NCBI GenBank assembly: GCA_030147525.1
Contig: JASBVF010000007.1
Coordinates: forward strand, 62,001 to 126,000
DNA: 64,000 nucleotides
Direction of reading: 5' to 3'
DNA from: Bacteroidota bacterium
GTDB taxonomy: Bacteria > Bacteroidota > Bacteroidia > Chitinophagales > Saprospiraceae
Shown: one piece after another, positions 1 to 64,000 of the stretch
Layout: each line of letters starts with the position of its first letter
How positions within the stretch are numbered: the stretch's first letter is position 1
Program-made: the position numbers and the translations under genes
Notes under the pieces: model-generated
What the model saw: only the letters and a program-made list of their open reading frames with translations
The model's database searches: none
Told to the model about the DNA's origin: nothing

Positions 1-1530
1 CGCCAGCGGGGCGTCCCAGTTCCAGCGGTAGGCATTTTCGCCTTCCCGTGGCTGCGGCTGGATGCCGGTCATTTCACCCGAAGCCTTGTCGAAGCGGGTC
101 AGGCCGCCGTACTGGTACTGGGCGTACACGATGTCCGGGTTTTGCGGGTCGATCTGCGTTTCGAAGCCGTCGCCGAGCTGCGTTACGAACCAGTCGGCAT
201 TGGTGATGCCGTGGGCGTTGCGGCTGCGGCTGGGTCCACCGAGCGAGAAGTTGTCCTGCGTGCCGCCGTAGATGTAGTAAAACGGCGTGCTGTTGTCCAC
301 CTCCACTTTATAAAACTGGGTGACGGGCAAGTTGCCATGAAACACCCAGGTTTTGGCGGCATCGTGAGTGTGGTAAATGCCACCGTCGCAGCCCGCCAGC
401 ATGTAGTCCGGGTCGTTCGGGTCGATCCAGATCACGTGGTTGTCCACGTGTTTGTATTCCTCGCCGAGCGTGCTCCAGGTCTTGCCGCCGTCACGGGTGA
501 TTTGATTAAAAACATCCATCGAAATGACGGTATTCGGCTCGGTCGGGTGGGGAAAAATTTCACAGTAGTAGTTGCCGCTTGTGGCGTGGCCGCCCTGCTT
601 TTCCCAGCTTGCGCCCCGGTTGGTGCTTTTGAAAAAACCACCGCCCTCGGCTGCCTCCACGATGGCGTAAATTATTTCGGGGTCAGCCGGTGAAATGGCC
701 AGACCGATGCGCCCGATTTCGCTGCCGGGCAGGCCTTTGGCTGCTTTTTCCCAGGTTTTGCCACCGTCCGAAGATTTGTAAATCGTGCTGCCCGGCCCGC
801 CGCCGACGTAGGTGAAAACATGCCGCCGCCGCTGGAATGCCGCAGCGTACAGCACGTCCGGGTTGCGTGGATCCATCACGAGATCGGTGACGCCGGTGTG
901 GGCATCCAATAAAGGTTCGCCTTTTTCATTTTTCAAAACCTGTTCCCAGGTCTTGCCGCTGTCGGTGGTTTTGTAAAGCCCACGGTCGCCGCCCTCGCTC
1001 CAGAGCGGGCCGATCGCCGCCACATAAACTACGTTGGAGTTGCGGGGATCGACGATGATCTTGCCGATGTGTTCGGAATTTTTCAGGCCCATGTGTTCCC
1101 AGCTTTTTCCGCCGTCACGGGATTTGTAAACGCCGTCGCCGTAGGCCACCGAGCGCTGGTTGTTGTTCTCTCCCGTGCCTACCCACACGACGCTGGGATT
1201 GTTCGGGTCGAGGGTCACGCAGCCGATGGAGTAGCTGCCCTGTCCGTCGAAAATGGGATCGTAGGTCGTGCCGCCGTTTTCGGTTTTCCATACGCCGCCG
1301 CTGGACGTGGCCACGTAGTAGGTGCTGCGTTTCTGCGGATGCACGGCGAAATCGCTGATGCGACCGGAGGTTACCGCCGGACCCACGCTGCGCCATTTCA
1401 GGCCGATGCCGAGCGTGTCGAGGAGATGTTTGGGTTCTTCTTTTTTCTCGTCCGTCTTTTTTCTTTGTGAAAAAACATTGGTGGAAAGGAGGATGGCGAA
1501 GGCCATCAAAAGAGTGGTAATTTTTTTCAT
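1..1530 (-). CDS. VPS10/sortilin-like BNR beta-propeller protein, 3' end outside the window
   Basis: The reading frame is open from an ATG at 1530 to the window edge, 510 codons without a stop, so the C-terminus is missing. It starts with a signal peptide (MKKITTLLMAFAILLSTNVFS) and then carries repeated Asp-box/BNR-like blades of the form S-x-D-G-G-K-T/S-W (YKSRDGGKSWE, YKTTDSGKTWE, YKSSDGGKTWE, TRDGGKTWS). The opening WRSVGPAVTSGRISD is typical of large Bacteroidota proteins annotated as VPS10 domain or glycosyl hydrolase, usually about 1000 residues. An exported propeller is likely; enzymatic activity is not shown. It lies 137 bp downstream of another minus-strand gene, with a strong hairpin between them, so it is probably transcribed separately. 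Confidence 0.85.
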   Translation of the reverse strand, partial: MKKITTLLMAFAILLSTNVFSQRKKTDEKKEEPKHLLDTLGIGLKWRSVGPAVTSGRISDFAVHPQKRSTYYVATSSGGVWKTENGGTTYDPIFDGQGSYSIGCVTLDPNNPSVVWVGTGENNNQRSVAYGDGVYKSRDGGKSWEHMGLKNSEHIGKIIVDPRNSNVVYVAAIGPLWSEGGDRGLYKTTDSGKTWEQVLKNEKGEPLLDAHTGVTDLVMDPRNPDVLYAAAFQRRRHVFTYVGGGPGSTIYKSSDGGKTWEKAAKGLPGSEIGRIGLAISPADPEIIYAIVEAAEGGGFFKSTNRGASWEKQGGHATSGNYYCEIFPHPTEPNTVISMDVFNQITRDGGKTWSTLGEEYKHVDNHVIWIDPNDPDYMLAGCDGGIYHTHDAAKTWVFHGNLPVTQFYKVEVDNSTPFYYIYGGTQDNFSLGGPSRSRNAHGITNADWFVTQLGDGFETQIDPQNPDIVYAQYQYGGLTRFDKASGEMTGIQPQPREGENAYRWNWDAPLA

Positions 1531-1607
1531 AGTCGGTAAGGTTTGGTTAAGGGTGGGAAGGTATAAAAGAAGCTGGATATTACAGCCCCAATCACAAAAT
1601 GTCGTTT

Positions 1608-1660
1608 GAAATTCTTCCGAAAGCGGGCGAATTGAATTCGCCCGCTTTCGGAAGAATTTC
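1608..1660 (-). terminator. perfect 26-bp inverted repeat, probable terminator
   Basis: The arms 1608-1633 and 1635-1660 are perfectly complementary over 26 bp with a single base between them. It begins 7 bp past the stop of the T9SS-sorted gene. On the minus strand it is followed by a mixed rather than pure T tract, so termination is inferred from stem strength and position. Confidence 0.55.
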
Positions 1661-1667
1661 AGGAATT

Positions 1668-3260
1668 TTACTCCTTCACAAACACCCGCCTCACCCCGTA
1701 TCTCTCATTTTTCACCTCCAAAAAATAACTCCCCGCAGCCCAGCCCGACACGTCGTAGTACAGCTCGTACTCGCCATATTCCACCGTCCGTTTTTCATGT
1801 TTCAAAACCTTTCCGGTCGAGTCAGTGAAGGTGAGGTAAACCACATCGTTCACCGGCACGAAGAAGTTCACGGTGAGCTTGCCGCTGGCGGGGTTAGGGA
1901 ACAGTTTTAAACCAAAATACTGCTCGCCGCCGATCTCCACGGCGCCCGTGGCCTGTTTTTGTAAAATGACTTTGAACACCCGGCCGGAGGCGCTGCTCAG
2001 GTCGTCGCCGTTGAGGAACAGCACGTTCGGCAGCGTGCTTTCGATGCCGCCGATGATGTGGCCGATGAGTTGCTCGTTGGCCAGGCCGTCGAGGTTGATA
2101 ATGCCATCCGTCAGCATGGGCAGGTTTTCGGCGGGCATAAACTCAGCGCCGGAGCCGAGCAGTCCGGGCATTTCACCCAACTTGAACTCCTGCATGGAGC
2201 CGTCGCCGGAGCGGGTGACGAGGCTGATGGTTTTCACGAACGGCACATCGGGATCGTCCACGAGTACGCCCGCCGTATTTAAAAAATAGCGGCTGATGCC
2301 CCCGAAAAAAGCGGTGTGCATTTCGTTTTGCGCAGCAGAATACAAGGCTGCGTGGGCGGTGTGGTACTGGTTGAGGTACTGGTTAAAATCGTTGTTGACC
2401 GTGTAGCTGCCGGGCAGCACGTCCACGGTGTTGAGCCAGGGCAGATCGGCATCGGGCCGGAAAACGCCGCTGAAAACGGTGAAACCTTCGGAGCCGTCCG
2501 GGAAGATTTGCGGCACGAGATTGTAGTCCCGGCGGCGGAGGTTGGCGGTGTCCACCGTTTCTTCGTAGTCCGTGATAGCGAGCGTGGCGTCGTCGTTCGT
2601 CACCCTGAATTTTTTGATAGCGTTGGTGTATTCCTGGAAAAAACCGGGGCCGTGGTTCGGCCCCATCGGGTTGTAGCGGCCCTCGAAATTTTGCCCGCCC
2701 ACGAGGTAAAAATCATCGTCGAGCAGGCCGAGGTAGCCGCCCGTCACCCGCACCCGGCCGTCGGTCAGGTAGCGGAAATGCGGGGCTATGTCGCCGCCGC
2801 TGGTCACGGCGTTCACCAGGCCGGGCAGGTCAACCGCTGTGAGGTAGGGGTAGGTGATAAATTCGTCGAGCGAGGGGCTGTAGCCGTAGCCGCCGGCGAT
2901 GTAGAGTACGTCGTCCCGCTGCACGGATTCCATGTTGGTGGAGGCGAGTTGCTCGACGAGGTTGGCGGGCAGGCCGGTCAGCGGTTTCGACCAGACCTGC
3001 TTGGCAGCGATGTCCACGACGTAGATGCTGGTGTTTTTAAAATCGGGATCGAAAGCGGCGAAAGGCTGCCGCTGGTGCAGGCCGTCCGTGCGCCCGCCGA
3101 TGAGTACCCACTTGCCGTCGTGCCGGCCTTCGACGAAGGATTGCAGGGCCGGAAAGCCGGGGAACGCTTCCTCTTCAATGGCGACGGTGAAGGTAGCGGT
3201 TTGAGCGAAAATGAGTTTTACGAAAAAGAAGAAAAGAAGGGTAGCGGGTAGTTTTTTCAT
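1668..3260 (-). CDS. Secreted propeller-like protein with T9SS type A C-terminal sorting domain
   Basis: The ATG at 3260 gives a 530-residue protein opening with a signal peptide (MKKLPATLLFFFFVKLIFAQ). The frame extends upstream to 3416, but that extension is not signal-like. The middle has Kelch-like glycine-rich blades (WVLIGGRTDG, LYIAGGYGY, FYLVGGQNF, AFFGGISRY, HIIGGIE), suggesting a beta-propeller. The last ~80 residues are a T9SS sorting domain: LKLFPNPASGKLTV, then GKVLKHEK and AAGSYFLEVKN, ending VRRVFVKE. The family role is export through the outer membrane by T9SS and cell-surface attachment or release. The ligand or substrate is unknown. GldN, a T9SS component, is encoded about 6 kb away. 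Confidence 0.85.
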   Translation of the reverse strand: MKKLPATLLFFFFVKLIFAQTATFTVAIEEEAFPGFPALQSFVEGRHDGKWVLIGGRTDGLHQRQPFAAFDPDFKNTSIYVVDIAAKQVWSKPLTGLPANLVEQLASTNMESVQRDDVLYIAGGYGYSPSLDEFITYPYLTAVDLPGLVNAVTSGGDIAPHFRYLTDGRVRVTGGYLGLLDDDFYLVGGQNFEGRYNPMGPNHGPGFFQEYTNAIKKFRVTNDDATLAITDYEETVDTANLRRRDYNLVPQIFPDGSEGFTVFSGVFRPDADLPWLNTVDVLPGSYTVNNDFNQYLNQYHTAHAALYSAAQNEMHTAFFGGISRYFLNTAGVLVDDPDVPFVKTISLVTRSGDGSMQEFKLGEMPGLLGSGAEFMPAENLPMLTDGIINLDGLANEQLIGHIIGGIESTLPNVLFLNGDDLSSASGRVFKVILQKQATGAVEIGGEQYFGLKLFPNPASGKLTVNFFVPVNDVVYLTFTDSTGKVLKHEKRTVEYGEYELYYDVSGWAAGSYFLEVKNERYGVRRVFVKE

Positions 3261-3598
3261 GGTGAAATTTTTCACGGATTTTGAAATTGCGCAAAAGCGC
3301 AAATAAAACGGAGTTGTACGAAAAGACTGGGAACAAATATCACGCATCAATAATGATTTTTTGAAAAGACCTCCCGCTGCTTGCATGTGATAAAACTTTT
3401 TGCAATAAAGCATCACCGTAAATCGTCTGGTTTAAGCAGGGTGCTTTAACTTTTATAAGCAATTCATTTTACAGTAAGTACCTGGTTTGCTGAAACTATC
3501 GCTCCACTCTTTCCGTTTTTTCCATTTCAACTTGCGGGAGTACAACTTCCGTCTACTTTTCCCTTATTTTCGCCGCTCGTTTTTAAAAAAGAAAAAAT
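3261..3598. other. Divergent intergenic region, 338 bp
   Basis: This separates the minus-strand T9SS-sorted gene from plus-strand asnS. No gene is visible. A near-consensus -7 element for asnS (TATTTTCG at 3565-3572, one mismatch to TANNTTTG) is the only promoter-like signal I can point to; no well-spaced -33 element accompanies it. Confidence 0.4.
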
Positions 3599-5041
3599 AT
3601 GAGACGTACTGAAATCGATAGCATTTTAAAACAACCCCAAATCGGAACCCAGGTCAAAGTCATGGGCTGGGTGCGTTCCTTCCGCTCCAACCGCTTCATC
3701 GCCCTTTACGACGGCTCATCGTTCAATACCTTGCAGGTCGTTGTGGATTTTGAAAAATTTGATGAAGAGTTTTTGAAAAAAATCAACTTCCACGCCTGTA
3801 TCGCCGTCACCGGCCAACTGGTCGAATCCCAGGGCGCAGGTCAGTCGGTGGAAGTGCTGGCTGAAAATATCGAACTGCTCGGCGAGTGCAACCCGGAGGA
3901 ATACGTGCTGCAACCCAAGCACATGACGATGGAATACCTGCGGGAAAAAGCGCATTTCCGCATGCGTACGCAGACCTTTAGCGCTGTTTTTCGTATCCGC
4001 CACGCTGTGGCTTACGCTGTTCACAAATATTTCAACGACCGGGGCTACTACTACATGCACACCCCGATCATCACAGGCAGCGACGCTGAGGGCGCCGGTG
4101 AAATGTTCCGGGTAACAACGCTCGACGTGGGCAATCCTCCCCGCACCGAAGACGGCGAAATCAACTGGAAGGAAGATTTTTTCGGAAAAAGCACCAACCT
4201 GACCGTTTCCGGCCAATTGCAGGGTGAAATTGCAGCGCTGGCGCTGGGCAAGATTTATACCTTCGGCCCCACTTTCCGGGCCGAGCAATCGTTCACGCCC
4301 CGCCACCTCGCCGAGTTCTGGATGATCGAGCCGGAAGTGGCTTTTTTCGACATCCACGACAACATGGATTTGGCCGAGGATTTTGTGAAATACCTCATCA
4401 ACCACATCCTCGAAAACTACCCCGATGATCTCGAATTCCTCGACAACCGCATCAAGCAGGCCGAGAAAAATATGAAGCAGGAGGACCGCCGCCCGATGGG
4501 GCTGGTGGAAATGCTGCGTTTCGTGGTCGATAATGATTTTGAGCGTATCACTTACACGGATGCTATTCGGATTTTGCAAAATTCAAAACCCTACAAAAAA
4601 GGGAAGTTTCAGTTTCCGGTCGAGTGGGGCAAAGATTTGCAATCCGAGCACGAGCGCTACCTCGTTGAAAAACATTTCCAGAAACCTGTCGTAGTGCGGG
4701 ACTACCCGAAAGTGATCAAGGCATTTTACATGCGTGAAAACGACGGCACCGAACCTGGTAAAGAGACCGTAGCTGCCATGGACATTCTCTTCCCTTACAT
4801 CGGCGAGGTGATCGGTGGCTCGCAGCGAGAGGAGCGCCACGGCAAACTGCTCGAACGCATCCATGCCCAGGGCATTCCGGAAGAGGAACTCTGGTGGTAC
4901 CTCGAACTGCGCAAGTTCGGCGGCTGTCCGCATGCCGGCTTCGGCCTCGGCTTCGAGCGGATGGTGCAGTTCATTACGGGCATGGGTAACATCCGGGACG
5001 TGATCGCCTTTCCGAGAGCGGCGGGGAGTGCGGAGTTTTAA
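3599..5041 (+). CDS. asnS: Asparagine--tRNA ligase
   Basis: This class II synthetase of 480 residues charges tRNA-Asn with asparagine. An N-terminal OB-fold anticodon-binding domain is seen around residues 15-105 ([13 protein letters not shown]). Class II motif 2 is clear as [20 protein letters not shown], whose [12 protein letters not shown] form is typical of AsnRS rather than AspRS. Motif 3 is at the C-terminus ([12 protein letters not shown], residues 447-458), ending [15 protein letters not shown]. Length is normal for bacterial AsnRS. It stands alone in its orientation and is followed by a hairpin terminator, so it is probably monocistronic. Confidence 0.97.
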
Positions 5042-5043
5042 AA

Positions 5044-5095
5044 AGGTGAAATGGTTGAATGGCTGCGGTTATTCAACCATTTTTTTATTTCACCT
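5044..5095 (+). terminator. Terminator after asnS, built from octamer-like repeats
   Basis: A perfect 10-bp stem (5051-5060 with 5071-5080) is followed directly by seven T residues. A second outer pairing (AGGTGAAA with TTTCACCT, 5044-5051 and 5088-5095) encloses it. The left arm reads as related octamers (GGTGAAAT, GGTTGAAT), the style seen at many other sites in this window. Confidence 0.75.
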
Positions 5096-5137
5096 GTTTC
5101 CAAAACTCAACCTTTTAACAATCCAGCAACTTAAATA

Positions 5138-5797
5138 ATGCTCACAGTCCGCCAACTCACAAAAACATACACCTCCGGTAACAAATCCCTCACCGTCCTC
5201 GACGACGTCAGTTTTGACATCGAAGCAGGGCAGACCTTCGCCATCGTTGGCCCATCTGGCAGCGGGAAGACAACGCTGTTGGGCCTCTGCGCCGGACTTG
5301 ACCGGGCGAGTTCCGGCTCCGTCGTGCTGAATGGCATTGCCCTTGACGACCTCGACGAAGACGAACGGGCGGATGTGCGTAGCAAGCACGTGGGCTTTGT
5401 TTTTCAAAATTTTCAGCTCATCCCTACGCTCACAGCCCTGGAAAACGTGATGGTGCCGATGGAACTGCAAGGTCAGAAAGGCGCTGCCCAAAAAGCGATG
5501 GAACTGCTGGAGCGAGTCGGTCTCGCCGATCGCCACCACCACTACCCGGCCCAGCTTTCCGGCGGCGAACAGCAGCGGGTGGCACTGGCACGGGCATTTT
5601 CCAACAGCCCGAAAATCCTCTTCGCCGACGAACCGACCGGTAACCTCGACCCTGAGACGCATGACGTGGTGGAAAAATTGCTTTTTGATTTAAACAAAGA
5701 AGCCGGCACTACGCTCGTTCTGGTTACGCACGACCTCGAACTGGCTGCGAAAACTCAGCACGTTTTAAAATTGAAAGGCGGTAAGATGGCTGATTAA
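5138..5797 (+). CDS. ABC transporter ATP-binding protein, LolD/MacB type
   Basis: The 219-residue ATPase has Walker A GPSGSGKT (38-45), Q-loop Q90 in FVFQNF, signature LSGGEQQRVALARA (140-153) and Walker B ILFADEPTGNLD (160-171). The QNFQLIPTLTALENV and DEPTGNLD wording is typical of the LolD/YbbA/MacB branch, which powers lipoprotein release or exporter-type permeases rather than nutrient uptake. No permease gene adjoins it, so its partner must be elsewhere; this resembles stand-alone YbbA/LolD genes. It runs between two terminator/promoter boundaries and is probably transcribed singly. Confidence 0.9.
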   Translation: MLTVRQLTKTYTSGNKSLTVLDDVSFDIEAGQTFAIVGPSGSGKTTLLGLCAGLDRASSGSVVLNGIALDDLDEDERADVRSKHVGFVFQNFQLIPTLTALENVMVPMELQGQKGAAQKAMELLERVGLADRHHHYPAQLSGGEQQRVALARAFSNSPKILFADEPTGNLDPETHDVVEKLLFDLNKEAGTTLVLVTHDLELAAKTQHVLKLKGGKMAD

Positions 5798-5818
5798 GGC
5801 TTTCTTAAGACTCCCTGC

Positions 5819-5850
5819 TTTGCGTTTCCCTCCGTTTAGCTTTATTTTTG
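5819..5850 (+). promoter_or_regulatory. Bacteroidota-type promoter for the TlpA-family gene
   Basis: A -33 TTTG (5819-5822), a 20-bp spacer and a -7 TATTTTTG (5843-5850) match the Bacteroidota housekeeping consensus exactly. The gene starts 58 bp downstream of the -7 element. Confidence 0.75.
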
Positions 5851-5908
5851 CAAAACTTTTGGCAAACTCCTCAACCTTTTCCACTTATTTTTAATCAAAT
5901 TTCTCCGT

Positions 5909-7294
5909 ATGAAGTCCCTTGTACTTGTACTCCTTTCCACCACAATTTTTCTGCTCTCTTCTGCTTTCGTCAATTTTTCCGGCGAAAAAGGCGAGGTACT
6001 GCTTACCTGCAACGTCAATGCTTGCAACAAGGTAGATTCACTCTACCTGTTTGAGTTTAATGGAGTTAATTTCAAAAAGGCGATGGCTGCCCCCACCTCT
6101 GACTGGCAGACGTATCAGTTTAAAATGAAAGCCACGTCCCCTCGTTTTTATTACATCGGCCTGGATGGAAACAACATGAAACCCATCATTCTTGGTACGG
6201 AGGAAAAGGTGACACTAAACGGTACCTGCGCTCAATTCCAGATTGCGCAACTGCCTGATTCTGATTTGAATACAAAATATGAGGAAGTGAAAATGCTGAT
6301 CAATCAGCACAAAAATGAGTTAAGCCAACAACTCCGCCAGTTACAGGCTGCCAATGCCCAGCAAAATATTGAAGTTGCCAACGCAGCCGTCAGAGCGATG
6401 GCTGACCTGGATCAAAAACGCCTGGGTGAGCTTGAATCTTTGAAGAAAACGAACCCCTACCTCGCAAAAATTCTGGCCCTGAATACCTACCTCAGCTATC
6501 AGAATAACGGTACGGGTGATATGAGCGAAATCGAGTATTTCGGTCAAAAATATTTCCAGTTGGTCGACTGGAAAGATGCCGACTACAACCACATGCCGTG
6601 GGTCTACGAAAGTGTCAAAGGCTACGCTCAAACCCTGGCCAGCGTGGGATTGCCTGACAGCAACCAAAAAAACTTCATTGACCAACTGCTCAATCAAATC
6701 CCCGCAAATTCCCGCACTTACATGCTGGCTCTCGGCGGCGTCATCTCCGGACTGGAGTCGAAAAAAAGCCCACTGATTGGCAATTACGCCCAGCGCTACG
6801 TTGACAAATACAAAAAAACAGAGCCGGAAGCGGCAGCTCAACTTCAGCAATTACTGCAAATGTCAGCCAGCTTCATCACCGGCGCCGAAGCACCGGATTT
6901 CACGATGAATAACCTCGAAAACCAACCCGTCAAACTTTCCGATTTTCGGGGAAAAGTGCTGCTGATTGACTTCTGGGCAAGCTGGTGTGGCCCTTGCCGC
7001 AGGGAAAATCCGCATGTCGTCGGACTCTACAACCAATACCACGAAAAAGGATTTGACATTCTCGGTGTCAGTCTCGACCGTACGAGAGAGCCCTGGGTCG
7101 CTGCCATTGAGAAGGACGGCCTGGCCTGGCACCACGTTTCCGATCTGCAGGGCTGGTCAAACTCAGCAGCCCGGCTGTATGGCGTTTCGTCTATTCCTCA
7201 GACGGTACTGCTCGACCGGGAGGGGAAAATCATTGCCCGGAACCTTAGAGGTGAGGCATTGGATGCCAAGTTGAAGGAAATTTTCGGAGAGTAA
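5909..7294 (+). CDS. TlpA-family thiol-disulfide oxidoreductase
   Basis: This 461-residue exported protein has an N-terminal signal/anchor (MKSLVLVLLSTTIFLLSSAF), a middle helical region resembling the DUF4369-containing family, and a C-terminal thioredoxin fold. The active site is WCGPC with C360 and C363, preceded by LSDFRGKVLLIDFWAS. The cis-Pro loop is seen in GVSSIPQTVLLDREG. Family members reduce or reshuffle disulfides in the periplasm, often serving cytochrome c maturation or redox stress; the substrate here is unknown. The sequence is full length and has its own promoter and terminator. Confidence 0.9.
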   Translation: MKSLVLVLLSTTIFLLSSAFVNFSGEKGEVLLTCNVNACNKVDSLYLFEFNGVNFKKAMAAPTSDWQTYQFKMKATSPRFYYIGLDGNNMKPIILGTEEKVTLNGTCAQFQIAQLPDSDLNTKYEEVKMLINQHKNELSQQLRQLQAANAQQNIEVANAAVRAMADLDQKRLGELESLKKTNPYLAKILALNTYLSYQNNGTGDMSEIEYFGQKYFQLVDWKDADYNHMPWVYESVKGYAQTLASVGLPDSNQKNFIDQLLNQIPANSRTYMLALGGVISGLESKKSPLIGNYAQRYVDKYKKTEPEAAAQLQQLLQMSASFITGAEAPDFTMNNLENQPVKLSDFRGKVLLIDFWASWCGPCRRENPHVVGLYNQYHEKGFDILGVSLDRTREPWVAAIEKDGLAWHHVSDLQGWSNSAARLYGVSSIPQTVLLDREGKIIARNLRGEALDAKLKEIFGE

Positions 7295-7311
7295 AAAAAA
7301 TGAAACTTCAG

Positions 7312-7356
7312 AAAAAACGGCCTCGTGCATACTCTTTGCACGGGGCTATTTTTTTT
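7312..7356. terminator. Bidirectional terminator between convergent genes
   Basis: A 10-bp stem (7320-7329 with 7337-7346, one G-T pair) has an A tract on its left and a T tract on its right. It serves the TlpA gene on the plus strand. The stop codon of the minus-strand gene (7346-7348) overlaps the right arm. Confidence 0.8.
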
Positions 7357-7813
7357 CCTCAATCCGAAGGTCGCTGATAATCGCTGCTGCCTCAGGATGC
7401 TTTTCCAAAAAATCACGGAACATCGGCTCATCGAGCAGGAAGGTGATCGTTCTGCCGAACTTACCGGGTGCTTTCAGGTGAATACGGACGAGGTGAAAAA
7501 TCCCTGCGTCCCGCTCTGTGATCTTTTTTATGTTGTGAAAAGGGTAGCGGTAGGTTTTGAAATAATTGGAAGCGTAGACGTACAACTCATCCATCTCCAC
7601 CCGCTTCAGTTGAATCAGGGTCAAATACAGTAAACCGGAGCCGGCAAGGAAAAAGATCGTAAGCCCGATTTTCATCGTCTGCGCCGAAACAGGGCCAAAA
7701 GTTGTATTCTCCAAACGCCAGACGGCGATGGTGAAAATTCCGAAAAAGACAATCCAGAACGTTGGAATGAAGATTTTCAAAAAAAGGGTAGCGTTGGATG
7801 AAATTCGCTGCAT
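7346..7813 (-). CDS. Small membrane protein, PH-domain-like C-terminal part
   Basis: I do not recognise a named family. The 155-residue protein has two hydrophobic segments near residues 9-31 and 45-67, followed by a soluble part of about 85 residues (MDELYVYASNYFKTYRYPFH, then IKKITERD) whose pattern resembles bacterial PH-like membrane-attached domains. No signal peptide cleavage site is evident. It ends in the shared terminator and lies 33 bp downstream of tatC on the same strand, so the two are probably co-transcribed. Function is not assigned. Confidence 0.7.
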   Translation of the reverse strand: MQRISSNATLFLKIFIPTFWIVFFGIFTIAVWRLENTTFGPVSAQTMKIGLTIFFLAGSGLLYLTLIQLKRVEMDELYVYASNYFKTYRYPFHNIKKITERDAGIFHLVRIHLKAPGKFGRTITFLLDEPMFRDFLEKHPEAAAIISDLRIEEKK

Positions 7814-7846
7814 AGTTTTTTATTAAAAACGGTGGGTCAGGTTCAA

Positions 7847-8704
7847 TCAGGGATTCATCTTCTCTTCAAGCGCCTTTTGTTTTTCAACCCGCTTGGAAAC
7901 GTAAATACTGATTTCGTAAAGACCCATCAATGGGAGCGCAATCAAAATCTGGCTGAAAGCATCAGGTGGCGTGATGATGGCTGCCAGCGCCACCAGAATG
8001 ACAATGGCGTGCCGCCGGTATTGTTTTAAAAAATTGGAAGAAAGTACGCCTACCTGTGTCAGCACATGCGCAACGACCGGCAGCTCGAACACCATTCCGG
8101 TTGGCAAGGTGAACATGACCATGTAGCCAATGTAGGAGCCCAAAGCTGGAGTCGAATCTACGCCCGGCAGCTGATAGCCCGTTAAAAAGCTAACAGCAAA
8201 CGGTGAGATGACAAAGTAGCCAAACATGACCCCAAGTGTGAAAAGTACCGAACAAACTCCGACCGCATACCGGGTTACCCGGCGCTCTTTTTCGTACAGG
8301 CCCGGCTTGATAAACCGCCAGAACTCCCAGAAAATATAGGGGAAAGCCAGTACGAAGCCCAACAGAAACGAAACTTTCATGTGCGTCAGGAAAAGTTCGC
8401 CCATGTCAGGAGTGATCAGTTTAAATTCCGTCGGAAAAAAGCAGAGGTTGTCGCCCAGCCCGATGAAGTTCGAGAAGCTGCAAATCACCCGATAGGTGAT
8501 GAAATCCGGATCCCGGGGACCAAAAATAACAGTGGTAAAAACGAAATCTTTGGCCAGAAACAGCGCAATCGCAAATACGCCAATGGCCAATACCGACCTG
8601 AAAATATGCCAGCGCAATTCCTCCAGGTGGTCGAAAAAGGACATTTCCTTTTCTACGATATTGCCATTTTCGGGCCCTTCTATTCCAAGTTGATCAAGTG
8701 CCAT
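7847..8704 (-). CDS. tatC: Sec-independent protein translocase subunit TatC
   Basis: TatC is the receptor subunit of the twin-arginine export pathway in the cytoplasmic membrane. The 285-residue protein has six predicted membrane segments. Family signatures are FFDHLEELRWHIFRS near the N-terminus, PYIFWEFWRFIKPGLYEKER in the loop after TM2, and the C-terminal AAIITPPDAFSQ. It has a periplasmic insertion between TM1 and TM2, as is usual in Bacteroidota. No tatA lies beside it. A likely Tat substrate with an RRDF signal is encoded at 40377-41405. Its 5' leader is almost wholly occupied by an octamer-repeat hairpin, described separately. Confidence 0.97.
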   Translation of the reverse strand: MALDQLGIEGPENGNIVEKEMSFFDHLEELRWHIFRSVLAIGVFAIALFLAKDFVFTTVIFGPRDPDFITYRVICSFSNFIGLGDNLCFFPTEFKLITPDMGELFLTHMKVSFLLGFVLAFPYIFWEFWRFIKPGLYEKERRVTRYAVGVCSVLFTLGVMFGYFVISPFAVSFLTGYQLPGVDSTPALGSYIGYMVMFTLPTGMVFELPVVAHVLTQVGVLSSNFLKQYRRHAIVILVALAAIITPPDAFSQILIALPLMGLYEISIYVSKRVEKQKALEEKMNP

Positions 8705-8712
8705 GTTTTTTT

Positions 8713-8832
8713 AGTAGGCGAGTAGGCGGGTAGGCGAGTAGGCGGGTAGGCGAGCAAGGAGTAACGGTAATCTAAAATTACCTGGCTACTTGCCTGCTCG
8801 CTTACTCGCCTACTTGCCTACCCGCCTACTCG
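8713..8832. repeat. Octamer tandem-repeat hairpin (unit GTAGGCGR) in the tatC leader
   Basis: The left arm holds five consecutive octamers of the form GTAGGCGA/GTAGGCGG (8714-8753) and a degenerate sixth. The right arm (about 8786-8832) carries the reverse-complement octamers (such as CTACTTGC, CTACCCGC, TTACTCGC). About 25 bp separate the arms. The unit is shared with the hairpin at 40305-40375. The left arm ends 9 bp from the tatC start codon. Confidence 0.9.
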
Positions 8833-8845
8833 AAAAGAACGGCTG

Positions 8846-8853
8846 CAAATGTA
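8846..8853 (-). promoter_or_regulatory. -7 promoter element for tatC
   Basis: On the minus strand this reads TACATTTG followed by CAGCC, matching TANNTTTG. A convincing -33 TTG at the right distance is not seen. If used, transcription would begin just before the octamer hairpin. Confidence 0.45.
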
Positions 8854-9302
8854 ACAAATGCAGAGATTGATAGAAACGATTAAACTTCACAAATAGGCTG
8901 ACGGTTGTCTTCAACCGGTAAAAATCTTCCCGTTTGACCTGTTTCTTTTTTTTGAAAGCTGCATTAAATATCCGTAACGTACATCGATCCGCTTTTTTAA
9001 ACAGGGCTTCCATGTAACATCGCTACCTTTTTTTATCCATATTTCTTCATTCGGAAAAACTATTTGTGCTATGATTATTTTAAAAGGGCCACAACAGCTC
9101 AGGGGGCACCCTGTACTCGTTTCGTCGGTAACCGGCGTCTCTGCAGAAGCTTTACATATCGTTTTTACCCGGGCAGGAGCACATCCTTAGCCTATGCGGT
9201 GAGTTTCATTTTTTATCTGTGGAATTAGTGGAGTGGTAAAGGGAAGTTGTTATTTCTCCTTCTGCCAATTTACCAGTTCATTGATGCTTTAATAAAAATC
9301 CA

Positions 9303-10106
9303 ATGAAAAGACTAATCGCTATCACGGCGCTCTTCAGCGTTGCACTAAATCTTTTTGCCCAACCCGTCAATGACATCGCTTTTCGAACGGTCGTTAAAGA
9401 CAAGCCGGTACTGGCCTGGGATGTTCCCAACGAACGGGATATCCTCTGGCAAAAGCGCATCTGGCGGGTCATCGATGTGCGGGAAAAAATGAACTTGCCG
9501 TTTACCTACCCTGAAGCGCCGTTTTTTGAAATTTTAACCAAAGCCGCCCTCAATGGTGAGCTGACTTTGTACAGCACGGAGACCGAAGATTTCACCTATC
9601 CGCTGACGGAAGCTGATTTGGATCAAATCGTTCACCGGTACGACACGGTCGAGGTCTGGCCGCTGGAAGGTCAGTTTCCAACGCTCACAGTCGTAGCCAA
9701 TGAAATTTTTTACGAGGATATCAAACGCTTCAGAATCAAGGAGATGTGGTACTTCGACAGTAAAAATTCGAAACTCAATGTGCGCATCCTCGGTATTGCT
9801 CCCATGCAGGATGTGTATGACGAGAACGGGAATTTCAAGTATGAAAAACCAATGTTTTGGGTGAATTACCCTGGCGCAAGAGAATTGCTGGCAAGAGAAA
9901 CTGTCTACCTCACCGGCAACGAAGCGGCCCGGATGACGTGGGAGGATTTGTTTGAAATGCGTATGTTTTCCAGCTATATCTACAAGGAAGGCAACGTCCG
10001 TAACAACCGACTGAAGGATCTCTACTCCGGGGTGGACCTGCTACTGGAGGCAGATAAAATTAAGCAAGAGATTTTTAACTACGAGCATGATTTGTGGGAG
10101 TATTGA
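9303..10106 (+). CDS. gldN: Gliding motility / type IX secretion protein GldN
   Basis: The 267-residue exported protein (signal MKRLIAITALFSVALNLFAQ) matches the GldN/PorN family: DILWQKRIWRVIDVREKMNL near residue 50, the PLTEADLDQIVHRYDT segment, FRIKEMWYFDSKNSKLNVRI, and the C-terminal TWEDLFEMRMFSSYIYKEGN. GldN/PorN is a periplasmic protein that forms rings with the GldK/PorK lipoprotein in the T9SS core. It is normally the last gene of gldKLMN; here it has a long upstream gap and no gldKLM, so it is either a displaced gldN or a second copy such as gldO. The T9SS cargo at 1668-3260 fits the presence of the system. Confidence 0.9.
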   Translation: MKRLIAITALFSVALNLFAQPVNDIAFRTVVKDKPVLAWDVPNERDILWQKRIWRVIDVREKMNLPFTYPEAPFFEILTKAALNGELTLYSTETEDFTYPLTEADLDQIVHRYDTVEVWPLEGQFPTLTVVANEIFYEDIKRFRIKEMWYFDSKNSKLNVRILGIAPMQDVYDENGNFKYEKPMFWVNYPGARELLARETVYLTGNEAARMTWEDLFEMRMFSSYIYKEGNVRNNRLKDLYSGVDLLLEADKIKQEIFNYEHDLWEY

Positions 10107-10113
10107 AGGAGGT

Positions 10114-10170
10114 TAAAAGTTGAAGAGGTGAAGAGTTTAACCTGTTCACCTCTTCGACTTTAAAATTTTT
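10114..10170. terminator. Terminator between gldN and the desaturase, octamer-repeat type
   Basis: The arms 10114-10131 and 10146-10163 pair over 16 of 18 bp and are followed by a T tract on the plus strand. The left arm is made of related units (GTTGAAGA, GGTGAAGA). The stop codon of the minus-strand desaturase lies inside the right arm. Confidence 0.7.
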
Positions 10171-11185
10171 TTGTCCGGTTGCGCAGTATTGCCTCGATTT
10201 CGGCTTTGGATTGGTACATGCCATTCACATTGACTACGTAGTTGGCGAGTTTGTCGTAGCGTTTGAACATGAGCATCGCCCAGATCTGGTGGTAGTCGAC
10301 ACTTTCGAATACGATGGATTTTTGTTCGGCGTATTTTTCAGCGTTGGCCTGGAAGTCCTTCGGCATGTCCGTCCAGTGCATGTGCGGCTTGAGATGGTGG
10401 CCGATGTGGTAGCCGTCGTTGAAGCAGCGTTTGTTGTACACGCTGTTGATGCAGGTGATGCTGTTAAGGTAGCTGTTCTCCGGGGCATCGGAGGCGATAA
10501 AAGCGTGCTGCGCCCAATTGCCCGACATCATCAGGAAGCGCACGAGCACAAGGGGGATGAAAAACACGATCAGCGTGGCTTTCAGGTTGAAAAATGCCAG
10601 CAGTATGCACATGCCGAGGAATATGGCTTCGCCGAGTACAGCTTGTTTTAAAAACTTCTTTTTGTTCCGGAATTTCATGTACTCCACCAGTTCATAGATT
10701 CCGATGAAGAGGAAGCGGAAGTAGTATTTCAAAAAATCGATGAGGCTGTCACGCTGGTACGGCATGGTGGAGCTTTTGTCGTGCTCCAGGTTGTTTTCGG
10801 CGTGGTGCATGCCGATGTGGTGGCTGAAATACGTGTCCGGCGACTGCCCCATGAACGGGCAGAATATCCACGGAATCAGGCGGTTACCCCATTTGTGTTC
10901 CCGTTTAAAAAACAGGTTGTGGCTGGTGTTGTGGAGCATCAGTGTGAACGGACCGAGGAGGTATAATTGCAATCCAATAAAAACCACTGCCCCCACCCAA
11001 AATGCTGTACCATTCAAAAAAAACAGGGCTACGCCCAGCGGGATGACAGTGAAGGTGATTTTCAAACAGAGATAGACAAAAGGAAGGTCTCGTTTGTCTT
11101 TGATGTATTTCAAAAAAAACTGGTCAAGAGATGAGCTGGGCCGATCCTTGTAAATTGGATCGGCGATAGTGCTTAGCTGTCGCAT
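10160..11185 (-). CDS. Membrane fatty acid desaturase
   Basis: The 341-residue protein has four or more hydrophobic spans and the three histidine clusters of membrane di-iron desaturases: HNTSHN (85-90), HHIGMHH (122-128) and YHIGHHLKPHMHW (259-271), with an extra NWAQHAF at 223-229. The family inserts double bonds into acyl chains or modifies related lipids, using electrons from ferredoxin or cytochrome b5-type donors. The exact regiospecificity cannot be read from the sequence. The gene seems monocistronic, flanked by repeat-type hairpins on both sides. Confidence 0.9.
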   Translation of the reverse strand: MRQLSTIADPIYKDRPSSSLDQFFLKYIKDKRDLPFVYLCLKITFTVIPLGVALFFLNGTAFWVGAVVFIGLQLYLLGPFTLMLHNTSHNLFFKREHKWGNRLIPWIFCPFMGQSPDTYFSHHIGMHHAENNLEHDKSSTMPYQRDSLIDFLKYYFRFLFIGIYELVEYMKFRNKKKFLKQAVLGEAIFLGMCILLAFFNLKATLIVFFIPLVLVRFLMMSGNWAQHAFIASDAPENSYLNSITCINSVYNKRCFNDGYHIGHHLKPHMHWTDMPKDFQANAEKYAEQKSIVFESVDYHQIWAMLMFKRYDKLANYVVNVNGMYQSKAEIEAILRNRTKKF

Positions 11186-11208
11186 GACTTGGGTGGTTTA
11201 AACTAAAA

Positions 11209-11247
11209 CGATGAATGATGAACTGTGAGACGGTTCATCATTCATCG
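11209..11247 (-). terminator. Terminator after rny, heptamer-repeat type
   Basis: A perfect 15-bp stem (11209-11223 with 11233-11247) and 9-nt loop sit just past the rny stop; on the minus strand a TTTT tract follows. The right-hand side continues as 7-bp units (GTTCATC, ATTCATC, GTTTATC, AATCATC) to about 11260. Confidence 0.7.
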
Positions 11248-11268
11248 TTTATCAATCATCGTTCGAAA

Positions 11269-12918
11269 TTACCGGGCAAACTGTACCGCCCGCTTTTCAC
11301 GGATCACGGTCACTTTAATCTGGCCCGGGTACTGCATTTCTTCCTGGATTTTTTGTGAAATCATGAAAGCAAGATCGTCGGCGTGCTGATCGGTCACTTT
11401 TTCAGCTTCCACGATTACCCGCAGATCACGGCCTGCCTGCATGGCGAAGGCTTTCTGAACGCCCTCGTAGGCCATGGCGAGTTCTTCGAGTTCGCCGATG
11501 CGCTTGAGATAGCTTTCAAGGATTTCACGACGGGCGCCTGGACGGGCACCGGAAATAGCATCGCAAGCCTGAACGAGCGGGGAGATGATGTTGTTCATCT
11601 CGATTTCATCGTGGTGAGCACCGACTGCGTTGCAAATGACGGGCGTTTCACCATATTTTTCACAAAGCTGCATGCCCAGAATGGCGTGTGAAAGTTCCGT
11701 TTCTTCTTCTGACACTTTTCCGATGTCGTGGAGCAAACCGGCACGCTTGGCGGTTTTTGCCTGTTTCGGGCTGAGGCCCAATTCGGCAGCCATGATGCCG
11801 CAGAGGTTGGCAGTTTCAATGGAGTGTTTGAGCAAGTTCTGACCGTAGGATGAGCGGAAACGCATGCGCCCTACCATTTTGATCAGATAGGCATTCAGGC
11901 CATGGATGCCCAGTTCGATGACGGTACGTTCGCCAATTTCGACGATCTGCTCGTCCAGTTGCTTACGAGTTTTAGCCACCACTTCCTCGATGCGGGCAGG
12001 GTGAATACGTCCGTCGGCCACCAGTTTTTTCAGCGAAAGGCGAGCTACCTCACGGCGAATCGGGTCAAAACTGGAAATAACGATTGCTTCGGGCGTATCG
12101 TCCACAACGATTTCTGCGCCGGTAGCTGCCTCGAGTGCACGGATATTACGACCTTCCCGCCCAATGATCTGGCCTTTCATGTCGTCGCTATCCAACTGGA
12201 ACACAGACACCGTATTCTCGATAGTGTACTCTGAGGCCATTCGCTGGATGGTCTGGATAATGATCTTTTTGGCTTCCTTGTTGGCATCGCCCTTGGCTTG
12301 GGTGATGGTTTCTTTAACGAGGGCCATGGCCTCGGTTTGGGCTTTGTGCTTGATAGCTTCGAGGAGCTGATCTTTTGCTTCTGCTTCCGTGAGCTTAGAG
12401 ATGTTTTCGAGGGCCTTGATTCGCTCTTCGTTGGCGGCTTCCAGTTCTTCTTTCCGGCGTGCAACGACTTTCAACTGCTTGTCAAGATTTTCCCGGATGA
12501 CGTTGATCTCGGCTTCTTTTGAGTCAAGATCGGTGCTGCGGTTGTCGAGGTCCTTGATGCGGTCTCTGAGTTTTTCCTCTTTGTTTTGAAGGTCTTTTTC
12601 GAGGCCTTTGATTTCCAATTCACGTTCTTTTACCGAGACCATTTTCTCGGCTTTTTCTCTTTCAAAATCACCTCTCATTTTATTGAAGCGATCTTTGGCT
12701 TCCTGGATTTTCCGTTGCTTTATATTTTCGTTTCTCGACTCGGCTTCTTCAACAATTCTCTTGGCAGTGTTTTGCGCTTTTTTGATTTCCTGATCAGCTT
12801 TGGCATTCATTTCGTCAATCAGCGCCTGTTTTTTAGATTTCATTCCTGCCTGTATGCCAAAGTATCCAGCTACAAGCCCGGCGACCAGCCCAATGACTAA
12901 TCCAATTCCTATTTCCAT
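11269..12918 (-). CDS. rny: Ribonuclease Y
   Basis: RNase Y is a membrane-anchored endoribonuclease that starts mRNA decay. The 549-residue protein has an N-terminal transmembrane helix ([20 protein letters not shown]), a long coiled coil to about residue 200, a KH domain with [17 protein letters not shown], and an HD domain with [10 protein letters not shown] and [18 protein letters not shown]. The C-terminal part ([11 protein letters not shown]) is also characteristic. Length is slightly above the usual 520 through a longer coiled coil. It is the last gene of a minus-strand cluster pheT, coiled-coil gene, zapA, rny, an order I recall as common in Bacteroidota. Confidence 0.97.
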
Positions 12919-12933
12919 GATGTCAAAAGTTAA

Positions 12934-13056
12934 GATGGTTTGATGGTTTGATGGTTCGATGGCTTGATGGCCGGAAAATTTGGCAGATGAAATAGCTTTG
13001 AAGCCATTTCAACTTTTCAATCTTTCAACCTTATCAACCACATAACCATTTTACCA
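12934..13056. repeat. Octamer repeat array (unit GATGGTTT) between rny and zapA
   Basis: Five tandem octamers occupy 12934-12973 (GATGGTTT twice, then GATGGTTC, GATGGCTT, GATGGCCG). From about 13004 to 13056 comes a set of roughly complementary 8-9 bp units (such as TTTCAACT, TTTCAATC, TTTCAACC, ATTTTACC), less exactly paired than at other sites. It fills the gap upstream of rny. Confidence 0.8.
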
Positions 13057-13081
13057 TAAAAAATGGAGCAGCTGGGAGTTT

Positions 13082-13378
13082 TCAGTCGAGCGCTTCATCA
13101 AGAAGGGCCTGAATGCGGGAAAGCTTGTCGGAAAGTTCGGGCGAAGAAGGTTCTGGATGGCTGGAAGTTTTATGCAAGTCCACTGCGTAAGCCAGAAGCG
13201 CCATTGCGAGGCAATCCTGTTTTTCACGGTTGGGATAAGCCAATTGAAATTTGTTAACTTTTTCATTGACTTCCTTGACAATTCTTCGAATGACGGGTTC
13301 GTCGTTCACTTTTATCTTCAAAGGATATGGCCTTCCAGCAATGGTAACTGTCAACTGTTTACTGTCAAGTTCTTCCAT
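13082..13378 (-). CDS. zapA: Cell division protein ZapA
   Basis: ZapA is a small cytoplasmic protein that bundles FtsZ filaments at the division site. The 98-residue product has the expected N-terminal LTVTIAGRPYPLKI strand region, followed by EPVIRRIVKEVNEKVNKFQ and a C-terminal coiled coil (SDKLSRIQALLDEAL). Length and layout fit. The stop of the upstream coiled-coil gene is only 3 bp away, so the two are surely co-transcribed and perhaps translationally coupled. The first codons overlap a run of ACTGTCA-like heptamers on the plus strand (about 13346-13369), which may be chance. Confidence 0.9.
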   Translation of the reverse strand: MEELDSKQLTVTIAGRPYPLKIKVNDEPVIRRIVKEVNEKVNKFQLAYPNREKQDCLAMALLAYAVDLHKTSSHPEPSSPELSDKLSRIQALLDEALD

Positions 13379-13381
13379 ATC

Positions 13382-13672
13382 CTATGCTTTTTGCAGCCAC
13401 GCAATACATTTATCAATTTCATTAATGTATTGGTCAATTTGCTTTCTTAACCTTTGGGAACTTTCCGGTTCGTCTCCCCGCTGCTGAGCCAATGCCCGCT
13501 GCGTATTTGTTAATCTTTGTGTCAATTCGCCGATGCGCTCATTTTGCGCTTCCTGTCCGGCTTTCAACGTATTATTTTCTTCCAACAATGCGGCGTTTTG
13601 CTGGCGGAGAGCGTACAACTCCTCTACCAGTTGCTGCACTTTTTGCTCGATATGTTCGAGTTGTTGGGTCAA
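13382..13672 (-). CDS. Small coiled-coil protein upstream of zapA
   Basis: The 96-residue product is almost all heptad-like helix (EQKVQQLVEELYALRQQNAA, then LLEENNTLKAGQ, GELTQRLTNTQRALAQQ), ending IDQYINEIDKCIAWLQKA. It starts at a TTG (13672); an in-frame stop lies further upstream and no ATG fits, so the start is uncertain. Its place directly before zapA and after pheT matches a conserved Bacteroidota arrangement. A ZapB-like division role is a guess from size, coiled coil and neighbourhood; there is no clear sequence match to ZapB. Confidence 0.75.
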   Translation of the reverse strand: MTQQLEHIEQKVQQLVEELYALRQQNAALLEENNTLKAGQEAQNERIGELTQRLTNTQRALAQQRGDEPESSQRLRKQIDQYINEIDKCIAWLQKA

Positions 13673-13675
13673 TTC

Positions 13676-13735
13676 GATTTTTGATTTTTGATTTCGGATT
13701 CAACCTAAACCAACTATTTGATCCGAAATTCAAAA
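13676..13735. repeat. Heptamer repeat hairpin (unit GATTTTT) between pheT and the coiled-coil gene
   Basis: Units GATTTTT, GATTTTT, GATTTCG run from 13676, and the segment 13686-13699 pairs with 13721-13735 apart from one bulged T. It separates pheT from the downstream genes and could act as a partial terminator on the minus strand. Confidence 0.65.
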
Positions 13736-13741
13736 TTGTTT

Positions 13742-16204
13742 TTAGCGCCGAATGACGGCTCCGAGTTTGCTTTCAAAAGTGGCAATCAACTCATTCATCA
13801 CAGCGTCCACTTCTTTATCCTGCAAAGTTCGGGTCGGATCTTCGAAGGTGAAACTTACGGCATAAGATTTTTTGCCTTCGCCCAATTTTGTTTCATCTTC
13901 AAATACATCGAACAAATTTATATCTTTCAACAACTTCTTCCCAACTTTTTTTGCAAGCGCCGCAATGTCGGCAAATTTAACGGATTTTCCAATCACCAGT
14001 GCGAGGTCTCTGCGAACGGTAGGGAACTTGTTTAGCTCAACCAGGCTAATGCTCTGTTTTTTAGCGGCTTGCAGCAATAAATCCCAATTGAGGTCGGCGT
14101 AAAATACGTCGCTGCGTATCCCCATTTTTTTGCAGATTTTGGGTTGAACCTTACCGAAAACCACCAGCTCCTGTGGCCCGCGGTGGTATTTCACACCGTA
14201 AGAAAATATGTCGTCTTTCACCACCGTTTCCTGAAAACCGGTGACGCCCAAACGAGCGAGAATATTGTCCGCAAAAGATTTCAGGGTGAAATAATCCGCT
14301 GCGATTTTTTCCGTATTCCGCCAGCTTTCCGCCCATCGCTGACCGGTGAGGAACAGCGACAGGTGTTGCGGCTCGTCGAAGTTTTTCACGCCTGCGTCTG
14401 CTGCATCGCCCGTGCGGTGGTAGGTTTTACCAAATTCGAACAGCTTCAAATCCACCTGCTGCCGGTTCTGGTTGTTCACCACTGCCTCCAGTCCGCTGAA
14501 CAGCATCGTCGGGCGCATGATGTCCAGTTGCACGTTGGAAGTGTTGTTCACATACACCAAATCCTCTGTTTCTCTGGGTAAAATTTCTTCGTAAAACGTT
14601 GATTGCGAAAGCGATAACGCCATGATTTCGTTGAAGCCATTCGAGGCGAGGTAGTCGCCGATGGCATTCCGCACCTGGTCGGGCCCGGGATATTCGTTGC
14701 GCACGATGCTGCTGCGAATTTGCAACGGCACGGGCACGTTGTCGAGTCCATACACCCGCAGGATTTCCTCCACCACGTCAGCAGGGCGGGTGACGTCAGC
14801 TTTGTTCGTGGGCACTGCCACGGTGAAACTTTCCGCCGACTCATTGACCAGCGTCATGCCCAGCGCCAGCAGGATTTCCCGGACTTCTTTTGGTGAAATA
14901 TCCGTGCCGATGAGGCGGTTGACGTAGGCGTATTTCACCTCGATTTCTGCCGGTTTGATCGGATTCGGGTACACGTCCACGATTTCAGAAGCGATTTCGC
15001 CGCCGCCAAGCTCGACCATCATCATCGCCGCCCGCTTGAGGGCGTACACGCAGACGTTGGGGTCGCTGCCTTTTTCGAACACCCGTGCGGCGTCGGTGCG
15101 CAGGTCGTGGCGAGTGCTGCTCCGGCGGATCCAACCCGCATTGAAGTGGGCGCTTTCGAGGAAAATATTTTTGGTAGAATCCTTCACTCCGGAAGTGGCG
15201 CCGCCGAACACGCCGCCGATGCACATGCCCTTCGAGTCGCCGTCGCAGATCATGAGGTCTTCGGCGCTGAGGCTGCGTTCCCGCTCGTCGAGCGAGAGGA
15301 ATTTCGAGCCTTCGGGCAGGGTTTTCACGATGATTTTCTGCCCGGCTATTTCATTCAGATCGAAAGCGTGCAGTGGCTGGCCGAGTTCGTGGAGGATAAA
15401 ATTCGTGATGTCCACGATGTTGTTGATCGGACGCACGCCGATGGAAAGCAGGCGGTTTTTCAGCCAGTCCGGCGACTCGCCGATGGTCACGTTTTTAATC
15501 GAAACGCCAGCGTAGCGAGGGCAAGCCTCGGTGTTTTCGACGATCACTTCCACGGGCAAGTCGTGGTTGTGTACTTTGAAATTATCAACCGAAGGCAATT
15601 TCACTTCGCCAGATTGTTGGTGCTGGATTCTCAGCGCAGCGGCCAAATCCTTCGCCACGCCGAGGTGGCAGGTAGCGTCGGAGCGGTTCGGCGTCAGGCC
15701 GATTTCGTACACCACGTCTTTTTCGATGTTGAAATATTCACGCCCGGTCAGTCCAACCGGCGTGTCTTCCGGTAAAACGAGGATGCCGCTGTGGTCTTCC
15801 CCGATGCCGAGTTCATCGGCGGCGCAGATCATGCCCTGCGATTCTTCGCCCCGGATTTTACCTTTTTTCAGCGTAAGCGGCTCTCCGTCAATGGGGTAAA
15901 GGGTTGTGCCAACCGTGGCGACGAGCACTTTTTGCCCAGCGGCGACGTTAGGTGCTCCGCAAACGATTTGCAACAGATCGCCGTTGCCGGTGTCCACTTT
16001 TGTGAGGCTGAGCTTGTCGGCGTTGGGGTGTTTCCAACATTCCTTCACGTGCCCGACGACGACGCCTTCGAGGCCGCCTTTGATGGTTTCCACCTCTTCC
16101 ATGCCCTCCACTTCGAGGCCGAGGCTGGTGAGCAGGTTGGAAATTTCATCGGGTGAAAGATTTATGTCGATGTATTTTTTAAGCCAGTTGAGTGAAATGG
16201 TCAT
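13742..16204 (-). CDS. pheT: Phenylalanine--tRNA ligase beta subunit
   Basis: The beta subunit works with PheS in an alpha2-beta2 enzyme charging tRNA-Phe. The 820-residue product is the usual bacterial length. Domains in order: the N-terminal start MTISLNWLKKYIDINLS, an EMAP-like tRNA-binding domain (VVGHVKECWKHPNADKLSLT and CGAPNVAAGQKV), the B3/B4 editing domain (RPINNIVDITNFILHELGQP), the B5 domain, the catalytic-like core, and a C-terminal FDX-ACB domain (KFPTVRRDLALVIG). pheS is not in the window. A -7 element lies 25 bp upstream of the start. Confidence 0.97.
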   Translation of the reverse strand: MTISLNWLKKYIDINLSPDEISNLLTSLGLEVEGMEEVETIKGGLEGVVVGHVKECWKHPNADKLSLTKVDTGNGDLLQIVCGAPNVAAGQKVLVATVGTTLYPIDGEPLTLKKGKIRGEESQGMICAADELGIGEDHSGILVLPEDTPVGLTGREYFNIEKDVVYEIGLTPNRSDATCHLGVAKDLAAALRIQHQQSGEVKLPSVDNFKVHNHDLPVEVIVENTEACPRYAGVSIKNVTIGESPDWLKNRLLSIGVRPINNIVDITNFILHELGQPLHAFDLNEIAGQKIIVKTLPEGSKFLSLDERERSLSAEDLMICDGDSKGMCIGGVFGGATSGVKDSTKNIFLESAHFNAGWIRRSSTRHDLRTDAARVFEKGSDPNVCVYALKRAAMMMVELGGGEIASEIVDVYPNPIKPAEIEVKYAYVNRLIGTDISPKEVREILLALGMTLVNESAESFTVAVPTNKADVTRPADVVEEILRVYGLDNVPVPLQIRSSIVRNEYPGPDQVRNAIGDYLASNGFNEIMALSLSQSTFYEEILPRETEDLVYVNNTSNVQLDIMRPTMLFSGLEAVVNNQNRQQVDLKLFEFGKTYHRTGDAADAGVKNFDEPQHLSLFLTGQRWAESWRNTEKIAADYFTLKSFADNILARLGVTGFQETVVKDDIFSYGVKYHRGPQELVVFGKVQPKICKKMGIRSDVFYADLNWDLLLQAAKKQSISLVELNKFPTVRRDLALVIGKSVKFADIAALAKKVGKKLLKDINLFDVFEDETKLGEGKKSYAVSFTFEDPTRTLQDKEVDAVMNELIATFESKLGAVIRR

Positions 16205-16228
16205 TTTCGATAAAAAATTTTAAGGCGG

Positions 16229-16236
16229 CAAAGATA
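16229..16236 (-). promoter_or_regulatory. -7 promoter element for pheT
   Basis: The minus strand reads TATCTTTG followed by CCGCC, a full match to TANNTTTG. The -33 element is weak. Confidence 0.5.
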
Positions 16237-16255
16237 GTGATGCCAGCTTTGAAAT

Positions 16256-16296
16256 AAAAAAGCCGGAACGCATGCATTTTCGTTCCGGCTTTTTTA
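16256..16296 (-). terminator. Strong hairpin terminator after the NlpC/P60 gene
   Basis: A 10-bp GC-rich perfect stem (16261-16270 with 16281-16290) has A residues on the left and seven T on the right, so it can work in both directions. It lies between the minus-strand peptidase gene and pheT. Confidence 0.85.
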
Positions 16297-16320
16297 TAAA
16301 ATTTTCGATGCAAGGGAAAA

Positions 16321-16857
16321 TTATGATCCACTCACAACGTTGCGAAGCGTCATCACTTTTGATCGCCAGTAGGATGAATCCTGAATCCGGTCGATCACGA
16401 CGCCTCTCGAGGCGCTGTGGATGATGGTCAAGTCACCATTATTATTATCCAAAACAATGGCGACATGAAAAACACGCCCGCCTTTGCTTCGCCTGAAAAA
16501 CACGAGGTCGCCGGGTTGGGCTTCCTTTTTGGTGATTTTTGAGCCTTGTTTTTCCTGGGAAGCGGAAGAACCGGCCATGTTAATATCGTATTCTTTCATC
16601 ACGTAACCGACAAACCCGGAGCAATCAAAACCGGAAGAAGGTGTTTTTCCGGCAGAACGGTATTTTGTACCTACGAACTCCTTGGCATATTCGGTGATAT
16701 CTTTTCTGAGCAGTTCCTCTGCGCTAACTTTTTTACTTGTTTTTGCTTCAGCGAGCAAACCGTCAGCGCCAAGTGTTTGGGAAATGATGTTGCAGGAGAC
16801 AATACCAAGCAACAGGGATAAGGCGAATGCTGCCTTTACCAGCCTTTTTTCAAACAT
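16321..16857 (-). CDS. NlpC/P60 (C40) peptidase lipoprotein
   Basis: The 178-residue protein has a lipoprotein signal with lipobox LGIVSC (C22) and a C40 cysteine-peptidase domain from about residue 55. The catalytic set is visible: C79 in SSGFDCSGFVGYV, H131 in RVFHVAIVLD and H147 in TIIHSAS. PGDLVFF precedes the first His as usual. Family members cut peptide stems of peptidoglycan, so the likely role is wall remodelling at the outer membrane. It appears monocistronic with its own terminator. Confidence 0.92.
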   Translation of the reverse strand: MFEKRLVKAAFALSLLLGIVSCNIISQTLGADGLLAEAKTSKKVSAEELLRKDITEYAKEFVGTKYRSAGKTPSSGFDCSGFVGYVMKEYDINMAGSSASQEKQGSKITKKEAQPGDLVFFRRSKGGRVFHVAIVLDNNNGDLTIIHSASRGVVIDRIQDSSYWRSKVMTLRNVVSGS

Positions 16858-17033
16858 AATTTACTGATTTTTAGCTGATTATGATTTTGCTTTTCGGGTG
16901 TAATGTTTTGGCTAATACCGGGATTCCGGCAGTGGTGGATTGGGAAAAACTGAATGGCAGACCGGGGTGAAATTTAACTGCCTGAAAGCTGACAGTTCGC
17001 AAAAATCATAAACGGATTTTAATTTTCACACAT

Positions 17034-17807
17034 TTAACGATTAAAAATTTCGAATTCGTCTCTGTCGGCCAGGAAATACAGTTTTTTTCTGTATTCCTTC
17101 AATTTTTCAAGTGAAAGCCCGGTCGTGAAAATATCCTCCATGTTCGCCACCTGATAAAGGATTTTACCTGAAAAATCAATGACTGAAGTGTCACCGGTAT
17201 AGCTCAGGCCTTTTTCATCGCTACCGGAGCGGTTGACGCCTGCAACGTAACTCTGATTTTCGATAGCTCTTGCCATCAGCAGCTGTCGCCAATGATGGCT
17301 TCTGGCCTCAGGCCAGTTAGCCATGTAGATCAGGAGGTCGTAGTCTTCCGTATTGCGGCTCCAAACCGGAAAACGCAGGTCGTAGCAAATCAGCGGGCAG
17401 ATTTTCCAGCCTTTCAAGTTGACAATCAGTTTGTTATCACCGGCGGCATACACTTCATGTTCGCCAGCGAGGGTAAACAGATGTCGTTTGTCGTATACTT
17501 CAAAAACGCCGTCGGGTTGCATCCAGATGAGGCGATTGAAGAATTTCCCCTTTTCTGTTGCAATAAAGCTACCGGTTACGACCGCATTCAATGCTGATGC
17601 TTTTGCGCTTAACCACTGCATGGTTTTTCCATCCATTTCTTCTGCCAATGCCTCGGCATTCATGCTGAAGCCGGTTGTGAACATTTCCGGAAGGATGACG
17701 AGGTCTGTTTTTCCGGCAAGGCCGGATAGTTTTTCGGAAAACATATCAAGGTTGGCCTGGATGTTTTCCCAATGCAGCGAGGTTTGAATTGTTGTAATCC
17801 GTAGCAT
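17034..17807 (-). CDS. Nitrilase-family amidohydrolase (omega-amidase type)
   Basis: The 257-residue protein has the Glu-Lys-Cys triad of the carbon-nitrogen hydrolase family: E41 in VILPEMFTTGFSM, K107 in VYDKRHLFT and C141 in LICYDLRFP. The TGFSM and YDLRFPVW wording matches the YafV/Nit2-like omega-amidase group, which hydrolyses alpha-ketoglutaramate and similar deaminated amides as metabolite repair. Cytoplasmic, no signal peptide. It lies 86 bp downstream of the bL25 gene with a hairpin between, so transcription is probably separate. Confidence 0.88.
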   Translation of the reverse strand: MLRITTIQTSLHWENIQANLDMFSEKLSGLAGKTDLVILPEMFTTGFSMNAEALAEEMDGKTMQWLSAKASALNAVVTGSFIATEKGKFFNRLIWMQPDGVFEVYDKRHLFTLAGEHEVYAAGDNKLIVNLKGWKICPLICYDLRFPVWSRNTEDYDLLIYMANWPEARSHHWRQLLMARAIENQSYVAGVNRSGSDEKGLSYTGDTSVIDFSGKILYQVANMEDIFTTGLSLEKLKEYRKKLYFLADRDEFEIFNR

Positions 17808-17836
17808 TTGAGGATGGAGGATGGTTAAAAATGAAA

Positions 17837-17868
17837 CGAGGCATAAAGATGTGAATCCTTATGCCTCG
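17837..17868 (-). terminator. Hairpin after the bL25 gene
   Basis: A perfect 10-bp stem (17837-17846 with 17859-17868) follows the bL25 stop codon. The trailing T tract on the minus strand is interrupted. Confidence 0.6.
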
Positions 17869-17893
17869 CTCATCTTTTCTTGCGAAGAAAAAT

Positions 17894-18529
17894 TTATTCT
17901 GCAGCTGCAGCTGTTTCTTCTGTTGCTGCTCCTTCAGTTGTTGTTTCTTCTTCTTCCTCGTCTTCAGCAGCGCCTTTCAGTGCTCTTGGCACTGTTACGG
18001 TGGCGATAGGAAGTGCAGGCGGGTTGAGAATTTCAACACCTTCCTCGGTAGCGATGTCACGGACACGCATTGAGTTACCAAGTTTCAACTTGGAGATGTC
18101 AACGAAAAGTTTGTCAACCAGATTCTCAGGAGTGGTTTTGATCTTGATCACCCTGATTTTCTGAGAAAACTTACCGCCGGAACGCACACCCGGAGATACA
18201 CCTTTGAAAGACAATGGTACCTCTACCTTAATAGGATGTCCATCCACCAATTGCAGGAAGTCGATGTGAGTAACTTCATCCCTGACAGGATCAAATTGTA
18301 TATCTTTAATAATGCAGCGGTAATTTTTACCATCAACATTTACTTCCGCCAATTTGAATTCTGGCGTATAAATTAAACCTCTGACATCACTCAACGTAGT
18401 GGTGAAGTGGACGTTATCGCCGCCGCCACCATATAATACGCAAGGAATCAGGCCAGCATTTCTGGCTGCTTTTGTAGAACTTTTGCCTACATTGCTTCTT
18501 GGCGTTCCATTGACCGTTACCGTAACCAT
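17894..18529 (-). CDS. rplY: Large ribosomal subunit protein bL25 (Ctc/TL5 form)
   Basis: The 211-residue product is the long two-domain form of bL25, which binds 5S rRNA. The N-terminal domain shows VNGTPRSNVGKSSTKAARNA and GLIPCVLYGG; the C-terminal TL5 domain shows VDGHPIKVEVPLSFKG and a final acidic Ala/Glu/Thr-rich tail (AEDEEEEETTTEGAATEE). The tail is common in Bacteroidota homologues. The gene is transcribed away from rpmH, with about 240 bp between the two starts and separate -7 elements facing each way. Confidence 0.93.
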   Translation of the reverse strand: MVTVTVNGTPRSNVGKSSTKAARNAGLIPCVLYGGGGDNVHFTTTLSDVRGLIYTPEFKLAEVNVDGKNYRCIIKDIQFDPVRDEVTHIDFLQLVDGHPIKVEVPLSFKGVSPGVRSGGKFSQKIRVIKIKTTPENLVDKLFVDISKLKLGNSMRVRDIATEEGVEILNPPALPIATVTVPRALKGAAEDEEEEETTTEGAATEETAAAAE

Positions 18530-18576
18530 GATATTTTTATTTCTTGTTTTTTTCAGTATTTTTTTAAAAAGGCGGG

Positions 18577-18584
18577 CAAAGATA
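18577..18584 (-). promoter_or_regulatory. -7 promoter element for rplY
   Basis: The minus strand reads TATCTTTG followed by CCCGCC, 48 bp before the start codon. No clear -33 TTTG. Confidence 0.5.
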
Positions 18585-18689
18585 GGTTTTTTTGGAAAAT
18601 AGAAGCTTGGAGAGCTTTATTTTTTCTCATTTTTTCTAAAAAAAGGTTTCAGTAAGTGATAATTTCCTGAAATCTTCTTTTCAGTTTGC

Positions 18690-18721
18690 TTGGTGAATAC
18701 CCAAAAATAGATTTACCTTTG
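18690..18721 (+). promoter_or_regulatory. Promoter for rpmH
   Basis: A -33 TTG (18690-18692), a 21-bp spacer and -7 TACCTTTG (18714-18721) agree with the Bacteroidota consensus. The rpmH start follows 51 bp later. Confidence 0.65.
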
Positions 18722-18772
18722 CCCTCCCTTTGGAAAAAGGCCAATTTTAGAACCTGATTAAATTATTATAAA

Positions 18773-18928
18773 ATGAAAAGGACTTATCAACCTTCAAGAA
18801 GAAAAAGAGCAAACAAACACGGCTTCCGTGAACGTATGAGCTCTAAGAATGGCCGTAAGGTGTTGTCTCGCCGCCGTGCCAAAGGCCGTTGGAACCTGAC
18901 CGTTTCTGACGAAAAGCGCCTGAAGTAA
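18773..18928 (+). CDS. rpmH: Large ribosomal subunit protein bL34
   Basis: The 51-residue basic protein begins [18 protein letters not shown] and continues [20 protein letters not shown], the invariant bL34 pattern, ending with a short Bacteroidota-type extension (DEKRLK). It is a structural protein of the large ribosomal subunit. In many bacteria rpmH heads the rnpA/yidC cluster near the origin; here the next plus-strand gene is unrelated, so it stands alone. Confidence 0.97.
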
Positions 18929-18981
18929 TCGCTGCTATCGTTTAGCTGCGTTTTCAAAAGATATTATTTTTGTGACATCAG

Positions 18982-19009
18982 GCCCGAAGCGATTAACTTC
19001 GCTTCGGGC
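18982..19009 (+). terminator. Hairpin after rpmH
   Basis: A 10-bp perfect stem (18982-18991 with 19000-19009) lies 53 bp after the rpmH stop, followed by a T-rich but interrupted tail. Confidence 0.55.
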
Positions 19010-19040
19010 TTTGCTGTTTTAAAAATTTCAAAACTTCGTT

Positions 19041-19784
19041 ATGCGAAAAGGATCGGTCGAGCATACCTTCATCGAAGTAAACCAACAAAAGATACCGGCA
19101 AAAATTTACCGGGAGATGCGCCGGAACGTGCGCTTTTCCATCGCAAAAAAAGGCGCCATCCTGCGCATGCCGATTCTCTTGCCTGCCTCGGAACAACACC
19201 GGGAGCTATCCAACTTCCGGGAATGGGTGTGTAAACAGATTACCGCTGAGAAAAAACTTCAGGAACATTTTACCCCAAAGAAATACCGCACAGGTGACAC
19301 ACTGAAAGTCGGTCAGCGCATCTACTCACTGATCGTCGAAGAAACCGAAAACAAGACGCATTCGGCAAAGCTCATTGGGAAAAAGATTCACCTCAGGCTG
19401 GCCACTAGTGACCATGACCTCAGCCGCCAGAAAGCTGTGAAACACCTGCTTAGCCGGGTTGTCGCACAAGATTTTTCACCAAAAATTATCGCACGGGTTC
19501 TGGAAATCAACAAGCTGCACTTTCAGAAAATCATCCGCAGCGTGAACCTGAAATACAATCTTTCGAACTGGGGAAGCTGTTCCGTCAAAGGAAATGTCAA
19601 CCTTTCAACTCGCCTTCTTTTTGCTCCCGACGATGTGATCGACTACGTAATCATTCATGAGTTGGCGCATCTGATCGAGATGAATCACTCCTCCCGTTTC
19701 TGGGATATTGTGGAGCGGATCATGCCGGATTATCCTGAAAAAGAAGCCTGGCTGAAAAAGAATTGGCAGATTTGTGATTTTTGA
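19041..19784 (+). CDS. YgjP/DUF45-type zinc metallopeptidase
   Basis: The 247-residue protein has the YgjP-like layout: an N-terminal beta-rich region (REMRRNVRFSIAKKGAILRM), then WGSCSVKGNVNLSTRLLFAP, and the zinc site HELAH (206-210) with a third ligand candidate H216 in MNHSSRFW. This is the DUF45/M48-related cytoplasmic family often found alone or near restriction systems; the substrate is unknown. No signal peptide. It is followed after 35 bp by a small membrane gene on the same strand. Confidence 0.85.
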   Translation: MRKGSVEHTFIEVNQQKIPAKIYREMRRNVRFSIAKKGAILRMPILLPASEQHRELSNFREWVCKQITAEKKLQEHFTPKKYRTGDTLKVGQRIYSLIVEETENKTHSAKLIGKKIHLRLATSDHDLSRQKAVKHLLSRVVAQDFSPKIIARVLEINKLHFQKIIRSVNLKYNLSNWGSCSVKGNVNLSTRLLFAPDDVIDYVIIHELAHLIEMNHSSRFWDIVERIMPDYPEKEAWLKKNWQICDF

Positions 19785-19819
19785 AACAAATTCTAACCTT
19801 CACCTAAATCTGTCGGGCC

Positions 19820-20152
19820 ATGAAAAAAATTTACCTGCTATTTTCCATCCTGGGGTATCTCTCAACCAACTTGCTTGTATTGCTCGAAAGTTTTGAAAAC
19901 AAAAATATCCTGCTGTTGACCAACTTGGACGAAACGATCGCAGCATTGTTTTCCAACCGCATTTCCACCATTTTTGCCATCGATTTCCTTTTCGTTGTGT
20001 TGGTATTTTTTGTCTGGACGTTTGTTGAGACAAGAAGACTGGGAATGAAAAAAGTCTGGCTTTACTGGGTTCTGACGATTCTGTTTGGCCTGGCCGGTAC
20101 GCTGCCTTTGTTCCTGCTGGCCAGAGAAAAACAACTTGTCCGTAAAAGCTGA
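19820..20152 (+). CDS. DUF2834-type small membrane protein
   Basis: The 110-residue protein has three hydrophobic segments (about 3-21, 48-69 and 80-100). The order of segments, with NRISTIFAIDFLFVVLVFFV and WVLTILFGLAGTLPLFLLAR, matches DUF2834 proteins. Function is unknown in the family. It lies between a metallopeptidase and a transporter, 45 bp from the latter, probably in one transcript. Confidence 0.75.
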   Translation: MKKIYLLFSILGYLSTNLLVLLESFENKNILLLTNLDETIAALFSNRISTIFAIDFLFVVLVFFVWTFVETRRLGMKKVWLYWVLTILFGLAGTLPLFLLAREKQLVRKS

Positions 20153-20196
20153 CAGGGCCATCTGTCGGAACCTTACTTTCAAACCACATCCCAAGC

Positions 20197-21075
20197 GTGA
20201 ACACACAACTCAAAGCTCACATTGCTCTTTTCCTTGTCGCACTTATTTACGGAGCAAATTACACCGTTGCCAAAGAAGTTTTGGATAACGACTACGTGCA
20301 TCCGCTCGCACTTACTCTGATGCGTGTGATGGCGGGGCTGTCGCTGTTTTGGGTGCTGCATGCTATGTTAATCAAGGAAAAAATTGACCGAAAAGACATT
20401 CCCCGCTTCATTTTATGCGGCATAACGGGCGTGGCAGTCAACCAAATGTTATTTATCTCCGGCCTGAAATTCACCACCCACATCAACGCTGCACTGATTA
20501 TGACCACCGCGCCGGTTTTAGTACTCGGAGTGTCGTGGCTGATACTAAAAGAGCCCATTACACGAAAAAAAATGCTCGGAATTGCCCTTGGATTGGCCGG
20601 AGCGGCAGTTTTGATAATATATGGCAAAAAATTTGCATACACAAAAGAAGGGTTGATTGGCGACATCATGATTTTCCTAAATGCCCTTTCCTACGGGACT
20701 TATCTGGTGATAGTGAAAACCCTGATGCGCAAATATCACCCCCTGACGGTGACGAAGTGGGTTTTTGGATTTGGAATCCTTTTCGTTTTGCCGTTTGGTA
20801 CCCATGAATTAATCAATACGCCCATGAACACATTCACCCTCCATACCTGGATGGCAATCGCCTACGTGTTGCTTTGCACCACATTCCTGGCCTACCTCTT
20901 AAATGCCTTTGCACTGAAACTTGTAAACCCTTCTGTCGTAAGTACTTATATCTACCTGCAACCCTTGATCGCAACGGCGATCGCCCTGTTTTTTGGCAAA
21001 GACGAGCTCTCTTCCGTAAAAGTCATGGCCGGATTGCTGATTTTTTCCGGGGTTTACCTTGTCAGCAAGCGATAA
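20197..21075 (+). CDS. EamA-family (DMT) transporter
   Basis: The 292-residue protein starts at a GTG (20197) and has ten predicted membrane helices in two EamA repeats. Signs are IYGANYTVAKEVLD in the first repeat and YVLLCTTFLAYLLNAFALKL with PSVVSTYIYLQPLIATAIAL in the second. Family members export or import small metabolites such as amino acids and their derivatives; the substrate cannot be read. The alternative start is chosen because it is the only one keeping the first helix whole. Confidence 0.88.
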   Translation: MNTQLKAHIALFLVALIYGANYTVAKEVLDNDYVHPLALTLMRVMAGLSLFWVLHAMLIKEKIDRKDIPRFILCGITGVAVNQMLFISGLKFTTHINAALIMTTAPVLVLGVSWLILKEPITRKKMLGIALGLAGAAVLIIYGKKFAYTKEGLIGDIMIFLNALSYGTYLVIVKTLMRKYHPLTVTKWVFGFGILFVLPFGTHELINTPMNTFTLHTWMAIAYVLLCTTFLAYLLNAFALKLVNPSVVSTYIYLQPLIATAIALFFGKDELSSVKVMAGLLIFSGVYLVSKR

Positions 21076-21396
21076 ATCGAGGCTTGACTTCCTTTGCCTC
21101 CGTCAAAAAAATTAATTTGTAATGATGGCAAAGTGTAAGTCTCTGTTTTTGTGATGCTTTACAGCGTGTTGTTCGTCAATTCATTTTTATATGTCCTTTT
21201 TACCTATCGAGATAGGTTTAATAAGTACATTTACTAATTAATTCTATCTCTAATTTATTAAAAATTAACATCTTACAAAAAAGCGACCGTTTCCTTGCAG
21301 AATGCGACCGTTTAATAGATGAAACCGCACATCGGGAATATTATGGGAGAATTGCCGTTACCTTTAACCAGTTAATCAAAATTAAACAAGCGGGCT
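21076..21396 (+). other. Intergenic region, 321 bp, with paired direct repeats
   Basis: No gene is visible. It holds the direct repeats at 21283-21313 and a near-consensus -7 element TACCTTTA at 21359-21366 (last base differs from TANNTTTG). The A/T-rich stretch at 21170-21280 shows nothing else I recognise. Confidence 0.4.
21283..21313 (+). promoter_or_regulatory. Direct repeats 21 bp apart, possible LytTR-type operator
   Basis: The 10-mer GCGACCGTTT occurs at 21283-21292 and again at 21304-21313, exactly 21 bp apart, about two helical turns. LytTR-type response regulators bind direct repeats of this spacing with a similar ACnGTT core. They end 45 bp before a -7-like element upstream of the TPR gene. 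Confidence 0.4.
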
Positions 21397-22803
21397 ATGA
21401 GGCAGAGAAATTCTAAAAATCGCCATGCCATTTTCAACCTGATTTCCAAGTATGAAGGAATGTTGGAAAAAGGGCAAATTTTCTTCTCCGAGGAACGTCA
21501 CTACCATGACCTCATCGACTATTATGAACGGGAGTGCCTGTTGGAAAGAGCCTTGGAAGTGACCGAGCATGCTATTCACCAATACGGCTATTCCGTTGAT
21601 TTTTTCCTTCGAAAAGCTGAATTGCTGCTGGAAAATGAGGAAGCCGAACAAGCGATGGCTACCCTGGATCTTGCCGATACGCTGGCTCCCGGAAGTCTGT
21701 CATCTTCATTGCTTCGGGCGGAAAGTTTCGCCGCCATGGGCATGTACGAAGACGGCATATTCCTGCTGGATCATTTAAAGTCCGATGCTACAGCTGAAGA
21801 GTTGAGCTACATTTATGTTTGCGAAGCGCTCATTTATGAAAACCTGAAGGAGTATGAGCGTATGTTCTATCTTCTGAAAGCGGCACTGGAAGAAAATCCT
21901 TCCAACACTGATGCCCTTTCCCGGATGTGGTTTTGCGTTGAAAATGCCAGTAAACACGAAGAAAGCGTCGCCCTGCATGAAAAAATATTGGAGGAAGACC
22001 CTTTCAACGCCCTGGCATGGTACAACCTTGGAGCTGCCCATCATTGCCTCTGCAATTACGAAGAAGCCATCGAAGCTTACGAATATGCTTTTTTGAGCAA
22101 GGACGATTTCGAGTTTGCTTACCGTGATTGCGCAGAAGTCTGCCTTTACCTTCAAAATTATCAGAAGGCCCTGCAATGCTACCAGGACGTGCTGGAGCGA
22201 TTTGAGCCCGATGCTGACTTGTTTCTTCATATCGGCTATTGTTACCAAAAACTCGGTAACTACATCGTCGCTAAAACTTTTTATCAAAAAACACTGGATT
22301 TCGACCGCTACTGCGACGAGGCGCATTTCCGCATCGGTGAGTGTTTTGCTGTTCAGATGGAATGGCAAAAGGCCATCAGCGCTTACCTCAAAGCCATTCG
22401 GATAGAAGATCGCAATGAGGAATATTTTGCCCGGCTTGCGGAAGCATACTGCAAAACTGGTAATTATAAAAAAGCAGAAATTTATTACCGGCAAGCTGCT
22501 GACACCGGACCTGAAGAACCACAGCACTGGATTGCGCTGGTCAATTTTCTGATCAAGAGACGTAAAATCGATGCCGCTCTTGAAGTGCTGGACGAGGCCG
22601 ATGAGAATACTTACGGCCCTGAATTGCTTTACTACCGGAGCGCCTGTCTCTTCGAGCTGGGTCTGAAAAAAGAAGCCTTACTCGTTCTGGAGGAAGCGCT
22701 CTACGAGGACTTCGACGCTCACGAGGCGATTTTTCACCTCGTCCCGGTTCTTGAAAAAGACGTTGAGGTAAGAGCAGTAATCTCCGTCTTTCAACCGGAA
22801 TGA
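21397..22803 (+). CDS. Tetratricopeptide repeat protein
   Basis: The 468-residue protein consists almost wholly of TPR helices: examples are AWYNLGAAHHCLCNYEEAIE, LFLHIGYCYQKLGNYIVAKT, AHFRIGECFAVQMEWQKAIS and YFARLAEAYCKTGNYKKAEI, at 34-residue steps. No signal peptide is present, so a cytoplasmic scaffold or assembly role is likely. No enzymatic domain is visible. The gene is preceded by a possible LytTR-type operator and followed about 155 bp later by a hairpin terminator. Confidence 0.88.
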   Translation: MRQRNSKNRHAIFNLISKYEGMLEKGQIFFSEERHYHDLIDYYERECLLERALEVTEHAIHQYGYSVDFFLRKAELLLENEEAEQAMATLDLADTLAPGSLSSSLLRAESFAAMGMYEDGIFLLDHLKSDATAEELSYIYVCEALIYENLKEYERMFYLLKAALEENPSNTDALSRMWFCVENASKHEESVALHEKILEEDPFNALAWYNLGAAHHCLCNYEEAIEAYEYAFLSKDDFEFAYRDCAEVCLYLQNYQKALQCYQDVLERFEPDADLFLHIGYCYQKLGNYIVAKTFYQKTLDFDRYCDEAHFRIGECFAVQMEWQKAISAYLKAIRIEDRNEEYFARLAEAYCKTGNYKKAEIYYRQAADTGPEEPQHWIALVNFLIKRRKIDAALEVLDEADENTYGPELLYYRSACLFELGLKKEALLVLEEALYEDFDAHEAIFHLVPVLEKDVEVRAVISVFQPE

Positions 22804-23144
22804 TGAGGCAACAGGATATTTTTTTTAAAAGCTGAAAATCAATTATTTGAAGATAAATATTTACTCCATTTTCCACCCTTCGGGGGCAACTGTTTAACTT
22901 ACTGGTCGCTTACTATTGTCAGCCAAACAAGGCTGATTATCATTAACTTACTTTTAAGAGAACGATACCTAACATTACCTGGTATCGTTCTTTTTTGCTT
23001 CCAATCACAGCCTTTTCTGGGAGGTCTTCGTTTTCCAGCCACTAAAATTCACGCCTGTCTCAGTATTGGAATATTTTTTGAACGTAAATAACAATATTCC
23101 TCCTCCCCTCCCTCTGCTTTCAATTTTTACTAAAATCCTGTCGA
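22804..23144 (+). other. Intergenic region, 341 bp
   Basis: Apart from the terminator at 22959-22996 I see no gene, RNA or repeat here. Confidence 0.4.
22959..22996 (+). terminator. Hairpin terminator after the TPR gene
   Basis: A perfect 11-bp stem (22959-22969 with 22981-22991) runs into six T residues. Confidence 0.85.
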
Positions 23145-23951
23145 ATGAAGTCAAGGTCTTTTTTTATGGTGGGAGTGCTCCTTTTCACTTTTTTGTTTTC
23201 ATGCAAAAAAGTCCCGGAAAAGATCATTAGCATCAACCCCTCCGAGTTTACAACCGAACAGCAAATCAAAATTGGCAATGCCTTCAGAGAGGCAGTCAAC
23301 AATAACCCTGGGACATTTGATATTTTGAAAAAGCAGGAATTTCCCCAGGCATATCAATACCTGACAACACTTTTCAACACCATGCGCAACACTCCGGCTA
23401 TCAAGCATCGCCACGCCTACGATTGGTCGGTGAGCATCGTACGTAACGACTCCGTACATACTGCATTTTTTCTGCCCGGAGGGCATTTCTATATCTATAC
23501 CGGGCTGTTGAAATACCTCGACCGGGAAAGCCAGTTGTTGGGTGTAATCGGGCATGAGTTGCATTACGCCGATACGGATATTTTAATCAAAAAAATGAGT
23601 TCAGAGTTTGGCGGTACTACTTTGGGAGATATAATTCTTGACAATGAGGTGGAAAAGCTGGGTGAATTGGCTGCTTCTATGCCTTTTCTTTCTTTTACCG
23701 AACCGCAGGTACTGAATGCTGATTCGTTTGCGATAGAGCTCATCTGCCCCTTCCAGTATGAACCACATGGACTAAAAACGATCCTTGAAAAAGAAAGCCC
23801 CGGTGAATCCGGATTGCTTTGGCTGATTACCCGGCAGGCTAACCAGTTTTTCCGAATTAACCAGATTGAACAGGCATCGGCTTCGTGCGGATTTCCGGGC
23901 ATTGGAAATGAAGCGAATTACAAAAAGTTCAAAGAAGAGTATTTGCCTTGA
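23145..23951 (+). CDS. M48-like lipoprotein with degenerate zinc site
   Basis: The 268-residue protein carries a lipobox (LFSC, C20) and the M48 metalloprotease fold pattern typical of Bacteroidota lipoproteins. In active relatives the zinc site reads HEIAHAD and the third ligand lies in EADEYS. Here the corresponding parts are HELHYAD (137-143) and NADSFA (191-196). The second His is displaced by one residue with Tyr in its place, and the Glu ligand is Asn. The glutamate base (E138) remains. The protein is therefore probably a non-catalytic homologue. The reading frame is intact, so it is not simply decaying. No operon partner is obvious. Confidence 0.8.
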   Translation: MKSRSFFMVGVLLFTFLFSCKKVPEKIISINPSEFTTEQQIKIGNAFREAVNNNPGTFDILKKQEFPQAYQYLTTLFNTMRNTPAIKHRHAYDWSVSIVRNDSVHTAFFLPGGHFYIYTGLLKYLDRESQLLGVIGHELHYADTDILIKKMSSEFGGTTLGDIILDNEVEKLGELAASMPFLSFTEPQVLNADSFAIELICPFQYEPHGLKTILEKESPGESGLLWLITRQANQFFRINQIEQASASCGFPGIGNEANYKKFKEEYLP

Positions 23952-23967
23952 GACGCTGCTTTCAGGG

Positions 23968-24606
23968 TCAGGGTGCCAAACGGTCAATTTGCCAGCCGCC
24001 GTCCTGATTTTGCGTATATCGCATGCGGTCGTGAAGCCTGCTGGACTGGCCTTGCCAAAACTCAATCATCTCCGGTTTCAGGATGTATCCACCCCAGAAA
24101 TCGGGCAGGGGTATTTTTTCTGCATTTGCAAATCGCTTTTCAACTTTCCGGACTTTCTTCTCCAAATCATCCCTGCTGCCGAGCACCTGACTTTGTGGAG
24201 ATGCCCAGGCTCCCATTTGGCTGCCTCTCGGACGGCTTTGAAAATAAGACTCTGACTCAACCGGATCAATTTTTTCAACCCGGCCTTCAACTCTCACCTG
24301 GCGTTGCAGGTCCAGCCATAAAAAAACAAGTGCAGCATAAGGGTTGGCGCTCAGTTCCCGGCCCTTTCGGCTTTCGTAATTAGTGAAAAAAGTAAAACCA
24401 GCCTCACTGTAGTCTTTCAGCAAAACAACTCTTGCTGATGGGCGGCCCTCCGGCGAACAGGTGGATAAGGTCATGGCATTGGGTTCCCTGACTCCCGCTT
24501 TGATTGCATCCTGAAACCAGTGATGAAACTGGCTGAATGGGTTTTCTTCCAAATCTTTGATTTCCAAAATTTCAGATTTGTAATCTTCTCTTAGATTTGA
24601 CAACAT
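23968..24606 (-). CDS. pdxH: Pyridoxamine/pyridoxine 5'-phosphate oxidase
   Basis: PdxH is an FMN enzyme that makes pyridoxal 5'-phosphate. The 212-residue length is standard. Recognisable segments are EPNAMTLSTCSPEGRPSARV, then VLLKDYSEAGFTFFTNYESR, KGRELSANPYAALVFLW, RQVRVEGRVEKI, SYFQSRPRGSQMGAWAS and the C-terminal EFWQGQSSRLHDRMRY with the final IDRLAP. Phosphate- and FMN-binding Arg/Lys residues are present. It converges with the M48-like gene, leaving only 16 bp between the stops. Two hairpins with minus-strand T tracts lie upstream. Confidence 0.96.
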   Translation of the reverse strand: MLSNLREDYKSEILEIKDLEENPFSQFHHWFQDAIKAGVREPNAMTLSTCSPEGRPSARVVLLKDYSEAGFTFFTNYESRKGRELSANPYAALVFLWLDLQRQVRVEGRVEKIDPVESESYFQSRPRGSQMGAWASPQSQVLGSRDDLEKKVRKVEKRFANAEKIPLPDFWGGYILKPEMIEFWQGQSSRLHDRMRYTQNQDGGWQIDRLAP

Positions 24607-24692
24607 GCTGCAATTGATTTTGAGTGAAATGCAAACTTAGTTTACGATAGCTAAAAGCAGGAAGCGGGAAAATTGTTGCGGCGAGCTATGAC

Positions 24693-24724
24693 AAAAAAAA
24701 CCCTGTCAATACTACTTGACAGGG
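24693..24724 (-). terminator. Hairpin with minus-strand T tract (cassette 1)
   Basis: A perfect 9-bp stem (24701-24709 with 24716-24724) has eight A residues at its left, which make a T tract on the minus strand. No minus-strand gene is known upstream of it. Confidence 0.6.
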
Positions 24725-24847
24725 ACAAAACAAAAAACAAACACTATGAACAAACACTAATTTTAAGTCGAATCAGGAAAAAAAGGGTGAAAAAAGTCCC
24801 CCGTTGGCCGGGGGCTACATAAAAAACAAAAACTATGAACAAACACT
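24725..24847 (+). repeat. Duplicated leader-like repeat with MNKH mini-ORFs
   Basis: Two near copies of a purine-rich segment end in the same words: one spans 24725-24760, the other 24821-24847. Each contains ATGAACAAACAC. In copy 1 this is a four-codon ORF (M-N-K-H, stop at 24758-24760). In copy 2 it opens a 21-codon ORF from 24835 to 24900. Each copy follows a hairpin. Confidence 0.6.
24790..24814 (-). terminator. Hairpin with minus-strand T tract (cassette 2)
   Basis: A GC stem (24798-24803 with 24809-24814) has six A residues to its left, a T tract on the minus strand. It repeats the arrangement of cassette 1. Confidence 0.55.
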
Positions 24848-25409
24848 CACCCTATATTCTTGCCAGGGTCAGATACCCGAATATTTACGGGAGTTTCTGA
24901 ACCTGGTTTCAATATCAAATAGAATATTTCAAAATATTTTACGGTCCAATTATTTTCTTCTAAACATACTGACCGAAAATTAATTTATTCTTTTTCATAT
25001 TTGTCAAGAAGTGTGCCAATCTGAGAAAATTGAGCGTTTTTTATGTAGTCCTGAAATATTTTTTTCGTTCCAACAAAATAAGCTTAATAGATCCCGGGAT
25101 GCTTTTGATTATATAAACCTTTTGTGACGTGAAAGCTTGATTTTGTTAGCAATAATTCACAGGGAACATTGATTGGAGAGTCCTTACTTTTTTGTTTTTA
25201 TAAAAATTTTCCACCATGCCGGATAGCATTAACTTTTGTGACATCCATGCCTCCACCGTTTTGGGGCAATACCCCTGACTTATCAGTTGATTTGTTAAAG
25301 TTCCTGGCGAACAACCTTTACAGATATGTGTTCGTTCTACAAATGGCCTCAATTTCAAGGGAGCTACAGTTTACTTTCACCTTAAAATCTTGTTTAAAAA
25401 GAAATTATC

Positions 25410-26051
25410 ATGAAAAAATTACTTGGTCTACTCGTACTGCTGGCTGTGGGAGCAGCCTTTGTATTCGTTCCTAAAAATGAAAATGCTGTATCCGCTTCCA
25501 CGGAAGACGGCCTGAAAGTCGGCGACATCGCTCCCGATTTCAAACTCAGAAACATCGACGGCAGAATGATTTCCCTCGCTGATTTGAAAGGCGCAAACGG
25601 AAGTCCTGCAAAGGGTTACATCGTCACCTTCACCTGCAATACCTGCCCTTATGCCGTGATGTACGAAGACCGCATCATCGAATTGCACAATAAATACGCA
25701 GCAAAAGGCTGGCCGGTCGTTGCCATTCAACCTAACGATCCTTCGATAAAAGCCGGCGATAGCATGGAGGAAATGAAGATCAGGGCAAAGGAAAAGGGCT
25801 TCCCGTTCGTTTACCTGTTTGATGATGGCCAGAAAGTGTACCCGCAGTACGGAGCCACTCGCACGCCGCACATTTTCCTGCTCGACAGCACGAAAAAGGT
25901 ACGCTACATCGGCGCCATCGACAATAACCCGCAGGATGCTGAAGCTGTCACAAAACGCTACGTAGAAGAGGCTATTGCGGCTGTTGAAGCAGGGAAAGAG
26001 CCGGACCCAAGCTTAACCAAAGCCATCGGTTGCGGCATCAAAGCGAAATAA
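25410..26051 (+). CDS. Exported redoxin / thioredoxin-fold protein
   Basis: The 213-residue protein has an N-terminal signal or anchor (MKKLLGLLVLLAVGAAFVFV) and an AhpC/TSA-like thioredoxin fold. The active-site area reads VTFTCNTCPYAVMYEDR, a CNTC motif, and the cis-Pro region is GATRTPHIFLLDS. This group of periplasmic redoxins is common in Bacteroidota; they are usually thought to act as peroxidase or disulfide proteins, with no firm substrate. The C-terminus has an extra Cys (AIGCGIKAK). It ends before a strong terminator. Confidence 0.85.
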   Translation: MKKLLGLLVLLAVGAAFVFVPKNENAVSASTEDGLKVGDIAPDFKLRNIDGRMISLADLKGANGSPAKGYIVTFTCNTCPYAVMYEDRIIELHNKYAAKGWPVVAIQPNDPSIKAGDSMEEMKIRAKEKGFPFVYLFDDGQKVYPQYGATRTPHIFLLDSTKKVRYIGAIDNNPQDAEAVTKRYVEEAIAAVEAGKEPDPSLTKAIGCGIKAK

Positions 26052-26103
26052 TTCAACCGGTATTTTCCGAAGCCAGCTGATTTCATAAATTGAGGCCGGC
26101 TTC

Positions 26104-26142
26104 AAAAAAAGGGTAGAAGCAACAAACTTCTACCCTTTTTTC
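26104..26142 (+). terminator. Strong hairpin terminator after the redoxin gene
   Basis: A 10-bp stem (26111-26120 with about 26126-26135) has A residues on the left and seven T on the right. A weaker hairpin at about 26070-26104 precedes it. Confidence 0.88.
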
Positions 26143-26157
26143 ATTAAAAACTTCATC

Positions 26158-26583
26158 ATGCGATCCTTGCTCACCTGTCTGCTGATCTTTTTTTCATTCA
26201 ACATCTTTGCTCAAACCAAAGTGCAGCGCCAACTCGAATCACTCGAACACCGGCGCTTCGAGGCTATGACCCAAAAAGACGCTGCCTTCCTGCAAAATGT
26301 CCTTGCCGACGGCCTGACCTACACTCACTCCAATGGCTTTATTGAAAACAAAGCCGAACACATCGAAAACATATTAGCCGGCACCATTGAGTACCGGTCC
26401 ATGCAGCCGGAATCCGCCAAAATTCAGGTTTACAAAAAAACGGCAGTGATCAACGGGTTCGTCAAGGTGGGCGGCACTTACAAGGGCACGGAATTCAACA
26501 TCCGCCTGCGCTACATGGATGTTTACATCAAAAAAAGAGGAAAGTGGAAGCTGGCGGCGTGGCAGTCCGTGAAAGTAGATTGA
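26158..26583 (+). CDS. Exported DUF4440 / NTF2-like protein
   Basis: The 141-residue protein has a signal peptide (MRSLLTCLLIFFSFNIFAQ) and one NTF2-like fold: HRRFEAMTQKDAAFLQNVLA, LTYTHSNGFIENKAEHIENI, then VKVGGTYKGTEFNIRLRYMD and GKWKLAAWQSVKVD. The pattern matches DUF4440 proteins, a SnoaL-like family used for small-molecule binding or, less often, catalysis. No catalytic residue can be named. It sits between two strong terminators and is probably expressed from its own promoter. Confidence 0.82.
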   Translation: MRSLLTCLLIFFSFNIFAQTKVQRQLESLEHRRFEAMTQKDAAFLQNVLADGLTYTHSNGFIENKAEHIENILAGTIEYRSMQPESAKIQVYKKTAVINGFVKVGGTYKGTEFNIRLRYMDVYIKKRGKWKLAAWQSVKVD

Positions 26584-26586
26584 TGA

Positions 26587-26618
26587 AAAAAGCCGGGCGA
26601 TCGCCCGGCTTTTTTTTA
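26587..26618. terminator. Palindromic bidirectional terminator
   Basis: A continuous palindrome (26591-26610) flanked by A and T tracts separates the convergent NTF2-like gene and the VWA gene. Confidence 0.88.
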
Positions 26619-26624
26619 TCAAAA

Positions 26625-28496
26625 TTATTTGTCTGCTGTTTGCGGCTCCTGCAAAGCTCCCGTCGATTCGATCATCCGCACAAGCTCGGCACGGTAGCCG
26701 TTTTCGTCTTTGCCCAGGGCGTTTTTCGCCAGCTTTGCAGCGCTTGCGTAGGTAGAGTTTCCCTTAAATTCTGAATTGCGGAGCAACATCCCAAACTCTG
26801 CCACAGCGGCGGCAAAACGCAAATTTTCAGAAGCCTTACTGCTGGTTTCCCCTTCGATGGCCTTTTCGATCAACTTGCTTTTGTCGCCGTCGGGGGCTTT
26901 GTAGCGAAGTTTTACCGTAGCGATTTCGGAGGTCTTGCCCGCTGATTTTACCACTTCCGTTTTTTGGTATTTCAAATCATCGACAGAGCTGAAAAAAGGA
27001 CTTTCCACGCCCACCGGGATGATTTCGTACAGTGCCGTCACCCGGTGGCCGCTGCCGAGTTCGCCCGCATCTTTTTTGTCGTCGTTGAAATCTTCTTTGT
27101 TCAACAGGCGGTTTTCGTAGCCGATCAAACGGTAGCCCTGCACCTGGGCGGGGTTGAATTCAATCTGGATTTTCACATCCTTGGCAATGGTGAAAAGCGT
27201 CCCGCCAAATTCGTTCACCAGCACTTTTTTACCCTCGCTGATATTGTCGATGTAGTAGTGATTACCGTTGCCGGAGTCGGCGAGTTTCTGCATTTTGTTG
27301 TCCTTATAATTACTCATCCCGTAGCCGAGAACGGTGAGGAACACGCCGCTTTCCCGCTCTTTTTCAATGAGTTGTACCAGTTCGCCATCGCTGCTCGTGC
27401 CCACGTTGAAGTCGCCATCCGTGGCGACGATCACCCGGTTGTTGCCTTGCTTCGCAAAATTTTCACGGGCCACCTGGTACGCCAGTTTGATGCCCGCAGC
27501 GCCTGCCGTCGATCCGCCGGCTTCGAGGTTGTCGATGGCTTCCCGGATTTTCTGCTTGTCCTTGCCGGAGGTGGACGGCAGCACGAGTCCCGCAGCGCCT
27601 GCGTATACGACCATCGCCACCCGGTCCTGCGGACGAAGCTGGTCAACGAGCAGTTTCATCGAAGATTTTACAAGTGGCAGCTTGTTCATCGCCTGCATGC
27701 TGCCCGACACGTCGATGAGGAAGACGAGGTTGGAGGGCGGCAGGTTGTCCACTGGGATTTTTTTGCCTTGCAGCCCAATCAATAACAGGTTGTGCTGATC
27801 GTTCCACGGGCATTTTTGCAGTTCCGTCACCACTTCGAACGGCTGCTCACCTTTCGGCTGCGGGTATTCGTAGTCAAAATAATTCACCATTTCCTCGATG
27901 CGCACGGCATCGGCAGGCGGCATCTGGCCATTTTGGATAAAACGCCGGAGGTTGCTGTACGAGGCAGCATCCACGTCGATGGAGAAGGTGGAAAGCGGCG
28001 TTTCTTTGGCTTTGAAAAAACGGTTTTCGTTGATGTGGTCGTAGTCTTCCGTATTGAAATTATCGATGGGTTCGGTGTACATCCGGTTGGAAATAATGCC
28101 TTGGGTCGCCGGGGCGCCGGCCATGTCGTATTGGCGCATTTCCTTTTGTAATTTTTTGCTGTAGCCTGTTATCACCACTTCAGAAAGCTGCGCATTGGAT
28201 TGAACCATGGTTACTTTCACAAAGTCACCTTCGCAGATTTTTTTGACCTCCTGGATCTCATAGCCCGTGTAACTAAAAACGAGCGTTTCACACCGCTTCC
28301 GGGTTTGGAGGGAAAATTCGCCGTTCACATCCGTGACGGCTCCCTCCTTGCTGCCTTTCACCTGGATGGACACGCCGATGAGCGGCTGCCCTGCTTCATC
28401 CATCACTTTTCCTTTGAGTGTGTGCGGCTCGGAGTTGCCGGTGCTGGCCATAGCGAAAATCCAAATGGCGAGCAAGTTGAAAATTGCTGTTTTCAT
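26625..28496 (-). CDS. YfbK-like von Willebrand factor A protein with CarboxypepD-like N-domain
   Basis: The 623-residue exported protein starts with a signal peptide, then a carboxypeptidase-regulatory-like domain (26-100: LKGKVMDEAGQPLIGVSIQV, GAVTDVNGEFSLQTR). This ends in LSEVVITG (104-111), the form seen at the start of SusC-type receptors. A YfbK N-terminal region follows (ETPLSTFSIDVDAASYSNLR, then ADAVRIEEMVNYFDY). The VWA domain has an intact metal site DVSGS (262-266) and VATDGDFNVG. The C-terminus resembles DUF3520. Role unknown; a surface or periplasmic metal-dependent adhesion/assembly protein is likely. It is transcribed away from the sigma/anti-sigma pair. Confidence 0.9.
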   Translation of the reverse strand: MKTAIFNLLAIWIFAMASTGNSEPHTLKGKVMDEAGQPLIGVSIQVKGSKEGAVTDVNGEFSLQTRKRCETLVFSYTGYEIQEVKKICEGDFVKVTMVQSNAQLSEVVITGYSKKLQKEMRQYDMAGAPATQGIISNRMYTEPIDNFNTEDYDHINENRFFKAKETPLSTFSIDVDAASYSNLRRFIQNGQMPPADAVRIEEMVNYFDYEYPQPKGEQPFEVVTELQKCPWNDQHNLLLIGLQGKKIPVDNLPPSNLVFLIDVSGSMQAMNKLPLVKSSMKLLVDQLRPQDRVAMVVYAGAAGLVLPSTSGKDKQKIREAIDNLEAGGSTAGAAGIKLAYQVARENFAKQGNNRVIVATDGDFNVGTSSDGELVQLIEKERESGVFLTVLGYGMSNYKDNKMQKLADSGNGNHYYIDNISEGKKVLVNEFGGTLFTIAKDVKIQIEFNPAQVQGYRLIGYENRLLNKEDFNDDKKDAGELGSGHRVTALYEIIPVGVESPFFSSVDDLKYQKTEVVKSAGKTSEIATVKLRYKAPDGDKSKLIEKAIEGETSSKASENLRFAAAVAEFGMLLRNSEFKGNSTYASAAKLAKNALGKDENGYRAELVRMIESTGALQEPQTADK

Positions 28497-28643
28497 CGTT
28501 ATCTTTTTTTAGTGAAAAAATTCAAGGACGGAGGGAGGATGCAGCGCCGGTGAAGGATTACACACGGAGGCGGGAATTTTTCAATAAGTTTGTTGAAAAA
28601 TTAGCGGCTCAAGACTGGCCGCCAGCTGTTTTCAAAATAAAAA

Positions 28644-29258
28644 ATGCTCAAATTTTTCCGCCGAAATATCACCGAAAAAACGGACGACGAGCTGGTGCAA
28701 CTCTACCAGTCGGAGGGCGACGTGGAGCACCTTGGCGTGCTGTTCGAGCGCTACGTGGAACTAGTGTACGGCGTGTGTTTGAAATATTTCAAAGACAGCA
28801 CCCTGGCGGAAGATGCGGTGATGAATATTTTTGAAACGCTGGTGGAAAAAGTGCGGACGCAGGACATTCGCCAGTTCCGGCCCTGGCTGCATGTGGTGGC
28901 GAAAAATCACTGTCTGATGCAGTTGCGCAAGAAAAATTACACGGTTTCTTTCGATGAAATGCCGCCCTCCATGCAGGCCGAAGTTGTGCAATCGGAGGAA
29001 CCGTTGCATCCATTGGATGTTTTTGATGAAAACGGCGAGGAACAGGCGCTGAAAAACTGCATCGAAAAATTGACGCCGCATCAAAAACACTGCATTGAGC
29101 AGTTTTATTTTGAAAACAGATCGTACAAGGAAATTGCGGATCTGACCGGCGACGAATTGGGCCTCGTGCGGTCCAACATCCAAAACGGACGCCGGAATCT
29201 CCGCATTTGCATGGAAAAAACAGCCCCGGCCGAAGGCTGGAGCAACAAGGATCAATGA
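28644..29258 (+). CDS. ECF-type RNA polymerase sigma factor
   Basis: The 204-residue protein has sigma region 2 (GVLFERYVELVYGVCLKYFK, then DAVMNIFETLVEKVR, FRPWLHVVAKNHCLMQLRK) and region 4 with a helix-turn-helix (RSYKEIADLTGDELGLVRSN, followed by IQNGRRNLRI). An unusually long acidic linker (EVVQSEEPLHPLDVFDENGE) separates them. It directs transcription from its own promoter class. The stop codon overlaps the start of the next gene (ATGA), so it is translationally coupled to an anti-sigma-like protein, as is usual for ECF pairs. It is divergent from the VWA gene. Confidence 0.92.
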   Translation: MLKFFRRNITEKTDDELVQLYQSEGDVEHLGVLFERYVELVYGVCLKYFKDSTLAEDAVMNIFETLVEKVRTQDIRQFRPWLHVVAKNHCLMQLRKKNYTVSFDEMPPSMQAEVVQSEEPLHPLDVFDENGEEQALKNCIEKLTPHQKHCIEQFYFENRSYKEIADLTGDELGLVRSNIQNGRRNLRICMEKTAPAEGWSNKDQ

Positions 29259-30574
29259 GTTTTGAACAAAAAAATAAAAACTGGCTGACGCCGCTCCTCC
29301 GCTGGATCAGTGGGGAAGCTACCCGCCACGACGAGCAGTCGCTGGACGCACTGGCGAAGGACGACCCATTCCTCGCCGATGCGCTCGATGGCTACCGCTC
29401 GCAGGCGGACGGCCATCACGCCGAAACCGTGACGAGGCTGAAAGCAAACCTGCGCCGCCGCACCCGGAAGCAGCGTGGCGCCGGGTTTTACGTGTTGCGG
29501 GTGGCGGCCATCGGTGCAGTGCTGGTGGCAGCGTGGATTGTTTTTCAGCAGTTTAACCAAAGTGAAACTATGCAGGCTGACATGGCAGAGCAGGTACCGC
29601 AAGCGCAGGAAAAACCGGCTGCCCAGACAGCTCCGTCCGCCACGCAACCAGAGCCGGAAAGCCTCTCCGCCGCCGAGGACACCGCTGTATCTCAGTCTTT
29701 TTCAAAGAAAAAGTCAGAAACGCCTGGCATCGAAGCTGACCAGCTTGCTCTTTCCGATGATAAAAAACCAGCGTTAAAATATGCACCGGCTGAGGCGCAG
29801 GCTCCCCAAGTTTTTGAAGAAGAAAAAATAGTAGTTGCTGATTCCTCTCCAGTCGTTGCGGAAGCGGATGTTGCGATTTCACAAAAAAAAGAAACCCCCG
29901 AAGTACAGGTGCAGGCTATGGAAAATGCTCAAGCCGGACAGGACGTTGCTGCCAAACGCAAAAGCGCCGACCGTCCCATGCCTCCTGCAGCGGCCCTGAA
30001 CGCTCCTGCCCAATCCCCAAAACAGTCCCGGACGATCACTGGCACCATCACCGATGAATCGGGCGAGCCGCTCATCGGGGCCAATGTTTTGGCAAAAGGG
30101 ACGGCGGTGGGCGCTACCACGGGTATCGATGGCAGCTACTCGATCAATGTGCCAGCAGGAACTTCGGCCCTGCAATTTGCTTACGTGGGTTTCACGACAT
30201 TGGAAGTAAATCTGGCAGATGAAAACCGCCTGGACGTGCAACTGAGCAAAGGCGGAGCGGAGCTTTCGGAGGTCGTGGTGACGGGTTTGAGCAGGAGCCG
30301 GAAAGTAATTTCACCTAAACCCAAAGGCGGTTTTAAAAAATTTGAAAAATACCTCCGGGAAAACATGCGCCGGCCCGATTCGGCAGCAGCGGTGCAGGCT
30401 TCGGGTGAGGTGACCGTCCGGTTCCGCATTTTAAAAAATGGAACGCTCGCCGATTTTCAGCCCTCCGGCTCGCTCGGCCAGGAGTTCAAAGACGAGGCTG
30501 TCCGCCTGCTGCGGGAAGGGCCGGATTGGCGGGGCGAGCCAAATGCTTTCACGACTTACACCATCCGTTTTTGA
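29255..30574 (+). CDS. Anti-sigma-like membrane protein with CarboxypepD-like and TonB C-terminal domains
   Basis: Starting at the ATG overlapping the sigma gene stop, the product is 439 residues. It has a cytoplasmic N-terminal part (1-76) with no HxxxCxxC zinc motif, one membrane helix (about 77-98, VLRVAAIGAVLVAAWIVF), a long Pro/Ala/Glu linker, a CarboxypepD-regulatory-like domain (258-335; GEPLIGANVLAKGTAVGATT), the TonB-box-like LSEVVVTG (337-344), and a TonB C-terminal domain (about 358-439; GEVTVRFRILKNGTLADFQP). The anti-sigma role is inferred from coupling and topology. The combination with a TonB-type end is unusual. A frame extension upstream to 29207 lies inside the sigma gene and is not used. 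Confidence 0.82.
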   Translation: MSFEQKNKNWLTPLLRWISGEATRHDEQSLDALAKDDPFLADALDGYRSQADGHHAETVTRLKANLRRRTRKQRGAGFYVLRVAAIGAVLVAAWIVFQQFNQSETMQADMAEQVPQAQEKPAAQTAPSATQPEPESLSAAEDTAVSQSFSKKKSETPGIEADQLALSDDKKPALKYAPAEAQAPQVFEEEKIVVADSSPVVAEADVAISQKKETPEVQVQAMENAQAGQDVAAKRKSADRPMPPAAALNAPAQSPKQSRTITGTITDESGEPLIGANVLAKGTAVGATTGIDGSYSINVPAGTSALQFAYVGFTTLEVNLADENRLDVQLSKGGAELSEVVVTGLSRSRKVISPKPKGGFKKFEKYLRENMRRPDSAAAVQASGEVTVRFRILKNGTLADFQPSGSLGQEFKDEAVRLLREGPDWRGEPNAFTTYTIRF

Positions 30575-30706
30575 GTTCAAAATTTAACTTTTCTTAATCT
30601 TCCCTTCATTTCGGATTCACCTGGCCGGGCAATCTTTGCGCCATCATTTAGTTGCTGACTTCAATAGAAGTTTTTCTCACCTTACTACCCAATGTCGCTA
30701 ACGTTG

Positions 30707-30744
30707 CCCGTCCAGGCCGCCCGGTCTCGACGGGTTCTTTTTTT
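30707..30744 (+). terminator. Terminator after the anti-sigma-like gene
   Basis: CCCGTC (30707-30712) pairs with GACGGG (30729-30734) and is followed by a T-rich tract to 30744. The stem is short but GC-rich. Confidence 0.55.
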
Positions 30745-30780
30745 ATCCAAAACCCATTTTGTAACTTGCTGCCCCTACAC

Positions 30781-30862
30781 AATGAGTGAAGGATGGAATG
30801 AGAGAATGATAGAAGAAGGAGCCTGGGAAATATTCTATCATTCCATCCTTCACTCAATCAAT
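30781..30862. repeat. Octamer-repeat hairpin upstream of the beta-CASP gene
   Basis: The left arm consists of octamers AATGAGTG, AAGGATGG, AATGAGAG, AATGATAG (30781-30812). 30784-30801 pairs perfectly over 18 bp with 30838-30855. It lies 18 bp before the start codon of the next gene and has no plus-strand T tract, so it may be part of that gene's leader. Confidence 0.8.
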
Positions 30863-30872
30863 CATTACCAAC

Positions 30873-32276
30873 ATGAAAGTAAAATTCTGCGGAGCAGCAC
30901 GTGAAGTAACCGGCAGTGCTCATCTTCTCACACTCGACGATGGTTTTAAAATCCTGCTCGACTGCGGGCTGTACCAGGGCAGTAGCGAAAAATGGAAAGA
31001 TTTTAATGAAACATGGCAGTTTGATCCGGAGGAGGTTAACTGCGTGATTCTTTCGCATGCTCACATCGATCACAGTGGGCGCTTGCCCAAGCTGGTTAAA
31101 GATGGGTACAGAGGGCCAATTTACAGCACCCATGCCACCCGCAGCCTTTGCGCTATCATGCTGCTCGACAGTGCGTTTATACAGGAACGGGACGCAGAAT
31201 ATTACAACAAAAGAAGAGGGCGCTCGAGCGGCAAACTTCGTGAACCGTTGTACGATCAGGACGATGTCAAGCAAACGATGGATCGTTTTGTGAGCCATGG
31301 CTATGGCCGGAAGTTCGAAGTGTATCCGGGCGTAGAGGTGGAATTCAGGGATGCCGGCCATATTTTAGGCAGCGCCAGTGTAGGGATGACCATCAGGGAA
31401 AAAGATGGCAATGTCATCCGTTTCGGCTTTACCGGCGACATTGGCCGGCCCAGTCGTCCCATCCTGCGGGATCCGCAGCTGATGGACGAAATGGACTACC
31501 TGATCTGCGAATCGACCTACGGCGACAAAAACCACGAAGCGCCGCCGGAAGAGGTGGATCACCTCCTCAGAATCATTCGCCATACGTGCCTCGAAAAAAA
31601 AGGTAAACTGATCATCCCTGCCTTCAGTGTAGGCCGCACGCAGGAAATCGTTTACATCATGGACAAGCTGGAACATGCCGGGAAGCTTCCTCGTGTGCCG
31701 GTGTACGTTGACAGCCCGCTGGCGGTCAATGCGACCGTTATTTTTGGCTCACACCCGGAGTGTTATGATGCGGAGTTAAGCAGCTACATTTTGAGAGACC
31801 CCAATCCGTTTGGGTTCAGCAATTTGACGTACATTAAAAAAGTAGAAGCCTCCAAAGCGCTTAACCATTCGAAAGAACCCTGCATCATCATCAGTGCATC
31901 GGGCATGGCCAATGCCGGGCGTGTCAAGCATCACATTTACAACAACATTTCAGATCAAAAAAATACCATCCTGATCGTTGGCTACTGCTCGCCGGACACA
32001 CCTGGCGGAGCCTTGCGCAACGGCGCCAAGCAGCTGCGGCTATTTGGAGAGGAAAAAACTGTAAGAGCTGATGTCGAGATCATGGATTCCTTCTCGGCCC
32101 ATGCTGATCGCTCCGAGATTTCCGACTTCCTGGCTAACCAGCGGAAGTCTGTAAAAAAACTTTTTCTCGTCCATGGTGAAATAGAAAGGCAGGAAAGCCT
32201 TCGAACATTACTGGGCGAGGATGGGTTTAAGAAAGTTGAGATCCCGGTGCTGGGACAGGAGTTTAATGTCTATTAA
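30873..32276 (+). CDS. MBL-fold / beta-CASP ribonuclease-like protein
   Basis: The 467-residue protein combines a metallo-beta-lactamase fold with a beta-CASP domain and the RNA-specificity C-terminal motif. The metal site is SHAHIDHSGRLP (H62, H64, D66, H67), with AGHILGSASV further on and ESTYGDKNH. Beta-CASP features are PAFSVGRTQEIVYIMDKL and IIISASGMANAGRVKHH. The C-terminal DSFSAHADRSEI completes the family pattern. Members (CPSF73/YSH1-like) are endo/exonucleases acting on RNA; cytoplasmic. It seems monocistronic. Confidence 0.93.
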   Translation: MKVKFCGAAREVTGSAHLLTLDDGFKILLDCGLYQGSSEKWKDFNETWQFDPEEVNCVILSHAHIDHSGRLPKLVKDGYRGPIYSTHATRSLCAIMLLDSAFIQERDAEYYNKRRGRSSGKLREPLYDQDDVKQTMDRFVSHGYGRKFEVYPGVEVEFRDAGHILGSASVGMTIREKDGNVIRFGFTGDIGRPSRPILRDPQLMDEMDYLICESTYGDKNHEAPPEEVDHLLRIIRHTCLEKKGKLIIPAFSVGRTQEIVYIMDKLEHAGKLPRVPVYVDSPLAVNATVIFGSHPECYDAELSSYILRDPNPFGFSNLTYIKKVEASKALNHSKEPCIIISASGMANAGRVKHHIYNNISDQKNTILIVGYCSPDTPGGALRNGAKQLRLFGEEKTVRADVEIMDSFSAHADRSEISDFLANQRKSVKKLFLVHGEIERQESLRTLLGEDGFKKVEIPVLGQEFNVY

Positions 32277-32412
32277 TAAAACTGCCTTTCCCGCTTTGTG
32301 AAAATCGCAAGATTTGCACCTCATCTGACAAACCCGCCATTGAGTACCACCTAACGAACTGTTTTTGGGCCCTGCGAGCCCTGAAAGAGCTGAGAATGCT
32401 GGTTCGTATCAC

Positions 32413-32420
32413 TATTTTTG
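32413..32420 (+). promoter_or_regulatory. -7 promoter element for the lipoprotein/DUF5723 pair
   Basis: TATTTTTG followed by CAAAA matches TANNTTTG. Start of transcription here would leave the upstream part of the frame untranscribed, supporting the ATG at 32490. Confidence 0.5.
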
Positions 32421-32489
32421 CAAAATCCTGTTGCACTGTATTTTCGTACGGTGAATCAAAAGCCATGTGGCAAAAAAACTCTTTTCCTG

Positions 32490-34025
32490 ATGAAATGGTC
32501 ACCATTTTTTTTACTCTTTTTCCTGACGCTGGCAGCCTTCAGTTGCAAGCAAATTGATGAATTTCAGGACGCTGAAATCGTATCCGGCGATGCTGAATTT
32601 GCCATCCCTTTGCTCAAGGCAACCACCTCCATCCAGGATTTACTGGAGAATTTTGACGAATACACTTTTGTTGAAATCACGCCCGATGGCGTCATCCACC
32701 TTCGCTACAAAGGTGATGTACTTTCCCAGCAGGCTCAGGAGTTTTTTGCTGAAACACGAGCGAAACTTCCACCGCTCATCCCCATGGATACCACGCTTTT
32801 TGCACTGCCTTTTTCTTCGCCGGATCAGCTTGAAGTCGATTTTGCTACTTACAGCGCAGGCACGGTCGGGCTGGCTTTGGTTTCGGATTATGTCGGTACC
32901 GTCGACCTGACCGTCACTATTTTACAGGCGATTAAAGACGGGCAACCACTGACCATACACACGCAGTTTCAGTCGCCGGTTGGCTCCATGCCTATCTTCT
33001 TTCATTATCCGCAGGAAATTGCACAGACAGCAGGCTACGACCTCGTGCCTGAAAACGGCATCGTCTGGGTGCGGTATGATGCCGTGACGGATGCGGGAGA
33101 CACCATCGAATTGCCTTTCATCGCACTCGTCAACAAGGATATTGATTTCTCCTACATCGAGGGCTATCTCGGAAATTTTAAACACAAAGGAAAACGGGAC
33201 AGCATCACCATCGAGTTTTTTGAAAACTGGATTCAGGGAGATGTTTACTTTGAAAACCCCGTCATTCAAATTCATATCGACAATTCTTTTGGTGTACCTA
33301 CCCGCTCTTCCATTGATATTTTTGACATTCTGACTGCCGATGGCGACCGGATTCCGCTGGAGAGTGATTTCATCACAGATACCGGAATTGACTTTGTCTA
33401 TCCGGCTAACGATGAGGTGGGGCAAACCAAAAACATGACTTTCACTTTCAATTCCCAAAACTCAAACATCGAAGACGTGCTTGGCTCCAGACCTGTTGCG
33501 CTGGACTACAAAGTCGACGCTATCATGAACCCTGACAGCCTTGTCGGAGAGCGGGGTTTTATCACTGACAGCAGCTACTATCGCATCCAGGTGGAAGTGG
33601 ATTTACCCCTGCACGGACGGGCCTCCGGTTTTGGGGTGGAGGATAGCTACGATGTGAATTTTGAAAGCTACGGTAACGTTAAGGAGGTGGAATTTAAAAT
33701 GGTCGCCGACAACAACATGCCGCTCGGAATTGACGGCCAGCTTTATTTCTACGATGAAAATGACAACGTGCTCGATTCACTTTTCAACGGGCTGAAACGC
33801 ATCGTCGCCCCTGCTCCTGTGAACGCCGAAGGCATCGTCACAGGAAAAACTTCACAAACCAACTACGCAATTTTTGATGCCGCACGCTTCGACAAGGTGA
33901 GGCCTGCCAAAACAATGAAACTCAAGGCTACCTTCTCCACCACCAACGAAGGCCAGCAGTCCGTCAAAGCATTTGCCGATCAGGATGTTGAAATCCGGAT
34001 GGGTATGAAATTGAAAACACAATAA
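32490..34025 (+). CDS. Lipoprotein of unknown function, partner of a DUF5723 protein
   Basis: The start at 32490 gives a 511-residue product with a clear lipoprotein signal ending AAFSC (C19). The mature part is beta-rich with several repeats of about 100-130 residues (for example VSGDAEFAIPLLKATTSIQD and KVDAIMNPDSLVGERGFITD). I do not recognise a named domain. The stop codon abuts the next start (TAAATG), so it is coupled to the DUF5723 outer-membrane-like gene. The two probably form an envelope pair. No catalytic motif is seen. Confidence 0.8.
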   Translation: MKWSPFFLLFFLTLAAFSCKQIDEFQDAEIVSGDAEFAIPLLKATTSIQDLLENFDEYTFVEITPDGVIHLRYKGDVLSQQAQEFFAETRAKLPPLIPMDTTLFALPFSSPDQLEVDFATYSAGTVGLALVSDYVGTVDLTVTILQAIKDGQPLTIHTQFQSPVGSMPIFFHYPQEIAQTAGYDLVPENGIVWVRYDAVTDAGDTIELPFIALVNKDIDFSYIEGYLGNFKHKGKRDSITIEFFENWIQGDVYFENPVIQIHIDNSFGVPTRSSIDIFDILTADGDRIPLESDFITDTGIDFVYPANDEVGQTKNMTFTFNSQNSNIEDVLGSRPVALDYKVDAIMNPDSLVGERGFITDSSYYRIQVEVDLPLHGRASGFGVEDSYDVNFESYGNVKEVEFKMVADNNMPLGIDGQLYFYDENDNVLDSLFNGLKRIVAPAPVNAEGIVTGKTSQTNYAIFDAARFDKVRPAKTMKLKATFSTTNEGQQSVKAFADQDVEIRMGMKLKTQ

Positions 34026-35348
34026 ATGAACTTCAGGATATCAATCACGGCCCTCGCCCTCCTGCTTTCCGCCCCCATGCTGGCCCAGCAGGAACTTGGA
34101 CTAAACCTCATGCACCACGTCTGGCAGTCGAATAAAACGAACCCGGCTATTGTACAGACCAATTCGTTCGTCATCGGCGGTCTTGGAATTCGTAACAACC
34201 TGGTTTTCGACGGGCCTACCTACAACCAGATCGTCACCAAACGAGATGGCAAGCCGGTCATTGACATTAACCGGTTTGTTAATTTTCTTGAGCCTGAAAA
34301 TACCGTCCGGGACGACCTCGATTTTTCGACTCTGAGTGCTGCATTCCGCATCAAAAACCTGACACTGAGCGTGGGCCACTCGATCAAATACCATGCGTTT
34401 TTTAAATATCCGAAAACACTGCCCCAGATCGTCTGGCAGGGTAACGCTCAGTTTATTGGTGAAACCGTTGACCTGTCTAACGAGTTACAAGTGTCTGGTT
34501 ACCATGAACTTGCGTTTGGCGCAGCCTATCAGTTCGGCAACTTGACGCTGGGTGCGAAAGGTAAACTGCTCAGCGGTATTGCCGATGCTACCACTCACGA
34601 TGACCACCACACTGCAACGCTCTACACCGACCCTGATGTCTATCAAATTACACTCAACGGCGATTACATCCTTCAGACTGCCAACTCCATCGACTACGAA
34701 AGTTACAATGACCTGGATGCTGATTTCAACTTCGGAACCTTCACTTTTGAAGAGTTTTTTGGTAAAAATTCAGGCTTCGCCTTCGATCTCGGCGCCCGCC
34801 TCCAACTCGGCAAACTGGACCTTGCCGCCAGCCTGCTCGATATCGGTAAAATCACCTGGGACGACAACGTAACCAACTACGCCGCCACAAAATCTTACCA
34901 GTACGACGGGCTCGATTTCTCGCAGGCACTGACCGGAGAAAACTCCACCTTCGGCGATGCGCTCGATACGCTGGAGGCACTTTTTCAGGTAGAAAAAACC
35001 AGCGGAGCTTACACCAACAAACTTCCCCGTAAAGTTTATCTGAGCGCTACTTACCAACTCACCGATATGTGGCAGGCAGGCGCTGTTTTTTTTAATGAAA
35101 ACTTCCGGGGCGAGTCAAAAGCTGCTCTTGCCGTCGGTGTGAATGCCACGCCTTTTAAAGCTGTAAATATCGGCGCCACCTACGCCATCAAGGAAAATAA
35201 AAGCTACGACAACCTGGGCCTGAACCTGACACTCGCACTCGGGCCGTTGCAAATATTTGGCGTCACCGACAACGTGTTCGCCCTCGTCAATCCGGGTGAT
35301 GCGAAGAACTTTACCGCCCGTTTCGGCATGGCTTTTTTGATGAAATAA
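34026..35348 (+). CDS. DUF5723-type outer membrane beta-barrel-like protein
   Basis: The 440-residue protein has a signal peptide (MNFRISITALALLLSAPMLA) and an alternating hydrophobic pattern typical of an outer-membrane barrel, with LSAAFRIKNLTLSVGHSIKY, FGAAYQFGNLTLGAKGKLLS and FDLGARLQLGKLDLAASLLD. The C-terminus (FTARFGMAFLMK) ends in an aromatic/hydrophobic strand. The match is to DUF5723, found in Bacteroidota; members have no defined biochemical role. It is translated directly after a lipoprotein, which suggests a joint envelope function. Confidence 0.8.
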   Translation: MNFRISITALALLLSAPMLAQQELGLNLMHHVWQSNKTNPAIVQTNSFVIGGLGIRNNLVFDGPTYNQIVTKRDGKPVIDINRFVNFLEPENTVRDDLDFSTLSAAFRIKNLTLSVGHSIKYHAFFKYPKTLPQIVWQGNAQFIGETVDLSNELQVSGYHELAFGAAYQFGNLTLGAKGKLLSGIADATTHDDHHTATLYTDPDVYQITLNGDYILQTANSIDYESYNDLDADFNFGTFTFEEFFGKNSGFAFDLGARLQLGKLDLAASLLDIGKITWDDNVTNYAATKSYQYDGLDFSQALTGENSTFGDALDTLEALFQVEKTSGAYTNKLPRKVYLSATYQLTDMWQAGAVFFNENFRGESKAALAVGVNATPFKAVNIGATYAIKENKSYDNLGLNLTLALGPLQIFGVTDNVFALVNPGDAKNFTARFGMAFLMK

Positions 35349-35448
35349 TCGGGGTAAAACATTTCATTCTGAAAAACAGCCCTCACGGTCATCTATTTCC
35401 TGTGAGGGCTGTTTCGTTTTCCAATCGTGTGAATTCAAACTTTCGCCC

Positions 35449-35456
35449 TACTTTTG
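35449..35456 (+). promoter_or_regulatory. -7 promoter element for the polyprenyl synthase gene
   Basis: TACTTTTG followed by CCGCC is a full match to TANNTTTG, 18 bp before the ATG at 35475. The TTG start further upstream would overlap it, favouring the ATG. Confidence 0.5.
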
Positions 35457-35474
35457 CCGCCATTGCCTAAATCC

Positions 35475-36449
35475 ATGAAAACTTCACTCAACACGATCAA
35501 GCAGCCCATCGAAAAGGAACTCGACCAATTCGAACGGCATTTCCGGGAAGCCATGCGCAGCCATGTGCCGCTATTGGACCGGATCATGTATTACATCGTG
35601 CGCCGCAAAGGCAAGCAGGTGAGGCCCATGTTTGTGTTCCTGAGTGCGAAGCTGTGTGGCGAAATCAAGGAGGCCAGCTTCGTAGCCGCTTCGCTTGTGG
35701 AGCTGCTGCACACCGCCACACTCGTTCACGACGATGTGGTGGATGACTCCTACGAACGGAGAGGCTTTTTTTCCATCAATGCGCTTTGGAAAAATAAAGT
35801 GGCCGTGCTGGTCGGCGATTACCTGCTGGCGCAGGGACTTTTGCTGGCATTGAAAAATAAAGAATTCCGGCTACTGGAAATTTTATCCGACGCTGTCAAA
35901 GCCATGAGCGAGGGGGAGTTGCTTCAGCTCGAAAAAGCCCGCCGTCTCGATATCAAGGAAGAAATTTACTACGACATTATTCGCCAAAAAACGGCTTCGC
36001 TCATTGCCTCTGCCTGTAGTGCCGGAGCAGCTTCCACTACCAAAGACGAAACTGCCATCGAACGCATGCGGCTTTTTGGTGAAAATATCGGTATTGCATT
36101 CCAGATCAAAGATGACCTGTTCGACTTTGGCACCGACGACGTTGGCAAGCCGCTCGGTATCGATATTCAGGAGAAAAAACTGACCCTGCCGCTGATCTAC
36201 GCCCTTGACAATTCTTCCAAAAGCGATAAAAAACACATCATCAACCTCATCAAACGCCACAACGATAAGCCTGAAAAAGTGAAAGAGGTGATCGATTTTG
36301 TGAAACAAAGCAACGGCCTCGAATACGCAAAAAATGCCATGGAGCGCTACAGCCAGAATGCTTTCGATATTCTCGATGAATTTCCCGAAGTACCGGCCCG
36401 TGAAGCATTGCGGGAGCTCGTAACCTTCGTCACGCAAAGAAAAAAGTGA
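35475..36449 (+). CDS. Polyprenyl diphosphate synthase (long-chain trans-isoprenyl type)
   Basis: The 324-residue cytoplasmic enzyme condenses isopentenyl diphosphate onto an allylic primer. The first Asp-rich motif is DDVVD (D86-D90) in LVHDDVVDDSYERRG and the second is DDLFD (D213-D217) in FQIKDDLFDF. RKGKQVRPMF is the substrate Lys/Arg site. The residues before the first motif are small (LLHTATL), consistent with a long-chain product for a quinone side chain such as that of menaquinone, made in this organism by the futalosine route. Chain length is inference. It is followed by a bidirectional terminator. Confidence 0.93.
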   Translation: MKTSLNTIKQPIEKELDQFERHFREAMRSHVPLLDRIMYYIVRRKGKQVRPMFVFLSAKLCGEIKEASFVAASLVELLHTATLVHDDVVDDSYERRGFFSINALWKNKVAVLVGDYLLAQGLLLALKNKEFRLLEILSDAVKAMSEGELLQLEKARRLDIKEEIYYDIIRQKTASLIASACSAGAASTTKDETAIERMRLFGENIGIAFQIKDDLFDFGTDDVGKPLGIDIQEKKLTLPLIYALDNSSKSDKKHIINLIKRHNDKPEKVKEVIDFVKQSNGLEYAKNAMERYSQNAFDILDEFPEVPAREALRELVTFVTQRKK

Positions 36450-36465
36450 CGCTCCGCCTCAAAAG

Positions 36466-36503
36466 CAAAAGCCCCGGGCAACTGAATGCCCGGGGCTTTT
36501 TTG
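36466..36503. terminator. Bidirectional terminator between convergent genes
   Basis: A GC-rich 10-bp stem (36471-36480 region with 36488-36497) flanked by A and T tracts separates the polyprenyl synthase gene and the coiled-coil gene. Confidence 0.85.
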
Positions 36504-36524
36504 TTGAAAAATATCTTTCGCCGC

Positions 36525-37982
36525 TTATTTCTTTTCGTCTGCTTTTTCGGTTGTTGCAGTCTCCTCTACCAGTTCTTCCGCAGCAGCGGCAGATTCGGCA
36601 GGTGCAGGAGTGGCCGGAGCAGCATCATCTTTCGGCTCAATTTCTTCTTTCAAATCATCAATTGCATCCTCGATTTTGTCACTGATCACAGCAGCAACTG
36701 CCTTGATCGTATCCACGACGTCTTCGAGTGATTCGCCTAGCGTAACACCAACGGCGTCGAGCAGCGATTCTTCCTTCGACTCAGCTTTTTTAGCCTTGGG
36801 TGCGGGCTTCGCCACGCTGATTTCTTCCGCAGCTTTTTCCAGCTTTTCGGAATCTTCCTCACGTGCCTCTGCGGCTACTTTGATGTCCTCCGCAATTTTT
36901 TCTTTCAAAGCTTCCTGTGCCGCACGGCGGGCTTCTTTTTCCTTGAGAGAAGCCAGGCGCTTTTCCAGTTCTTCCTTCGTAGCGTTCATTTCTGAAAGCT
37001 TTTCTGCCTTTGAACGCACCCGCTCCTCGATCATCAAAAGTTTAGCCTGACGGATTTGAGCTTCGAGTTGGCCGTCAGTCGTATTGATTTTATGCTCCTG
37101 AAACTCCAGGTCGTTACGGTCCCTGCGAATGGAATTTTCCATTTTTTCAATGGCGCCGATCAATCCGTCGTAACGCCGCTGAAGCCTTTGCAGTGCTGAA
37201 TTTCCTTCTTCAACGACCTTTGAGCCAAAGCGTTTTTGTTTAATATCTTTGAAAGCAGCGTCAAGCTTTTGCCAAACCTTTCCTCGGTGTTCCCGGGTAA
37301 GTTTTGAGTTTCGGAATTTGCGCTGCAATTTTTTCAGTTCATCGAACATGACCGGCAATCTGGCGCCTTCTTCCACTTTCTTTTCCAGCTCATCCAGCGT
37401 GGACATGAATTTGTCGTGGGTTTCTTTCGACAGGCGCTCAAATTCGTCGTCCATCTTCGAGCGAAGCGTTTTCATTTTGCTGAAAAGCGCATTCGTATTG
37501 TCCCGCAGGGTGTCTGCATGTTCACGGAACAGATTTCTTTCACGTACCTGCTCCTGAACTTTATCCCAAAATTCTTTCAGGTTGTCCCAGATGCTCTGAT
37601 CGAAGCCTTCAAGCTCTTCAACCCGTTCTTTGAGATCGTTGAGTTGGTCAACATAGGATTGGTGAAGTTTGGAGGAAAGTACAATAAATTGCCACTCCGT
37701 CTGAGCACGGCTGACGACATCGTCCCGCTCCACTTTGAGGTCTTCCGGCAGCAAACTTTCACTGAGAGAAAGCTCCCGCTCGGTGTGGGTGAGAGGTTCT
37801 GGCAGCTCAAATTCATCGGTATCCCGCCACTCCTTCATCATTTTCTGGTAGAAATCTTCAGTTGCAACCGATTCCGGGAAGGTGTAGATGTCAACTTTGC
37901 TGTCATCTGGCCTCAAAGCAACTGCTATCAAAATTTTTTCATCCTGGGCATTGGTGCCCCAAAGTACGAGTTTCGACTTCAT
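36525..37982 (-). CDS. Large coiled-coil protein, DUF349-like segments
   Basis: The 485-residue cytoplasmic protein is mostly helical. The first ~55 residues form a separate small domain (KSKLVLWGTNAQDEKILIAV). A helical region with repeated aromatic/basic segments resembling DUF349 follows (KLQRKFRNSKLTREHRGKVW, then QKLDAAFKDIKQKRF). A long coiled coil ends in an Ala/Glu/Pro-rich acidic tail (APAESAAAAEELVEETATTE). The DUF349 link is tentative. A structural or RNA-associated role is possible but not shown. It ends at a shared terminator. Confidence 0.75.
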   Translation of the reverse strand: MKSKLVLWGTNAQDEKILIAVALRPDDSKVDIYTFPESVATEDFYQKMMKEWRDTDEFELPEPLTHTERELSLSESLLPEDLKVERDDVVSRAQTEWQFIVLSSKLHQSYVDQLNDLKERVEELEGFDQSIWDNLKEFWDKVQEQVRERNLFREHADTLRDNTNALFSKMKTLRSKMDDEFERLSKETHDKFMSTLDELEKKVEEGARLPVMFDELKKLQRKFRNSKLTREHRGKVWQKLDAAFKDIKQKRFGSKVVEEGNSALQRLQRRYDGLIGAIEKMENSIRRDRNDLEFQEHKINTTDGQLEAQIRQAKLLMIEERVRSKAEKLSEMNATKEELEKRLASLKEKEARRAAQEALKEKIAEDIKVAAEAREEDSEKLEKAAEEISVAKPAPKAKKAESKEESLLDAVGVTLGESLEDVVDTIKAVAAVISDKIEDAIDDLKEEIEPKDDAAPATPAPAESAAAAEELVEETATTEKADEKK

Positions 37983-38161
37983 GGTACAGTTTACGTTTAA
38001 GTTTCTAAAAAAACAGTAATAAGTAAATTATTCGTTTTCAGAATAATAAAACTTAATTCATTGTAGTCAGGTCAATCATTCCAGGTTTTGGCCAATTTCG
38101 GGCCAGTTGTCAAGTTTTTTCCAAAATTATGAAATCACTGCTCAATCGCCCAACTTTTGCC

Positions 38162-38443
38162 TTACGTTTCACCGGCTGCATTCAAAATGGTTAAACCTCC
38201 GCCGCCAGCGTATTCCGCTACCGCATTCATGATGGGTGAAAAACGGGCAACAGCGCCTGCCCGCAAATGGTCGCCGTATGAAAAAACGCCCGGAAGCACC
38301 ACGCAGCCCAGGTCCGGGAGGCGCTCTTCCTTGTACCAAACAGGGAGGACTTCCTGCTGCATGGCCTTTTCCAGAACATGGATCATGTCATGATCACAAT
38401 TGGAACCTGGAAAAATGACTGCGCCGAATTTCATACGTTTCAA
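38162..38443 (-). pseudogene. purQ: Truncated purQ (phosphoribosylformylglycinamidine synthase glutaminase subunit)
   Basis: The 93-codon frame matches the N-terminus of PurQ: MKFGAVIFPGSNCDHDMIHV, then VWYKEERLPDLGCVVLPGVF and SYGDHLRAGAVARFSPIMNA. Full PurQ is about 230 residues and continues GGLVLGICNGFQIL with the catalytic Cys. Here the sequence stops at GGGGLTILNAAGET with no glutaminase Cys, His or Glu. The 110 bp beyond the stop hold no PurQ sequence in any frame. PGGFSYGD has become PGVFSYGD. It is therefore probably a relic of a gene or a partial copy; a working purQ or a large fused PurL is expected elsewhere. A short functional peptide is less likely. Confidence 0.75.
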
Positions 38444-38552
38444 TAAATTTTAATGCCAAGCGGCAGAGCTGAAAATTGAGGTGCAAATTTAGGTAAAAAC
38501 AATACGTCTAATATCCACCCAAACAGGTTAAATAACCCGCCGCCAGGTGATT

Positions 38553-38589
38553 TTTGGCACACCAGCCGCCCAAAACCTGCTTAACTTTG
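38553..38589 (+). promoter_or_regulatory. Probable promoter for moaC
   Basis: TTTG (38553-38556) precedes TAACTTTG (38582-38589). The -7 element is a full match; the spacer of 25 bp is longer than usual. Confidence 0.45.
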
Positions 38590-38616
38590 GGCTTTCGATT
38601 AAATTTAAGCAGGCTC

Positions 38617-39099
38617 ATGTCAAAAAATTTCACCCATCTCGACGCCGCCGGAAACCCTTCGATGGTGGACGTCGGCGCAAAATCCGTCACCCGGCGAACC
38701 GCAACGGCTCGCAGCATCGTGGTACTCGACGATGAAATTCTGGCGCATTTTGAAAACGAAGATATCCACACGAAAAAAGGCCCCGTGTTCCAGACGGCCA
38801 TCATCGCCGGCGTCATGGCTGCCAAACGCACTGGCGAACTCATTCCACTCTGCCATCCGCTGGGGCTGGAAAACTGCCAGGTGCGCATTTTTTTAAATGA
38901 AAAACGGGAGGTTGTCGTGGAGTGCACCGCCAGCCTCACCGGCAAAACCGGCGTCGAAATGGAAGCCCTCACCGGCGCCAGCGTCGCAGCCCTCACGATT
39001 TACGACATGTGCAAGGCGTTTTCGCACAACATCGTCATCCGGGAAACCATGTTGATGGAAAAGACCGGTGGCAAACGGGATTTTAAAAGAGAAATTTAA
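38617..39099 (+). CDS. moaC: Cyclic pyranopterin monophosphate synthase MoaC
   Basis: MoaC converts the MoaA product into cyclic pyranopterin monophosphate, the first intermediate of molybdenum cofactor synthesis. The 160-residue product (ATG at 38617, after the promoter) shows MVDVGAKSVTRRTATARSIV, then AAKRTGELIPLCHPLGLENC and EMEALTGASVAALTIYDMCK with the conserved H, E, D and K residues. The C-terminus KTGGKRDF is normal. mobA follows 5 bp later, so the two form an operon. moaA is not present in the window. Confidence 0.95.
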   Translation: MSKNFTHLDAAGNPSMVDVGAKSVTRRTATARSIVVLDDEILAHFENEDIHTKKGPVFQTAIIAGVMAAKRTGELIPLCHPLGLENCQVRIFLNEKREVVVECTASLTGKTGVEMEALTGASVAALTIYDMCKAFSHNIVIRETMLMEKTGGKRDFKREI

Positions 39100-39104
39100 A
39101 CATC

Positions 39105-40316
39105 ATGAAACAGAAACATAAAAAACACGCCGACATCGCCCGCCCCGACCTCGGTAATTTTGCCCGCAACGAGTGGGCTATCCTCGGCACCAATTGCGGA
39201 GCGATCAAAAAACTGGCCTTCCAGCTCTCCGAAGCTCTTTCACCCAAATGGAAAGTCGCTTACGTGGATGCTGATCACAAAAGTGCCGATGAAGAGGAGG
39301 CCCACGGCAAAGACCCGAATACGGCCCTGGCCCACGGCGCAGCGATGGAGTACACCGATAAAATCACTTTCCACCGTTTCGATTTTGCTGAAAAACTGAA
39401 CGCCTTCCAGCACCGTCCGATTTTCAACAGCATGGACGCCGTGCTGGTAAACGGCAACCATTTCACCGCCCAAAGCCAGATCGTCGTCATCGATCCGAAG
39501 AAGGAGGATTCCCTCAAACGAAAACTCGACCGCCTGACTGACGTCCAACTCATCCTGTTGACCGAAGGCGTGACCGAAGTCCCCGAATTCCTGTGGGAAC
39601 ACTTAGCAAAACCGGACTCGATTGGCTCTCAATCACCAGTCACAAATCACCAATCACCTGTTTGTCAACTCGCTGATTTTCAAAAAATTAAATCCTTTTT
39701 CGAACAAAAACTGGAAGCTGCACGGCCGCCTCTCAACGGCCTCGTCCTCGTCGGGGGCAAGAGCCGCCGCATGGGCACCGACAAGGCCATGCTTGAATAC
39801 CACGGCAAGCCACAGCAGGATGTGATGATGCAACTGCTGCACCGTTTTTGTGAAAAAACCTATCTCTCCTGTCGCCCTGACCAGGCAGGTGAGTTGGCTT
39901 ACACCCACGAAGTTTTACCGGATACGTTTCTTGGTCTCGGCCCGATGGGCGCCATCCTCACGGCCTTCCGGCAGGCGCCGGACAGCGCCTGGCTGGTGGT
40001 GGCTTGCGACCTGCCGCTGCTCGACGAAGATGCTATTCGTTTTTTGGTTGAAAACCGCAACCCTTCCGCCATGGCAACGGCCTTCCGCAGCCCGGTGAAC
40101 GAATTTCCGGAGCCACTCGTAGCCATTTGGGAGCCGAAAAGCTACCCGGTGCTGCTGCAATTCCTGGCGCAGGGCTACTCCTGCCCCCGCAAGGCACTGA
40201 TCAATTCGCCGGTGCACCTGATCGATGCTCCCAATCCCGATGCATTGATGAACGTGAACACGCCGGAGGATGTGGAAGTAGTTTTGAAAAAACTGGGTTT
40301 GTTAGTAGGCAAGTAG
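39105..40316 (+). CDS. mobA: MobB-like / MobA fusion, molybdenum cofactor guanylyltransferase
   Basis: The 403-residue protein has two parts. The C-terminal part (about 200-403) is MobA, which attaches GMP to molybdopterin: VLVGGKSRRMGTDKAMLEYH, LGPMGAILTAFR and VVACDLPLLDEDAIRFL. The N-terminal part (1-165) resembles MobB (NEWAILGTNCGAIKKLAFQL), but its P-loop lacks the usual GKT/S, so nucleotide binding there is doubtful. The join at residues 174-186 (GSQSPVTNHQSPV) is encoded by heptamer repeats. The last residues VGK and the stop lie inside an octamer hairpin. It is downstream of moaC in one operon. Confidence 0.9.
   Translation: MKQKHKKHADIARPDLGNFARNEWAILGTNCGAIKKLAFQLSEALSPKWKVAYVDADHKSADEEEAHGKDPNTALAHGAAMEYTDKITFHRFDFAEKLNAFQHRPIFNSMDAVLVNGNHFTAQSQIVVIDPKKEDSLKRKLDRLTDVQLILLTEGVTEVPEFLWEHLAKPDSIGSQSPVTNHQSPVCQLADFQKIKSFFEQKLEAARPPLNGLVLVGGKSRRMGTDKAMLEYHGKPQQDVMMQLLHRFCEKTYLSCRPDQAGELAYTHEVLPDTFLGLGPMGAILTAFRQAPDSAWLVVACDLPLLDEDAIRFLVENRNPSAMATAFRSPVNEFPEPLVAIWEPKSYPVLLQFLAQGYSCPRKALINSPVHLIDAPNPDALMNVNTPEDVEVVLKKLGLLVGK
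39631..39658 (+). repeat. In-gene heptamer repeat in mobA
   Basis: Four consecutive heptamers (AATCACC, AGTCACA, AATCACC, AATCACC) occupy the linker of the MobB-MobA fusion. They are read in frame and give a Ser/Gln/Pro/Val/Thr/Asn/His linker. Confidence 0.85.
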
Positions 40317-40375
40317 GCCGGTAGGCGAGTATGCGAAACCTGCCCGAGTTGCCTACCGGCCTACTCGCCTACTCC
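40305..40375. repeat. Octamer hairpin (unit GTAGGCNN) between mobA and a convergent gene
   Basis: The left arm is GTAGGCAA, GTAGGCCG, GTAGGCGA, GTATGCGA (40305-40336). 40313-40326 pairs perfectly with 40351-40364 and the pairing extends beyond. The unit core GTAGGC is the same as at 8714-8753. The mobA stop codon (40314-40316) lies in the left arm; the convergent gene ends directly after the right arm. Confidence 0.9.
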
Positions 40376-40376
40376 A

Positions 40377-41405
40377 TCAAACCGGCGTGAACCGGTACGG
40401 ATAAACCTTCCCCGAATTCCACTGGCAGACGTAGAGGTTTTCCTCGTCGTCCACCAGCACGTCGTGGGGATGCTGGAAGAGTTGGACGGTCTGGTAAAAA
40501 GGCTTCAAATTTCCCTGCTCGTCGTAGGCCGCTTCTGCTCCGCAAACGACTGATTCCACCTTGTTTTCCTTGTTTAAAATGATGACAAAACCGCTGTTGT
40601 CCACGCCGAGATTGGGTGAGCGAAGCACGGCAGCGTAGAGGTGATCGCCTTTGATGACAGGCCGGCAAACGCAGGCACCGGGCAGTGAGATCGTTTCGAG
40701 GTACTCGCCGGCAAGGGAATAGCGCTTGAAACAGCAACGGGTGCGATCGGTGACGAGCAGCGTCGGAGAGCCGCTACGGTTGTCCACGCAGATGCCGTGG
40801 GCATTGTCGAGGAATTGTTCGCCTTCACCGCGCCCGCCGAAGGTATTTTTGATACGCCCGTCGCTGCCGTAGTGGATGATGTACTGCGAACCGTAGCCGT
40901 CGGCGACGTAAAATTCGCCGTTGGGCAGAATGGCTGTTTCGGTGGGTACGAACTGCTTTTTTTCCTTGTAAAATGCCGTCTCCGCCGGAAAATCCCAGGT
41001 TTGCAGCAGGCGGCCGTCGAGGGTGGTTTTAAAAAACTGGTTACGGTCCGTGTCGGTGATGAACAGGAATTGGTCCCGTCCCTCCCCGGCGAGGCTCAGG
41101 CCGTGGGCGCCGGGGAACTCGCTGCCCCAGGTCGTCAGTGCCTTGCCCGATTTATCGAAAAAAATGAGGTTGTTGCGGGTTTCGTTGGTCAGCAGCACGA
41201 TGCGGCCCCGGGCGTCCTGCACCATTTCGTGGCAGTCGTTGACGGGGAGCGAGGCAGGTTCGGCTTTCACCCAGGCCTTGTCGAGGCGGTAGCGTTTTTC
41301 ATTTTGACCGAAAATCAAGTCGCCATTTTCCCAAACCGGATAGTGCCCCATTGCCAGCGCCGCCGCTGCCAGCGAGGTGTTTTTCATAAAATCTCTGCGC
41401 TTCAT
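40377..41405 (-). CDS. Tat-exported six-bladed beta-propeller (NHL-like) protein
   Basis: The 342-residue protein has a twin-arginine signal (MKRRDFMKNTSLAAAALAMG) and then a propeller with repeating blades, for example GRIVLLTNETRNNLIFFDKS, FLFITDTDRNQFFKTTLDG, GEFYVADGYGSQYIIHYGSD, HGICVDNRSGSPTLLVTD and HPHDVLVDDEENLYVCQWNS. The DGYG and NAHGIC segments recall NHL/6-bladed peptidyl-alpha-amidating-lyase-like propellers. The substrate is not known. TatC is encoded in the window. It converges with mobA. Confidence 0.82.
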   Translation of the reverse strand: MKRRDFMKNTSLAAAALAMGHYPVWENGDLIFGQNEKRYRLDKAWVKAEPASLPVNDCHEMVQDARGRIVLLTNETRNNLIFFDKSGKALTTWGSEFPGAHGLSLAGEGRDQFLFITDTDRNQFFKTTLDGRLLQTWDFPAETAFYKEKKQFVPTETAILPNGEFYVADGYGSQYIIHYGSDGRIKNTFGGRGEGEQFLDNAHGICVDNRSGSPTLLVTDRTRCCFKRYSLAGEYLETISLPGACVCRPVIKGDHLYAAVLRSPNLGVDNSGFVIILNKENKVESVVCGAEAAYDEQGNLKPFYQTVQLFQHPHDVLVDDEENLYVCQWNSGKVYPYRFTPV

Positions 41406-41450
41406 ATTCCGATGATTTTTTCAAAAATATCAATTGCCAGCTGTCCACTG

Positions 41451-41876
41451 TCAATTCAGGTACGGCTTGACTTTTTCGAGCATGGCATTTGGCGGGATGT
41501 CATTTTGTAAAAATTCTTTCATCACCCCAATCAGGTTGGAAACCATCTCCGGTCGGAAACCCAGTTGAAAGCCAACATGATGGCAGAATTTTTCCTCTTC
41601 CGGGCCAACCTGCCCGTCGGACCGCATCATGAACAAGAGAAAATACAGAACCATCATCCTTTTCGATTCATCCGGAGGGGGTGCGATGGCATATTTTTCC
41701 GGATTGAGGCGAACGACTGCAATTTCGGTATCGGTGAGCCCGAGGGAATGACCGGCATAGGCGAGGTATTTTTTTTCCAAAGGTGAGAAACTCCTATCCG
41801 ACTGCGCTTGCATGACCAACAGCGAGATGATGTAGCGCTTCATCGCCATTTCTTCCTGGTGGGTACCGAAATCCAT
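41451..41876 (-). CDS. TerB-like protein
   Basis: The 141-residue protein is all-helical with a TerB-like pattern in two halves: ISLLVMQAQSDRSFSPLEKK and VLYFLLFMMRSDGQVGPEEE, each with a D-x-x-(F/V)-x-x-x-E acidic site. TerB-type domains are small helical proteins often linked to stress or membrane complexes; a tellurite role should not be assumed. It lies 45 bp upstream of the propeller gene on the same strand, with a short run of TGTCAAT-like heptamers in the gap. Confidence 0.7.
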   Translation of the reverse strand: MDFGTHQEEMAMKRYIISLLVMQAQSDRSFSPLEKKYLAYAGHSLGLTDTEIAVVRLNPEKYAIAPPPDESKRMMVLYFLLFMMRSDGQVGPEEEKFCHHVGFQLGFRPEMVSNLIGVMKEFLQNDIPPNAMLEKVKPYLN

Positions 41877-41944
41877 ATTTTATTTTTCAAGGTGAAATTG
41901 AAGTTTTCAATGTGGCAAAATAGGGTTTTAAGGTAACATCAGGC

Positions 41945-42316
41945 TTATTCGGCAGGCCGTATTTCCGTGACTTCGCCTTTTTCATTTTTTACGATAAAAA
42001 AAACTTTGCCCACCATATCCGGATTGGCGCCGGGTGGGCCTTCGATGCCTGTATCGCTTTCGAGCAGGTTATCCGGGAACTTGACGGTTTGCTCTTCGGG
42101 CAGGTTCGAAACCCGCACGCTGACTTCCTCGCCGTTTTCATTTTTAAAATAAAAATCGGTGGAAGCAGCATACATCGTGGCGTTTTCGAAAATCACTTTT
42201 TCCGCAGTTTCAACGGAGGAGCCCGGCTGGGATGAATCACCCCCTGATTGAGTTTGTGATTGGTTGCAGGCAGCGATCAGGGCAAACAGCAAGAAAACGA
42301 CTGTCAGTTTTTTCAT
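41945..42316 (-). CDS. Small lipoprotein of unknown function
   Basis: The 123-residue product has a lipobox LIAAC (C17) after a standard signal, then a Ser/Gln/Gly-rich linker. The compact domain of about 80 residues (TDFYFKNENGEEVSVRVSNL, then MVGKVFFIVKNEKGEVTEI) looks like a small beta-sandwich. I recognise no family. No clear operon with the neighbours; the purine phosphorylase ends 137 bp upstream on the same strand. Confidence 0.75.
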   Translation of the reverse strand: MKKLTVVFLLFALIAACNQSQTQSGGDSSQPGSSVETAEKVIFENATMYAASTDFYFKNENGEEVSVRVSNLPEEQTVKFPDNLLESDTGIEGPPGANPDMVGKVFFIVKNEKGEVTEIRPAE

Positions 42317-42453
42317 CGGATGAAATTTTGAAATTGAACTTCATTCCCCGTGGGAACGTCGGCAAAAAGCCGGTTCAACTGTTTGAAAAACAGAAAATTA
42401 GTAAAGCCCTGGCAAGATAGTTTTTTTGATAAAAAAAGAAAGGAAACCGTGAT

Positions 42454-43278
42454 TCACCGGTGCAGTTCGGCCAGCATTTTTACCACCAGCTGGCGCAGCT
42501 TCGGCTCAGCTTTATTCGCCGCTTCGATCACGTCTTCGAGGCTCGTTTCCCGCAGCACCTCAGGTGGGTATCCCAAATCCGTAACGATGGACACGGCGAA
42601 AATTTTCATCTCGGAGTGCTTGGCAACGAGGGCTTCCGGCACGACAGACATGCCTGCCAGGTCGCCGCCAATGCGGTGGAGGAAGGCGTATTCGGCGGGA
42701 GTTTCGAGGTTAGGGCCGGGCAAAACGGTCAGCACGCCGGTGTGCGAACGGATGCCAAGCGAGCCAGCAATGGACTTTGCCAGCTCGATCATGCCCCGGT
42801 CGTAGGTGTGCAGCAGATCCGGAAAACGCACCCCGAGGCGCTCGTCGTTGGGTCCTCGCAGCGGGTTTTCGGGCATCAGGTTGATGTGGTCTTTCACAAA
42901 AACAAGATCGCCGATTTCGTAGTCTGGATTGAGGCTGCCGACGGCGTTGGAGAGCAGGAGCCGCTCCACGCCGAGGAATTTCATCACCCGGATGGGGAAT
43001 GTCACCTGCTGCATGGTGTAGCCTTCGTAGTAGTGAAACCGGCCGGCCATTGCCACCACCGGTGCTCCTCCGAGGGTGCCCAGAATCAACTGCCCCCGGT
43101 GGCTCTGCACCGTGGAGACAGGGAAATGTGGAATGTCTTGATAGTCAATGAATTCAACGGCTTCAATTTCTTCTGCCAAGCCACTCAATCCAGTGCCGAG
43201 CACCAAGCCGAAAGCAGGTTTGAAATCCGTGCGCTGACGGATGTAACGGACGGCTTCCTGGATTTGATCGTAAAGCAT
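42454..43278 (-). CDS. Purine nucleoside phosphorylase (trimeric, PNP class I)
   Basis: The 274-residue cytoplasmic enzyme cleaves inosine/guanosine with phosphate in purine salvage. Features are GLVLGTGLSGLAEEIE (phosphate loop), SHRGQLILG, AGRFHYYEGYTMQQV, LLSNAVGSLNP and the base-binding stretch AEYAFLHRIGGDLAGMSVVP with E and later VTDLGYP. Size fits the trimeric class rather than hexameric DeoD. It lies 21 bp downstream of a small conserved gene on the same strand, so they may be co-transcribed. Confidence 0.93.
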   Translation of the reverse strand: MLYDQIQEAVRYIRQRTDFKPAFGLVLGTGLSGLAEEIEAVEFIDYQDIPHFPVSTVQSHRGQLILGTLGGAPVVAMAGRFHYYEGYTMQQVTFPIRVMKFLGVERLLLSNAVGSLNPDYEIGDLVFVKDHINLMPENPLRGPNDERLGVRFPDLLHTYDRGMIELAKSIAGSLGIRSHTGVLTVLPGPNLETPAEYAFLHRIGGDLAGMSVVPEALVAKHSEMKIFAVSIVTDLGYPPEVLRETSLEDVIEAANKAEPKLRQLVVKMLAELHR

Positions 43279-43299
43279 AGTGAAAGTTTGAAGGCTGGT

Positions 43300-43677
43300 T
43301 TAGCAGCTCACATTTGGGTTTGGGAAGTTGTCGCTTTCGTCTTCGCCGGCCCGTTCGGTCAGGCACTTGAAATCTTTTTCCACCAGAATGCGGAGCGTAC
43401 TGCCGCCGCCGAGGTCCATCTCGCCGTCCATCCCTACCTGATCCGAAGAAGTCCAGACAGCGCCGGTTTCGGCAGGCACAAAAACTTTGATCTGGTTGGC
43501 GTCGTAGGAGGCACCCAACTGCCGGATATTGGCACGTTCCAGCACGTAAACGAGCGATTCTTCGGGTGCTGCGCCAAACTGAATGTGATCTTCAACCCGG
43601 CCCTTTTCGGCGAATGCTTCGACTTCACTTTGCGAAAGCCGCAGACGAATGGAGTTGCCCTGGATGCGGATTTTCAT
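43300..43677 (-). CDS. Small conserved protein (DUF7009-like)
   Basis: The 125-residue protein begins MKIRIQGNSIRLRLSQSEVE and has a compact alpha/beta pattern, ending in ILVEKDFKCLTERAGEDESD with a short Cys-containing tail. The RIQGNSIRLRL start is recurrent in Bacteroidota proteins I associate with DUF7009; that name is from memory. No signal peptide, no catalytic motif. It is 21 bp upstream of purine nucleoside phosphorylase and downstream of bTHX, with a hairpin between it and bTHX. Confidence 0.7.
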   Translation of the reverse strand: MKIRIQGNSIRLRLSQSEVEAFAEKGRVEDHIQFGAAPEESLVYVLERANIRQLGASYDANQIKVFVPAETGAVWTSSDQVGMDGEMDLGGGSTLRILVEKDFKCLTERAGEDESDNFPNPNVSC

Positions 43678-43700
43678 GGTTGGAAAAAATGTTGGATTGT

Positions 43701-43758
43701 TGGAATTATTGGATTGCTGAAATTGTCAGGATAACAACCCGGCAATCCAATAATTCCA
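43701..43758 (-). terminator. Repeat-type hairpin after the bTHX gene
   Basis: A perfect 17-bp stem (43701-43717 with 43742-43758) follows the bTHX stop. The left side is made of related units of about 8-9 bp (ATTGTTGG, AATTATTGG, ATTGCTGA). Confidence 0.65.
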
Positions 43759-43765
43759 GCAATTA

Positions 43766-43888
43766 TTAACCGTTTTTCTTCTCGTCTTTCTTCGGAGGGT
43801 GTGGACGGTTCGTCTTTTTGCTACGTGTTTTTCCGTAGGAACCTCTCCAGATTTTTCCCTTAGTGGATCTTTTGTCTCCTCTGCCCAT
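43766..43888 (-). CDS. Small ribosomal subunit protein bTHX
   Basis: The 40-residue, very basic product begins MGRGDKRSTKGKIWRGSYGK and continues TRSKKTNRPHPPKKDEKKNG. The GRGD(K/R)-(S/R)TKRGKI-x-x-G-(S/T)-(Y/F)-G pattern is that of bTHX, a peptide bound in the head of the small subunit, widespread in Bacteroidota and Thermus. The whole gene is 123 bp. It lies between fdhD and the DUF7009-like gene, all on the minus strand. Confidence 0.93.
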   Translation of the reverse strand: MGRGDKRSTKGKIWRGSYGKTRSKKTNRPHPPKKDEKKNG

Positions 43889-43976
43889 GATGTAATTTTT
43901 TTTAGATTTTTAGTTAAAAAATAGATTTAGAAAGTGCGCAAAAGTAAGTGCTTTTTACTTCTGAAAAAACCGGTTT

Positions 43977-44816
43977 TCAGTAAATCACTCGTTCAGGATG
44001 AGTATAAATATTGAATTGGCCGTTTCTGAGAAAACCGATCAATGTCATGCCTGCTTCTTCCGCCAGTTCGACTGCCAGGCTTGATGGGGCGCCGACGGCT
44101 GCCATGACCGGAATTCCGGCCACCACTGATTTTTGAATCAGCTCGAAACCCGCCCTCCCGCTAACCAGTACGATGACATTCGACAACGGCAGTTTATTTT
44201 TTTCAAAAGCTGAACCGATCAGCTTGTCCAGCGCATTGTGTCGCCCGACATCCTCCCTTGAAAACAGCAATTGGCCCGCAGTGTCGAACAATGCAGCTCC
44301 GTGCAGGCCGCCTGTGCAATCGAAAACCGATTGATTGTTCAGCAGTTTTTCGGGCAGGGTATGCAGGATGCCGGCTTTGAAAACAGGCTGGTTTTCAGGC
44401 AATTCGAAAGATCCCTGCACCCGCACGGCTTCGATGGACGCTTTCCCGCAAACGCCGCAGGACGAGGTTGTGTAAAAATGGCGTTCCAGTTTTTTAAAAT
44501 TCATTTCGAGGCCTTCGGCCAACTCGACTACGATCACATTTTCCTTTGCCTCCCGCCAGCGAACAGGGGCAGTGCCGATATTTTTCACCTGCTCCCTCCC
44601 GGAAATGATGCCTTCGGTGAAAAGAAAACCCAGCGCCAGCTCTGCATCATGGCCGGGTGTGCGCATGGTCACGGAGATACTTTTCTGGTGCCTCACGCCT
44701 TCTTTTTCAAAGCCCAGCCTGATCTCCAGCGGCTCCTCCGCAACGAGGAAATCTTCCATTGCCTGCCTTTCTAACCCCTTTACCTTCAAGATATTCGCTT
44801 TCGCAACACCCTTCAT
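43977..44816 (-). CDS. fdhD: Formate dehydrogenase accessory sulfurtransferase FdhD
   Basis: FdhD transfers sulfur from a cysteine desulfurase to the molybdenum cofactor of formate dehydrogenase-type enzymes. The 279-residue product has EPLEIRLGF, ISVTMRTPGHDAELALGFLF, the reactive Cys pair in TTSSCGVCGKAS, GGLHGAALFD, SREDVGRHNALDKLIG and LVSGRAGFELIQKSVVAGIP. These are the full family signatures. No formate dehydrogenase gene is present in the window, but moaC and mobA lie 5 kb away. It is upstream of bTHX on the minus strand. Confidence 0.95.
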   Translation of the reverse strand: MKGVAKANILKVKGLERQAMEDFLVAEEPLEIRLGFEKEGVRHQKSISVTMRTPGHDAELALGFLFTEGIISGREQVKNIGTAPVRWREAKENVIVVELAEGLEMNFKKLERHFYTTSSCGVCGKASIEAVRVQGSFELPENQPVFKAGILHTLPEKLLNNQSVFDCTGGLHGAALFDTAGQLLFSREDVGRHNALDKLIGSAFEKNKLPLSNVIVLVSGRAGFELIQKSVVAGIPVMAAVGAPSSLAVELAEEAGMTLIGFLRNGQFNIYTHPERVIY

Positions 44817-44950
44817 TTCCTAAATTTTGTTAAAAACTGTTACCAAATATGCAACCTACTCATTTTCTATATCTTATGTGCAACAAACGGTAATAATTCA
44901 AGGTTAGAGTTATATCGTTTATTTTCATGAGATTATAATTTGTTATTTCA

Positions 44951-44979
44951 GTCGCACCGCTCCGGTGCGACTTTTTTTT
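44951..44979 (+). terminator. Orphan hairpin terminator
   Basis: A GC-rich perfect stem (44951-44959 with 44963-44971) is followed by eight T residues on the plus strand. No plus-strand gene precedes it within the 130 bp back to fdhD, which is on the minus strand. It might end a small RNA beginning in 44820-44940 or be an attenuator for the next gene. Confidence 0.7.
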
Positions 44980-45097
44980 GTTGCCCCGCTTACCTCCTGC
45001 GGCAAAATTTCATCCTGCCCAATTCTTAATCCCGCCAAACCGTTTAGTTTTATGCCCTCAAAAATCCAGCAGCAACTTTTCAGAAAAATTCCAACAA

Positions 45098-46000
45098 ATG
45101 TCAAAAATCCTTCGGTTTTCAATTTTAGTTTCGTGCCTTTCCTTTTTTTCTTTTTTGAAAATTGAAACCCCTCACCCGTCCTTCCCCTACCTCCTCGACC
45201 AACCCAATGTGACCTTCGAACTGCCGGAAAGCCTCAAGGAAGTTTCCGGGCTGAGCATGGCCGCTGACAATACGCAAATCGCTGCCGTCAACGACGAGGA
45301 AGGAATCATTTTTTTACTGGATAAAATGACCGGTCAAATTGTAAACCAAATCACCTTCGGAGATGATGGCGATTACGAAGGTATCGAAATTGCCGGCAAC
45401 GACGCATGGATTATCAAAAGCAGCGGCACCCTCCACCAGGTAAAAAATTATGCTTCCGACGACCGTCAAGTCTTCAAGTTCAAATCTTTTTTAAACAAAG
45501 AAAATGACGTCGAGGGCCTGGCTTACGATCCGGTTCGCAACAGCCTGCTCATCGGTTGCAAGGGAAAAGGCCTGGAAGGTGAGGAAAACAAACTGAAAAA
45601 AGCAATCTACGAATTCCGCCTCTCTGACTTAATGGTCATGAATGAGCCGGTGTACCTGCTCACGTTGCCCGATTTTCAGGAATACCTCGAACATGTGCAG
45701 GGGGAGGAGCACCTGGAAAAACTTCAAGAGATTTTTACCCCGGAGGAAGGCGAAATGAAATTCAGTCCATCTGGTATCGCCATCCATCCGCTTACCGGCG
45801 ATGTGTATGTCACCTCCTCAAAAGGGAAACTCCTGCTGGTGCTGGACGGGGAAGGCCACATTTTACACCTTGAAAAGCTGGATAAAAAAATTCACCCCCA
45901 ACCCGAAGGAATCTGCTTCGATGCCGACGGCACCCTGTACATTGCCAACGAAGGAAAAGATGGCAAAGCCAGGATTTACAAATTCCTTTACAAGAAATGA
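45098..46000 (+). CDS. SdiA-regulated-type propeller protein
   Basis: The start at ATG 45098 gives 300 residues with a signal (MSKILRFSILVSCLSFFSFL). The body matches the SdiA-regulated family of six-bladed propellers: LKEVSGLSMAADNTQIAAVN, GDYEGIEIAGNDAWIIKSSG, NDVEGLAYDPVRNSLLIGCK, SPSGIAIHPLTGDVYVTSSK and QPEGICFDADGTLYIANEG. Each blade has the conserved (S/E)G(I/L) strand. Function is unknown; proteins of this type are exported. A frame extending upstream to 44978 runs through the orphan terminator and is not used. Confidence 0.85.
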   Translation: MSKILRFSILVSCLSFFSFLKIETPHPSFPYLLDQPNVTFELPESLKEVSGLSMAADNTQIAAVNDEEGIIFLLDKMTGQIVNQITFGDDGDYEGIEIAGNDAWIIKSSGTLHQVKNYASDDRQVFKFKSFLNKENDVEGLAYDPVRNSLLIGCKGKGLEGEENKLKKAIYEFRLSDLMVMNEPVYLLTLPDFQEYLEHVQGEEHLEKLQEIFTPEEGEMKFSPSGIAIHPLTGDVYVTSSKGKLLLVLDGEGHILHLEKLDKKIHPQPEGICFDADGTLYIANEGKDGKARIYKFLYKK

Positions 46001-46134
46001 GTTTATATTTGCCACTCCTTGTTCTGTAGTTTGTTGCTCGCCGATGCTTGTTCGTTTCCGGCGAGTTTTAAAACAAACGGCGGGCAACCCTGGCTGACCA
46101 CGTCAGCAGGCAGGCATCAACGAACAACTTAAAA

Positions 46135-47385
46135 ATGAGCATCGTAGAAATGAAAGTCCCCGTCATTGGGGAATCAATTACCGAAGTAACCCTCTCACAA
46201 TGGCTGAAAGGCGACGGCGAATATGTCGAGCTGGACGAGCCGATTTGTGAATTTGAATCCGACAAAGCAACCCTTGAATTTCCGGCGGAAGCTTCCGGCA
46301 AGCTGATTTACGTAGCAGCTGAAGGCGACGACCTTGAAATCGGGGCGCTGGTAGCAAAAATCGACACCTCCGCAGCGAAAAACGGCGATGGTGGCAGCAG
46401 TGGCAGTGAGAAAAAAGAAGAAGCAGCCCCGGCGCAGGAAAAGCCCGCCTCGGCACCCGCTGACAGCAAGCCATCCTATGCTGAAGGTCATCCTTCACCG
46501 GCTGCTGCCAAAATTTTAAAAGAAAACGAAGTCGCTGCCAGCGATGTGAAAGGCTCCGGCAAAGATGGCCGCATCACAAAAGATGATGCGCAAAAGGCTG
46601 TTGAAAATAAAAAATCAGCGCCTGCAGCTCAGCCTGCCGCCAAGCCATCGGCTCCTGTATCTGCCGCTACGGCAGCTGCTTTCAGCCGGGATAGCCACAG
46701 CAAGAAAATGAGCCGGATGCGCCGAACGATCGCCAAGCGACTCGTGAGTGCAAAAAACTCAACGGCCATGCTCACCACATTCAACGAGGTGGACCTGACC
46801 GAAGTCATGGCTTTGCGCAAAAAATACCAGGATCAGTTTGTTGAAAAATACGGCATTAAACTCGGCTTCATGTCGCTCTTTGCCAAGGCTTGCGCCAAGG
46901 CGCTGATGGAAATGCCCGACGTGAACGCCATGATCGACGGCGACGATATCGTTTACCACGACTACGTGGATATTTCTATCGCCATCTCAACGCCGAACGG
47001 CCTCGTTGTGCCGCCGGTTCACAACGTCGAATCACTCAATTTTGCACAGATTGAACTGAAAATCAAAGAGTTGGCCGATAAAGCCCGCTCCGGAAACCTG
47101 ACGCTGGAAGAAATGTCAGGCGGTACCTTCACCATCACCAACGGCGGTGTTTTCGGCTCCCTTGTGAGCACGCCGATCCTGAATGAACCTCAGAGCGCCA
47201 TCCTTGGCATGCATACCATTCAGGAGCGCCCCGTCGCCGTGAACGGCAAGGTCGAAATCCGCCCGATGATGTACCTGGCTCTCAGCTACGATCACCGGGT
47301 GATTGACGGCAGCACGTCGGTTACGTTTCTTGTGAAAGTGAAAAAATTACTGGAAGATCCGGTCACTTTGCTGATGGATCTTTGA
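46135..47385 (+). CDS. odhB: 2-oxoglutarate dehydrogenase E2, dihydrolipoyl succinyltransferase
   Basis: This is the E2 core of the 2-oxoglutarate dehydrogenase complex of the TCA cycle. The 416-residue product has one N-terminal lipoyl domain with lipoyl lysine K44 in [12 protein letters not shown], an Ala/Pro-rich linker, an E1/E3-binding domain (about 114-160; [20 protein letters not shown]), a second linker and the catalytic domain. The catalytic site is [15 protein letters not shown] (H387, D391). The start [20 protein letters not shown] is typical of OdhB/SucB. E1 (odhA) is not adjacent. Confidence 0.95.
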
Positions 47386-47457
47386 TTAAAATAAAAACCA
47401 GGGGCGGCTCATCGAGTCGCCCTTTTTTGTTAAAATTGCCTTCCAAAATCAACGGCA

Positions 47458-47973
47458 ATGACCCTGCAAGAATTTTTCAACCTGCTTTCCGAGAATCCGG
47501 TCTGGATTCTCGCTTATTTTATCCTGATCCCATTCACAGCCCTGTTGGCAGGTGTGTTAGGCAAGGGTGAAGGCCACCTTGACCCCTGGAAGTATTTGTA
47601 TTCGGTCTTGATTTACCTGATTTGTGTGCCCGGCATTTTTGCGATTACGCTGAGCGTGTACGTTTTCATTTTCGAGCGGCGCAGTATTTTTGAAACGGAC
47701 ATCTACACGCAGATTCTGCCTGTTCTTTCGATGGTGGCGACCTTGCTGCTGATCCGCCGGAACGTTAGCCTCGATCTGATCCCCGGATTTGATAAAATTA
47801 CCGGGCTGATCATGATGATTGCCGCTACATTTACTTTTATGTGGGTATTGGATAAAACCCGGATTTGGATCGTATCCTTTCTGCCATTCTGGCAAGGTAT
47901 CCTGATTTTTGCCGGTTTGCTGTTGGTGATCCGGTGGGGATGGGCGAGAATGGCAAAGAAGCCGTCAACTTAG
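47458..47973 (+). CDS. Polytopic membrane protein of unknown function
   Basis: The 171-residue protein has about five hydrophobic segments (near 15-37, 50-72, 82-98, 110-128 and 138-160). I recognise no family. GEGHLDPWKYLYSVLIYLIC and RRNVSLDLIPGFDKITGLIM separate helices. It is 72 bp downstream of odhB on the same strand, so co-transcription is possible. It converges with the rhomboid gene, leaving 11 bp. Confidence 0.75.
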   Translation: MTLQEFFNLLSENPVWILAYFILIPFTALLAGVLGKGEGHLDPWKYLYSVLIYLICVPGIFAITLSVYVFIFERRSIFETDIYTQILPVLSMVATLLLIRRNVSLDLIPGFDKITGLIMMIAATFTFMWVLDKTRIWIVSFLPFWQGILIFAGLLLVIRWGWARMAKKPST

Positions 47974-47984
47974 ATATGCAAAAG

Positions 47985-48683
47985 TCAGAGTTTATCCCAA
48001 AAACTTCCCTGCTGTTGTTCTCGCTGCCTTTCTTCTTTTGTTTTTTCAAAAACATCCCGGTTGAGAAAAAAGCTGGAATCTTCCGATTCATTTTGCCAGG
48101 AGGGAGGTTGCTGTTCCTCATCGGCCTCGATTTCTTCCTTGTACCAGTAGGCGGTGAAAATACCCACGAGTCCGCCAAGCAAATGACTTTCCCAGGAAAT
48201 TCCTTCCTGATTGGGTAAAATCCCCAAAAAGTAACCGCTGTAAAGAAAGGTCACGATCAGGGCCAGGATGATGGATTTTAGACTGCGCCGGAAAATGCCA
48301 CTCCAAAACACGAAGGAAACAAACCCGTACACCACTCCGCTGGCGCCAATGTGAAAAACCCGCCGGGCAAACAGCCATACCGCAAAACCAGTGAGTATGT
48401 AAATCATGAACATACTTCGCACAGCAACCCGTCGGTAGAAGTAAAGTATGATGGCAGAGAGTACAAAAATTGGTGCTGAGTTGGAGATCAGGTGCCGCAG
48501 ATCATCATGAATGAGTGGTGCGAAAACGACGCCTCTTAGCCCGAAAAACTCCCTCGGAAAAATGCCGTAGCTACCAAAGTCTGTGTTGGTGAGCACCTGG
48601 AAAAAGTGAATTCCCCAAATCGCCAGGATAAATTTGAACGGCAGGCGCAGGCTTGCCAGTATTTTTTTTTGACTTTCTTCCAT
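47985..48683 (-). CDS. Rhomboid intramembrane serine protease
   Basis: The ATG at 48683 gives 232 residues; a TTG start at 48710 adds nine less likely residues. The six-helix rhomboid core is visible: HDDLRHLISNSAPIFVLSAI in the region of TM2 (conserved HLxxN), catalytic Ser in HIGASGVVYGFVSFVFW (GxSG), and catalytic His in WESHLLGGLVGIFTAYWYKE. Rhomboids cut single-span membrane proteins. The natural substrate is unknown. The C-terminus has a charged tail (EIEADEEQQPPSWQNESEDS). Confidence 0.92.
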   Translation of the reverse strand: MEESQKKILASLRLPFKFILAIWGIHFFQVLTNTDFGSYGIFPREFFGLRGVVFAPLIHDDLRHLISNSAPIFVLSAIILYFYRRVAVRSMFMIYILTGFAVWLFARRVFHIGASGVVYGFVSFVFWSGIFRRSLKSIILALIVTFLYSGYFLGILPNQEGISWESHLLGGLVGIFTAYWYKEEIEADEEQQPPSWQNESEDSSFFLNRDVFEKTKEERQREQQQGSFWDKL

Positions 48684-48826
48684 GATGCTGTGATGCTTGA
48701 GGTTTGACAAAAAATAACCGAAAGCGGGTTAAAAGCTTGTGTTAAAGTTCAATTCGTTTCAACGCTTCAATCAGAACTAACCCAGTACGGCAAAATAAGT
48801 TTGAACCACCCGGAACATCAGCCGCC

Positions 48827-49801
48827 TCATGCTAAAATCTCCACCATCTCCAGCAAAACCGGGCTGATATCATCGTGATGTTTGATTGCTTTTTCAAAAG
48901 GTGTATGCGTCACTTTGTTGTCGATCAGTCCAATCATGACGCCTTTTTTACTGCCTTTCAAAGCCCTGACTGCCTCGAGCCCCATCTGGCTGGCCCGTAC
49001 CCGTTCGATGCAGGTCGGTTTTCCGCCCCGCTGAATGTGCCCGAGTATGGCAACCTTGATTTCATACCGGTCAAAACGCTGGCGGACAGCTTCGGCTACT
49101 TTGGATGCTCCTCCGCCTTCATCCCCCTCTGCTACGATGACGATACCTGAAGTCTTTCCTTTTTTACGGTAAAAATCATCGAGCCTGTTGGCGAGGTGAT
49201 CGATATCGGTTCGGGTTTCAGGCACCAGCACGGCCTCTGCACCGGTAGCCACTGCCGTACGCAGGGCGATGAACCCGGCATCCCGCCCCATTACTTCGAT
49301 AAAAAACAGGCGGTTGTGCGAGTCAGCGGTATCCTTGATTTTATCGATAGCTGCCATAGCTGTGTTGGTAGCTGTATCGTAGCCGATGGTGAAATCCGTT
49401 CCAATCAGGTCATTATCAATAGTGCCGGGGCAACCGACGAAGGCAATGTCGTCATATTCTTTCATGAAAATATTTGCACCGGTAAAACTTCCGTCGCCAC
49501 CGATCACGACTACGCCCTCGATGCCCCATTTTTTCAAATTTTTATAAGCCGTAGCTCTGCCCTCCTTCGTCCGAAACTCCTTGCTCCGGGCCGTTCTCAG
49601 AATGGTGCCGCCATACTGAATGATGTTACTGACGTCGTGTTCCTCCATCTGGTAAATATCATCTTCGATCATACCCTGGTAGCCTCGCCGGATGCCAAAA
49701 ACTTCAAAACCATAATGAATTCCCGAACGAACGACTGCTCTGAGGCAGGCATTCATTCCCGGTGCATCGCCGCCAGACGTGAGAACTGCTATTTTTTTCA
49801 T
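48827..49801 (-). CDS. pfkA: ATP-dependent 6-phosphofructokinase
   Basis: PfkA phosphorylates fructose-6-phosphate in glycolysis. The 324-residue length is standard for the short bacterial form. Motifs are LTSGGDAPGMNACLRAVVR (start), GIRRGYQGMIEDDI, GGDGSFTGANIF with Gly-Asp-Gly typical of the ATP-dependent enzyme (GGDGS), PGTIDNDLIGTDFTIGYDTA and VEVMGRDAGFIALRTAVATG. The GGDGS residue pattern argues for ATP rather than pyrophosphate. It would take up the fructose-6-phosphate from the amino-sugar locus at 53-62 kb. Confidence 0.96.
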   Translation of the reverse strand: MKKIAVLTSGGDAPGMNACLRAVVRSGIHYGFEVFGIRRGYQGMIEDDIYQMEEHDVSNIIQYGGTILRTARSKEFRTKEGRATAYKNLKKWGIEGVVVIGGDGSFTGANIFMKEYDDIAFVGCPGTIDNDLIGTDFTIGYDTATNTAMAAIDKIKDTADSHNRLFFIEVMGRDAGFIALRTAVATGAEAVLVPETRTDIDHLANRLDDFYRKKGKTSGIVIVAEGDEGGGASKVAEAVRQRFDRYEIKVAILGHIQRGGKPTCIERVRASQMGLEAVRALKGSKKGVMIGLIDNKVTHTPFEKAIKHHDDISPVLLEMVEILA

Positions 49802-49996
49802 TTTTATTAAAATATTGTGAGTTGCGGTTTATTGAACGGATATTTGGATAAGGCAGTAAAAATGATGGATAAAGGTAGGAACTACTTTGAATAGCCCACC
49901 TGGAATGAGCGCTGCTTATTTTTCTTTTTTCAAAATTCCTATCTTGCCCACCGCTTCAACAACAGCGAAGGTGAGAAATCTGAAATAATAATTTTT

Positions 49997-50518
49997 ATGA
50001 CAAAAATCTTGAAAATGAAACTTCGATTTTTTGGTTTATTACTCGTTTTGGCTTTAGCCGGTTGCAACAGCAGCACCGGTGGCGACCAACAGGCAAACAC
50101 TGCTGCCGAACAACCCCAAACCCCTCCTCCGGCACCAACATTGCCAAGTGTTCCGCTGGCAACGCTGGAAAAAATTTACAACGAAGGCACCCAGGTGGAT
50201 TACATTTTTTACAACCATCCTTTCACGTTGAGCCTCACCGAGAAAGCCAGTATCCAGTTTTCCACCGCCCATGTGGCTGAAGATCCGGCGCCGCTTTTGC
50301 CCAATTGCAAAGCTGCAGGCAGGGTCACTTACCAGGTCGATGGCAACATTGTACTGGAAGGCGACTTTTACTTCAGTACCGGATGTACGTATTTTGTTTT
50401 TTATGAAAAACAAGAAAAAAAATACGCCAACTACATGACCGACGAAGGCATCAAATATTTCAACGACCAAATTCAACAGGCGCTGGAACTCCGGAAAAAA
50501 GCTCAACAGGGGCAGTAG
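49997..50518 (+). CDS. Lipoprotein of unknown function
   Basis: The frame starts at 49997; an internal ATG at 50015 gives a more usual lipoprotein signal. Both end in lipobox LALAGC (Cys 23 from the upstream start). A Thr/Ala/Pro-rich linker (EQPQTPPPAPTLPS) follows, then about 120 residues (VDYIFYNHPFTLSLTEKASI, CKAAGRVTYQVDGNIVLEGD) with no family I recognise. It lies 104 bp upstream of the Ppx/GppA gene. Confidence 0.78.
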   Translation: MTKILKMKLRFFGLLLVLALAGCNSSTGGDQQANTAAEQPQTPPPAPTLPSVPLATLEKIYNEGTQVDYIFYNHPFTLSLTEKASIQFSTAHVAEDPAPLLPNCKAAGRVTYQVDGNIVLEGDFYFSTGCTYFVFYEKQEKKYANYMTDEGIKYFNDQIQQALELRKKAQQGQ

Positions 50519-50621
50519 CAAACCATTTATCAAGTCAATGGTTACCGGTAATTTGGAGAAAACACAGTCATCGTGATCAAACAAAACAGCGGAACCAAAT
50601 AAATAAAACAATCTCCTCAGT

Positions 50622-51527
50622 ATGCGTCTTGGCGTTATAGATTGCGGAACGAACACTTTTCACCTGCTCATTGCCGAAGCTCAGGACAATGGCCAGTTCA
50701 ATGTGCTTTTCAAGCAAAGGCAATACGTCCGCCTGGGGCAAAACGGATTGACCTTCATCGGCGCTGAGCCTTTCCAGCGGGGGATTACCTGCATCGAATC
50801 TTTCAAAAAAATAATGGCAGAAAACGGCGTGTCCAAAGTCAGCACCTTTGGCACGGAAGCGCTGCGCCGGGCTACCAACGGCCAGGATTTTATTCAGGCG
50901 GTACGGGATGCTACCGGCATTGAAATTCAAATGATTACCGGCGACGAGGAGGCCCGGCTGATACACCTCGGTGTCATGCAGGCCGTACCGCCGTTTCTGG
51001 GTAAGGCGCTCATCATGGATATCGGCGGCGGGAGCGTTGAGTTCATCATTTGCAGCGAAGAGGAAGTTTTCTGGGCCCAAAGTTTTCCGATTGGTGTGCA
51101 GGTGCTGTATTCGGCATTTCAAAAAAATGACCCCATCAGCGCCGGTGATCTCGCTGCATTGGAGTGGCACCTCGAACAAACGCTGGAGCCACTTTTTGAA
51201 GCTTTGAGAAATCACGAAACACCCATGCTGCTGGGTGCTTCCGGCTCCTTCGAAGTCGTGGAAGATTTTTTAGTAGAGCGGAAGCACCACCCGCTGTTTT
51301 CCATCGTACCGGTGGATGATTACTACTATTTACACAGCAAAATGATCGCTTCTTCATTGGCCGAACGCCAGCGCATGCCAAAATTGCCTGCTGAGCGTAT
51401 CGAGCTGATCGTCGTAGCTTTCGTTCTCATTGATTTTGTCATCCGAAAGGCCGGTATCCGGCAAATTATCACTTCGGCGTATGCCATGAAGGAGGGCATT
51501 TTGAAGGAAATGATGAAGGAAGGGTAG
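50622..51527 (+). CDS. Ppx/GppA-family phosphatase
   Basis: The 301-residue protein has the ASKHA phosphate-binding motifs: MRLGVIDCGTNTFHLLIAEA at the start, STFGTEALRRATNGQDFIQA, and MDIGGGSVEFIICS in the middle. The family hydrolyses inorganic polyphosphate or guanosine pentaphosphate; which of the two cannot be read from these motifs. Only the N-terminal two domains are present (no HD domain), as in short bacterial forms. It converges with mtnA. Confidence 0.92.
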   Translation: MRLGVIDCGTNTFHLLIAEAQDNGQFNVLFKQRQYVRLGQNGLTFIGAEPFQRGITCIESFKKIMAENGVSKVSTFGTEALRRATNGQDFIQAVRDATGIEIQMITGDEEARLIHLGVMQAVPPFLGKALIMDIGGGSVEFIICSEEEVFWAQSFPIGVQVLYSAFQKNDPISAGDLAALEWHLEQTLEPLFEALRNHETPMLLGASGSFEVVEDFLVERKHHPLFSIVPVDDYYYLHSKMIASSLAERQRMPKLPAERIELIVVAFVLIDFVIRKAGIRQIITSAYAMKEGILKEMMKEG

Positions 51528-51599
51528 GTAGGTGATTGCCTGCCCGGATGACCCGGTCAGACGGGGTAATTGGATGACATTCACAGCTCATTGTCTGAG

Positions 51600-52727
51600 T
51601 CAGAATTTTTCAGGAAATAATTTTTTCAAACCCTTTTCGCTGGCCTCACAAACGCCACGCTCGGTGATCAGACCCGTCACGAGCCAGGCGGGTGTCACGT
51701 CGAAAGCGTAGTTGGCCGCCGGGCTGCCTTGCGGCGTCAGTAACACTTCCCGTACGGTACCATCCTCGGCCAGGCCGCTGATTTTTTTTACTTCCTCCGC
51801 ATCCCGCTTTTCGATGGGAATTTCCCGAAGCCCGTCCCGAATGTTCCAGTCAATCGACGAGGAGGGTGCACCGATGTAGAATGGCACGTCGTTGTCCTTC
51901 GCCGCCAGCGCTTTGAGGTAAGTGCCGATTTTGTTGGCCACGTCGCCGGTGCTGGTCGTGCGGTCAGTGCCCACGATCACGAGATCGACCATGCCGTGCT
52001 GCATCAGGTGGCCGCCGGTGTTGTCGGCGATGACGGTATGCGGTACGCCGTGTTCCTTCAGTTCGAAAGCCGTTAAGGAAGCGCCCTGGTTGCGGGGCCG
52101 GGTTTCATCCACCCAAACATGCACGGGAATGCCCCGGTCGTGGGCGGCGTAAATGGGTGCTGTGGCCGTGCCGTAGTCGATGCAGGCGAGCCAGCCGGCG
52201 TTGCAGTGGGTGAGGATGTTGATCGTTGTTGGTTGTTGGTTGTTGGTTGGGAGCTGCTTTCCTGCGGCGATTTGTTCAATGATTTTCAGGCCGTGCTCGC
52301 CGATGAGGCGGCAGTGTTCGACGCTTTCTTCGGTGATGGTGTGGGCAGTTTGCAGGGCGGCGGCAACTTTGGCTTCGCTTGTTTTTTGTTTAAAAACTTC
52401 ACCCAAAACCAAATCCACGGCGTAGGCAAGATTGACGGCGGTGGGGCGAGTCGCTTTCAGGCGGGTGGCGGCTTTCAGCATTTTTTCATCAAACTTTTCA
52501 TCCCGGAGGGATATGGCTGCCACGTACATCCCATACGCCGCCGCCGAGCCGATGAGGGGCGCTCCCCGCACGTGCATGTCACGGATGGCGGCTTCGAAGT
52601 CTTCCAGCGTTTTCAAATCTTCGATGACGAAGCGGTGCGGCAGGTGGCGCTGATCGATGATCTGAACAGTGGCAGGGTCGTCGGGTTTGAGCCAGATGGT
52701 GCGGAAGGGGGTGTTGTTGATTTTCAA
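51600..52727 (-). CDS. mtnA: S-methyl-5-thioribose-1-phosphate isomerase
   Basis: MtnA isomerises methylthioribose-1-phosphate to methylthioribulose-1-phosphate in methionine salvage. The 375-residue product has the substrate loop MHVRGAPLIGSAAAYGM, the catalytic Cys in ILTHCNAGWLAC, and the catalytic Asp in VIVGTDRTTSTGDVANKIGT. Just before the CNAG loop an extra low-complexity stretch (LPTNNQQPTTIN) is encoded by GTTGTTG heptamers, without a shift of frame. No other methionine-salvage gene is in the window. It seems monocistronic. Confidence 0.95.
   Translation of the reverse strand: MKINNTPFRTIWLKPDDPATVQIIDQRHLPHRFVIEDLKTLEDFEAAIRDMHVRGAPLIGSAAAYGMYVAAISLRDEKFDEKMLKAATRLKATRPTAVNLAYAVDLVLGEVFKQKTSEAKVAAALQTAHTITEESVEHCRLIGEHGLKIIEQIAAGKQLPTNNQQPTTINILTHCNAGWLACIDYGTATAPIYAAHDRGIPVHVWVDETRPRNQGASLTAFELKEHGVPHTVIADNTGGHLMQHGMVDLVIVGTDRTTSTGDVANKIGTYLKALAAKDNDVPFYIGAPSSSIDWNIRDGLREIPIEKRDAEEVKKISGLAEDGTVREVLLTPQGSPAANYAFDVTPAWLVTGLITERGVCEASEKGLKKLFPEKF
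52225..52252. repeat. In-gene heptamer repeat in mtnA
   Basis: On the plus strand GTTGTTG occurs three times in tandem (52225-52245), followed by GTTGGGA. On the coding (minus) strand this is read as PTNNQQPTT. It lies close before the codons of the catalytic CNAG loop. Confidence 0.88.
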
Positions 52728-52759
52728 AATGAGAAATTTTTGAAGGCAAGATAGCGAGT

Positions 52760-53218
52760 CTAACTTTTTTTAAAAAACTTCGGATTCAGCCGCTCCATGT
52801 GTCCGGGACTGCCGGCAACGGGTTTGAAGCCAAATTTTTCATACAGCGTTTCTGCATCGTCCGTTATGAGCATCCAGCTTTCAAGGTCCTGCAAATCGGG
52901 GTGGGCGATAGCCGTTTCGATGAGCCACTGTGAGAGGCCCTGCCCCCGGAATTCTTCCAGGATGAAAATATCGGTCAGGTAGGCGAAACTGGCGAAATCC
53001 GTTTCAACAGCAGCGAACCCGACCTGCTCCCCGTCCCGGTAAATTCCAAAACAAAGCGAGTCATCGACGGTGTCGCCGACTTCCTCGCTGGTGGTGCCTT
53101 CCGCCCAGTAGGAGTCTTCGGATAAAAACTTGTGTATCAGTTTTTTATCGAGCCGGGCCGGATCTGTTGAGATGATGAAGCCGCCTTTTTCGATGTGGAT
53201 ATGTTCGTTGTGCTGCAT
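52760..53218 (-). CDS. GNAT-family N-acetyltransferase
   Basis: The ATG at 53218 gives 152 residues; the frame runs further upstream without a better start. The GNAT acetyl-CoA loop is visible as IFILEEFRGQGLSQWLIETA (R/Q-x-x-G-x-G/A), followed by WMLITDDAETLYEKFGFKPV, a typical GNAT end. It is similar to small acetyltransferases acting on amines or protein N-termini; the substrate is unknown. Located between the SSS symporter and mtnA, all on the minus strand. Confidence 0.85.
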   Translation of the reverse strand: MQHNEHIHIEKGGFIISTDPARLDKKLIHKFLSEDSYWAEGTTSEEVGDTVDDSLCFGIYRDGEQVGFAAVETDFASFAYLTDIFILEEFRGQGLSQWLIETAIAHPDLQDLESWMLITDDAETLYEKFGFKPVAGSPGHMERLNPKFFKKS

Positions 53219-53252
53219 AGTGAAGGTTGCAAAAAAAAGTGCTGTATCTAAA

Positions 53253-53356
53253 TTATTCTCCCGCAGATCACACAGATTTCCGCAAATAGATTTTGGGGAC
53301 TTTCCCAAAGAAAAATTTTGCGTTTAACTGCGGTAATCTGCGGGAGGTAAAATAAT
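53253..53356. repeat. Repeat hairpin (unit like CCGCAGAT) between the symporter and acetyltransferase genes
   Basis: 53257-53268 pairs with 53336-53347 apart from one end mismatch; short units of 8-9 bp (CCGCAGAT, CACACAGAT, TTCCGCAAAT) recur on the left and their complements on the right. A second inner hairpin exists near 53295-53310 (GGGGACTTTCCC). Confidence 0.7.
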
Positions 53357-53411
53357 CTTCGCCGCTGAATTTTTAGAAAATTTAATGATACAGCTTCTTT
53401 TTTTTAACTGA

Positions 53412-55190
53412 TCAATCCCGGCCTTTTACCTGGCTCCAGGATTTTATCAAAATATATCCGGCAACGGCGGCGACAGCCGTTCCGATCGCTGCCTTACCCA
53501 GCTCGCCGTACAGCCAGAATCCAATGCCAAAAAGCGATCCGTAAACGAGAAAACACCCGGCGATCATGCACAGCAGTTCGAGCGGGAGTTTACCGGGAGT
53601 GACTTCATCCTGCTGCAATTCGCCACTCGTGACGGCGGGCTCGATCACGGCCTGCCATCCACTCGGATGCGGTTTGATGAGTTTGTAAAAATTGAGCAGT
53701 GTAGCGTGCGCTGTAGGTTGCGTCAGAAAAGTAACGGCTAACCAGCCGACGGTCGTAATTCCGACGCCGGAGATGAGTTTGATGTGAGAGGGAATTTCAG
53801 GAAAACCAAACTCGAAAACGAGGGCTACGACGAACGAAATGATCATCGCAGCAATCTCGCTCCATGCATTGATCCGCCACCAGAACCAGCGCAGGATGAA
53901 AATGAGGCCCGTGCCGGCACCAATTTGCAGCAGGATGTTGAAGGCTTGCAGGGCGTTGGTCAGTGCCAGTGCCAGCAGCGCCGAAAGCGCCATCAGCACG
54001 ACGGTGGAAATCCGGCCAACATTGACCAGTTCCTTGTCGCTTGCTTCCGGCTTGAGAAATCTTTTGTAAAAATCATTCACCACGTAGCTCGATCCCCAGT
54101 TGAGGTGCGTCGAAACGGTGGACATGTACGCCGCAATGAGCGATGCGACGACCAGCCCGAGCAGGCCGCTCGGCAGAAACGTAAGCATGGCAGGATAGGC
54201 CAGGTCGTCGTTGATTTTGTCTCCAGGAATGTGCGGGAAGGCTTGCTTCAGGGAGTCGAAATCCGGGAAAACGATGAGCGATGCCAGGGCTACGATAATC
54301 CAGGGCCAGGGCCGCAGGGCGTAGTGGACGAAATTGAAAAACAGGGTGGCGCCTATGGCGTGGTTTTCATTTTTTGCCGATAGCATCCGCTGTGCGATGT
54401 ATCCGCCGCCGCCCGGCTCAGCGCCGGGGTACCACACGCTCCACCACTGGATGGCCAACGGCATGATGAGGAAGGGCACCAGCAAGTTCATATCATTAAA
54501 ATCAGGCAGTACGTTGAGTTTGTCCGATACATTCGGGTGCTCGAGCATGGTGGACAGGCCACCGACTTCGGGCAGGTTGAGCACCACGTAGGCCGCTCCG
54601 ATCACCCCGACCATAGCGATGATGAACTGGAAAAAATCTGTCCAGATGACACCCGTAAGGCCGCCCATCGAGGAGTAAATCACCGTGACGATGGAGGCGA
54701 TCAGGATGGTCTCCATGGGCGTAAGGTTGAGCATCACCCCGCCAATTTTAATCGCCGCCAACGATACCGTGGCCATGATCATAATGTTGAAAAAGACCCC
54801 GAGGTAGATGGCTCTGAAGCCCCGGAGGAAGGCCGCTGCTTTGCCGCTGTAGCGCAGTTCGTAAAACTCCAGGTCGGTGTCCACGCCGCTGCGCCGCCAG
54901 AGTTTGGCGTACACGAACACCGTGAGCATACCGGTGAGCAGGAAGGCCCACCATTGCCAGTTGCCGGAGACGCCGTTTTTACGGACGATGTCGGTTACCA
55001 GGTTCGGTGTGTCGGCGCTGAAAGTTGTGGCGACCATCGAGAAGCCCAGTAGCCACCAGGGCATGGTGCGGCCGGAGAGGAAAAATTCGGCGTAGCCCTT
55101 GCCAGCCTTCCGGGCGGCGAGTACCCCAATGAGAATCGACAAGGCAAAAAAGCCGAGGATTAGTGACCAGTCTAAAGTTGATAGTTGCAT
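53412..55190 (-). CDS. SSS-family sodium:solute symporter, probably for amino sugars
   Basis: The 592-residue inner-membrane protein has about 14 hydrophobic segments and SSS hallmarks: GFFALSILIGVLAARKAGKG, FFLSGRTMPWWLLGFSMVAT, SADTPNLVTDIVRKNGVSGN, TGVIWTDFFQFIIAMVGVIG and LVVASLIAAYMSTVSTHLNW. The family couples uptake to a sodium gradient. The GlcNAc/chitosugar assignment rests on its position 85 bp downstream of the GH20 gene on the same strand, followed by no other sugar gene. The order GH20, symporter fits one transcript. Confidence 0.9.
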   Translation of the reverse strand: MQLSTLDWSLILGFFALSILIGVLAARKAGKGYAEFFLSGRTMPWWLLGFSMVATTFSADTPNLVTDIVRKNGVSGNWQWWAFLLTGMLTVFVYAKLWRRSGVDTDLEFYELRYSGKAAAFLRGFRAIYLGVFFNIMIMATVSLAAIKIGGVMLNLTPMETILIASIVTVIYSSMGGLTGVIWTDFFQFIIAMVGVIGAAYVVLNLPEVGGLSTMLEHPNVSDKLNVLPDFNDMNLLVPFLIMPLAIQWWSVWYPGAEPGGGGYIAQRMLSAKNENHAIGATLFFNFVHYALRPWPWIIVALASLIVFPDFDSLKQAFPHIPGDKINDDLAYPAMLTFLPSGLLGLVVASLIAAYMSTVSTHLNWGSSYVVNDFYKRFLKPEASDKELVNVGRISTVVLMALSALLALALTNALQAFNILLQIGAGTGLIFILRWFWWRINAWSEIAAMIISFVVALVFEFGFPEIPSHIKLISGVGITTVGWLAVTFLTQPTAHATLLNFYKLIKPHPSGWQAVIEPAVTSGELQQDEVTPGKLPLELLCMIAGCFLVYGSLFGIGFWLYGELGKAAIGTAVAAVAGYILIKSWSQVKGRD

Positions 55191-55274
55191 TTTCGTTTGT
55201 TTTTAGCTGTTGGTGCTTGTTTTTGGCTGCCGGCTGTTCAGCCAGCGGTCAAAAGCGAATTGCCAAAGGCGAAT

Positions 55275-57599
55275 TTATTCAACAATTATTTCATCCACAA
55301 ACAACCACGCCTCATGTCCTGCTCCCTGCGCTCCATCGGGGATGATCCCGTAACGTTTGGCGGTAATTTTAAGATATTGCACATTCGAGGAGCCAAAAAT
55401 GATTTGCGCTCCGGCGGTTTTTTTCGAGTCGGGTATTTCACCTAATTTAATTTCAGCCAGCAACTGGTAATTTACCCCATCATTTGACCCGGAAACTGAA
55501 ACGCCTTTTGGCGGGTAAATCCACTGGCCTTTACCGTTGAAAAAACGAAGATTGAGCTTGCTAACCGCCGTCGGTTTTCCCATGTCGATGACCGCTTCAA
55601 AGTCCTTTCCCTCGAAGCCCAGCCATTCGTCGCCGCCAAAGCGGTTGTCGTCGCCAAACACGCCGTTCAGAATACTTCCCGGTCCGGCGCCGCTGTATTT
55701 TCCGGCAGGCTGGTCCGCTAGTGTGATCGCCTTCCCGGTAGCTTTGTGAAAGTCGAAATAGATTTTTGCTTCTCTGCCCAACGGTTGCCCATTTTCAAAC
55801 GATGCAGCCCGGAAGGTGCAACTTTGATCGATGGACATGGGCCCGGAGTAAGCTGTGCTGCTCGCTGCAGGTTCGCTACCGTCGGTCGTGTAGCGCAGGT
55901 TAACGCCCTCCATTTCCGGTGAAAGTTTTACGAAAATTCCCTTGCCATCGCCGGCCATTACCGTAGCTTTCACGTCAAAAAGTTTGTTGGCCACGTTCAC
56001 GTCCATCGCCTTGAGGCGCTTCAGATGAGGGATCAGCCGCTCCACAAATCCTTCGTAATTTCTCGCTTCCTGCTTAGACCACGCAACCTCAGCCAGTGCA
56101 CACGCACGGGGAAAAACCATGTATTCCAGCTTGGGCATGTCTTTGATGTACTCCGTCCAGACATTGCCCTGCACACCGAGGATGTGTTTCAATTCCTCCG
56201 GTGACAGATCGGCCGGGTCAGGGTTGTAACTGTACACTTTTTCCAGCGGCAGATAGCCGCCGATGGCGAGCGGCTCACGTGGGTCCTCCGACTGGTAGTA
56301 ATCGAGGTAGCAGTAGTCCGTCGGCGTCATGATCACGTCGTGCCCCTGTTTTGCTGCCGCAATGCCGCCGTCCGTGCCCCGCCAGCTCATTACGGTTGCG
56401 TTGGGGGCGAGGCCGCCTTCGAGGATTTCGTCCCAGCCGATGATCCGGCGGCCGTTGGCATTCAGAAATTTCTCCATCCGCTGGATGAAATAGCTCTGTA
56501 GTCCGTGTTCGTCTTTCAGGTTATTTTTTTTGATTAAATCCTGGCAAAAACTGCTCTCCTTCCACTGCGTTTTCGGGCACTCGTCGCCGCCGATATGGAT
56601 GTATTCCGAAGGAAAAATTTCCATCACTTCTTTCAGTACATTTTCCAGAAATTCAAACGTGGATTCGTTCGGGCAATACACTTCTTCGGAAATACCCCAT
56701 TTGGTTAAAACCGGCACCGGCTTGCCCGTACAGCCCAACTCCGGGTAAGCGGCAATGGCGGCCTGCGCATGTCCCGGCATTTCAATTTCCGGGATGACGG
56801 TGATGAAACGTTCCGCAGCGTAGCGCACGACCTCACGGGCCTCCTCCTGGGTGTAGTAGCCACAATAAATTATCCCGTCATAACTTTCCGGGCTGTCGTT
56901 GTAGTGGCCTACCAGCGTTTGGTTACGGCAGGCGGCAATCTCTTGCAGTTTCGGGTATTTTTTGATTTCAAGGCGCCAGCCCTGGTCTTCCGTCAGGTGC
57001 CAGTGAAAGCGGTTGAACTTGTGCAGCGCCAGTTGGTCAATGTATTTTTTCACCTTCTCCACACCGAAAAAGTGACGGCCCACGTCGAGGTGCATGCCCC
57101 GGTAGGTGTAGCGTGGCGCATCGGATATTTCAACGCAAGGAATTGAAAATGAGGGAGTTTGCTGTTGCTCAACCGCTGGCGGCATGAGCTGGCGAAGGGT
57201 TTGCACGGCGTAAAACGCTCCCGCTGCGGTTTTTGCCTTAATGGTTACTTCGTAGGGCGTCACGCTAAGTTCGTAGCCCTCTTCGTTTTCGATCGCCGGG
57301 TCGAGGGAGAAGAGAAAAGCATCTTTTTCAGCCTGCCCTTCCATCGGGGCGATGGTGGTGCCGGTAGTCTGGATCAGGACGGAGGCAAGGTGAGCCGCTG
57401 CTGTTTTCAGCTGCTCATCGCCGGATAGCAGCAGAATTTTGGTGTCACTATCGATTTTAAACTGCCCGGTCTTCGGCGTCAGGCTGGCAGGCAACGGGAT
57501 GATGTTGTACTGATTGACACGGCCCGAACTGCCCGAATCATTTTTTTGACAAGAAAAAAAGAGGAGAGTAAAGAGAATGATTAAAGTTGATTGCTTCAT
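55275..57599 (-). CDS. GH20 beta-N-acetylhexosaminidase lipoprotein
   Basis: The ATG at 57599 gives 774 residues with lipobox LLFFSC (C17). After a GH20b N-terminal domain comes the catalytic GH20 barrel with RYTYRGMHLDVGRHFF, LHKFNRFHWHLTEDQGWRLE, IPEIEMPGHAQAAIAAYPEL and the substrate-assisted pair D339-E340 in YIHIGGDECPKTQW. A C-terminal region of about 200 residues (FN3-like segment NLRYTTDGSEPAASST, then a discoidin-like sandwich KLNLRFFNGKGQWIYPPKGV) may bind glycans. It should release GlcNAc or GalNAc from chitooligosaccharides or glycans outside the cell. Confidence 0.95.
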   Translation of the reverse strand: MKQSTLIILFTLLFFSCQKNDSGSSGRVNQYNIIPLPASLTPKTGQFKIDSDTKILLLSGDEQLKTAAAHLASVLIQTTGTTIAPMEGQAEKDAFLFSLDPAIENEEGYELSVTPYEVTIKAKTAAGAFYAVQTLRQLMPPAVEQQQTPSFSIPCVEISDAPRYTYRGMHLDVGRHFFGVEKVKKYIDQLALHKFNRFHWHLTEDQGWRLEIKKYPKLQEIAACRNQTLVGHYNDSPESYDGIIYCGYYTQEEAREVVRYAAERFITVIPEIEMPGHAQAAIAAYPELGCTGKPVPVLTKWGISEEVYCPNESTFEFLENVLKEVMEIFPSEYIHIGGDECPKTQWKESSFCQDLIKKNNLKDEHGLQSYFIQRMEKFLNANGRRIIGWDEILEGGLAPNATVMSWRGTDGGIAAAKQGHDVIMTPTDYCYLDYYQSEDPREPLAIGGYLPLEKVYSYNPDPADLSPEELKHILGVQGNVWTEYIKDMPKLEYMVFPRACALAEVAWSKQEARNYEGFVERLIPHLKRLKAMDVNVANKLFDVKATVMAGDGKGIFVKLSPEMEGVNLRYTTDGSEPAASSTAYSGPMSIDQSCTFRAASFENGQPLGREAKIYFDFHKATGKAITLADQPAGKYSGAGPGSILNGVFGDDNRFGGDEWLGFEGKDFEAVIDMGKPTAVSKLNLRFFNGKGQWIYPPKGVSVSGSNDGVNYQLLAEIKLGEIPDSKKTAGAQIIFGSSNVQYLKITAKRYGIIPDGAQGAGHEAWLFVDEIIVE

Positions 57600-57633
57600 A
57601 TTTAACTGATATTCAGTTGGAAAGAATAATTTC

Positions 57634-57664
57634 AAAAAAGAAAAAGAAAGGACCCTAAAGTCCT
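57634..57664 (-). terminator. Hairpin with minus-strand T tract after the nagB fusion gene
   Basis: AGGAC (57649-57653) pairs with GTCCT (57660-57664); on the minus strand a T/C-rich tract follows. A second hairpin (57712-57720 with 57726-57734) lies closer to the nagB stop. Together they suggest the kinase-nagB transcript ends before the GH20 gene. Confidence 0.55.
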
Positions 57665-57765
57665 CTCTCCTAACTTAAACCTGTCAAATTAGTGAAACTT
57701 GCATCCTTGGAGTTTCTCAATCATTTTGAGAAACGCAGCCGGTAGCCGCACCGGCCAAATTACAA

Positions 57766-59724
57766 TTATTGCCAATCAAACTTCCACCTCGCAAACGCTT
57801 CCATCGCTTCGTACTCAGCCAGACCGAGTTTGCGGTAGGTTTCAGCGGTAGCCTTGTTGCGTTCTTTTGCCCGCTGGTAAAACTCCCGGGCATCTTCACC
57901 TGGGAACGGAGCGCTGTCTTTCTGCGACTGGTGCATGAAAATCGCCCGCTGCTTCCGCATCACCTGGTCGGGTGACATCGGAACGGCCATGTCAATTTCA
58001 TGAATCGGGAACTCGTGCCAGGCGCCACGGTAGAGCCAGAGCCAACAGTCTTTCATCCATTTTTTCTCCTTTAACCGGTCGAAGGCGGCAAAAATTGCAT
58101 CGAGGCAAACCCGGTGCGTACCGTGCGGGTCGGCAAGGTCGCCGGCAGCGTACACCTGGTGCGGCTGAACTTTTTCGATCAAATCAGCGACGATCTGAAT
58201 ATCGGCTTCGCCAATGTCGCCCTTTCTCACCTTGCCTGTTTCATAAAATGGCATGTCGAGGAAGTGGATCTGGTTGTCGCCAACACCGCTGTAGCGGGCG
58301 CCCGCCCTCGCTTCGCCCCGGCGTATCAACCCCTTGATCGAGCGCACCTCCTGAATATCCGGCTCGCCCAGTTTTTTATTTTTCAAAAACTTGATCACCT
58401 TTTTGTAGCTCTTCTCGATCTCGTCATTCAGGAATCCCTGTCCCTTGCCATATTCCAGCAGGAACTCCGCAAAACGCTGTGCATCGTGGTCGTGTACGGC
58501 AATGTTGCCGCTTGTTTGGTAAGCCACGTGAACTTCGTGCCCTTGGTCTACCAGGCGCATGAAAGTGCCGCCCATGGAAATGACGTCGTCGTCGGGGTGC
58601 GGCGAGAAAATGATGCAGCGTTTTTTCGCCGGTATGGCCCGCTCCGGGCGTGTGGAGTCGTCGGCGTGGCCTTTGCCGCCGGGCCATCCGGATATGGTAT
58701 GTTGTAAACGATTGAAAATCTTGATATTAAGATCGTAAGCGCCATTTTCTTCCAGCATCAGTTCACTGAGGCCGTGTTCGTTGTAGTCTTCGTTGGTCAA
58801 TTTCAGAATGGGCTTGCCGGTGCGCTGAGAGACCCACACGACTGCCTGGCAGGCCAGTTCCTCTGTCCAGTTGCACATGCCGCAGAGCCAGGGCGCTGTG
58901 TTGCGGGTAAGTTGCTCCGCCGCTGCCCGGTCGAGAACGACCCGGATATTGTTGTGTTTTTGCAAAAAAGACGAAGGGACGGACGCTGTGACGGGGCCTT
59001 CCACCGCTTCTCTCACGATGTCTGATTTGTGTTGCCCCCAGGCCAGCAGGTAGATGGTGCGGGCTTGCATGATGCTGGCGATCCCCATCGTAATTGCTCT
59101 GGTGGGCACGTTTTCCTCTTTGATAAAATCCTTGATTGCATCCTGCCGGGTCAGGCCGTCGAGGCGTACCATTCGGGTGGTCGAAGACTCCCACGAACCC
59201 GGTTCGTTGAAGCCGATGTGGCCTGTGCGGCCAATACCAAGGATTTGAATGTCGAGGCCTCCGGCCAGTTTGATCTGCTTTTCGTACCAGTCGCAGTAGG
59301 ACTGTACTTTTTCCATTTCAATCGTTCCGTCAGGGATGTGGATGTTTTCCTTCGGAATGTCCACGTGGTCAAAGAGATGCTCGTGCATGAATCGCCAGTA
59401 GCTCTGTTCAGCGTCTTTCTCCATCGGGTAGTACTCGTCGAGGTTGAAAGTAACGACATTCTGAAAACTGAGGCCGTCTTCCCTGTGCAGGCGCACGAGT
59501 TCCTGGTAAACTTTGATTGGGGACGAACCGGTGGCCAGGCCGAGCACGATTTTTTCACCATCCTGCTGCTTCTGTCGGATGGCGAGGGCGATGCTGCGGG
59601 CAACGTGGACGGACGCTTCCTTGGAGTCGTCCCAGATTTTAACAGGGAGCTTTTCAAAGGTTTTAAATTGAAATTTTAAAACACCTTTCTGATTTGCGGA
59701 AGTGGTATTGGCGGTGGTCAGCAT
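57766..59724 (-). CDS. nagB: Glucosamine-6-phosphate deaminase fused to a LmbE/PIG-L-type deacetylase
   Basis: The 652-residue protein has two domains. Residues about 30-290 are NagB, which converts glucosamine-6-phosphate to fructose-6-phosphate and ammonia: IVLGLATGSSPIKVYQEL, FNLDEYYPMEKDAEQSYWRF, DIQILGIGRTGHIGFNEPGS and RAITMGIASIMQARTIYLLA. Residues about 365-652 are a zinc-dependent LmbE/PIG-L fold with PHPDDD (375-380) and ADPHGTH further on. This double form is known in Bacteroidota. No nagA is in the locus, so the second domain may do the deacetylation. It follows the ROK kinase by 76 bp on the same strand. Confidence 0.93.
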   Translation of the reverse strand: MLTTANTTSANQKGVLKFQFKTFEKLPVKIWDDSKEASVHVARSIALAIRQKQQDGEKIVLGLATGSSPIKVYQELVRLHREDGLSFQNVVTFNLDEYYPMEKDAEQSYWRFMHEHLFDHVDIPKENIHIPDGTIEMEKVQSYCDWYEKQIKLAGGLDIQILGIGRTGHIGFNEPGSWESSTTRMVRLDGLTRQDAIKDFIKEENVPTRAITMGIASIMQARTIYLLAWGQHKSDIVREAVEGPVTASVPSSFLQKHNNIRVVLDRAAAEQLTRNTAPWLCGMCNWTEELACQAVVWVSQRTGKPILKLTNEDYNEHGLSELMLEENGAYDLNIKIFNRLQHTISGWPGGKGHADDSTRPERAIPAKKRCIIFSPHPDDDVISMGGTFMRLVDQGHEVHVAYQTSGNIAVHDHDAQRFAEFLLEYGKGQGFLNDEIEKSYKKVIKFLKNKKLGEPDIQEVRSIKGLIRRGEARAGARYSGVGDNQIHFLDMPFYETGKVRKGDIGEADIQIVADLIEKVQPHQVYAAGDLADPHGTHRVCLDAIFAAFDRLKEKKWMKDCWLWLYRGAWHEFPIHEIDMAVPMSPDQVMRKQRAIFMHQSQKDSAPFPGEDAREFYQRAKERNKATAETYRKLGLAEYEAMEAFARWKFDWQ

Positions 59725-59800
59725 TGATATTTTTATTTATTTTTTAAAAGTTGACTGTCAGTATTTCATGTAAAATTTAAACAAATAGCCCGTCGAAATC

Positions 59801-60766
59801 TTACTTCCTGATGGTTGGCAAGCCCTGCCAAACCAGCGAGGCCGTCCCCAGTAACGCCGCATCATTGACACCCAGGGCAGAGGGCAGTAGTTTGATTTTG
59901 CCTTTGTAAAAATCCAGCAGGTAAAACTCCATGCTTTTTGCTGCCGGTTGAAAAAGTAGCTCGCCGGCAGCAGCCAGCCCTCCGGACAGAAAAATGGCTT
60001 CGGGATCGAACCAGGCGGCCATGTCGGCCATTGCCCGGCCCAATGTTTCACCGGTGTAATCAAATGCCTGCAACGCCAGAACATCACCGGCATTGGCAGC
60101 CTGCGCAATGGCTTTGGCGGTCATGTTTTCGTAGCTGTAATTTCGCAGGCTGCTTTCAGCCATTGAGTTGGCCATCAGCTTGAACGCAGTGCGTTTCAGG
60201 CCCGTTGCCGAAACATAGGTTTCAAGGCACCCCTTGCGGCCGCAGCCACACTCACGGCCAAACTTATTCACGCAAACATGGCCGGCTTCGCTGGCATGGC
60301 CGCCCCTGCCGCTGATGAGGTTTCCATCCACAACCACCCCACATCCCAGGCCAGTGCCAAGCGTTAGCAGGATGAAGTTTTTCATCCCTTTCGCTGCGCC
60401 GTAGTTCAGCTCGCCAAGCGTGGAGGCGTTGCTGTCTTTTACCAGAGAAACAGGCAGGTCGTATTTCGATGTCAGTACTTTTACAAAGTCAACTTTGGGT
60501 GAAAAGGGCAGGTTGGCAGCATTCTCGATGGTGCCTTCCCGTTCGTTGGCGCTGGGAGCACCTGCTCCGATGCCTGTCAGGTGGGCCTCGCTGCCGGCCT
60601 CTTCCATCAACTCACTGATGGACACAAAAAGCGACTCAAAAAAATCGTTTTCGCTTTTTTGTTTAGACGTGTAGAAAAATTTACGGTTGGCAATTTGCCC
60701 CGCCTCATCCACCAAAGCAATTTTGGTTGTCGTGCCTCCGATGTCTATGCCAAGTGCAAATTTCAC
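59801..60766 (-). CDS. ROK-family sugar kinase, probable N-acetylglucosamine kinase
   Basis: The 321-residue kinase has the ATP/phosphate motif GIDIGGTTTKIALVDEAG, GAGAPSANEREGTIENAANL, the sugar-binding site LVKDSNASTLGELNYGAAKG with the catalytic Asp, LTLGTGLGCGVVVDGNLISG, and the ROK zinc motif CGCGRKGCLETYVSATG with H in GHASEAGHVCV. Specificity for GlcNAc rather than glucose is inferred from its partner nagB. It is the first gene of the minus-strand unit, controlled by the promoter and LacI sites at 60826-60870. Confidence 0.9.
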   Translation of the reverse strand: MKFALGIDIGGTTTKIALVDEAGQIANRKFFYTSKQKSENDFFESLFVSISELMEEAGSEAHLTGIGAGAPSANEREGTIENAANLPFSPKVDFVKVLTSKYDLPVSLVKDSNASTLGELNYGAAKGMKNFILLTLGTGLGCGVVVDGNLISGRGGHASEAGHVCVNKFGRECGCGRKGCLETYVSATGLKRTAFKLMANSMAESSLRNYSYENMTAKAIAQAANAGDVLALQAFDYTGETLGRAMADMAAWFDPEAIFLSGGLAAAGELLFQPAAKSMEFYLLDFYKGKIKLLPSALGVNDAALLGTASLVWQGLPTIRK

Positions 60767-60825
60767 AGGAATTGGATAAAAGGGTGAAAAATTGAGTCAC
60801 AAACCTACAAATAAAAAGTGATACT

Positions 60826-60837
60826 GTGTGCGCACAC
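60826..60837. promoter_or_regulatory. LacI-type operator O1, perfect 12-bp palindrome
   Basis: GTGTGCGCACAC is a complete palindrome with the central CG typical of LacI-family operators. On the minus strand it lies immediately downstream of the kinase -7 element, at the expected start of transcription. Confidence 0.8.
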
Positions 60838-60838
60838 G

Positions 60839-60870
60839 CAAAAATATTTTTCTGCTGTGTGCGAACACAA
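60839..60870 (-). promoter_or_regulatory. Promoter of the kinase-nagB unit
   Basis: On the minus strand a -33 TTG (60870-60868), a 21-bp spacer and -7 TATTTTTG (60846-60839) match the Bacteroidota consensus. Operator O2 lies inside the spacer and O1 just past the -7 element, a layout for direct repression. Confidence 0.75.
60857..60868. promoter_or_regulatory. LacI-type operator O2
   Basis: GTGTGCGAACAC differs from O1 by one base and is 31 bp away, start to start, about three helical turns, so both sites face the same side of the DNA. Confidence 0.8.
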
Positions 60871-60997
60871 TTAAAATATTCCCTACTTTGCTGACCAAAT
60901 CTGAAGGATCGTATATCGCCGGGGTTTAAAGGTTGGCAGGTATTTTTATAAAATTATCCATCAATCAAATGTCTGACGAGGTTATCGGCTTTTAATT

Positions 60998-62083
60998 ATG
61001 ACTAACAAACGTATACGCATCAAAGATATCGCTGAAAAGGCGGGTGTTTCTACCGGGACCGTCGATCGGGTACTGCACGACAGGGGCAACGTTTCGCCTG
61101 ATGTCAAACAGCTCGTCCTCAACGTGATGGATGAGTTAGGTTACGAGCGCAACATCATCGCCAGTACACTCGCCTACAACCGTACCTGGCGCATTGCCAC
61201 GCTGATGCCTGAGTTTCACACCGACCCGTACTGGGAGCAGCCCAATGCTGGCATCGACCGGGCGATGAAGGCTCTCCGGCATTACGGCGTGGTGCTGGAG
61301 CCTCACATCTTCATGTTGTTTGATCAAAACAGCTTTGTGCAACACGCCCGGGAAATTCTGGACAACCCGCCGGATGCGGTGTTGTTCGCACCGGTTTTTT
61401 TAAAAGAAAGTACGCTGCTGCTGAAGGCCTGTGAGGAAAAAGGCATCCCTAACGTGATGATTAACACGAATATTGAAAACGCAAAATCGCTGAGCTACAT
61501 CGGTCAGGACAGCTACCAGAGTGGAGTTCTTGCCGGCCGTCTGCTTCACTTTGGATTGAATGATGGTGAAACGGCCCTGCTGCTCAACCTCGAAATTGGC
61601 AGCTACAATGCAAAACACCTGATCGACAAGGAACAGGGTTTTCGGGACTATTTCGCCCGTTTTCCGGGGCAGCGGATCGAAATTGTGAAGCGGGATTTCG
61701 AAGATTTTGATAATAAAAATAAGTTGACGGCTTTTCTGAATGAGCTTTTCAAGGGTCATCCCAGACTCAACGGAATTTTTTTCACCAATTCCCGGGCTTA
61801 CAAAGCGGTTGACTGTCTGCCGGAAAAAATCGTACAAAAAATAAAAATCGTCGGCTTTGATCTCGTAGAGCCAAACCTCGTGCATCTGCGAAACAACAAC
61901 ATTGATTTTCTCATCAATCAAAACCCCGTTCAGCAGGGCTTCCTTGGCGTGATCAGTCTATTCAATCACCTGGTGAAAAAACAAAAAATTGAACCTCAGC
62001 AGTACCTGCCGTTGGATATTGTAGTAACGGAAAACCTTGACTATTATCTGCGACGGCAGGACGAGTTGCAGTTGGTGGTTTGA
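60998..62083 (+). CDS. LacI-family transcriptional regulator
   Basis: The 361-residue protein has an N-terminal LacI helix-turn-helix (RIKDIAEKAGVSTGTVDRVL, then HDRGNVSPDVKQLVLNVMDE) and a periplasmic-binding-protein-like sensor domain from about residue 65 (RIATLMPEFHTDPYWEQPNA, then NVMINTNIENAKSLSYIGQD). The usual hinge helix is seen as ERNIIASTLA. It is divergent from the kinase-nagB unit, with two palindromes between, so it probably represses that unit and perhaps itself. The effector is likely an amino-sugar phosphate; this is inference. Confidence 0.92.
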   Translation: MTNKRIRIKDIAEKAGVSTGTVDRVLHDRGNVSPDVKQLVLNVMDELGYERNIIASTLAYNRTWRIATLMPEFHTDPYWEQPNAGIDRAMKALRHYGVVLEPHIFMLFDQNSFVQHAREILDNPPDAVLFAPVFLKESTLLLKACEEKGIPNVMINTNIENAKSLSYIGQDSYQSGVLAGRLLHFGLNDGETALLLNLEIGSYNAKHLIDKEQGFRDYFARFPGQRIEIVKRDFEDFDNKNKLTAFLNELFKGHPRLNGIFFTNSRAYKAVDCLPEKIVQKIKIVGFDLVEPNLVHLRNNNIDFLINQNPVQQGFLGVISLFNHLVKKQKIEPQQYLPLDIVVTENLDYYLRRQDELQLVV

Positions 62084-62151
62084 TCATCTGGGAAAGAGGA
62101 TCGAAAATGAGAGGGCAAATTTTTTATTCACTCCTGAAACGCACTGCCGGG

Positions 62152-62742
62152 TCAAAACCAACGGGGAGTTGTTCGGAGGTAGTTCTGGTAAGTTTCGCCG
62201 TGCATTTTGGTTAAAAACGCTTCCTCCATTCGCACCTGAATTTGCAGCACCGTCCACGTCAGCGCGTAAGCCACCACTGTCAGTGCATTGGGCAGCACCA
62301 ACACCAAGCCGCCCATCGTGAGCCGCATTCCGAGAAAAATCGGATTTCGGGAGAAGCGGAAAATACCTGACGATATCAGCTCCGTGCGATTCTTCTCATC
62401 AATACCAATACGCCAGGATTCTTTCATTTGGGATTGGGCTATCACGATCAGCAGCAGCGAGGCGTGCAAGATCAGCCAACCCAGCCACCGGAGCGATTCC
62501 CTTTCGAAATACCAGACAGGCAGCAGGTACTGGTTCCAGTCCGGAATAAAGGCATTAATGCCAACGGCTACCAGCGTCATCACTGTCAGTATTCTGAAAA
62601 CCTTGCCGGTAAACCCTTGAGCAGAGTCGTCGTTCGGTACTACGAATGGGTTGACGCCTGTCCGCCGCCAAACCCGGCGGGTCGGCAAAATGAAAGTGAT
62701 CAGAAAGTAAGCGATGACAAAAAAAAGCAGGTAGTATTCCAT
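62152..62742 (-). CDS. Isoprenylcysteine carboxyl methyltransferase-like membrane protein
   Basis: The ATG at 62742 gives 196 residues with five or so membrane helices. The C-terminal SAM-binding region resembles ICMT/PEMT proteins: LISSGIFRFSRNPIFLGMRL (RNPxxLG) and VRMEEAFLTKMHGETYQNYL (EExxL...G..Y..Y). The natural acceptor in bacteria is usually unknown, possibly lipids. A frame extension to 62841 lacks signal features. It is convergent with the LacI gene. Confidence 0.85.
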   Translation of the reverse strand: MEYYLLFFVIAYFLITFILPTRRVWRRTGVNPFVVPNDDSAQGFTGKVFRILTVMTLVAVGINAFIPDWNQYLLPVWYFERESLRWLGWLILHASLLLIVIAQSQMKESWRIGIDEKNRTELISSGIFRFSRNPIFLGMRLTMGGLVLVLPNALTVVAYALTWTVLQIQVRMEEAFLTKMHGETYQNYLRTTPRWF

Positions 62743-62811
62743 TTCACTTTGATTTTCAGTTAAAAATGAAAGAAGCGGCAATTTAACACCTGCCAACAAA
62801 CCCTGCTTACA

Positions 62812-62819
62812 TATCTTTG
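62812..62819 (+). promoter_or_regulatory. -7 promoter element for mqnC
   Basis: TATCTTTG matches TANNTTTG. It lies 66 bp before the mqnC start. No -33 TTG stands at the right distance. Confidence 0.45.
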
Positions 62820-62854
62820 TTCTCCTTTTACAAAATTCCAAACGCCCTCAAACC

Positions 62855-62884
62855 AATTCACTAATTTACTAATTCACTGAATCA
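62855..62884 (+). repeat. Octamer repeat (unit AATTCACT) just before mqnC
   Basis: AATTCACT, AATTTACT, AATTCACT run in tandem and a partial unit (GAATCA) ends at the base before the start codon. It has no opposed arm. Confidence 0.75.
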
Positions 62885-64000
62885 ATGCATACCGACGACC
62901 TCTTGCAACGTGCCCTCCGCCTCGAAGACCTCACCGCCGAAGAAGGCGTTTTTTTATTTGAAAATGCCGCCACGGCTGAGCTGATGTACGTGGGTAACCG
63001 CCTGCGCCAGCACCACGTGCCCGGCAACGTAGTCACCTGGATCATCGACCGGAACTCGAATACGACCAACGTCTGCATCGCCAATTGCAAGTTTTGCAAC
63101 TTCTTCCGCAGGCCCGGCCATGAGGAGAGCTACATCACTTCCATCGAAGAATACAAAGTAAAAATTGAGGAGACTTTCGCTTACGGCGGCGAGCAACTGC
63201 TCTTGCAAGGCGGTCACCACCCCGATCTGGGGCTGGATTTTTACACCAATCTCTTCCGTGAGTTAAAAAATCTGTACCCCAATCTGAAGCTCCACGCCCT
63301 CGGCCCACCCGAAATTGCCCACATCACAAAGCTCGAACAGTCAACGCATTACGAAGTACTGAAAGCCCTGAAGGAGTCCGGCCTCGACAGCCTGCCCGGC
63401 GCCGGCGCAGAGATCCTCGACGACCGGGTGCGCCGCCTCATCTCCGCTGGCAAATGCGGAGCGAAGGAGTGGCTCGACGTGATGCGGGCCGCCCACCAGC
63501 TGCGCCTGACGACCTCCGCCACGATGATGTTCGGCCACATCGAAACGAATCTGGAGCGCATGGAACACCTTGTAAAAATCCGGGAAGTGCAGTCCGAAAA
63601 ACCGGCGGATGCGAAGGGTTTCATCGCTTTCATCCCCTGGCCGTTCCAGGACGAGGACACCATTTTGAAAAAGCTGAAACGTGCCCGCAACACCGTCACC
63701 GGCGACGAGTACGTCCGCATGATCGCCATGAGCCGCATCATGCTGCCCAACGTGCCGAACATCCAGGCCAGTTGGCTGACGGTCGGCAAGCCGGTGGCTC
63801 AGCTTTGTCTGCACGCCGGAGCGAACGATTTCGGTAGTATCATGATCGAAGAAAACGTGGTGTCGGCAGCCGGCGCCAAGTTCCGTTTCACGGCGGACGG
63901 CATTCAGCAGGCCATCCGGGATGCGGGTTTCACGGCACAACTGCGCAACCAGCAGTACGAGTACCGGGAGTTGCCGAAGGCGATCCGGCAGCAGGAATTG
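62885..64000 (+). CDS. mqnC: Cyclic dehypoxanthinyl futalosine synthase, 3' end outside the window
   Basis: MqnC is a radical SAM enzyme of the futalosine pathway to menaquinone. The frame is open for 372 codons to the window end, so only a short tail is missing. The iron-sulfur site is NVCIANCKFCNFF (C64, C68, C71), followed by YGGEQLLLQGGHHPDLGLDF, SLPGAGAEILDDRVRRLIS, TSATMMFGHIETNLERMEHL and FIPWPFQDEDT. These fit MqnC rather than MqnE. It indicates menaquinone respiration, in line with the polyprenyl synthase at 35475. Confidence 0.95.
   Translation, partial: MHTDDLLQRALRLEDLTAEEGVFLFENAATAELMYVGNRLRQHHVPGNVVTWIIDRNSNTTNVCIANCKFCNFFRRPGHEESYITSIEEYKVKIEETFAYGGEQLLLQGGHHPDLGLDFYTNLFRELKNLYPNLKLHALGPPEIAHITKLEQSTHYEVLKALKESGLDSLPGAGAEILDDRVRRLISAGKCGAKEWLDVMRAAHQLRLTTSATMMFGHIETNLERMEHLVKIREVQSEKPADAKGFIAFIPWPFQDEDTILKKLKRARNTVTGDEYVRMIAMSRIMLPNVPNIQASWLTVGKPVAQLCLHAGANDFGSIMIEENVVSAAGAKFRFTADGIQQAIRDAGFTAQLRNQQYEYRELPKAIRQQEL

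What the first reader, a model, noticed from the sequence alone, without database searches (positions are those of the whole stretch)
5044..62884. Family of hairpins built from locus-specific 7-8 bp tandem units
At least twelve intergenic sites share one architecture: a run of tandem 7-8 bp units, usually with a second run of reverse-complement units opposite. Sites: 5044-5095, 8713-8832, 10114-10163, 11209-11260, 12934-13056, 13676-13735, 30781-30862, 40305-40375, 43701-43758, 53253-53356, and 62855-62884 without an opposed arm. Units differ (GTAGGCGA, GATGGTTT, GATTTTT, AATGAGTG, AATTCACT and others) but period and arms recur. Both arms match although the unit has drifted, which suggests copying of one arm into the other (template switching) or selection as a terminator. 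This resembles short tandem repeats of cyanobacteria in style, but the folded-back form with different units per site is not one I know as described for this phylum.
Basis: partly seen in the sequence, partly recalled or inferred. Interest (0 to 1): 0.75.

Follow-up and report, generated by a model that had tools for sequence, protein, structure and literature searches.

The report
Tandem-armed hairpins: short selfish elements
The odd hairpins between genes are best read as short copies of small selfish DNA elements whose longer copies carry one of two little-understood genes between the same kind of repeat arms, an arrangement also seen on plasmids of distant bacteria.

Summary
The hairpins are real and far above chance, but their units are not locus-specific. 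In 1.58 Mb of this Saprospiraceae genome 95 of 271 strong hairpins have arms with a 7-9 bp period; 89 of 94 fall into 14 unit families. Pooled over 13 genomes they start a median 4 nt after a stop codon, lack a T-tract (1 of 77; other hairpins 50 of 162) and have G-rich 5' arms (123 against 10). In congeners the same places hold ordinary terminators, 6-8 nt gaps or other hairpins. The same arms flank genes: all 7 four-helix-bundle genes (PF05635, the 23S-rRNA intervening-sequence protein family) and all 4 GxxExxY genes of this genome lie between inverted arms (10 of 11 above shuffles), mostly of the short hairpins' families (10 of 11), each just after a same-strand stop. Saprospiraceae at large and cyanobacterial plasmids show similar layouts. 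Best reading: miniature members of dispersed, IVS-like selfish elements. Movement was not observed and its mechanism is unknown.

The parts
5044..5095 (.). hairpin 3 bp after the stop of an aminoacyl-tRNA synthetase (class II D/K/N) gene; units AGGTGAAAT / GGTTGAAT, period not significant
   Evidence: z -6.4
8713..8832 (.). tandem hairpin, unit GTAGGCGR (family 3), between divergent tatC and gldN; -89.7 kcal/mol
10114..10163 (.). hairpin between convergent gldN and fatty-acid desaturase, unit about GTTGAAGA; period of the arms not significant
11206..11260 (.). tandem hairpin, unit GATGAAT (family 2), after the RNase Y stop; 10 of 12 congeners have an ordinary terminator-like stem here
12934..13056 (.). 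GATGGTTT array with an imperfect opposed arm; congeners show shorter ATGGTT-like sequence or other units
   Evidence: z -2.7
13673..13741 (.). hairpin of GATTTCG/GATTTTT words filling the 69 nt between the pheT stop and the next start; period p 0.066; the gap is 6-8 nt in four congeners
30781..30862 (.). tandem hairpin, AATGAGNN-like units, 10-16 bp upstream of a beta-CASP metallo-hydrolase gene
40304..40375 (.). tandem hairpin, unit GTAGGCNN (family 3), between convergent genes; the stop of the MobA-like gene (40316) lies inside its left arm
43696..43763 (.). tandem hairpin, unit about TTGGATTG
53253..53356 (.). hairpin with CTCCCGCAGAT outer arms, like family 11; C-rich 5' arm, an exception to the usual polarity; period not significant
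62855..62884 (.). one-armed array AATTCACT, the complement of family 0 (AATTRGTR)

Best explanation
The hairpins are short, cargo-less members of dispersed families of small selfish elements. A full-length member in this genome is 475-633 bp: an inverted pair of arms built from 7-9 bp tandem units, around one small gene that encodes either a four-helix-bundle protein (PF05635, known from intervening sequences in 23S rRNA) or a GxxExxY protein (PF13366 / TIGR04256, PD-(D/E)XK nuclease superfamily). Both forms sit mostly just after a stop codon; the gene-bearing form points the same way as the gene before it, so it could be read through from that gene. Slippage changes the number of units and template switching keeps the two arms alike. 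Shown here: the families, position, orientation, arm sharing, and differences between species at the same place. Inferred: that they are mobile, that short forms derive from or depend on long forms, and that arms are homogenised by template switching. Not known: the chemistry of movement.
For: Families: 14 unit families of 2-19 loci in 1.58 Mb (single-linkage on shared 6-mers). The outer end GGATTGGATCACGGATT of family 6 has 19 matches in this genome (1 mismatch allowed), while 8 of 394 other Bacteroidota genomes have one match each. GTAGGCGAGTAGGCG: 24 matches here, in 0 of 13 congeners, one match in 1 of 26 further relatives. Defined ends: the 14 outer arms of family 6 begin at AGGATTG or within 4 bp before it, with unrelated flanks. 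Differences between species: pheT site, RNase Y site. Cargo: 7 of 7 PF05635 and 4 of 4 PF13366 genes lie between inverted arms; 10 of 11 exceed 40 shuffles of their flanks and reach score 18. Control: 6 of 394 genes of 250-750 bp reach 18; 3 of the 6 are these same families, 1 is a Y1 transposase with its own palindromes, 2 are host genes between neighbouring hairpins. Cargo arms match a dispersed short hairpin better than 15 shuffles in 10 of 11. All 11 follow a same-strand stop at -20 to +28 nt. Tandem arrays: 16 of 22 windows next to the 11 genes, 3 of 44 control windows. Beyond this genome: 40 of 52 windows next to PF05635 genes of 26 Saprospiraceae genera, 9 of 104 controls; inverted arms of score 15 or more in 13 of 30 loci, 0 of 900 shuffles. 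Cyanobacterial plasmids: 21 of 26 windows against 2 of 26, inverted arms of score 14 or more in 8 of 13. GxxExxY on plasmids: inverted arms in 4 of 8. In 1 of 2 Nostoc plasmid stretches of 50 kb, two short hairpins of the same unit lie within 6 kb of the four-helix-bundle element.
Against: Movement was not seen: no target duplication was evident by eye (no statistic run), no strain-level insertion polymorphism was available, and the nearest congener shares 78.5% DNA identity in the regions compared. Loops of short members are unrelated within most families (only family 0 clearly exceeds shuffles), which simple deletion of a cargo gene does not predict. Families 2, 9, 10, 11, 12 and 13 have no cargo copy among the 11. 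Arms are not always inverted: in a cruder shared-6-mer test of 26 Saprospiraceae loci, 8 exceed shuffles in direct and only 3 in inverted orientation (the shuffles were made for the inverted comparison only), and L370, L372 and L382 look direct by eye. One of the 13 inverted Saprospiraceae loci (L346) is cut by a contig end and its arms are not tandem. Plasmid loci L363, L374, L377 and L383 have no clear inverted arms, L378 has one arm only, L369 ties its shuffles. For GxxExxY plasmid genes tandem arrays are significant in only 4 of 16 windows (0 of 16 controls). The L325 arms only tie shuffled flanks, and L330 arms do not beat shuffles against the short hairpins. Of 71 intergenic arrays, 29 have no exact opposed 10-mer within 160 nt. 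One of the two Nostoc stretches has no short hairpin of the unit. Same-strand placement could be selection after insertion.
Confidence: 0.77

Rival explanations
1. Host-made structures: short tandem arrays arise in situ by slippage at gene ends and are turned into hairpins by template switching, with no mobile element. The small genes are themselves mobile and simply land in or spawn such arrays.
For: At 12934-13056 the flank GATGTCAAAAG is shared with several congeners and the GATGGTTT array looks expanded from a shorter ATGGTT-containing sequence; 29 of 71 intergenic arrays are one-armed by a simple test; arms are more alike within than between elements; PMC8794818 (abstract and start of introduction seen) shows that template switching can create and maintain stems.
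Against: It does not explain genome-wide unit families with shared outer ends, expansion of one 17-mer in one of 395 genomes, or why the arms flank these two gene families and few others.
Confidence: 0.15
2. Functional transcription terminators or mRNA 3'-end stabilisers kept by selection; tandem units are a by-product.
For: Position just after stop codons, few in divergent gaps (9 of 90, against 194 of 960 gaps), more in convergent ones (24 of 90 against 135 of 960); at the RNase Y site they stand where 10 of 12 congeners have ordinary terminator-like stems; very stable folds.
Against: T-tract in 1 of 77 against 50 of 162 other hairpins, and no excess of G-U over A-C mismatches (65 to 81); at the pheT site four congeners have a 6-8 nt gap with no hairpin.
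Confidence: 0.12
3. REP / REPIN elements moved by a RAYT-type Y1 transposase.
For: Similar intergenic placement; the genome has 4 PF01797 matches; one Y1 gene at C59 lies between GATTTTT-family arms.
Against: Four Y1 matches for about 14 families, one of them at a contig end and perhaps an IS200 copy (my guess); non-periodic REP-like hairpins flank the Y1 genes at C48 and C59; the arms go with PF05635 and PF13366 instead.
Confidence: 0.05

Closest known systems
Intervening sequences (IVS) of bacterial 23S rRNA carrying the S23p / four-helix-bundle ORF (PMC4990558, abstract and passages seen)
   Same: Small element of a few hundred bp, terminal inverted repeats forming a stem, one PF05635-family ORF in the loop, described as selfish, sporadic distribution.
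   Different: Known IVS lie in 23S rRNA; these lie after stop codons of protein genes, have 7-9 bp tandem arms, come in many unit families, have many cargo-less short copies, and can carry GxxExxY instead.
REP elements and REPINs with RAYT transposase (PMC3733652, PMC3116915: starts of abstracts in search listings only)
   Same: Short palindromes dispersed in intergenic DNA in species-specific populations (partly from recall).
   Different: No 7-9 bp periodicity is recalled for them; the partner gene is a Y1 transposase, not PF05635 or PF13366.
Short tandemly repeated repetitive (STRR) sequences of cyanobacteria (PMC2670836, passages seen)
   Same: About 7 bp tandem units between genes, able to form hairpins, one example near a gene 3' end, function unknown.
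   Different: Not described in the passages seen as arms of gene-bearing elements; here arms of 7-9 bp units flank four-helix-bundle genes on cyanobacterial plasmids.
TAACTGA direct repeats of Beggiatoaceae, Cyanobacteria and five Bacteroidetes (PMC4679880, abstract and passages seen)
   Same: Intergenic heptamer arrays, also in Bacteroidetes.
   Different: Direct repeats of one unit, mostly just upstream of start codons; no opposed arms or cargo in the passages read.
Diversity-generating retroelements with Avd (PMC10053308, PMC3240598: passages seen)
   Same: PF05635 is described as resembling Avd; the BPP-1 homing target needs a DNA hairpin or cruciform just after VR, at the end of its gene, whose stem sequence may vary.
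   Different: No reverse transcriptase, template repeat or variable repeat was searched for here.

Membership tests
23S rRNA IVS elements | PF05635 ORF between terminal inverted repeats | tested here: met
   7 of 7 PF05635 genes in the genome, in the long forms; the window holds no PF05635 or PF13366 match
23S rRNA IVS elements | located inside a 23S rRNA gene | tested here: not met
   all 11 long forms lie next to long ORFs on the upstream side; no rRNA family matches in the window
23S rRNA IVS elements | excised from RNA by RNase III | not testable with these tools
   needs RNA work
REP / REPIN | non-periodic palindromes linked to a RAYT (Y1) gene | tested here: not met
   arms are periodic; Y1 genes at C48 and C59 have their own non-periodic REP-like hairpins
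Intrinsic terminators | stem followed by a T-tract | tested here: not met
   1 of 77 against 50 of 162 other hairpins in codirectional gaps
MITE-like non-autonomous elements | short copies share terminal sequences with gene-bearing copies in the same genome | tested here: met
   10 of 11 gene-bearing loci match a dispersed short hairpin better than 15 shuffles
MITE-like non-autonomous elements | target-site duplication or shown mobility | not tested
   junctions only read by eye, none evident; no close strains available
Cyanobacterial STRR | intergenic heptamer-type tandem repeats | tested here: inconclusive
   same style, periods 7, 8 and 9 here; common descent of the arms cannot be judged from sequence
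Diversity-generating retroelement | reverse transcriptase with template and variable repeats | not tested
   no search for reverse transcriptases was made in this genome

The most novel reading that the evidence does not exclude
A previously unrecognised class of mobile element, found here in Bacteroidota and Cyanobacteriota and hinted at in Gemmatimonadota (11-bp unit) and Pseudomonadota, that uses neither a known transposase nor a known recombinase: inverted arms of short tandem units around a four-helix-bundle (Avd-like) or GxxExxY (PD-(D/E)XK) gene, inserted in sense orientation just after stop codons, with swarms of cargo-less hairpins. 23S rRNA IVS and cyanobacterial STRR hairpins would be special cases. 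Because PF05635 resembles Avd, which acts in reverse-transcriptase homing to a DNA hairpin at a gene end, the elements may spread by a hairpin-targeted, RNA-templated route.
Probability: 0.4. Interest if true: 0.95.

Novelty: new variant of a known kind. Interest (0 to 1): 0.85.

Why it matters
Four-helix-bundle (S23p) genes matched in 54 of 61 Saprospiraceae genomes and GxxExxY genes in 41 of 60 genomes of the class, yet PMC4990558 gives S23p no known function and the two papers found for GxxExxY name it only in passing. Placing both in one element architecture gives each a testable role, supports the old suggestion, reported in PMC4990558, that the IVS ORF serves mobility, and offers an origin for intergenic tandem-repeat hairpins, perhaps including STRR of cyanobacteria. 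It also shows that a gene's end can differ between an ordinary terminator, a near-zero gap and a 70-350 bp insert within one genus.

Tried and rejected
Considered and rejected or left weak: (1) RNA-level selection by wobble asymmetry: G-U 65 against A-C 81, no signal. (2) Rfam: no match in the window. (3) Paired-gene synteny for the 95 hairpins: gene order is too poorly conserved in the DNA held, 3 usable pairs only; replaced by single-gene anchors. (4) Loops as remnants of cargo: only family 0 loops clearly exceed shuffles. (5) An ad hoc profile over 1.94 Mb of other DNA held found 4 four-helix-bundle genes and no GxxExxY gene: two have inverted arms of score 25 (L118, G004), one has arrays in direct orientation (L140), one lies at the end of its locus. 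(6) Shared 6-mers as a measure of inverted against direct arms: 3 of 26 inverted, 8 of 26 direct above shuffles; base composition widens the null for inverted arms. (7) Four-helix-bundle relatives in phage records: none at E 1e-3. (8) The 74-aa ORF between family 0 arms at C59 has no Pfam match. (9) Target-site duplications were not evident by eye; no statistic was run.

Corrections to my notebook: it calls the gene at 3599-5041 sufB, but Pfam shows a class II tRNA synthetase; it gives 9 of 12 terminators at the RNase Y site, the listing shows 10 of 12; it gives 8 or more short gaps at pheT, one search shows 4. Numbers differ slightly between runs because p values come from random shuffles (95 tandem hairpins, 94). 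Rows dropped: hairpins of score under 13; 4 of 30 Saprospiraceae loci cut by contig ends were left out but kept; 'inside gene' and 'edge' hairpins were left out of orientation counts. Hairpins at the pheT site (G000, G009, G010) and the G010 hairpin at the RNase Y site are called tandem by eye only: period p 0.066 and 0.92 for G000 and G010 at pheT, none detected for G009 (loop beyond my limit), p 0.33 for G010 at RNase Y.
Full report
WHAT IS THERE. The window lies in an unnamed 7.08 Mb genome in 59 contigs. Its gene at 3599-5041, a class II aminoacyl-tRNA synthetase, has its closest named relatives in Saprospiraceae and unplaced Bacteroidetes metagenome genomes. The 11 listed places hold the sequences described; ten fold better than shuffles and one is a single arm. 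Strong hairpins, and arrays at lags 7, 8 and 16, do not occur in shuffled sequence at the thresholds used. Only 5 of the 11 sites pass a strict joint test. Ordinary terminators without visible periodicity lie nearby, for example 16254-16297 and 36467-36500, so tandem hairpins look like a separate class within one genome.

GENOME-WIDE CENSUS. In 1.58 Mb of this genome (five contigs or parts) I found 271 hairpins of score 13 or more; 95 have arms with a significant 7-9 bp period. The arms of 94 cluster into 14 unit families of 2-19 loci plus 5 singletons: AATTRGTR, GGTTTGA-like, GATGAAC, GTAGGCNN, GATTTNN, AATGAGNN, ACGGATTNN with AGGATTGA, ACGCAGAG, AATGTAG, ACACATAG and others. Units are thus family-specific, not locus-specific. 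Two words are expanded only here among the genomes searched: GTAGGCGAGTAGGCG (24 matches; 0 of 13 congeners, one match in 1 of 26 further relatives) and GGATTGGATCACGGATT (19 matches; one each in 8 of 394 other Bacteroidota genomes). Tandem hairpins occur in congeners with other units (18 in 359 kb of G004, 5 in 196 kb of G009).

POSITION AND COMPOSITION. Pooled over 13 genomes (135 tandem hairpins, 309 others), tandem hairpins in codirectional gaps begin a median 4 nt after the upstream stop and end 23 nt before the next start (other hairpins: 24 and 97.5). A run of five T at the 3' end occurs in 1 of 77 against 50 of 162. The 5' arm is richer in G than C in 123 and poorer in 10, in every gene context; C makes up 8% of the 5' arms in this genome. 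I have no proven reason for this polarity. In this genome 9 of 90 lie in divergent gaps, against 194 of 960 gaps of 40 bp or more.

DIFFERENCES BETWEEN SPECIES. After the RNase Y stop (site 11206-11260) 10 of 12 congeners have a GC-rich, non-periodic stem followed by a T-rich stretch, while G000 and G009 have tandem hairpins of different units and G010 a long AT-rich hairpin with GGTATT words. After the pheT stop the same small coiled-coil gene follows in 9 of 12 congeners: the gap is 6, 6, 7 and 8 nt in G006, G007, G004 and G008; 51, 53 and 72 nt without a hairpin in G003, G005 and G002; but 69 nt in G000, 131 in G009 and 349 in G010, filled with opposed repeat-unit arms by eye. The start codon is ATG in the four short gaps and G002, TTG or GTG in the three with arms, and TTG also in G003 and G005. 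These sites behave like insertions at gene ends.

THE SAME ARMS CARRY GENES. The 17-mer end of family 6 led to a copy with 526 bp from end to end, holding a GxxExxY gene. This genome has four PF13366 and seven PF05635 matches. All eleven genes lie between inverted arms; best scores exceed 40 shuffles of the flanks in 10 of 11, and the eleventh (L325) ties. The arms are those of dispersed families: GTAGGC, GGTTTAA, AATTRGTR, GATTGCAG, AATGTAG, AGGATTGA, ACACTGATTTTTATGATC, ACGCAGAG and ACGGATT (10 of 11 above 15 shuffles). Among 394 control genes of 250-750 bp, 6 have comparable flanks, 3 of them these same families. The elements are 475-633 bp and each follows the stop of a same-strand ORF at -20 to +28 nt (11 of 11; neighbours there are long ORFs, not curated genes).

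BEYOND THIS GENOME. PF05635 matches occur in 54 of 61 Saprospiraceae genomes sampled. In 26 uncut loci, 40 of 52 adjoining 250-nt windows have significant tandem arrays, against 9 of 104 windows 650-1300 nt away; inverted arms score 15 or more in 13 of 30 loci; other pairs are direct repeats. On cyanobacterial plasmids 21 of 26 adjoining windows against 2 of 26 controls are tandem, with inverted arms in 8 of 13 loci. GxxExxY on plasmids is weaker: inverted arms in 4 of 8, namely Gemmatirosa (11-bp unit), Bernardetia, Bacteroides finegoldii and Sphingomonas, the last between fabD and fabG, and tandem arrays in 4 of 16 windows against 0 of 16. In the 19 annotated plasmid loci the listed upstream gene is on the same strand in 17 (that gene table is incomplete). 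In one of two Nostoc stretches, two short hairpins of the same unit lie 3-6 kb from the four-helix-bundle element; the other has none.

MECHANISM. Shown: family structure, end conservation in family 6, co-occurrence with two gene families, same-strand placement, turnover between species. Inferred: mobility; that short hairpins are non-autonomous partners of the gene-bearing forms; homogenisation of arms by template switching, which fits arms being more alike within than between elements and the lack of wobble bias, and is known in principle (PMC8794818, abstract). Open: the enzyme. PF05635 is described as resembling Avd of diversity-generating retroelements (PMC10053308, passage), whose homing target needs a hairpin just after the variable repeat at the end of its gene, with free stem sequence (PMC3240598, passages); one protein here also matches the bAvd model at E 6e-9, below its cut-off. 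This is a lead, not evidence of reverse transcription. PF13366 belongs to the PD-(D/E)XK nuclease superfamily, so DNA cutting is the obvious alternative.

WHAT IS KNOWN. Ten paper searches were made. 'GxxExxY' occurs in 2 papers of the library, both in passing. The nearest descriptions are IVS elements (PMC4990558), STRR hairpins in cyanobacteria (PMC2670836), TAACTGA repeats (PMC4679880) and REP/REPIN elements (search listings only). None of the passages read links tandem-armed hairpins with these two gene families; subscription journals are mostly not held, so this is not proof of absence.

Noticed in passing
G000:C59:159173-160365 (own genome; loci L097, L098, L069): A Y1-transposase (PF01797) gene with its own REP-like inner inverted repeats lies between outer inverted arms of the GATTTTT tandem family.
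   Followed up: partly
L067 (G000:C48) 1150-1242 and 1986-2078: A second PF01797 gene is flanked by clear non-periodic REP-like hairpins (GCCGGGTTATTTACCCGGC).
   Followed up: no
G000:C59:144599-144985: Inverted AATTRGTR arms enclose a 74-aa ORF without a Pfam match: possibly a third kind of cargo.
   Followed up: partly
G000:C56:316586-317324 and G000:C54:33408-34773: Host genes lie between two neighbouring hairpins of one family, like a composite element (leuD-like and rnfG-like by my reading of the translation, no family search).
   Followed up: no
G010 downstream of pheT (L213): A 349-bp insert with long opposed GTGATTAGTAAA arms and another hairpin inside, but no recognised gene.
   Followed up: no
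window 1607-1661: Perfect 26-bp palindrome with a 3-nt loop and no visible tandem period.
   Followed up: no
window 39630-39658: Four CAATCAC heptamers inside the MobA-like gene 39105-40316.
   Followed up: no
L322-L325, L373-L376: GxxExxY arms mostly have 8-9 bp periods and often a CRCNGA-like core (CACGGATT, CACAGAG, CGCAGAG, CACTGATT), while four-helix-bundle arms are mostly 7-8 bp; seen by eye only.
   Followed up: no
L371 (Gemmatirosa kalamazoonensis plasmid 1): GxxExxY gene between two complete hairpins built of the 11-bp unit GGACTGAAGAA.
   Followed up: partly
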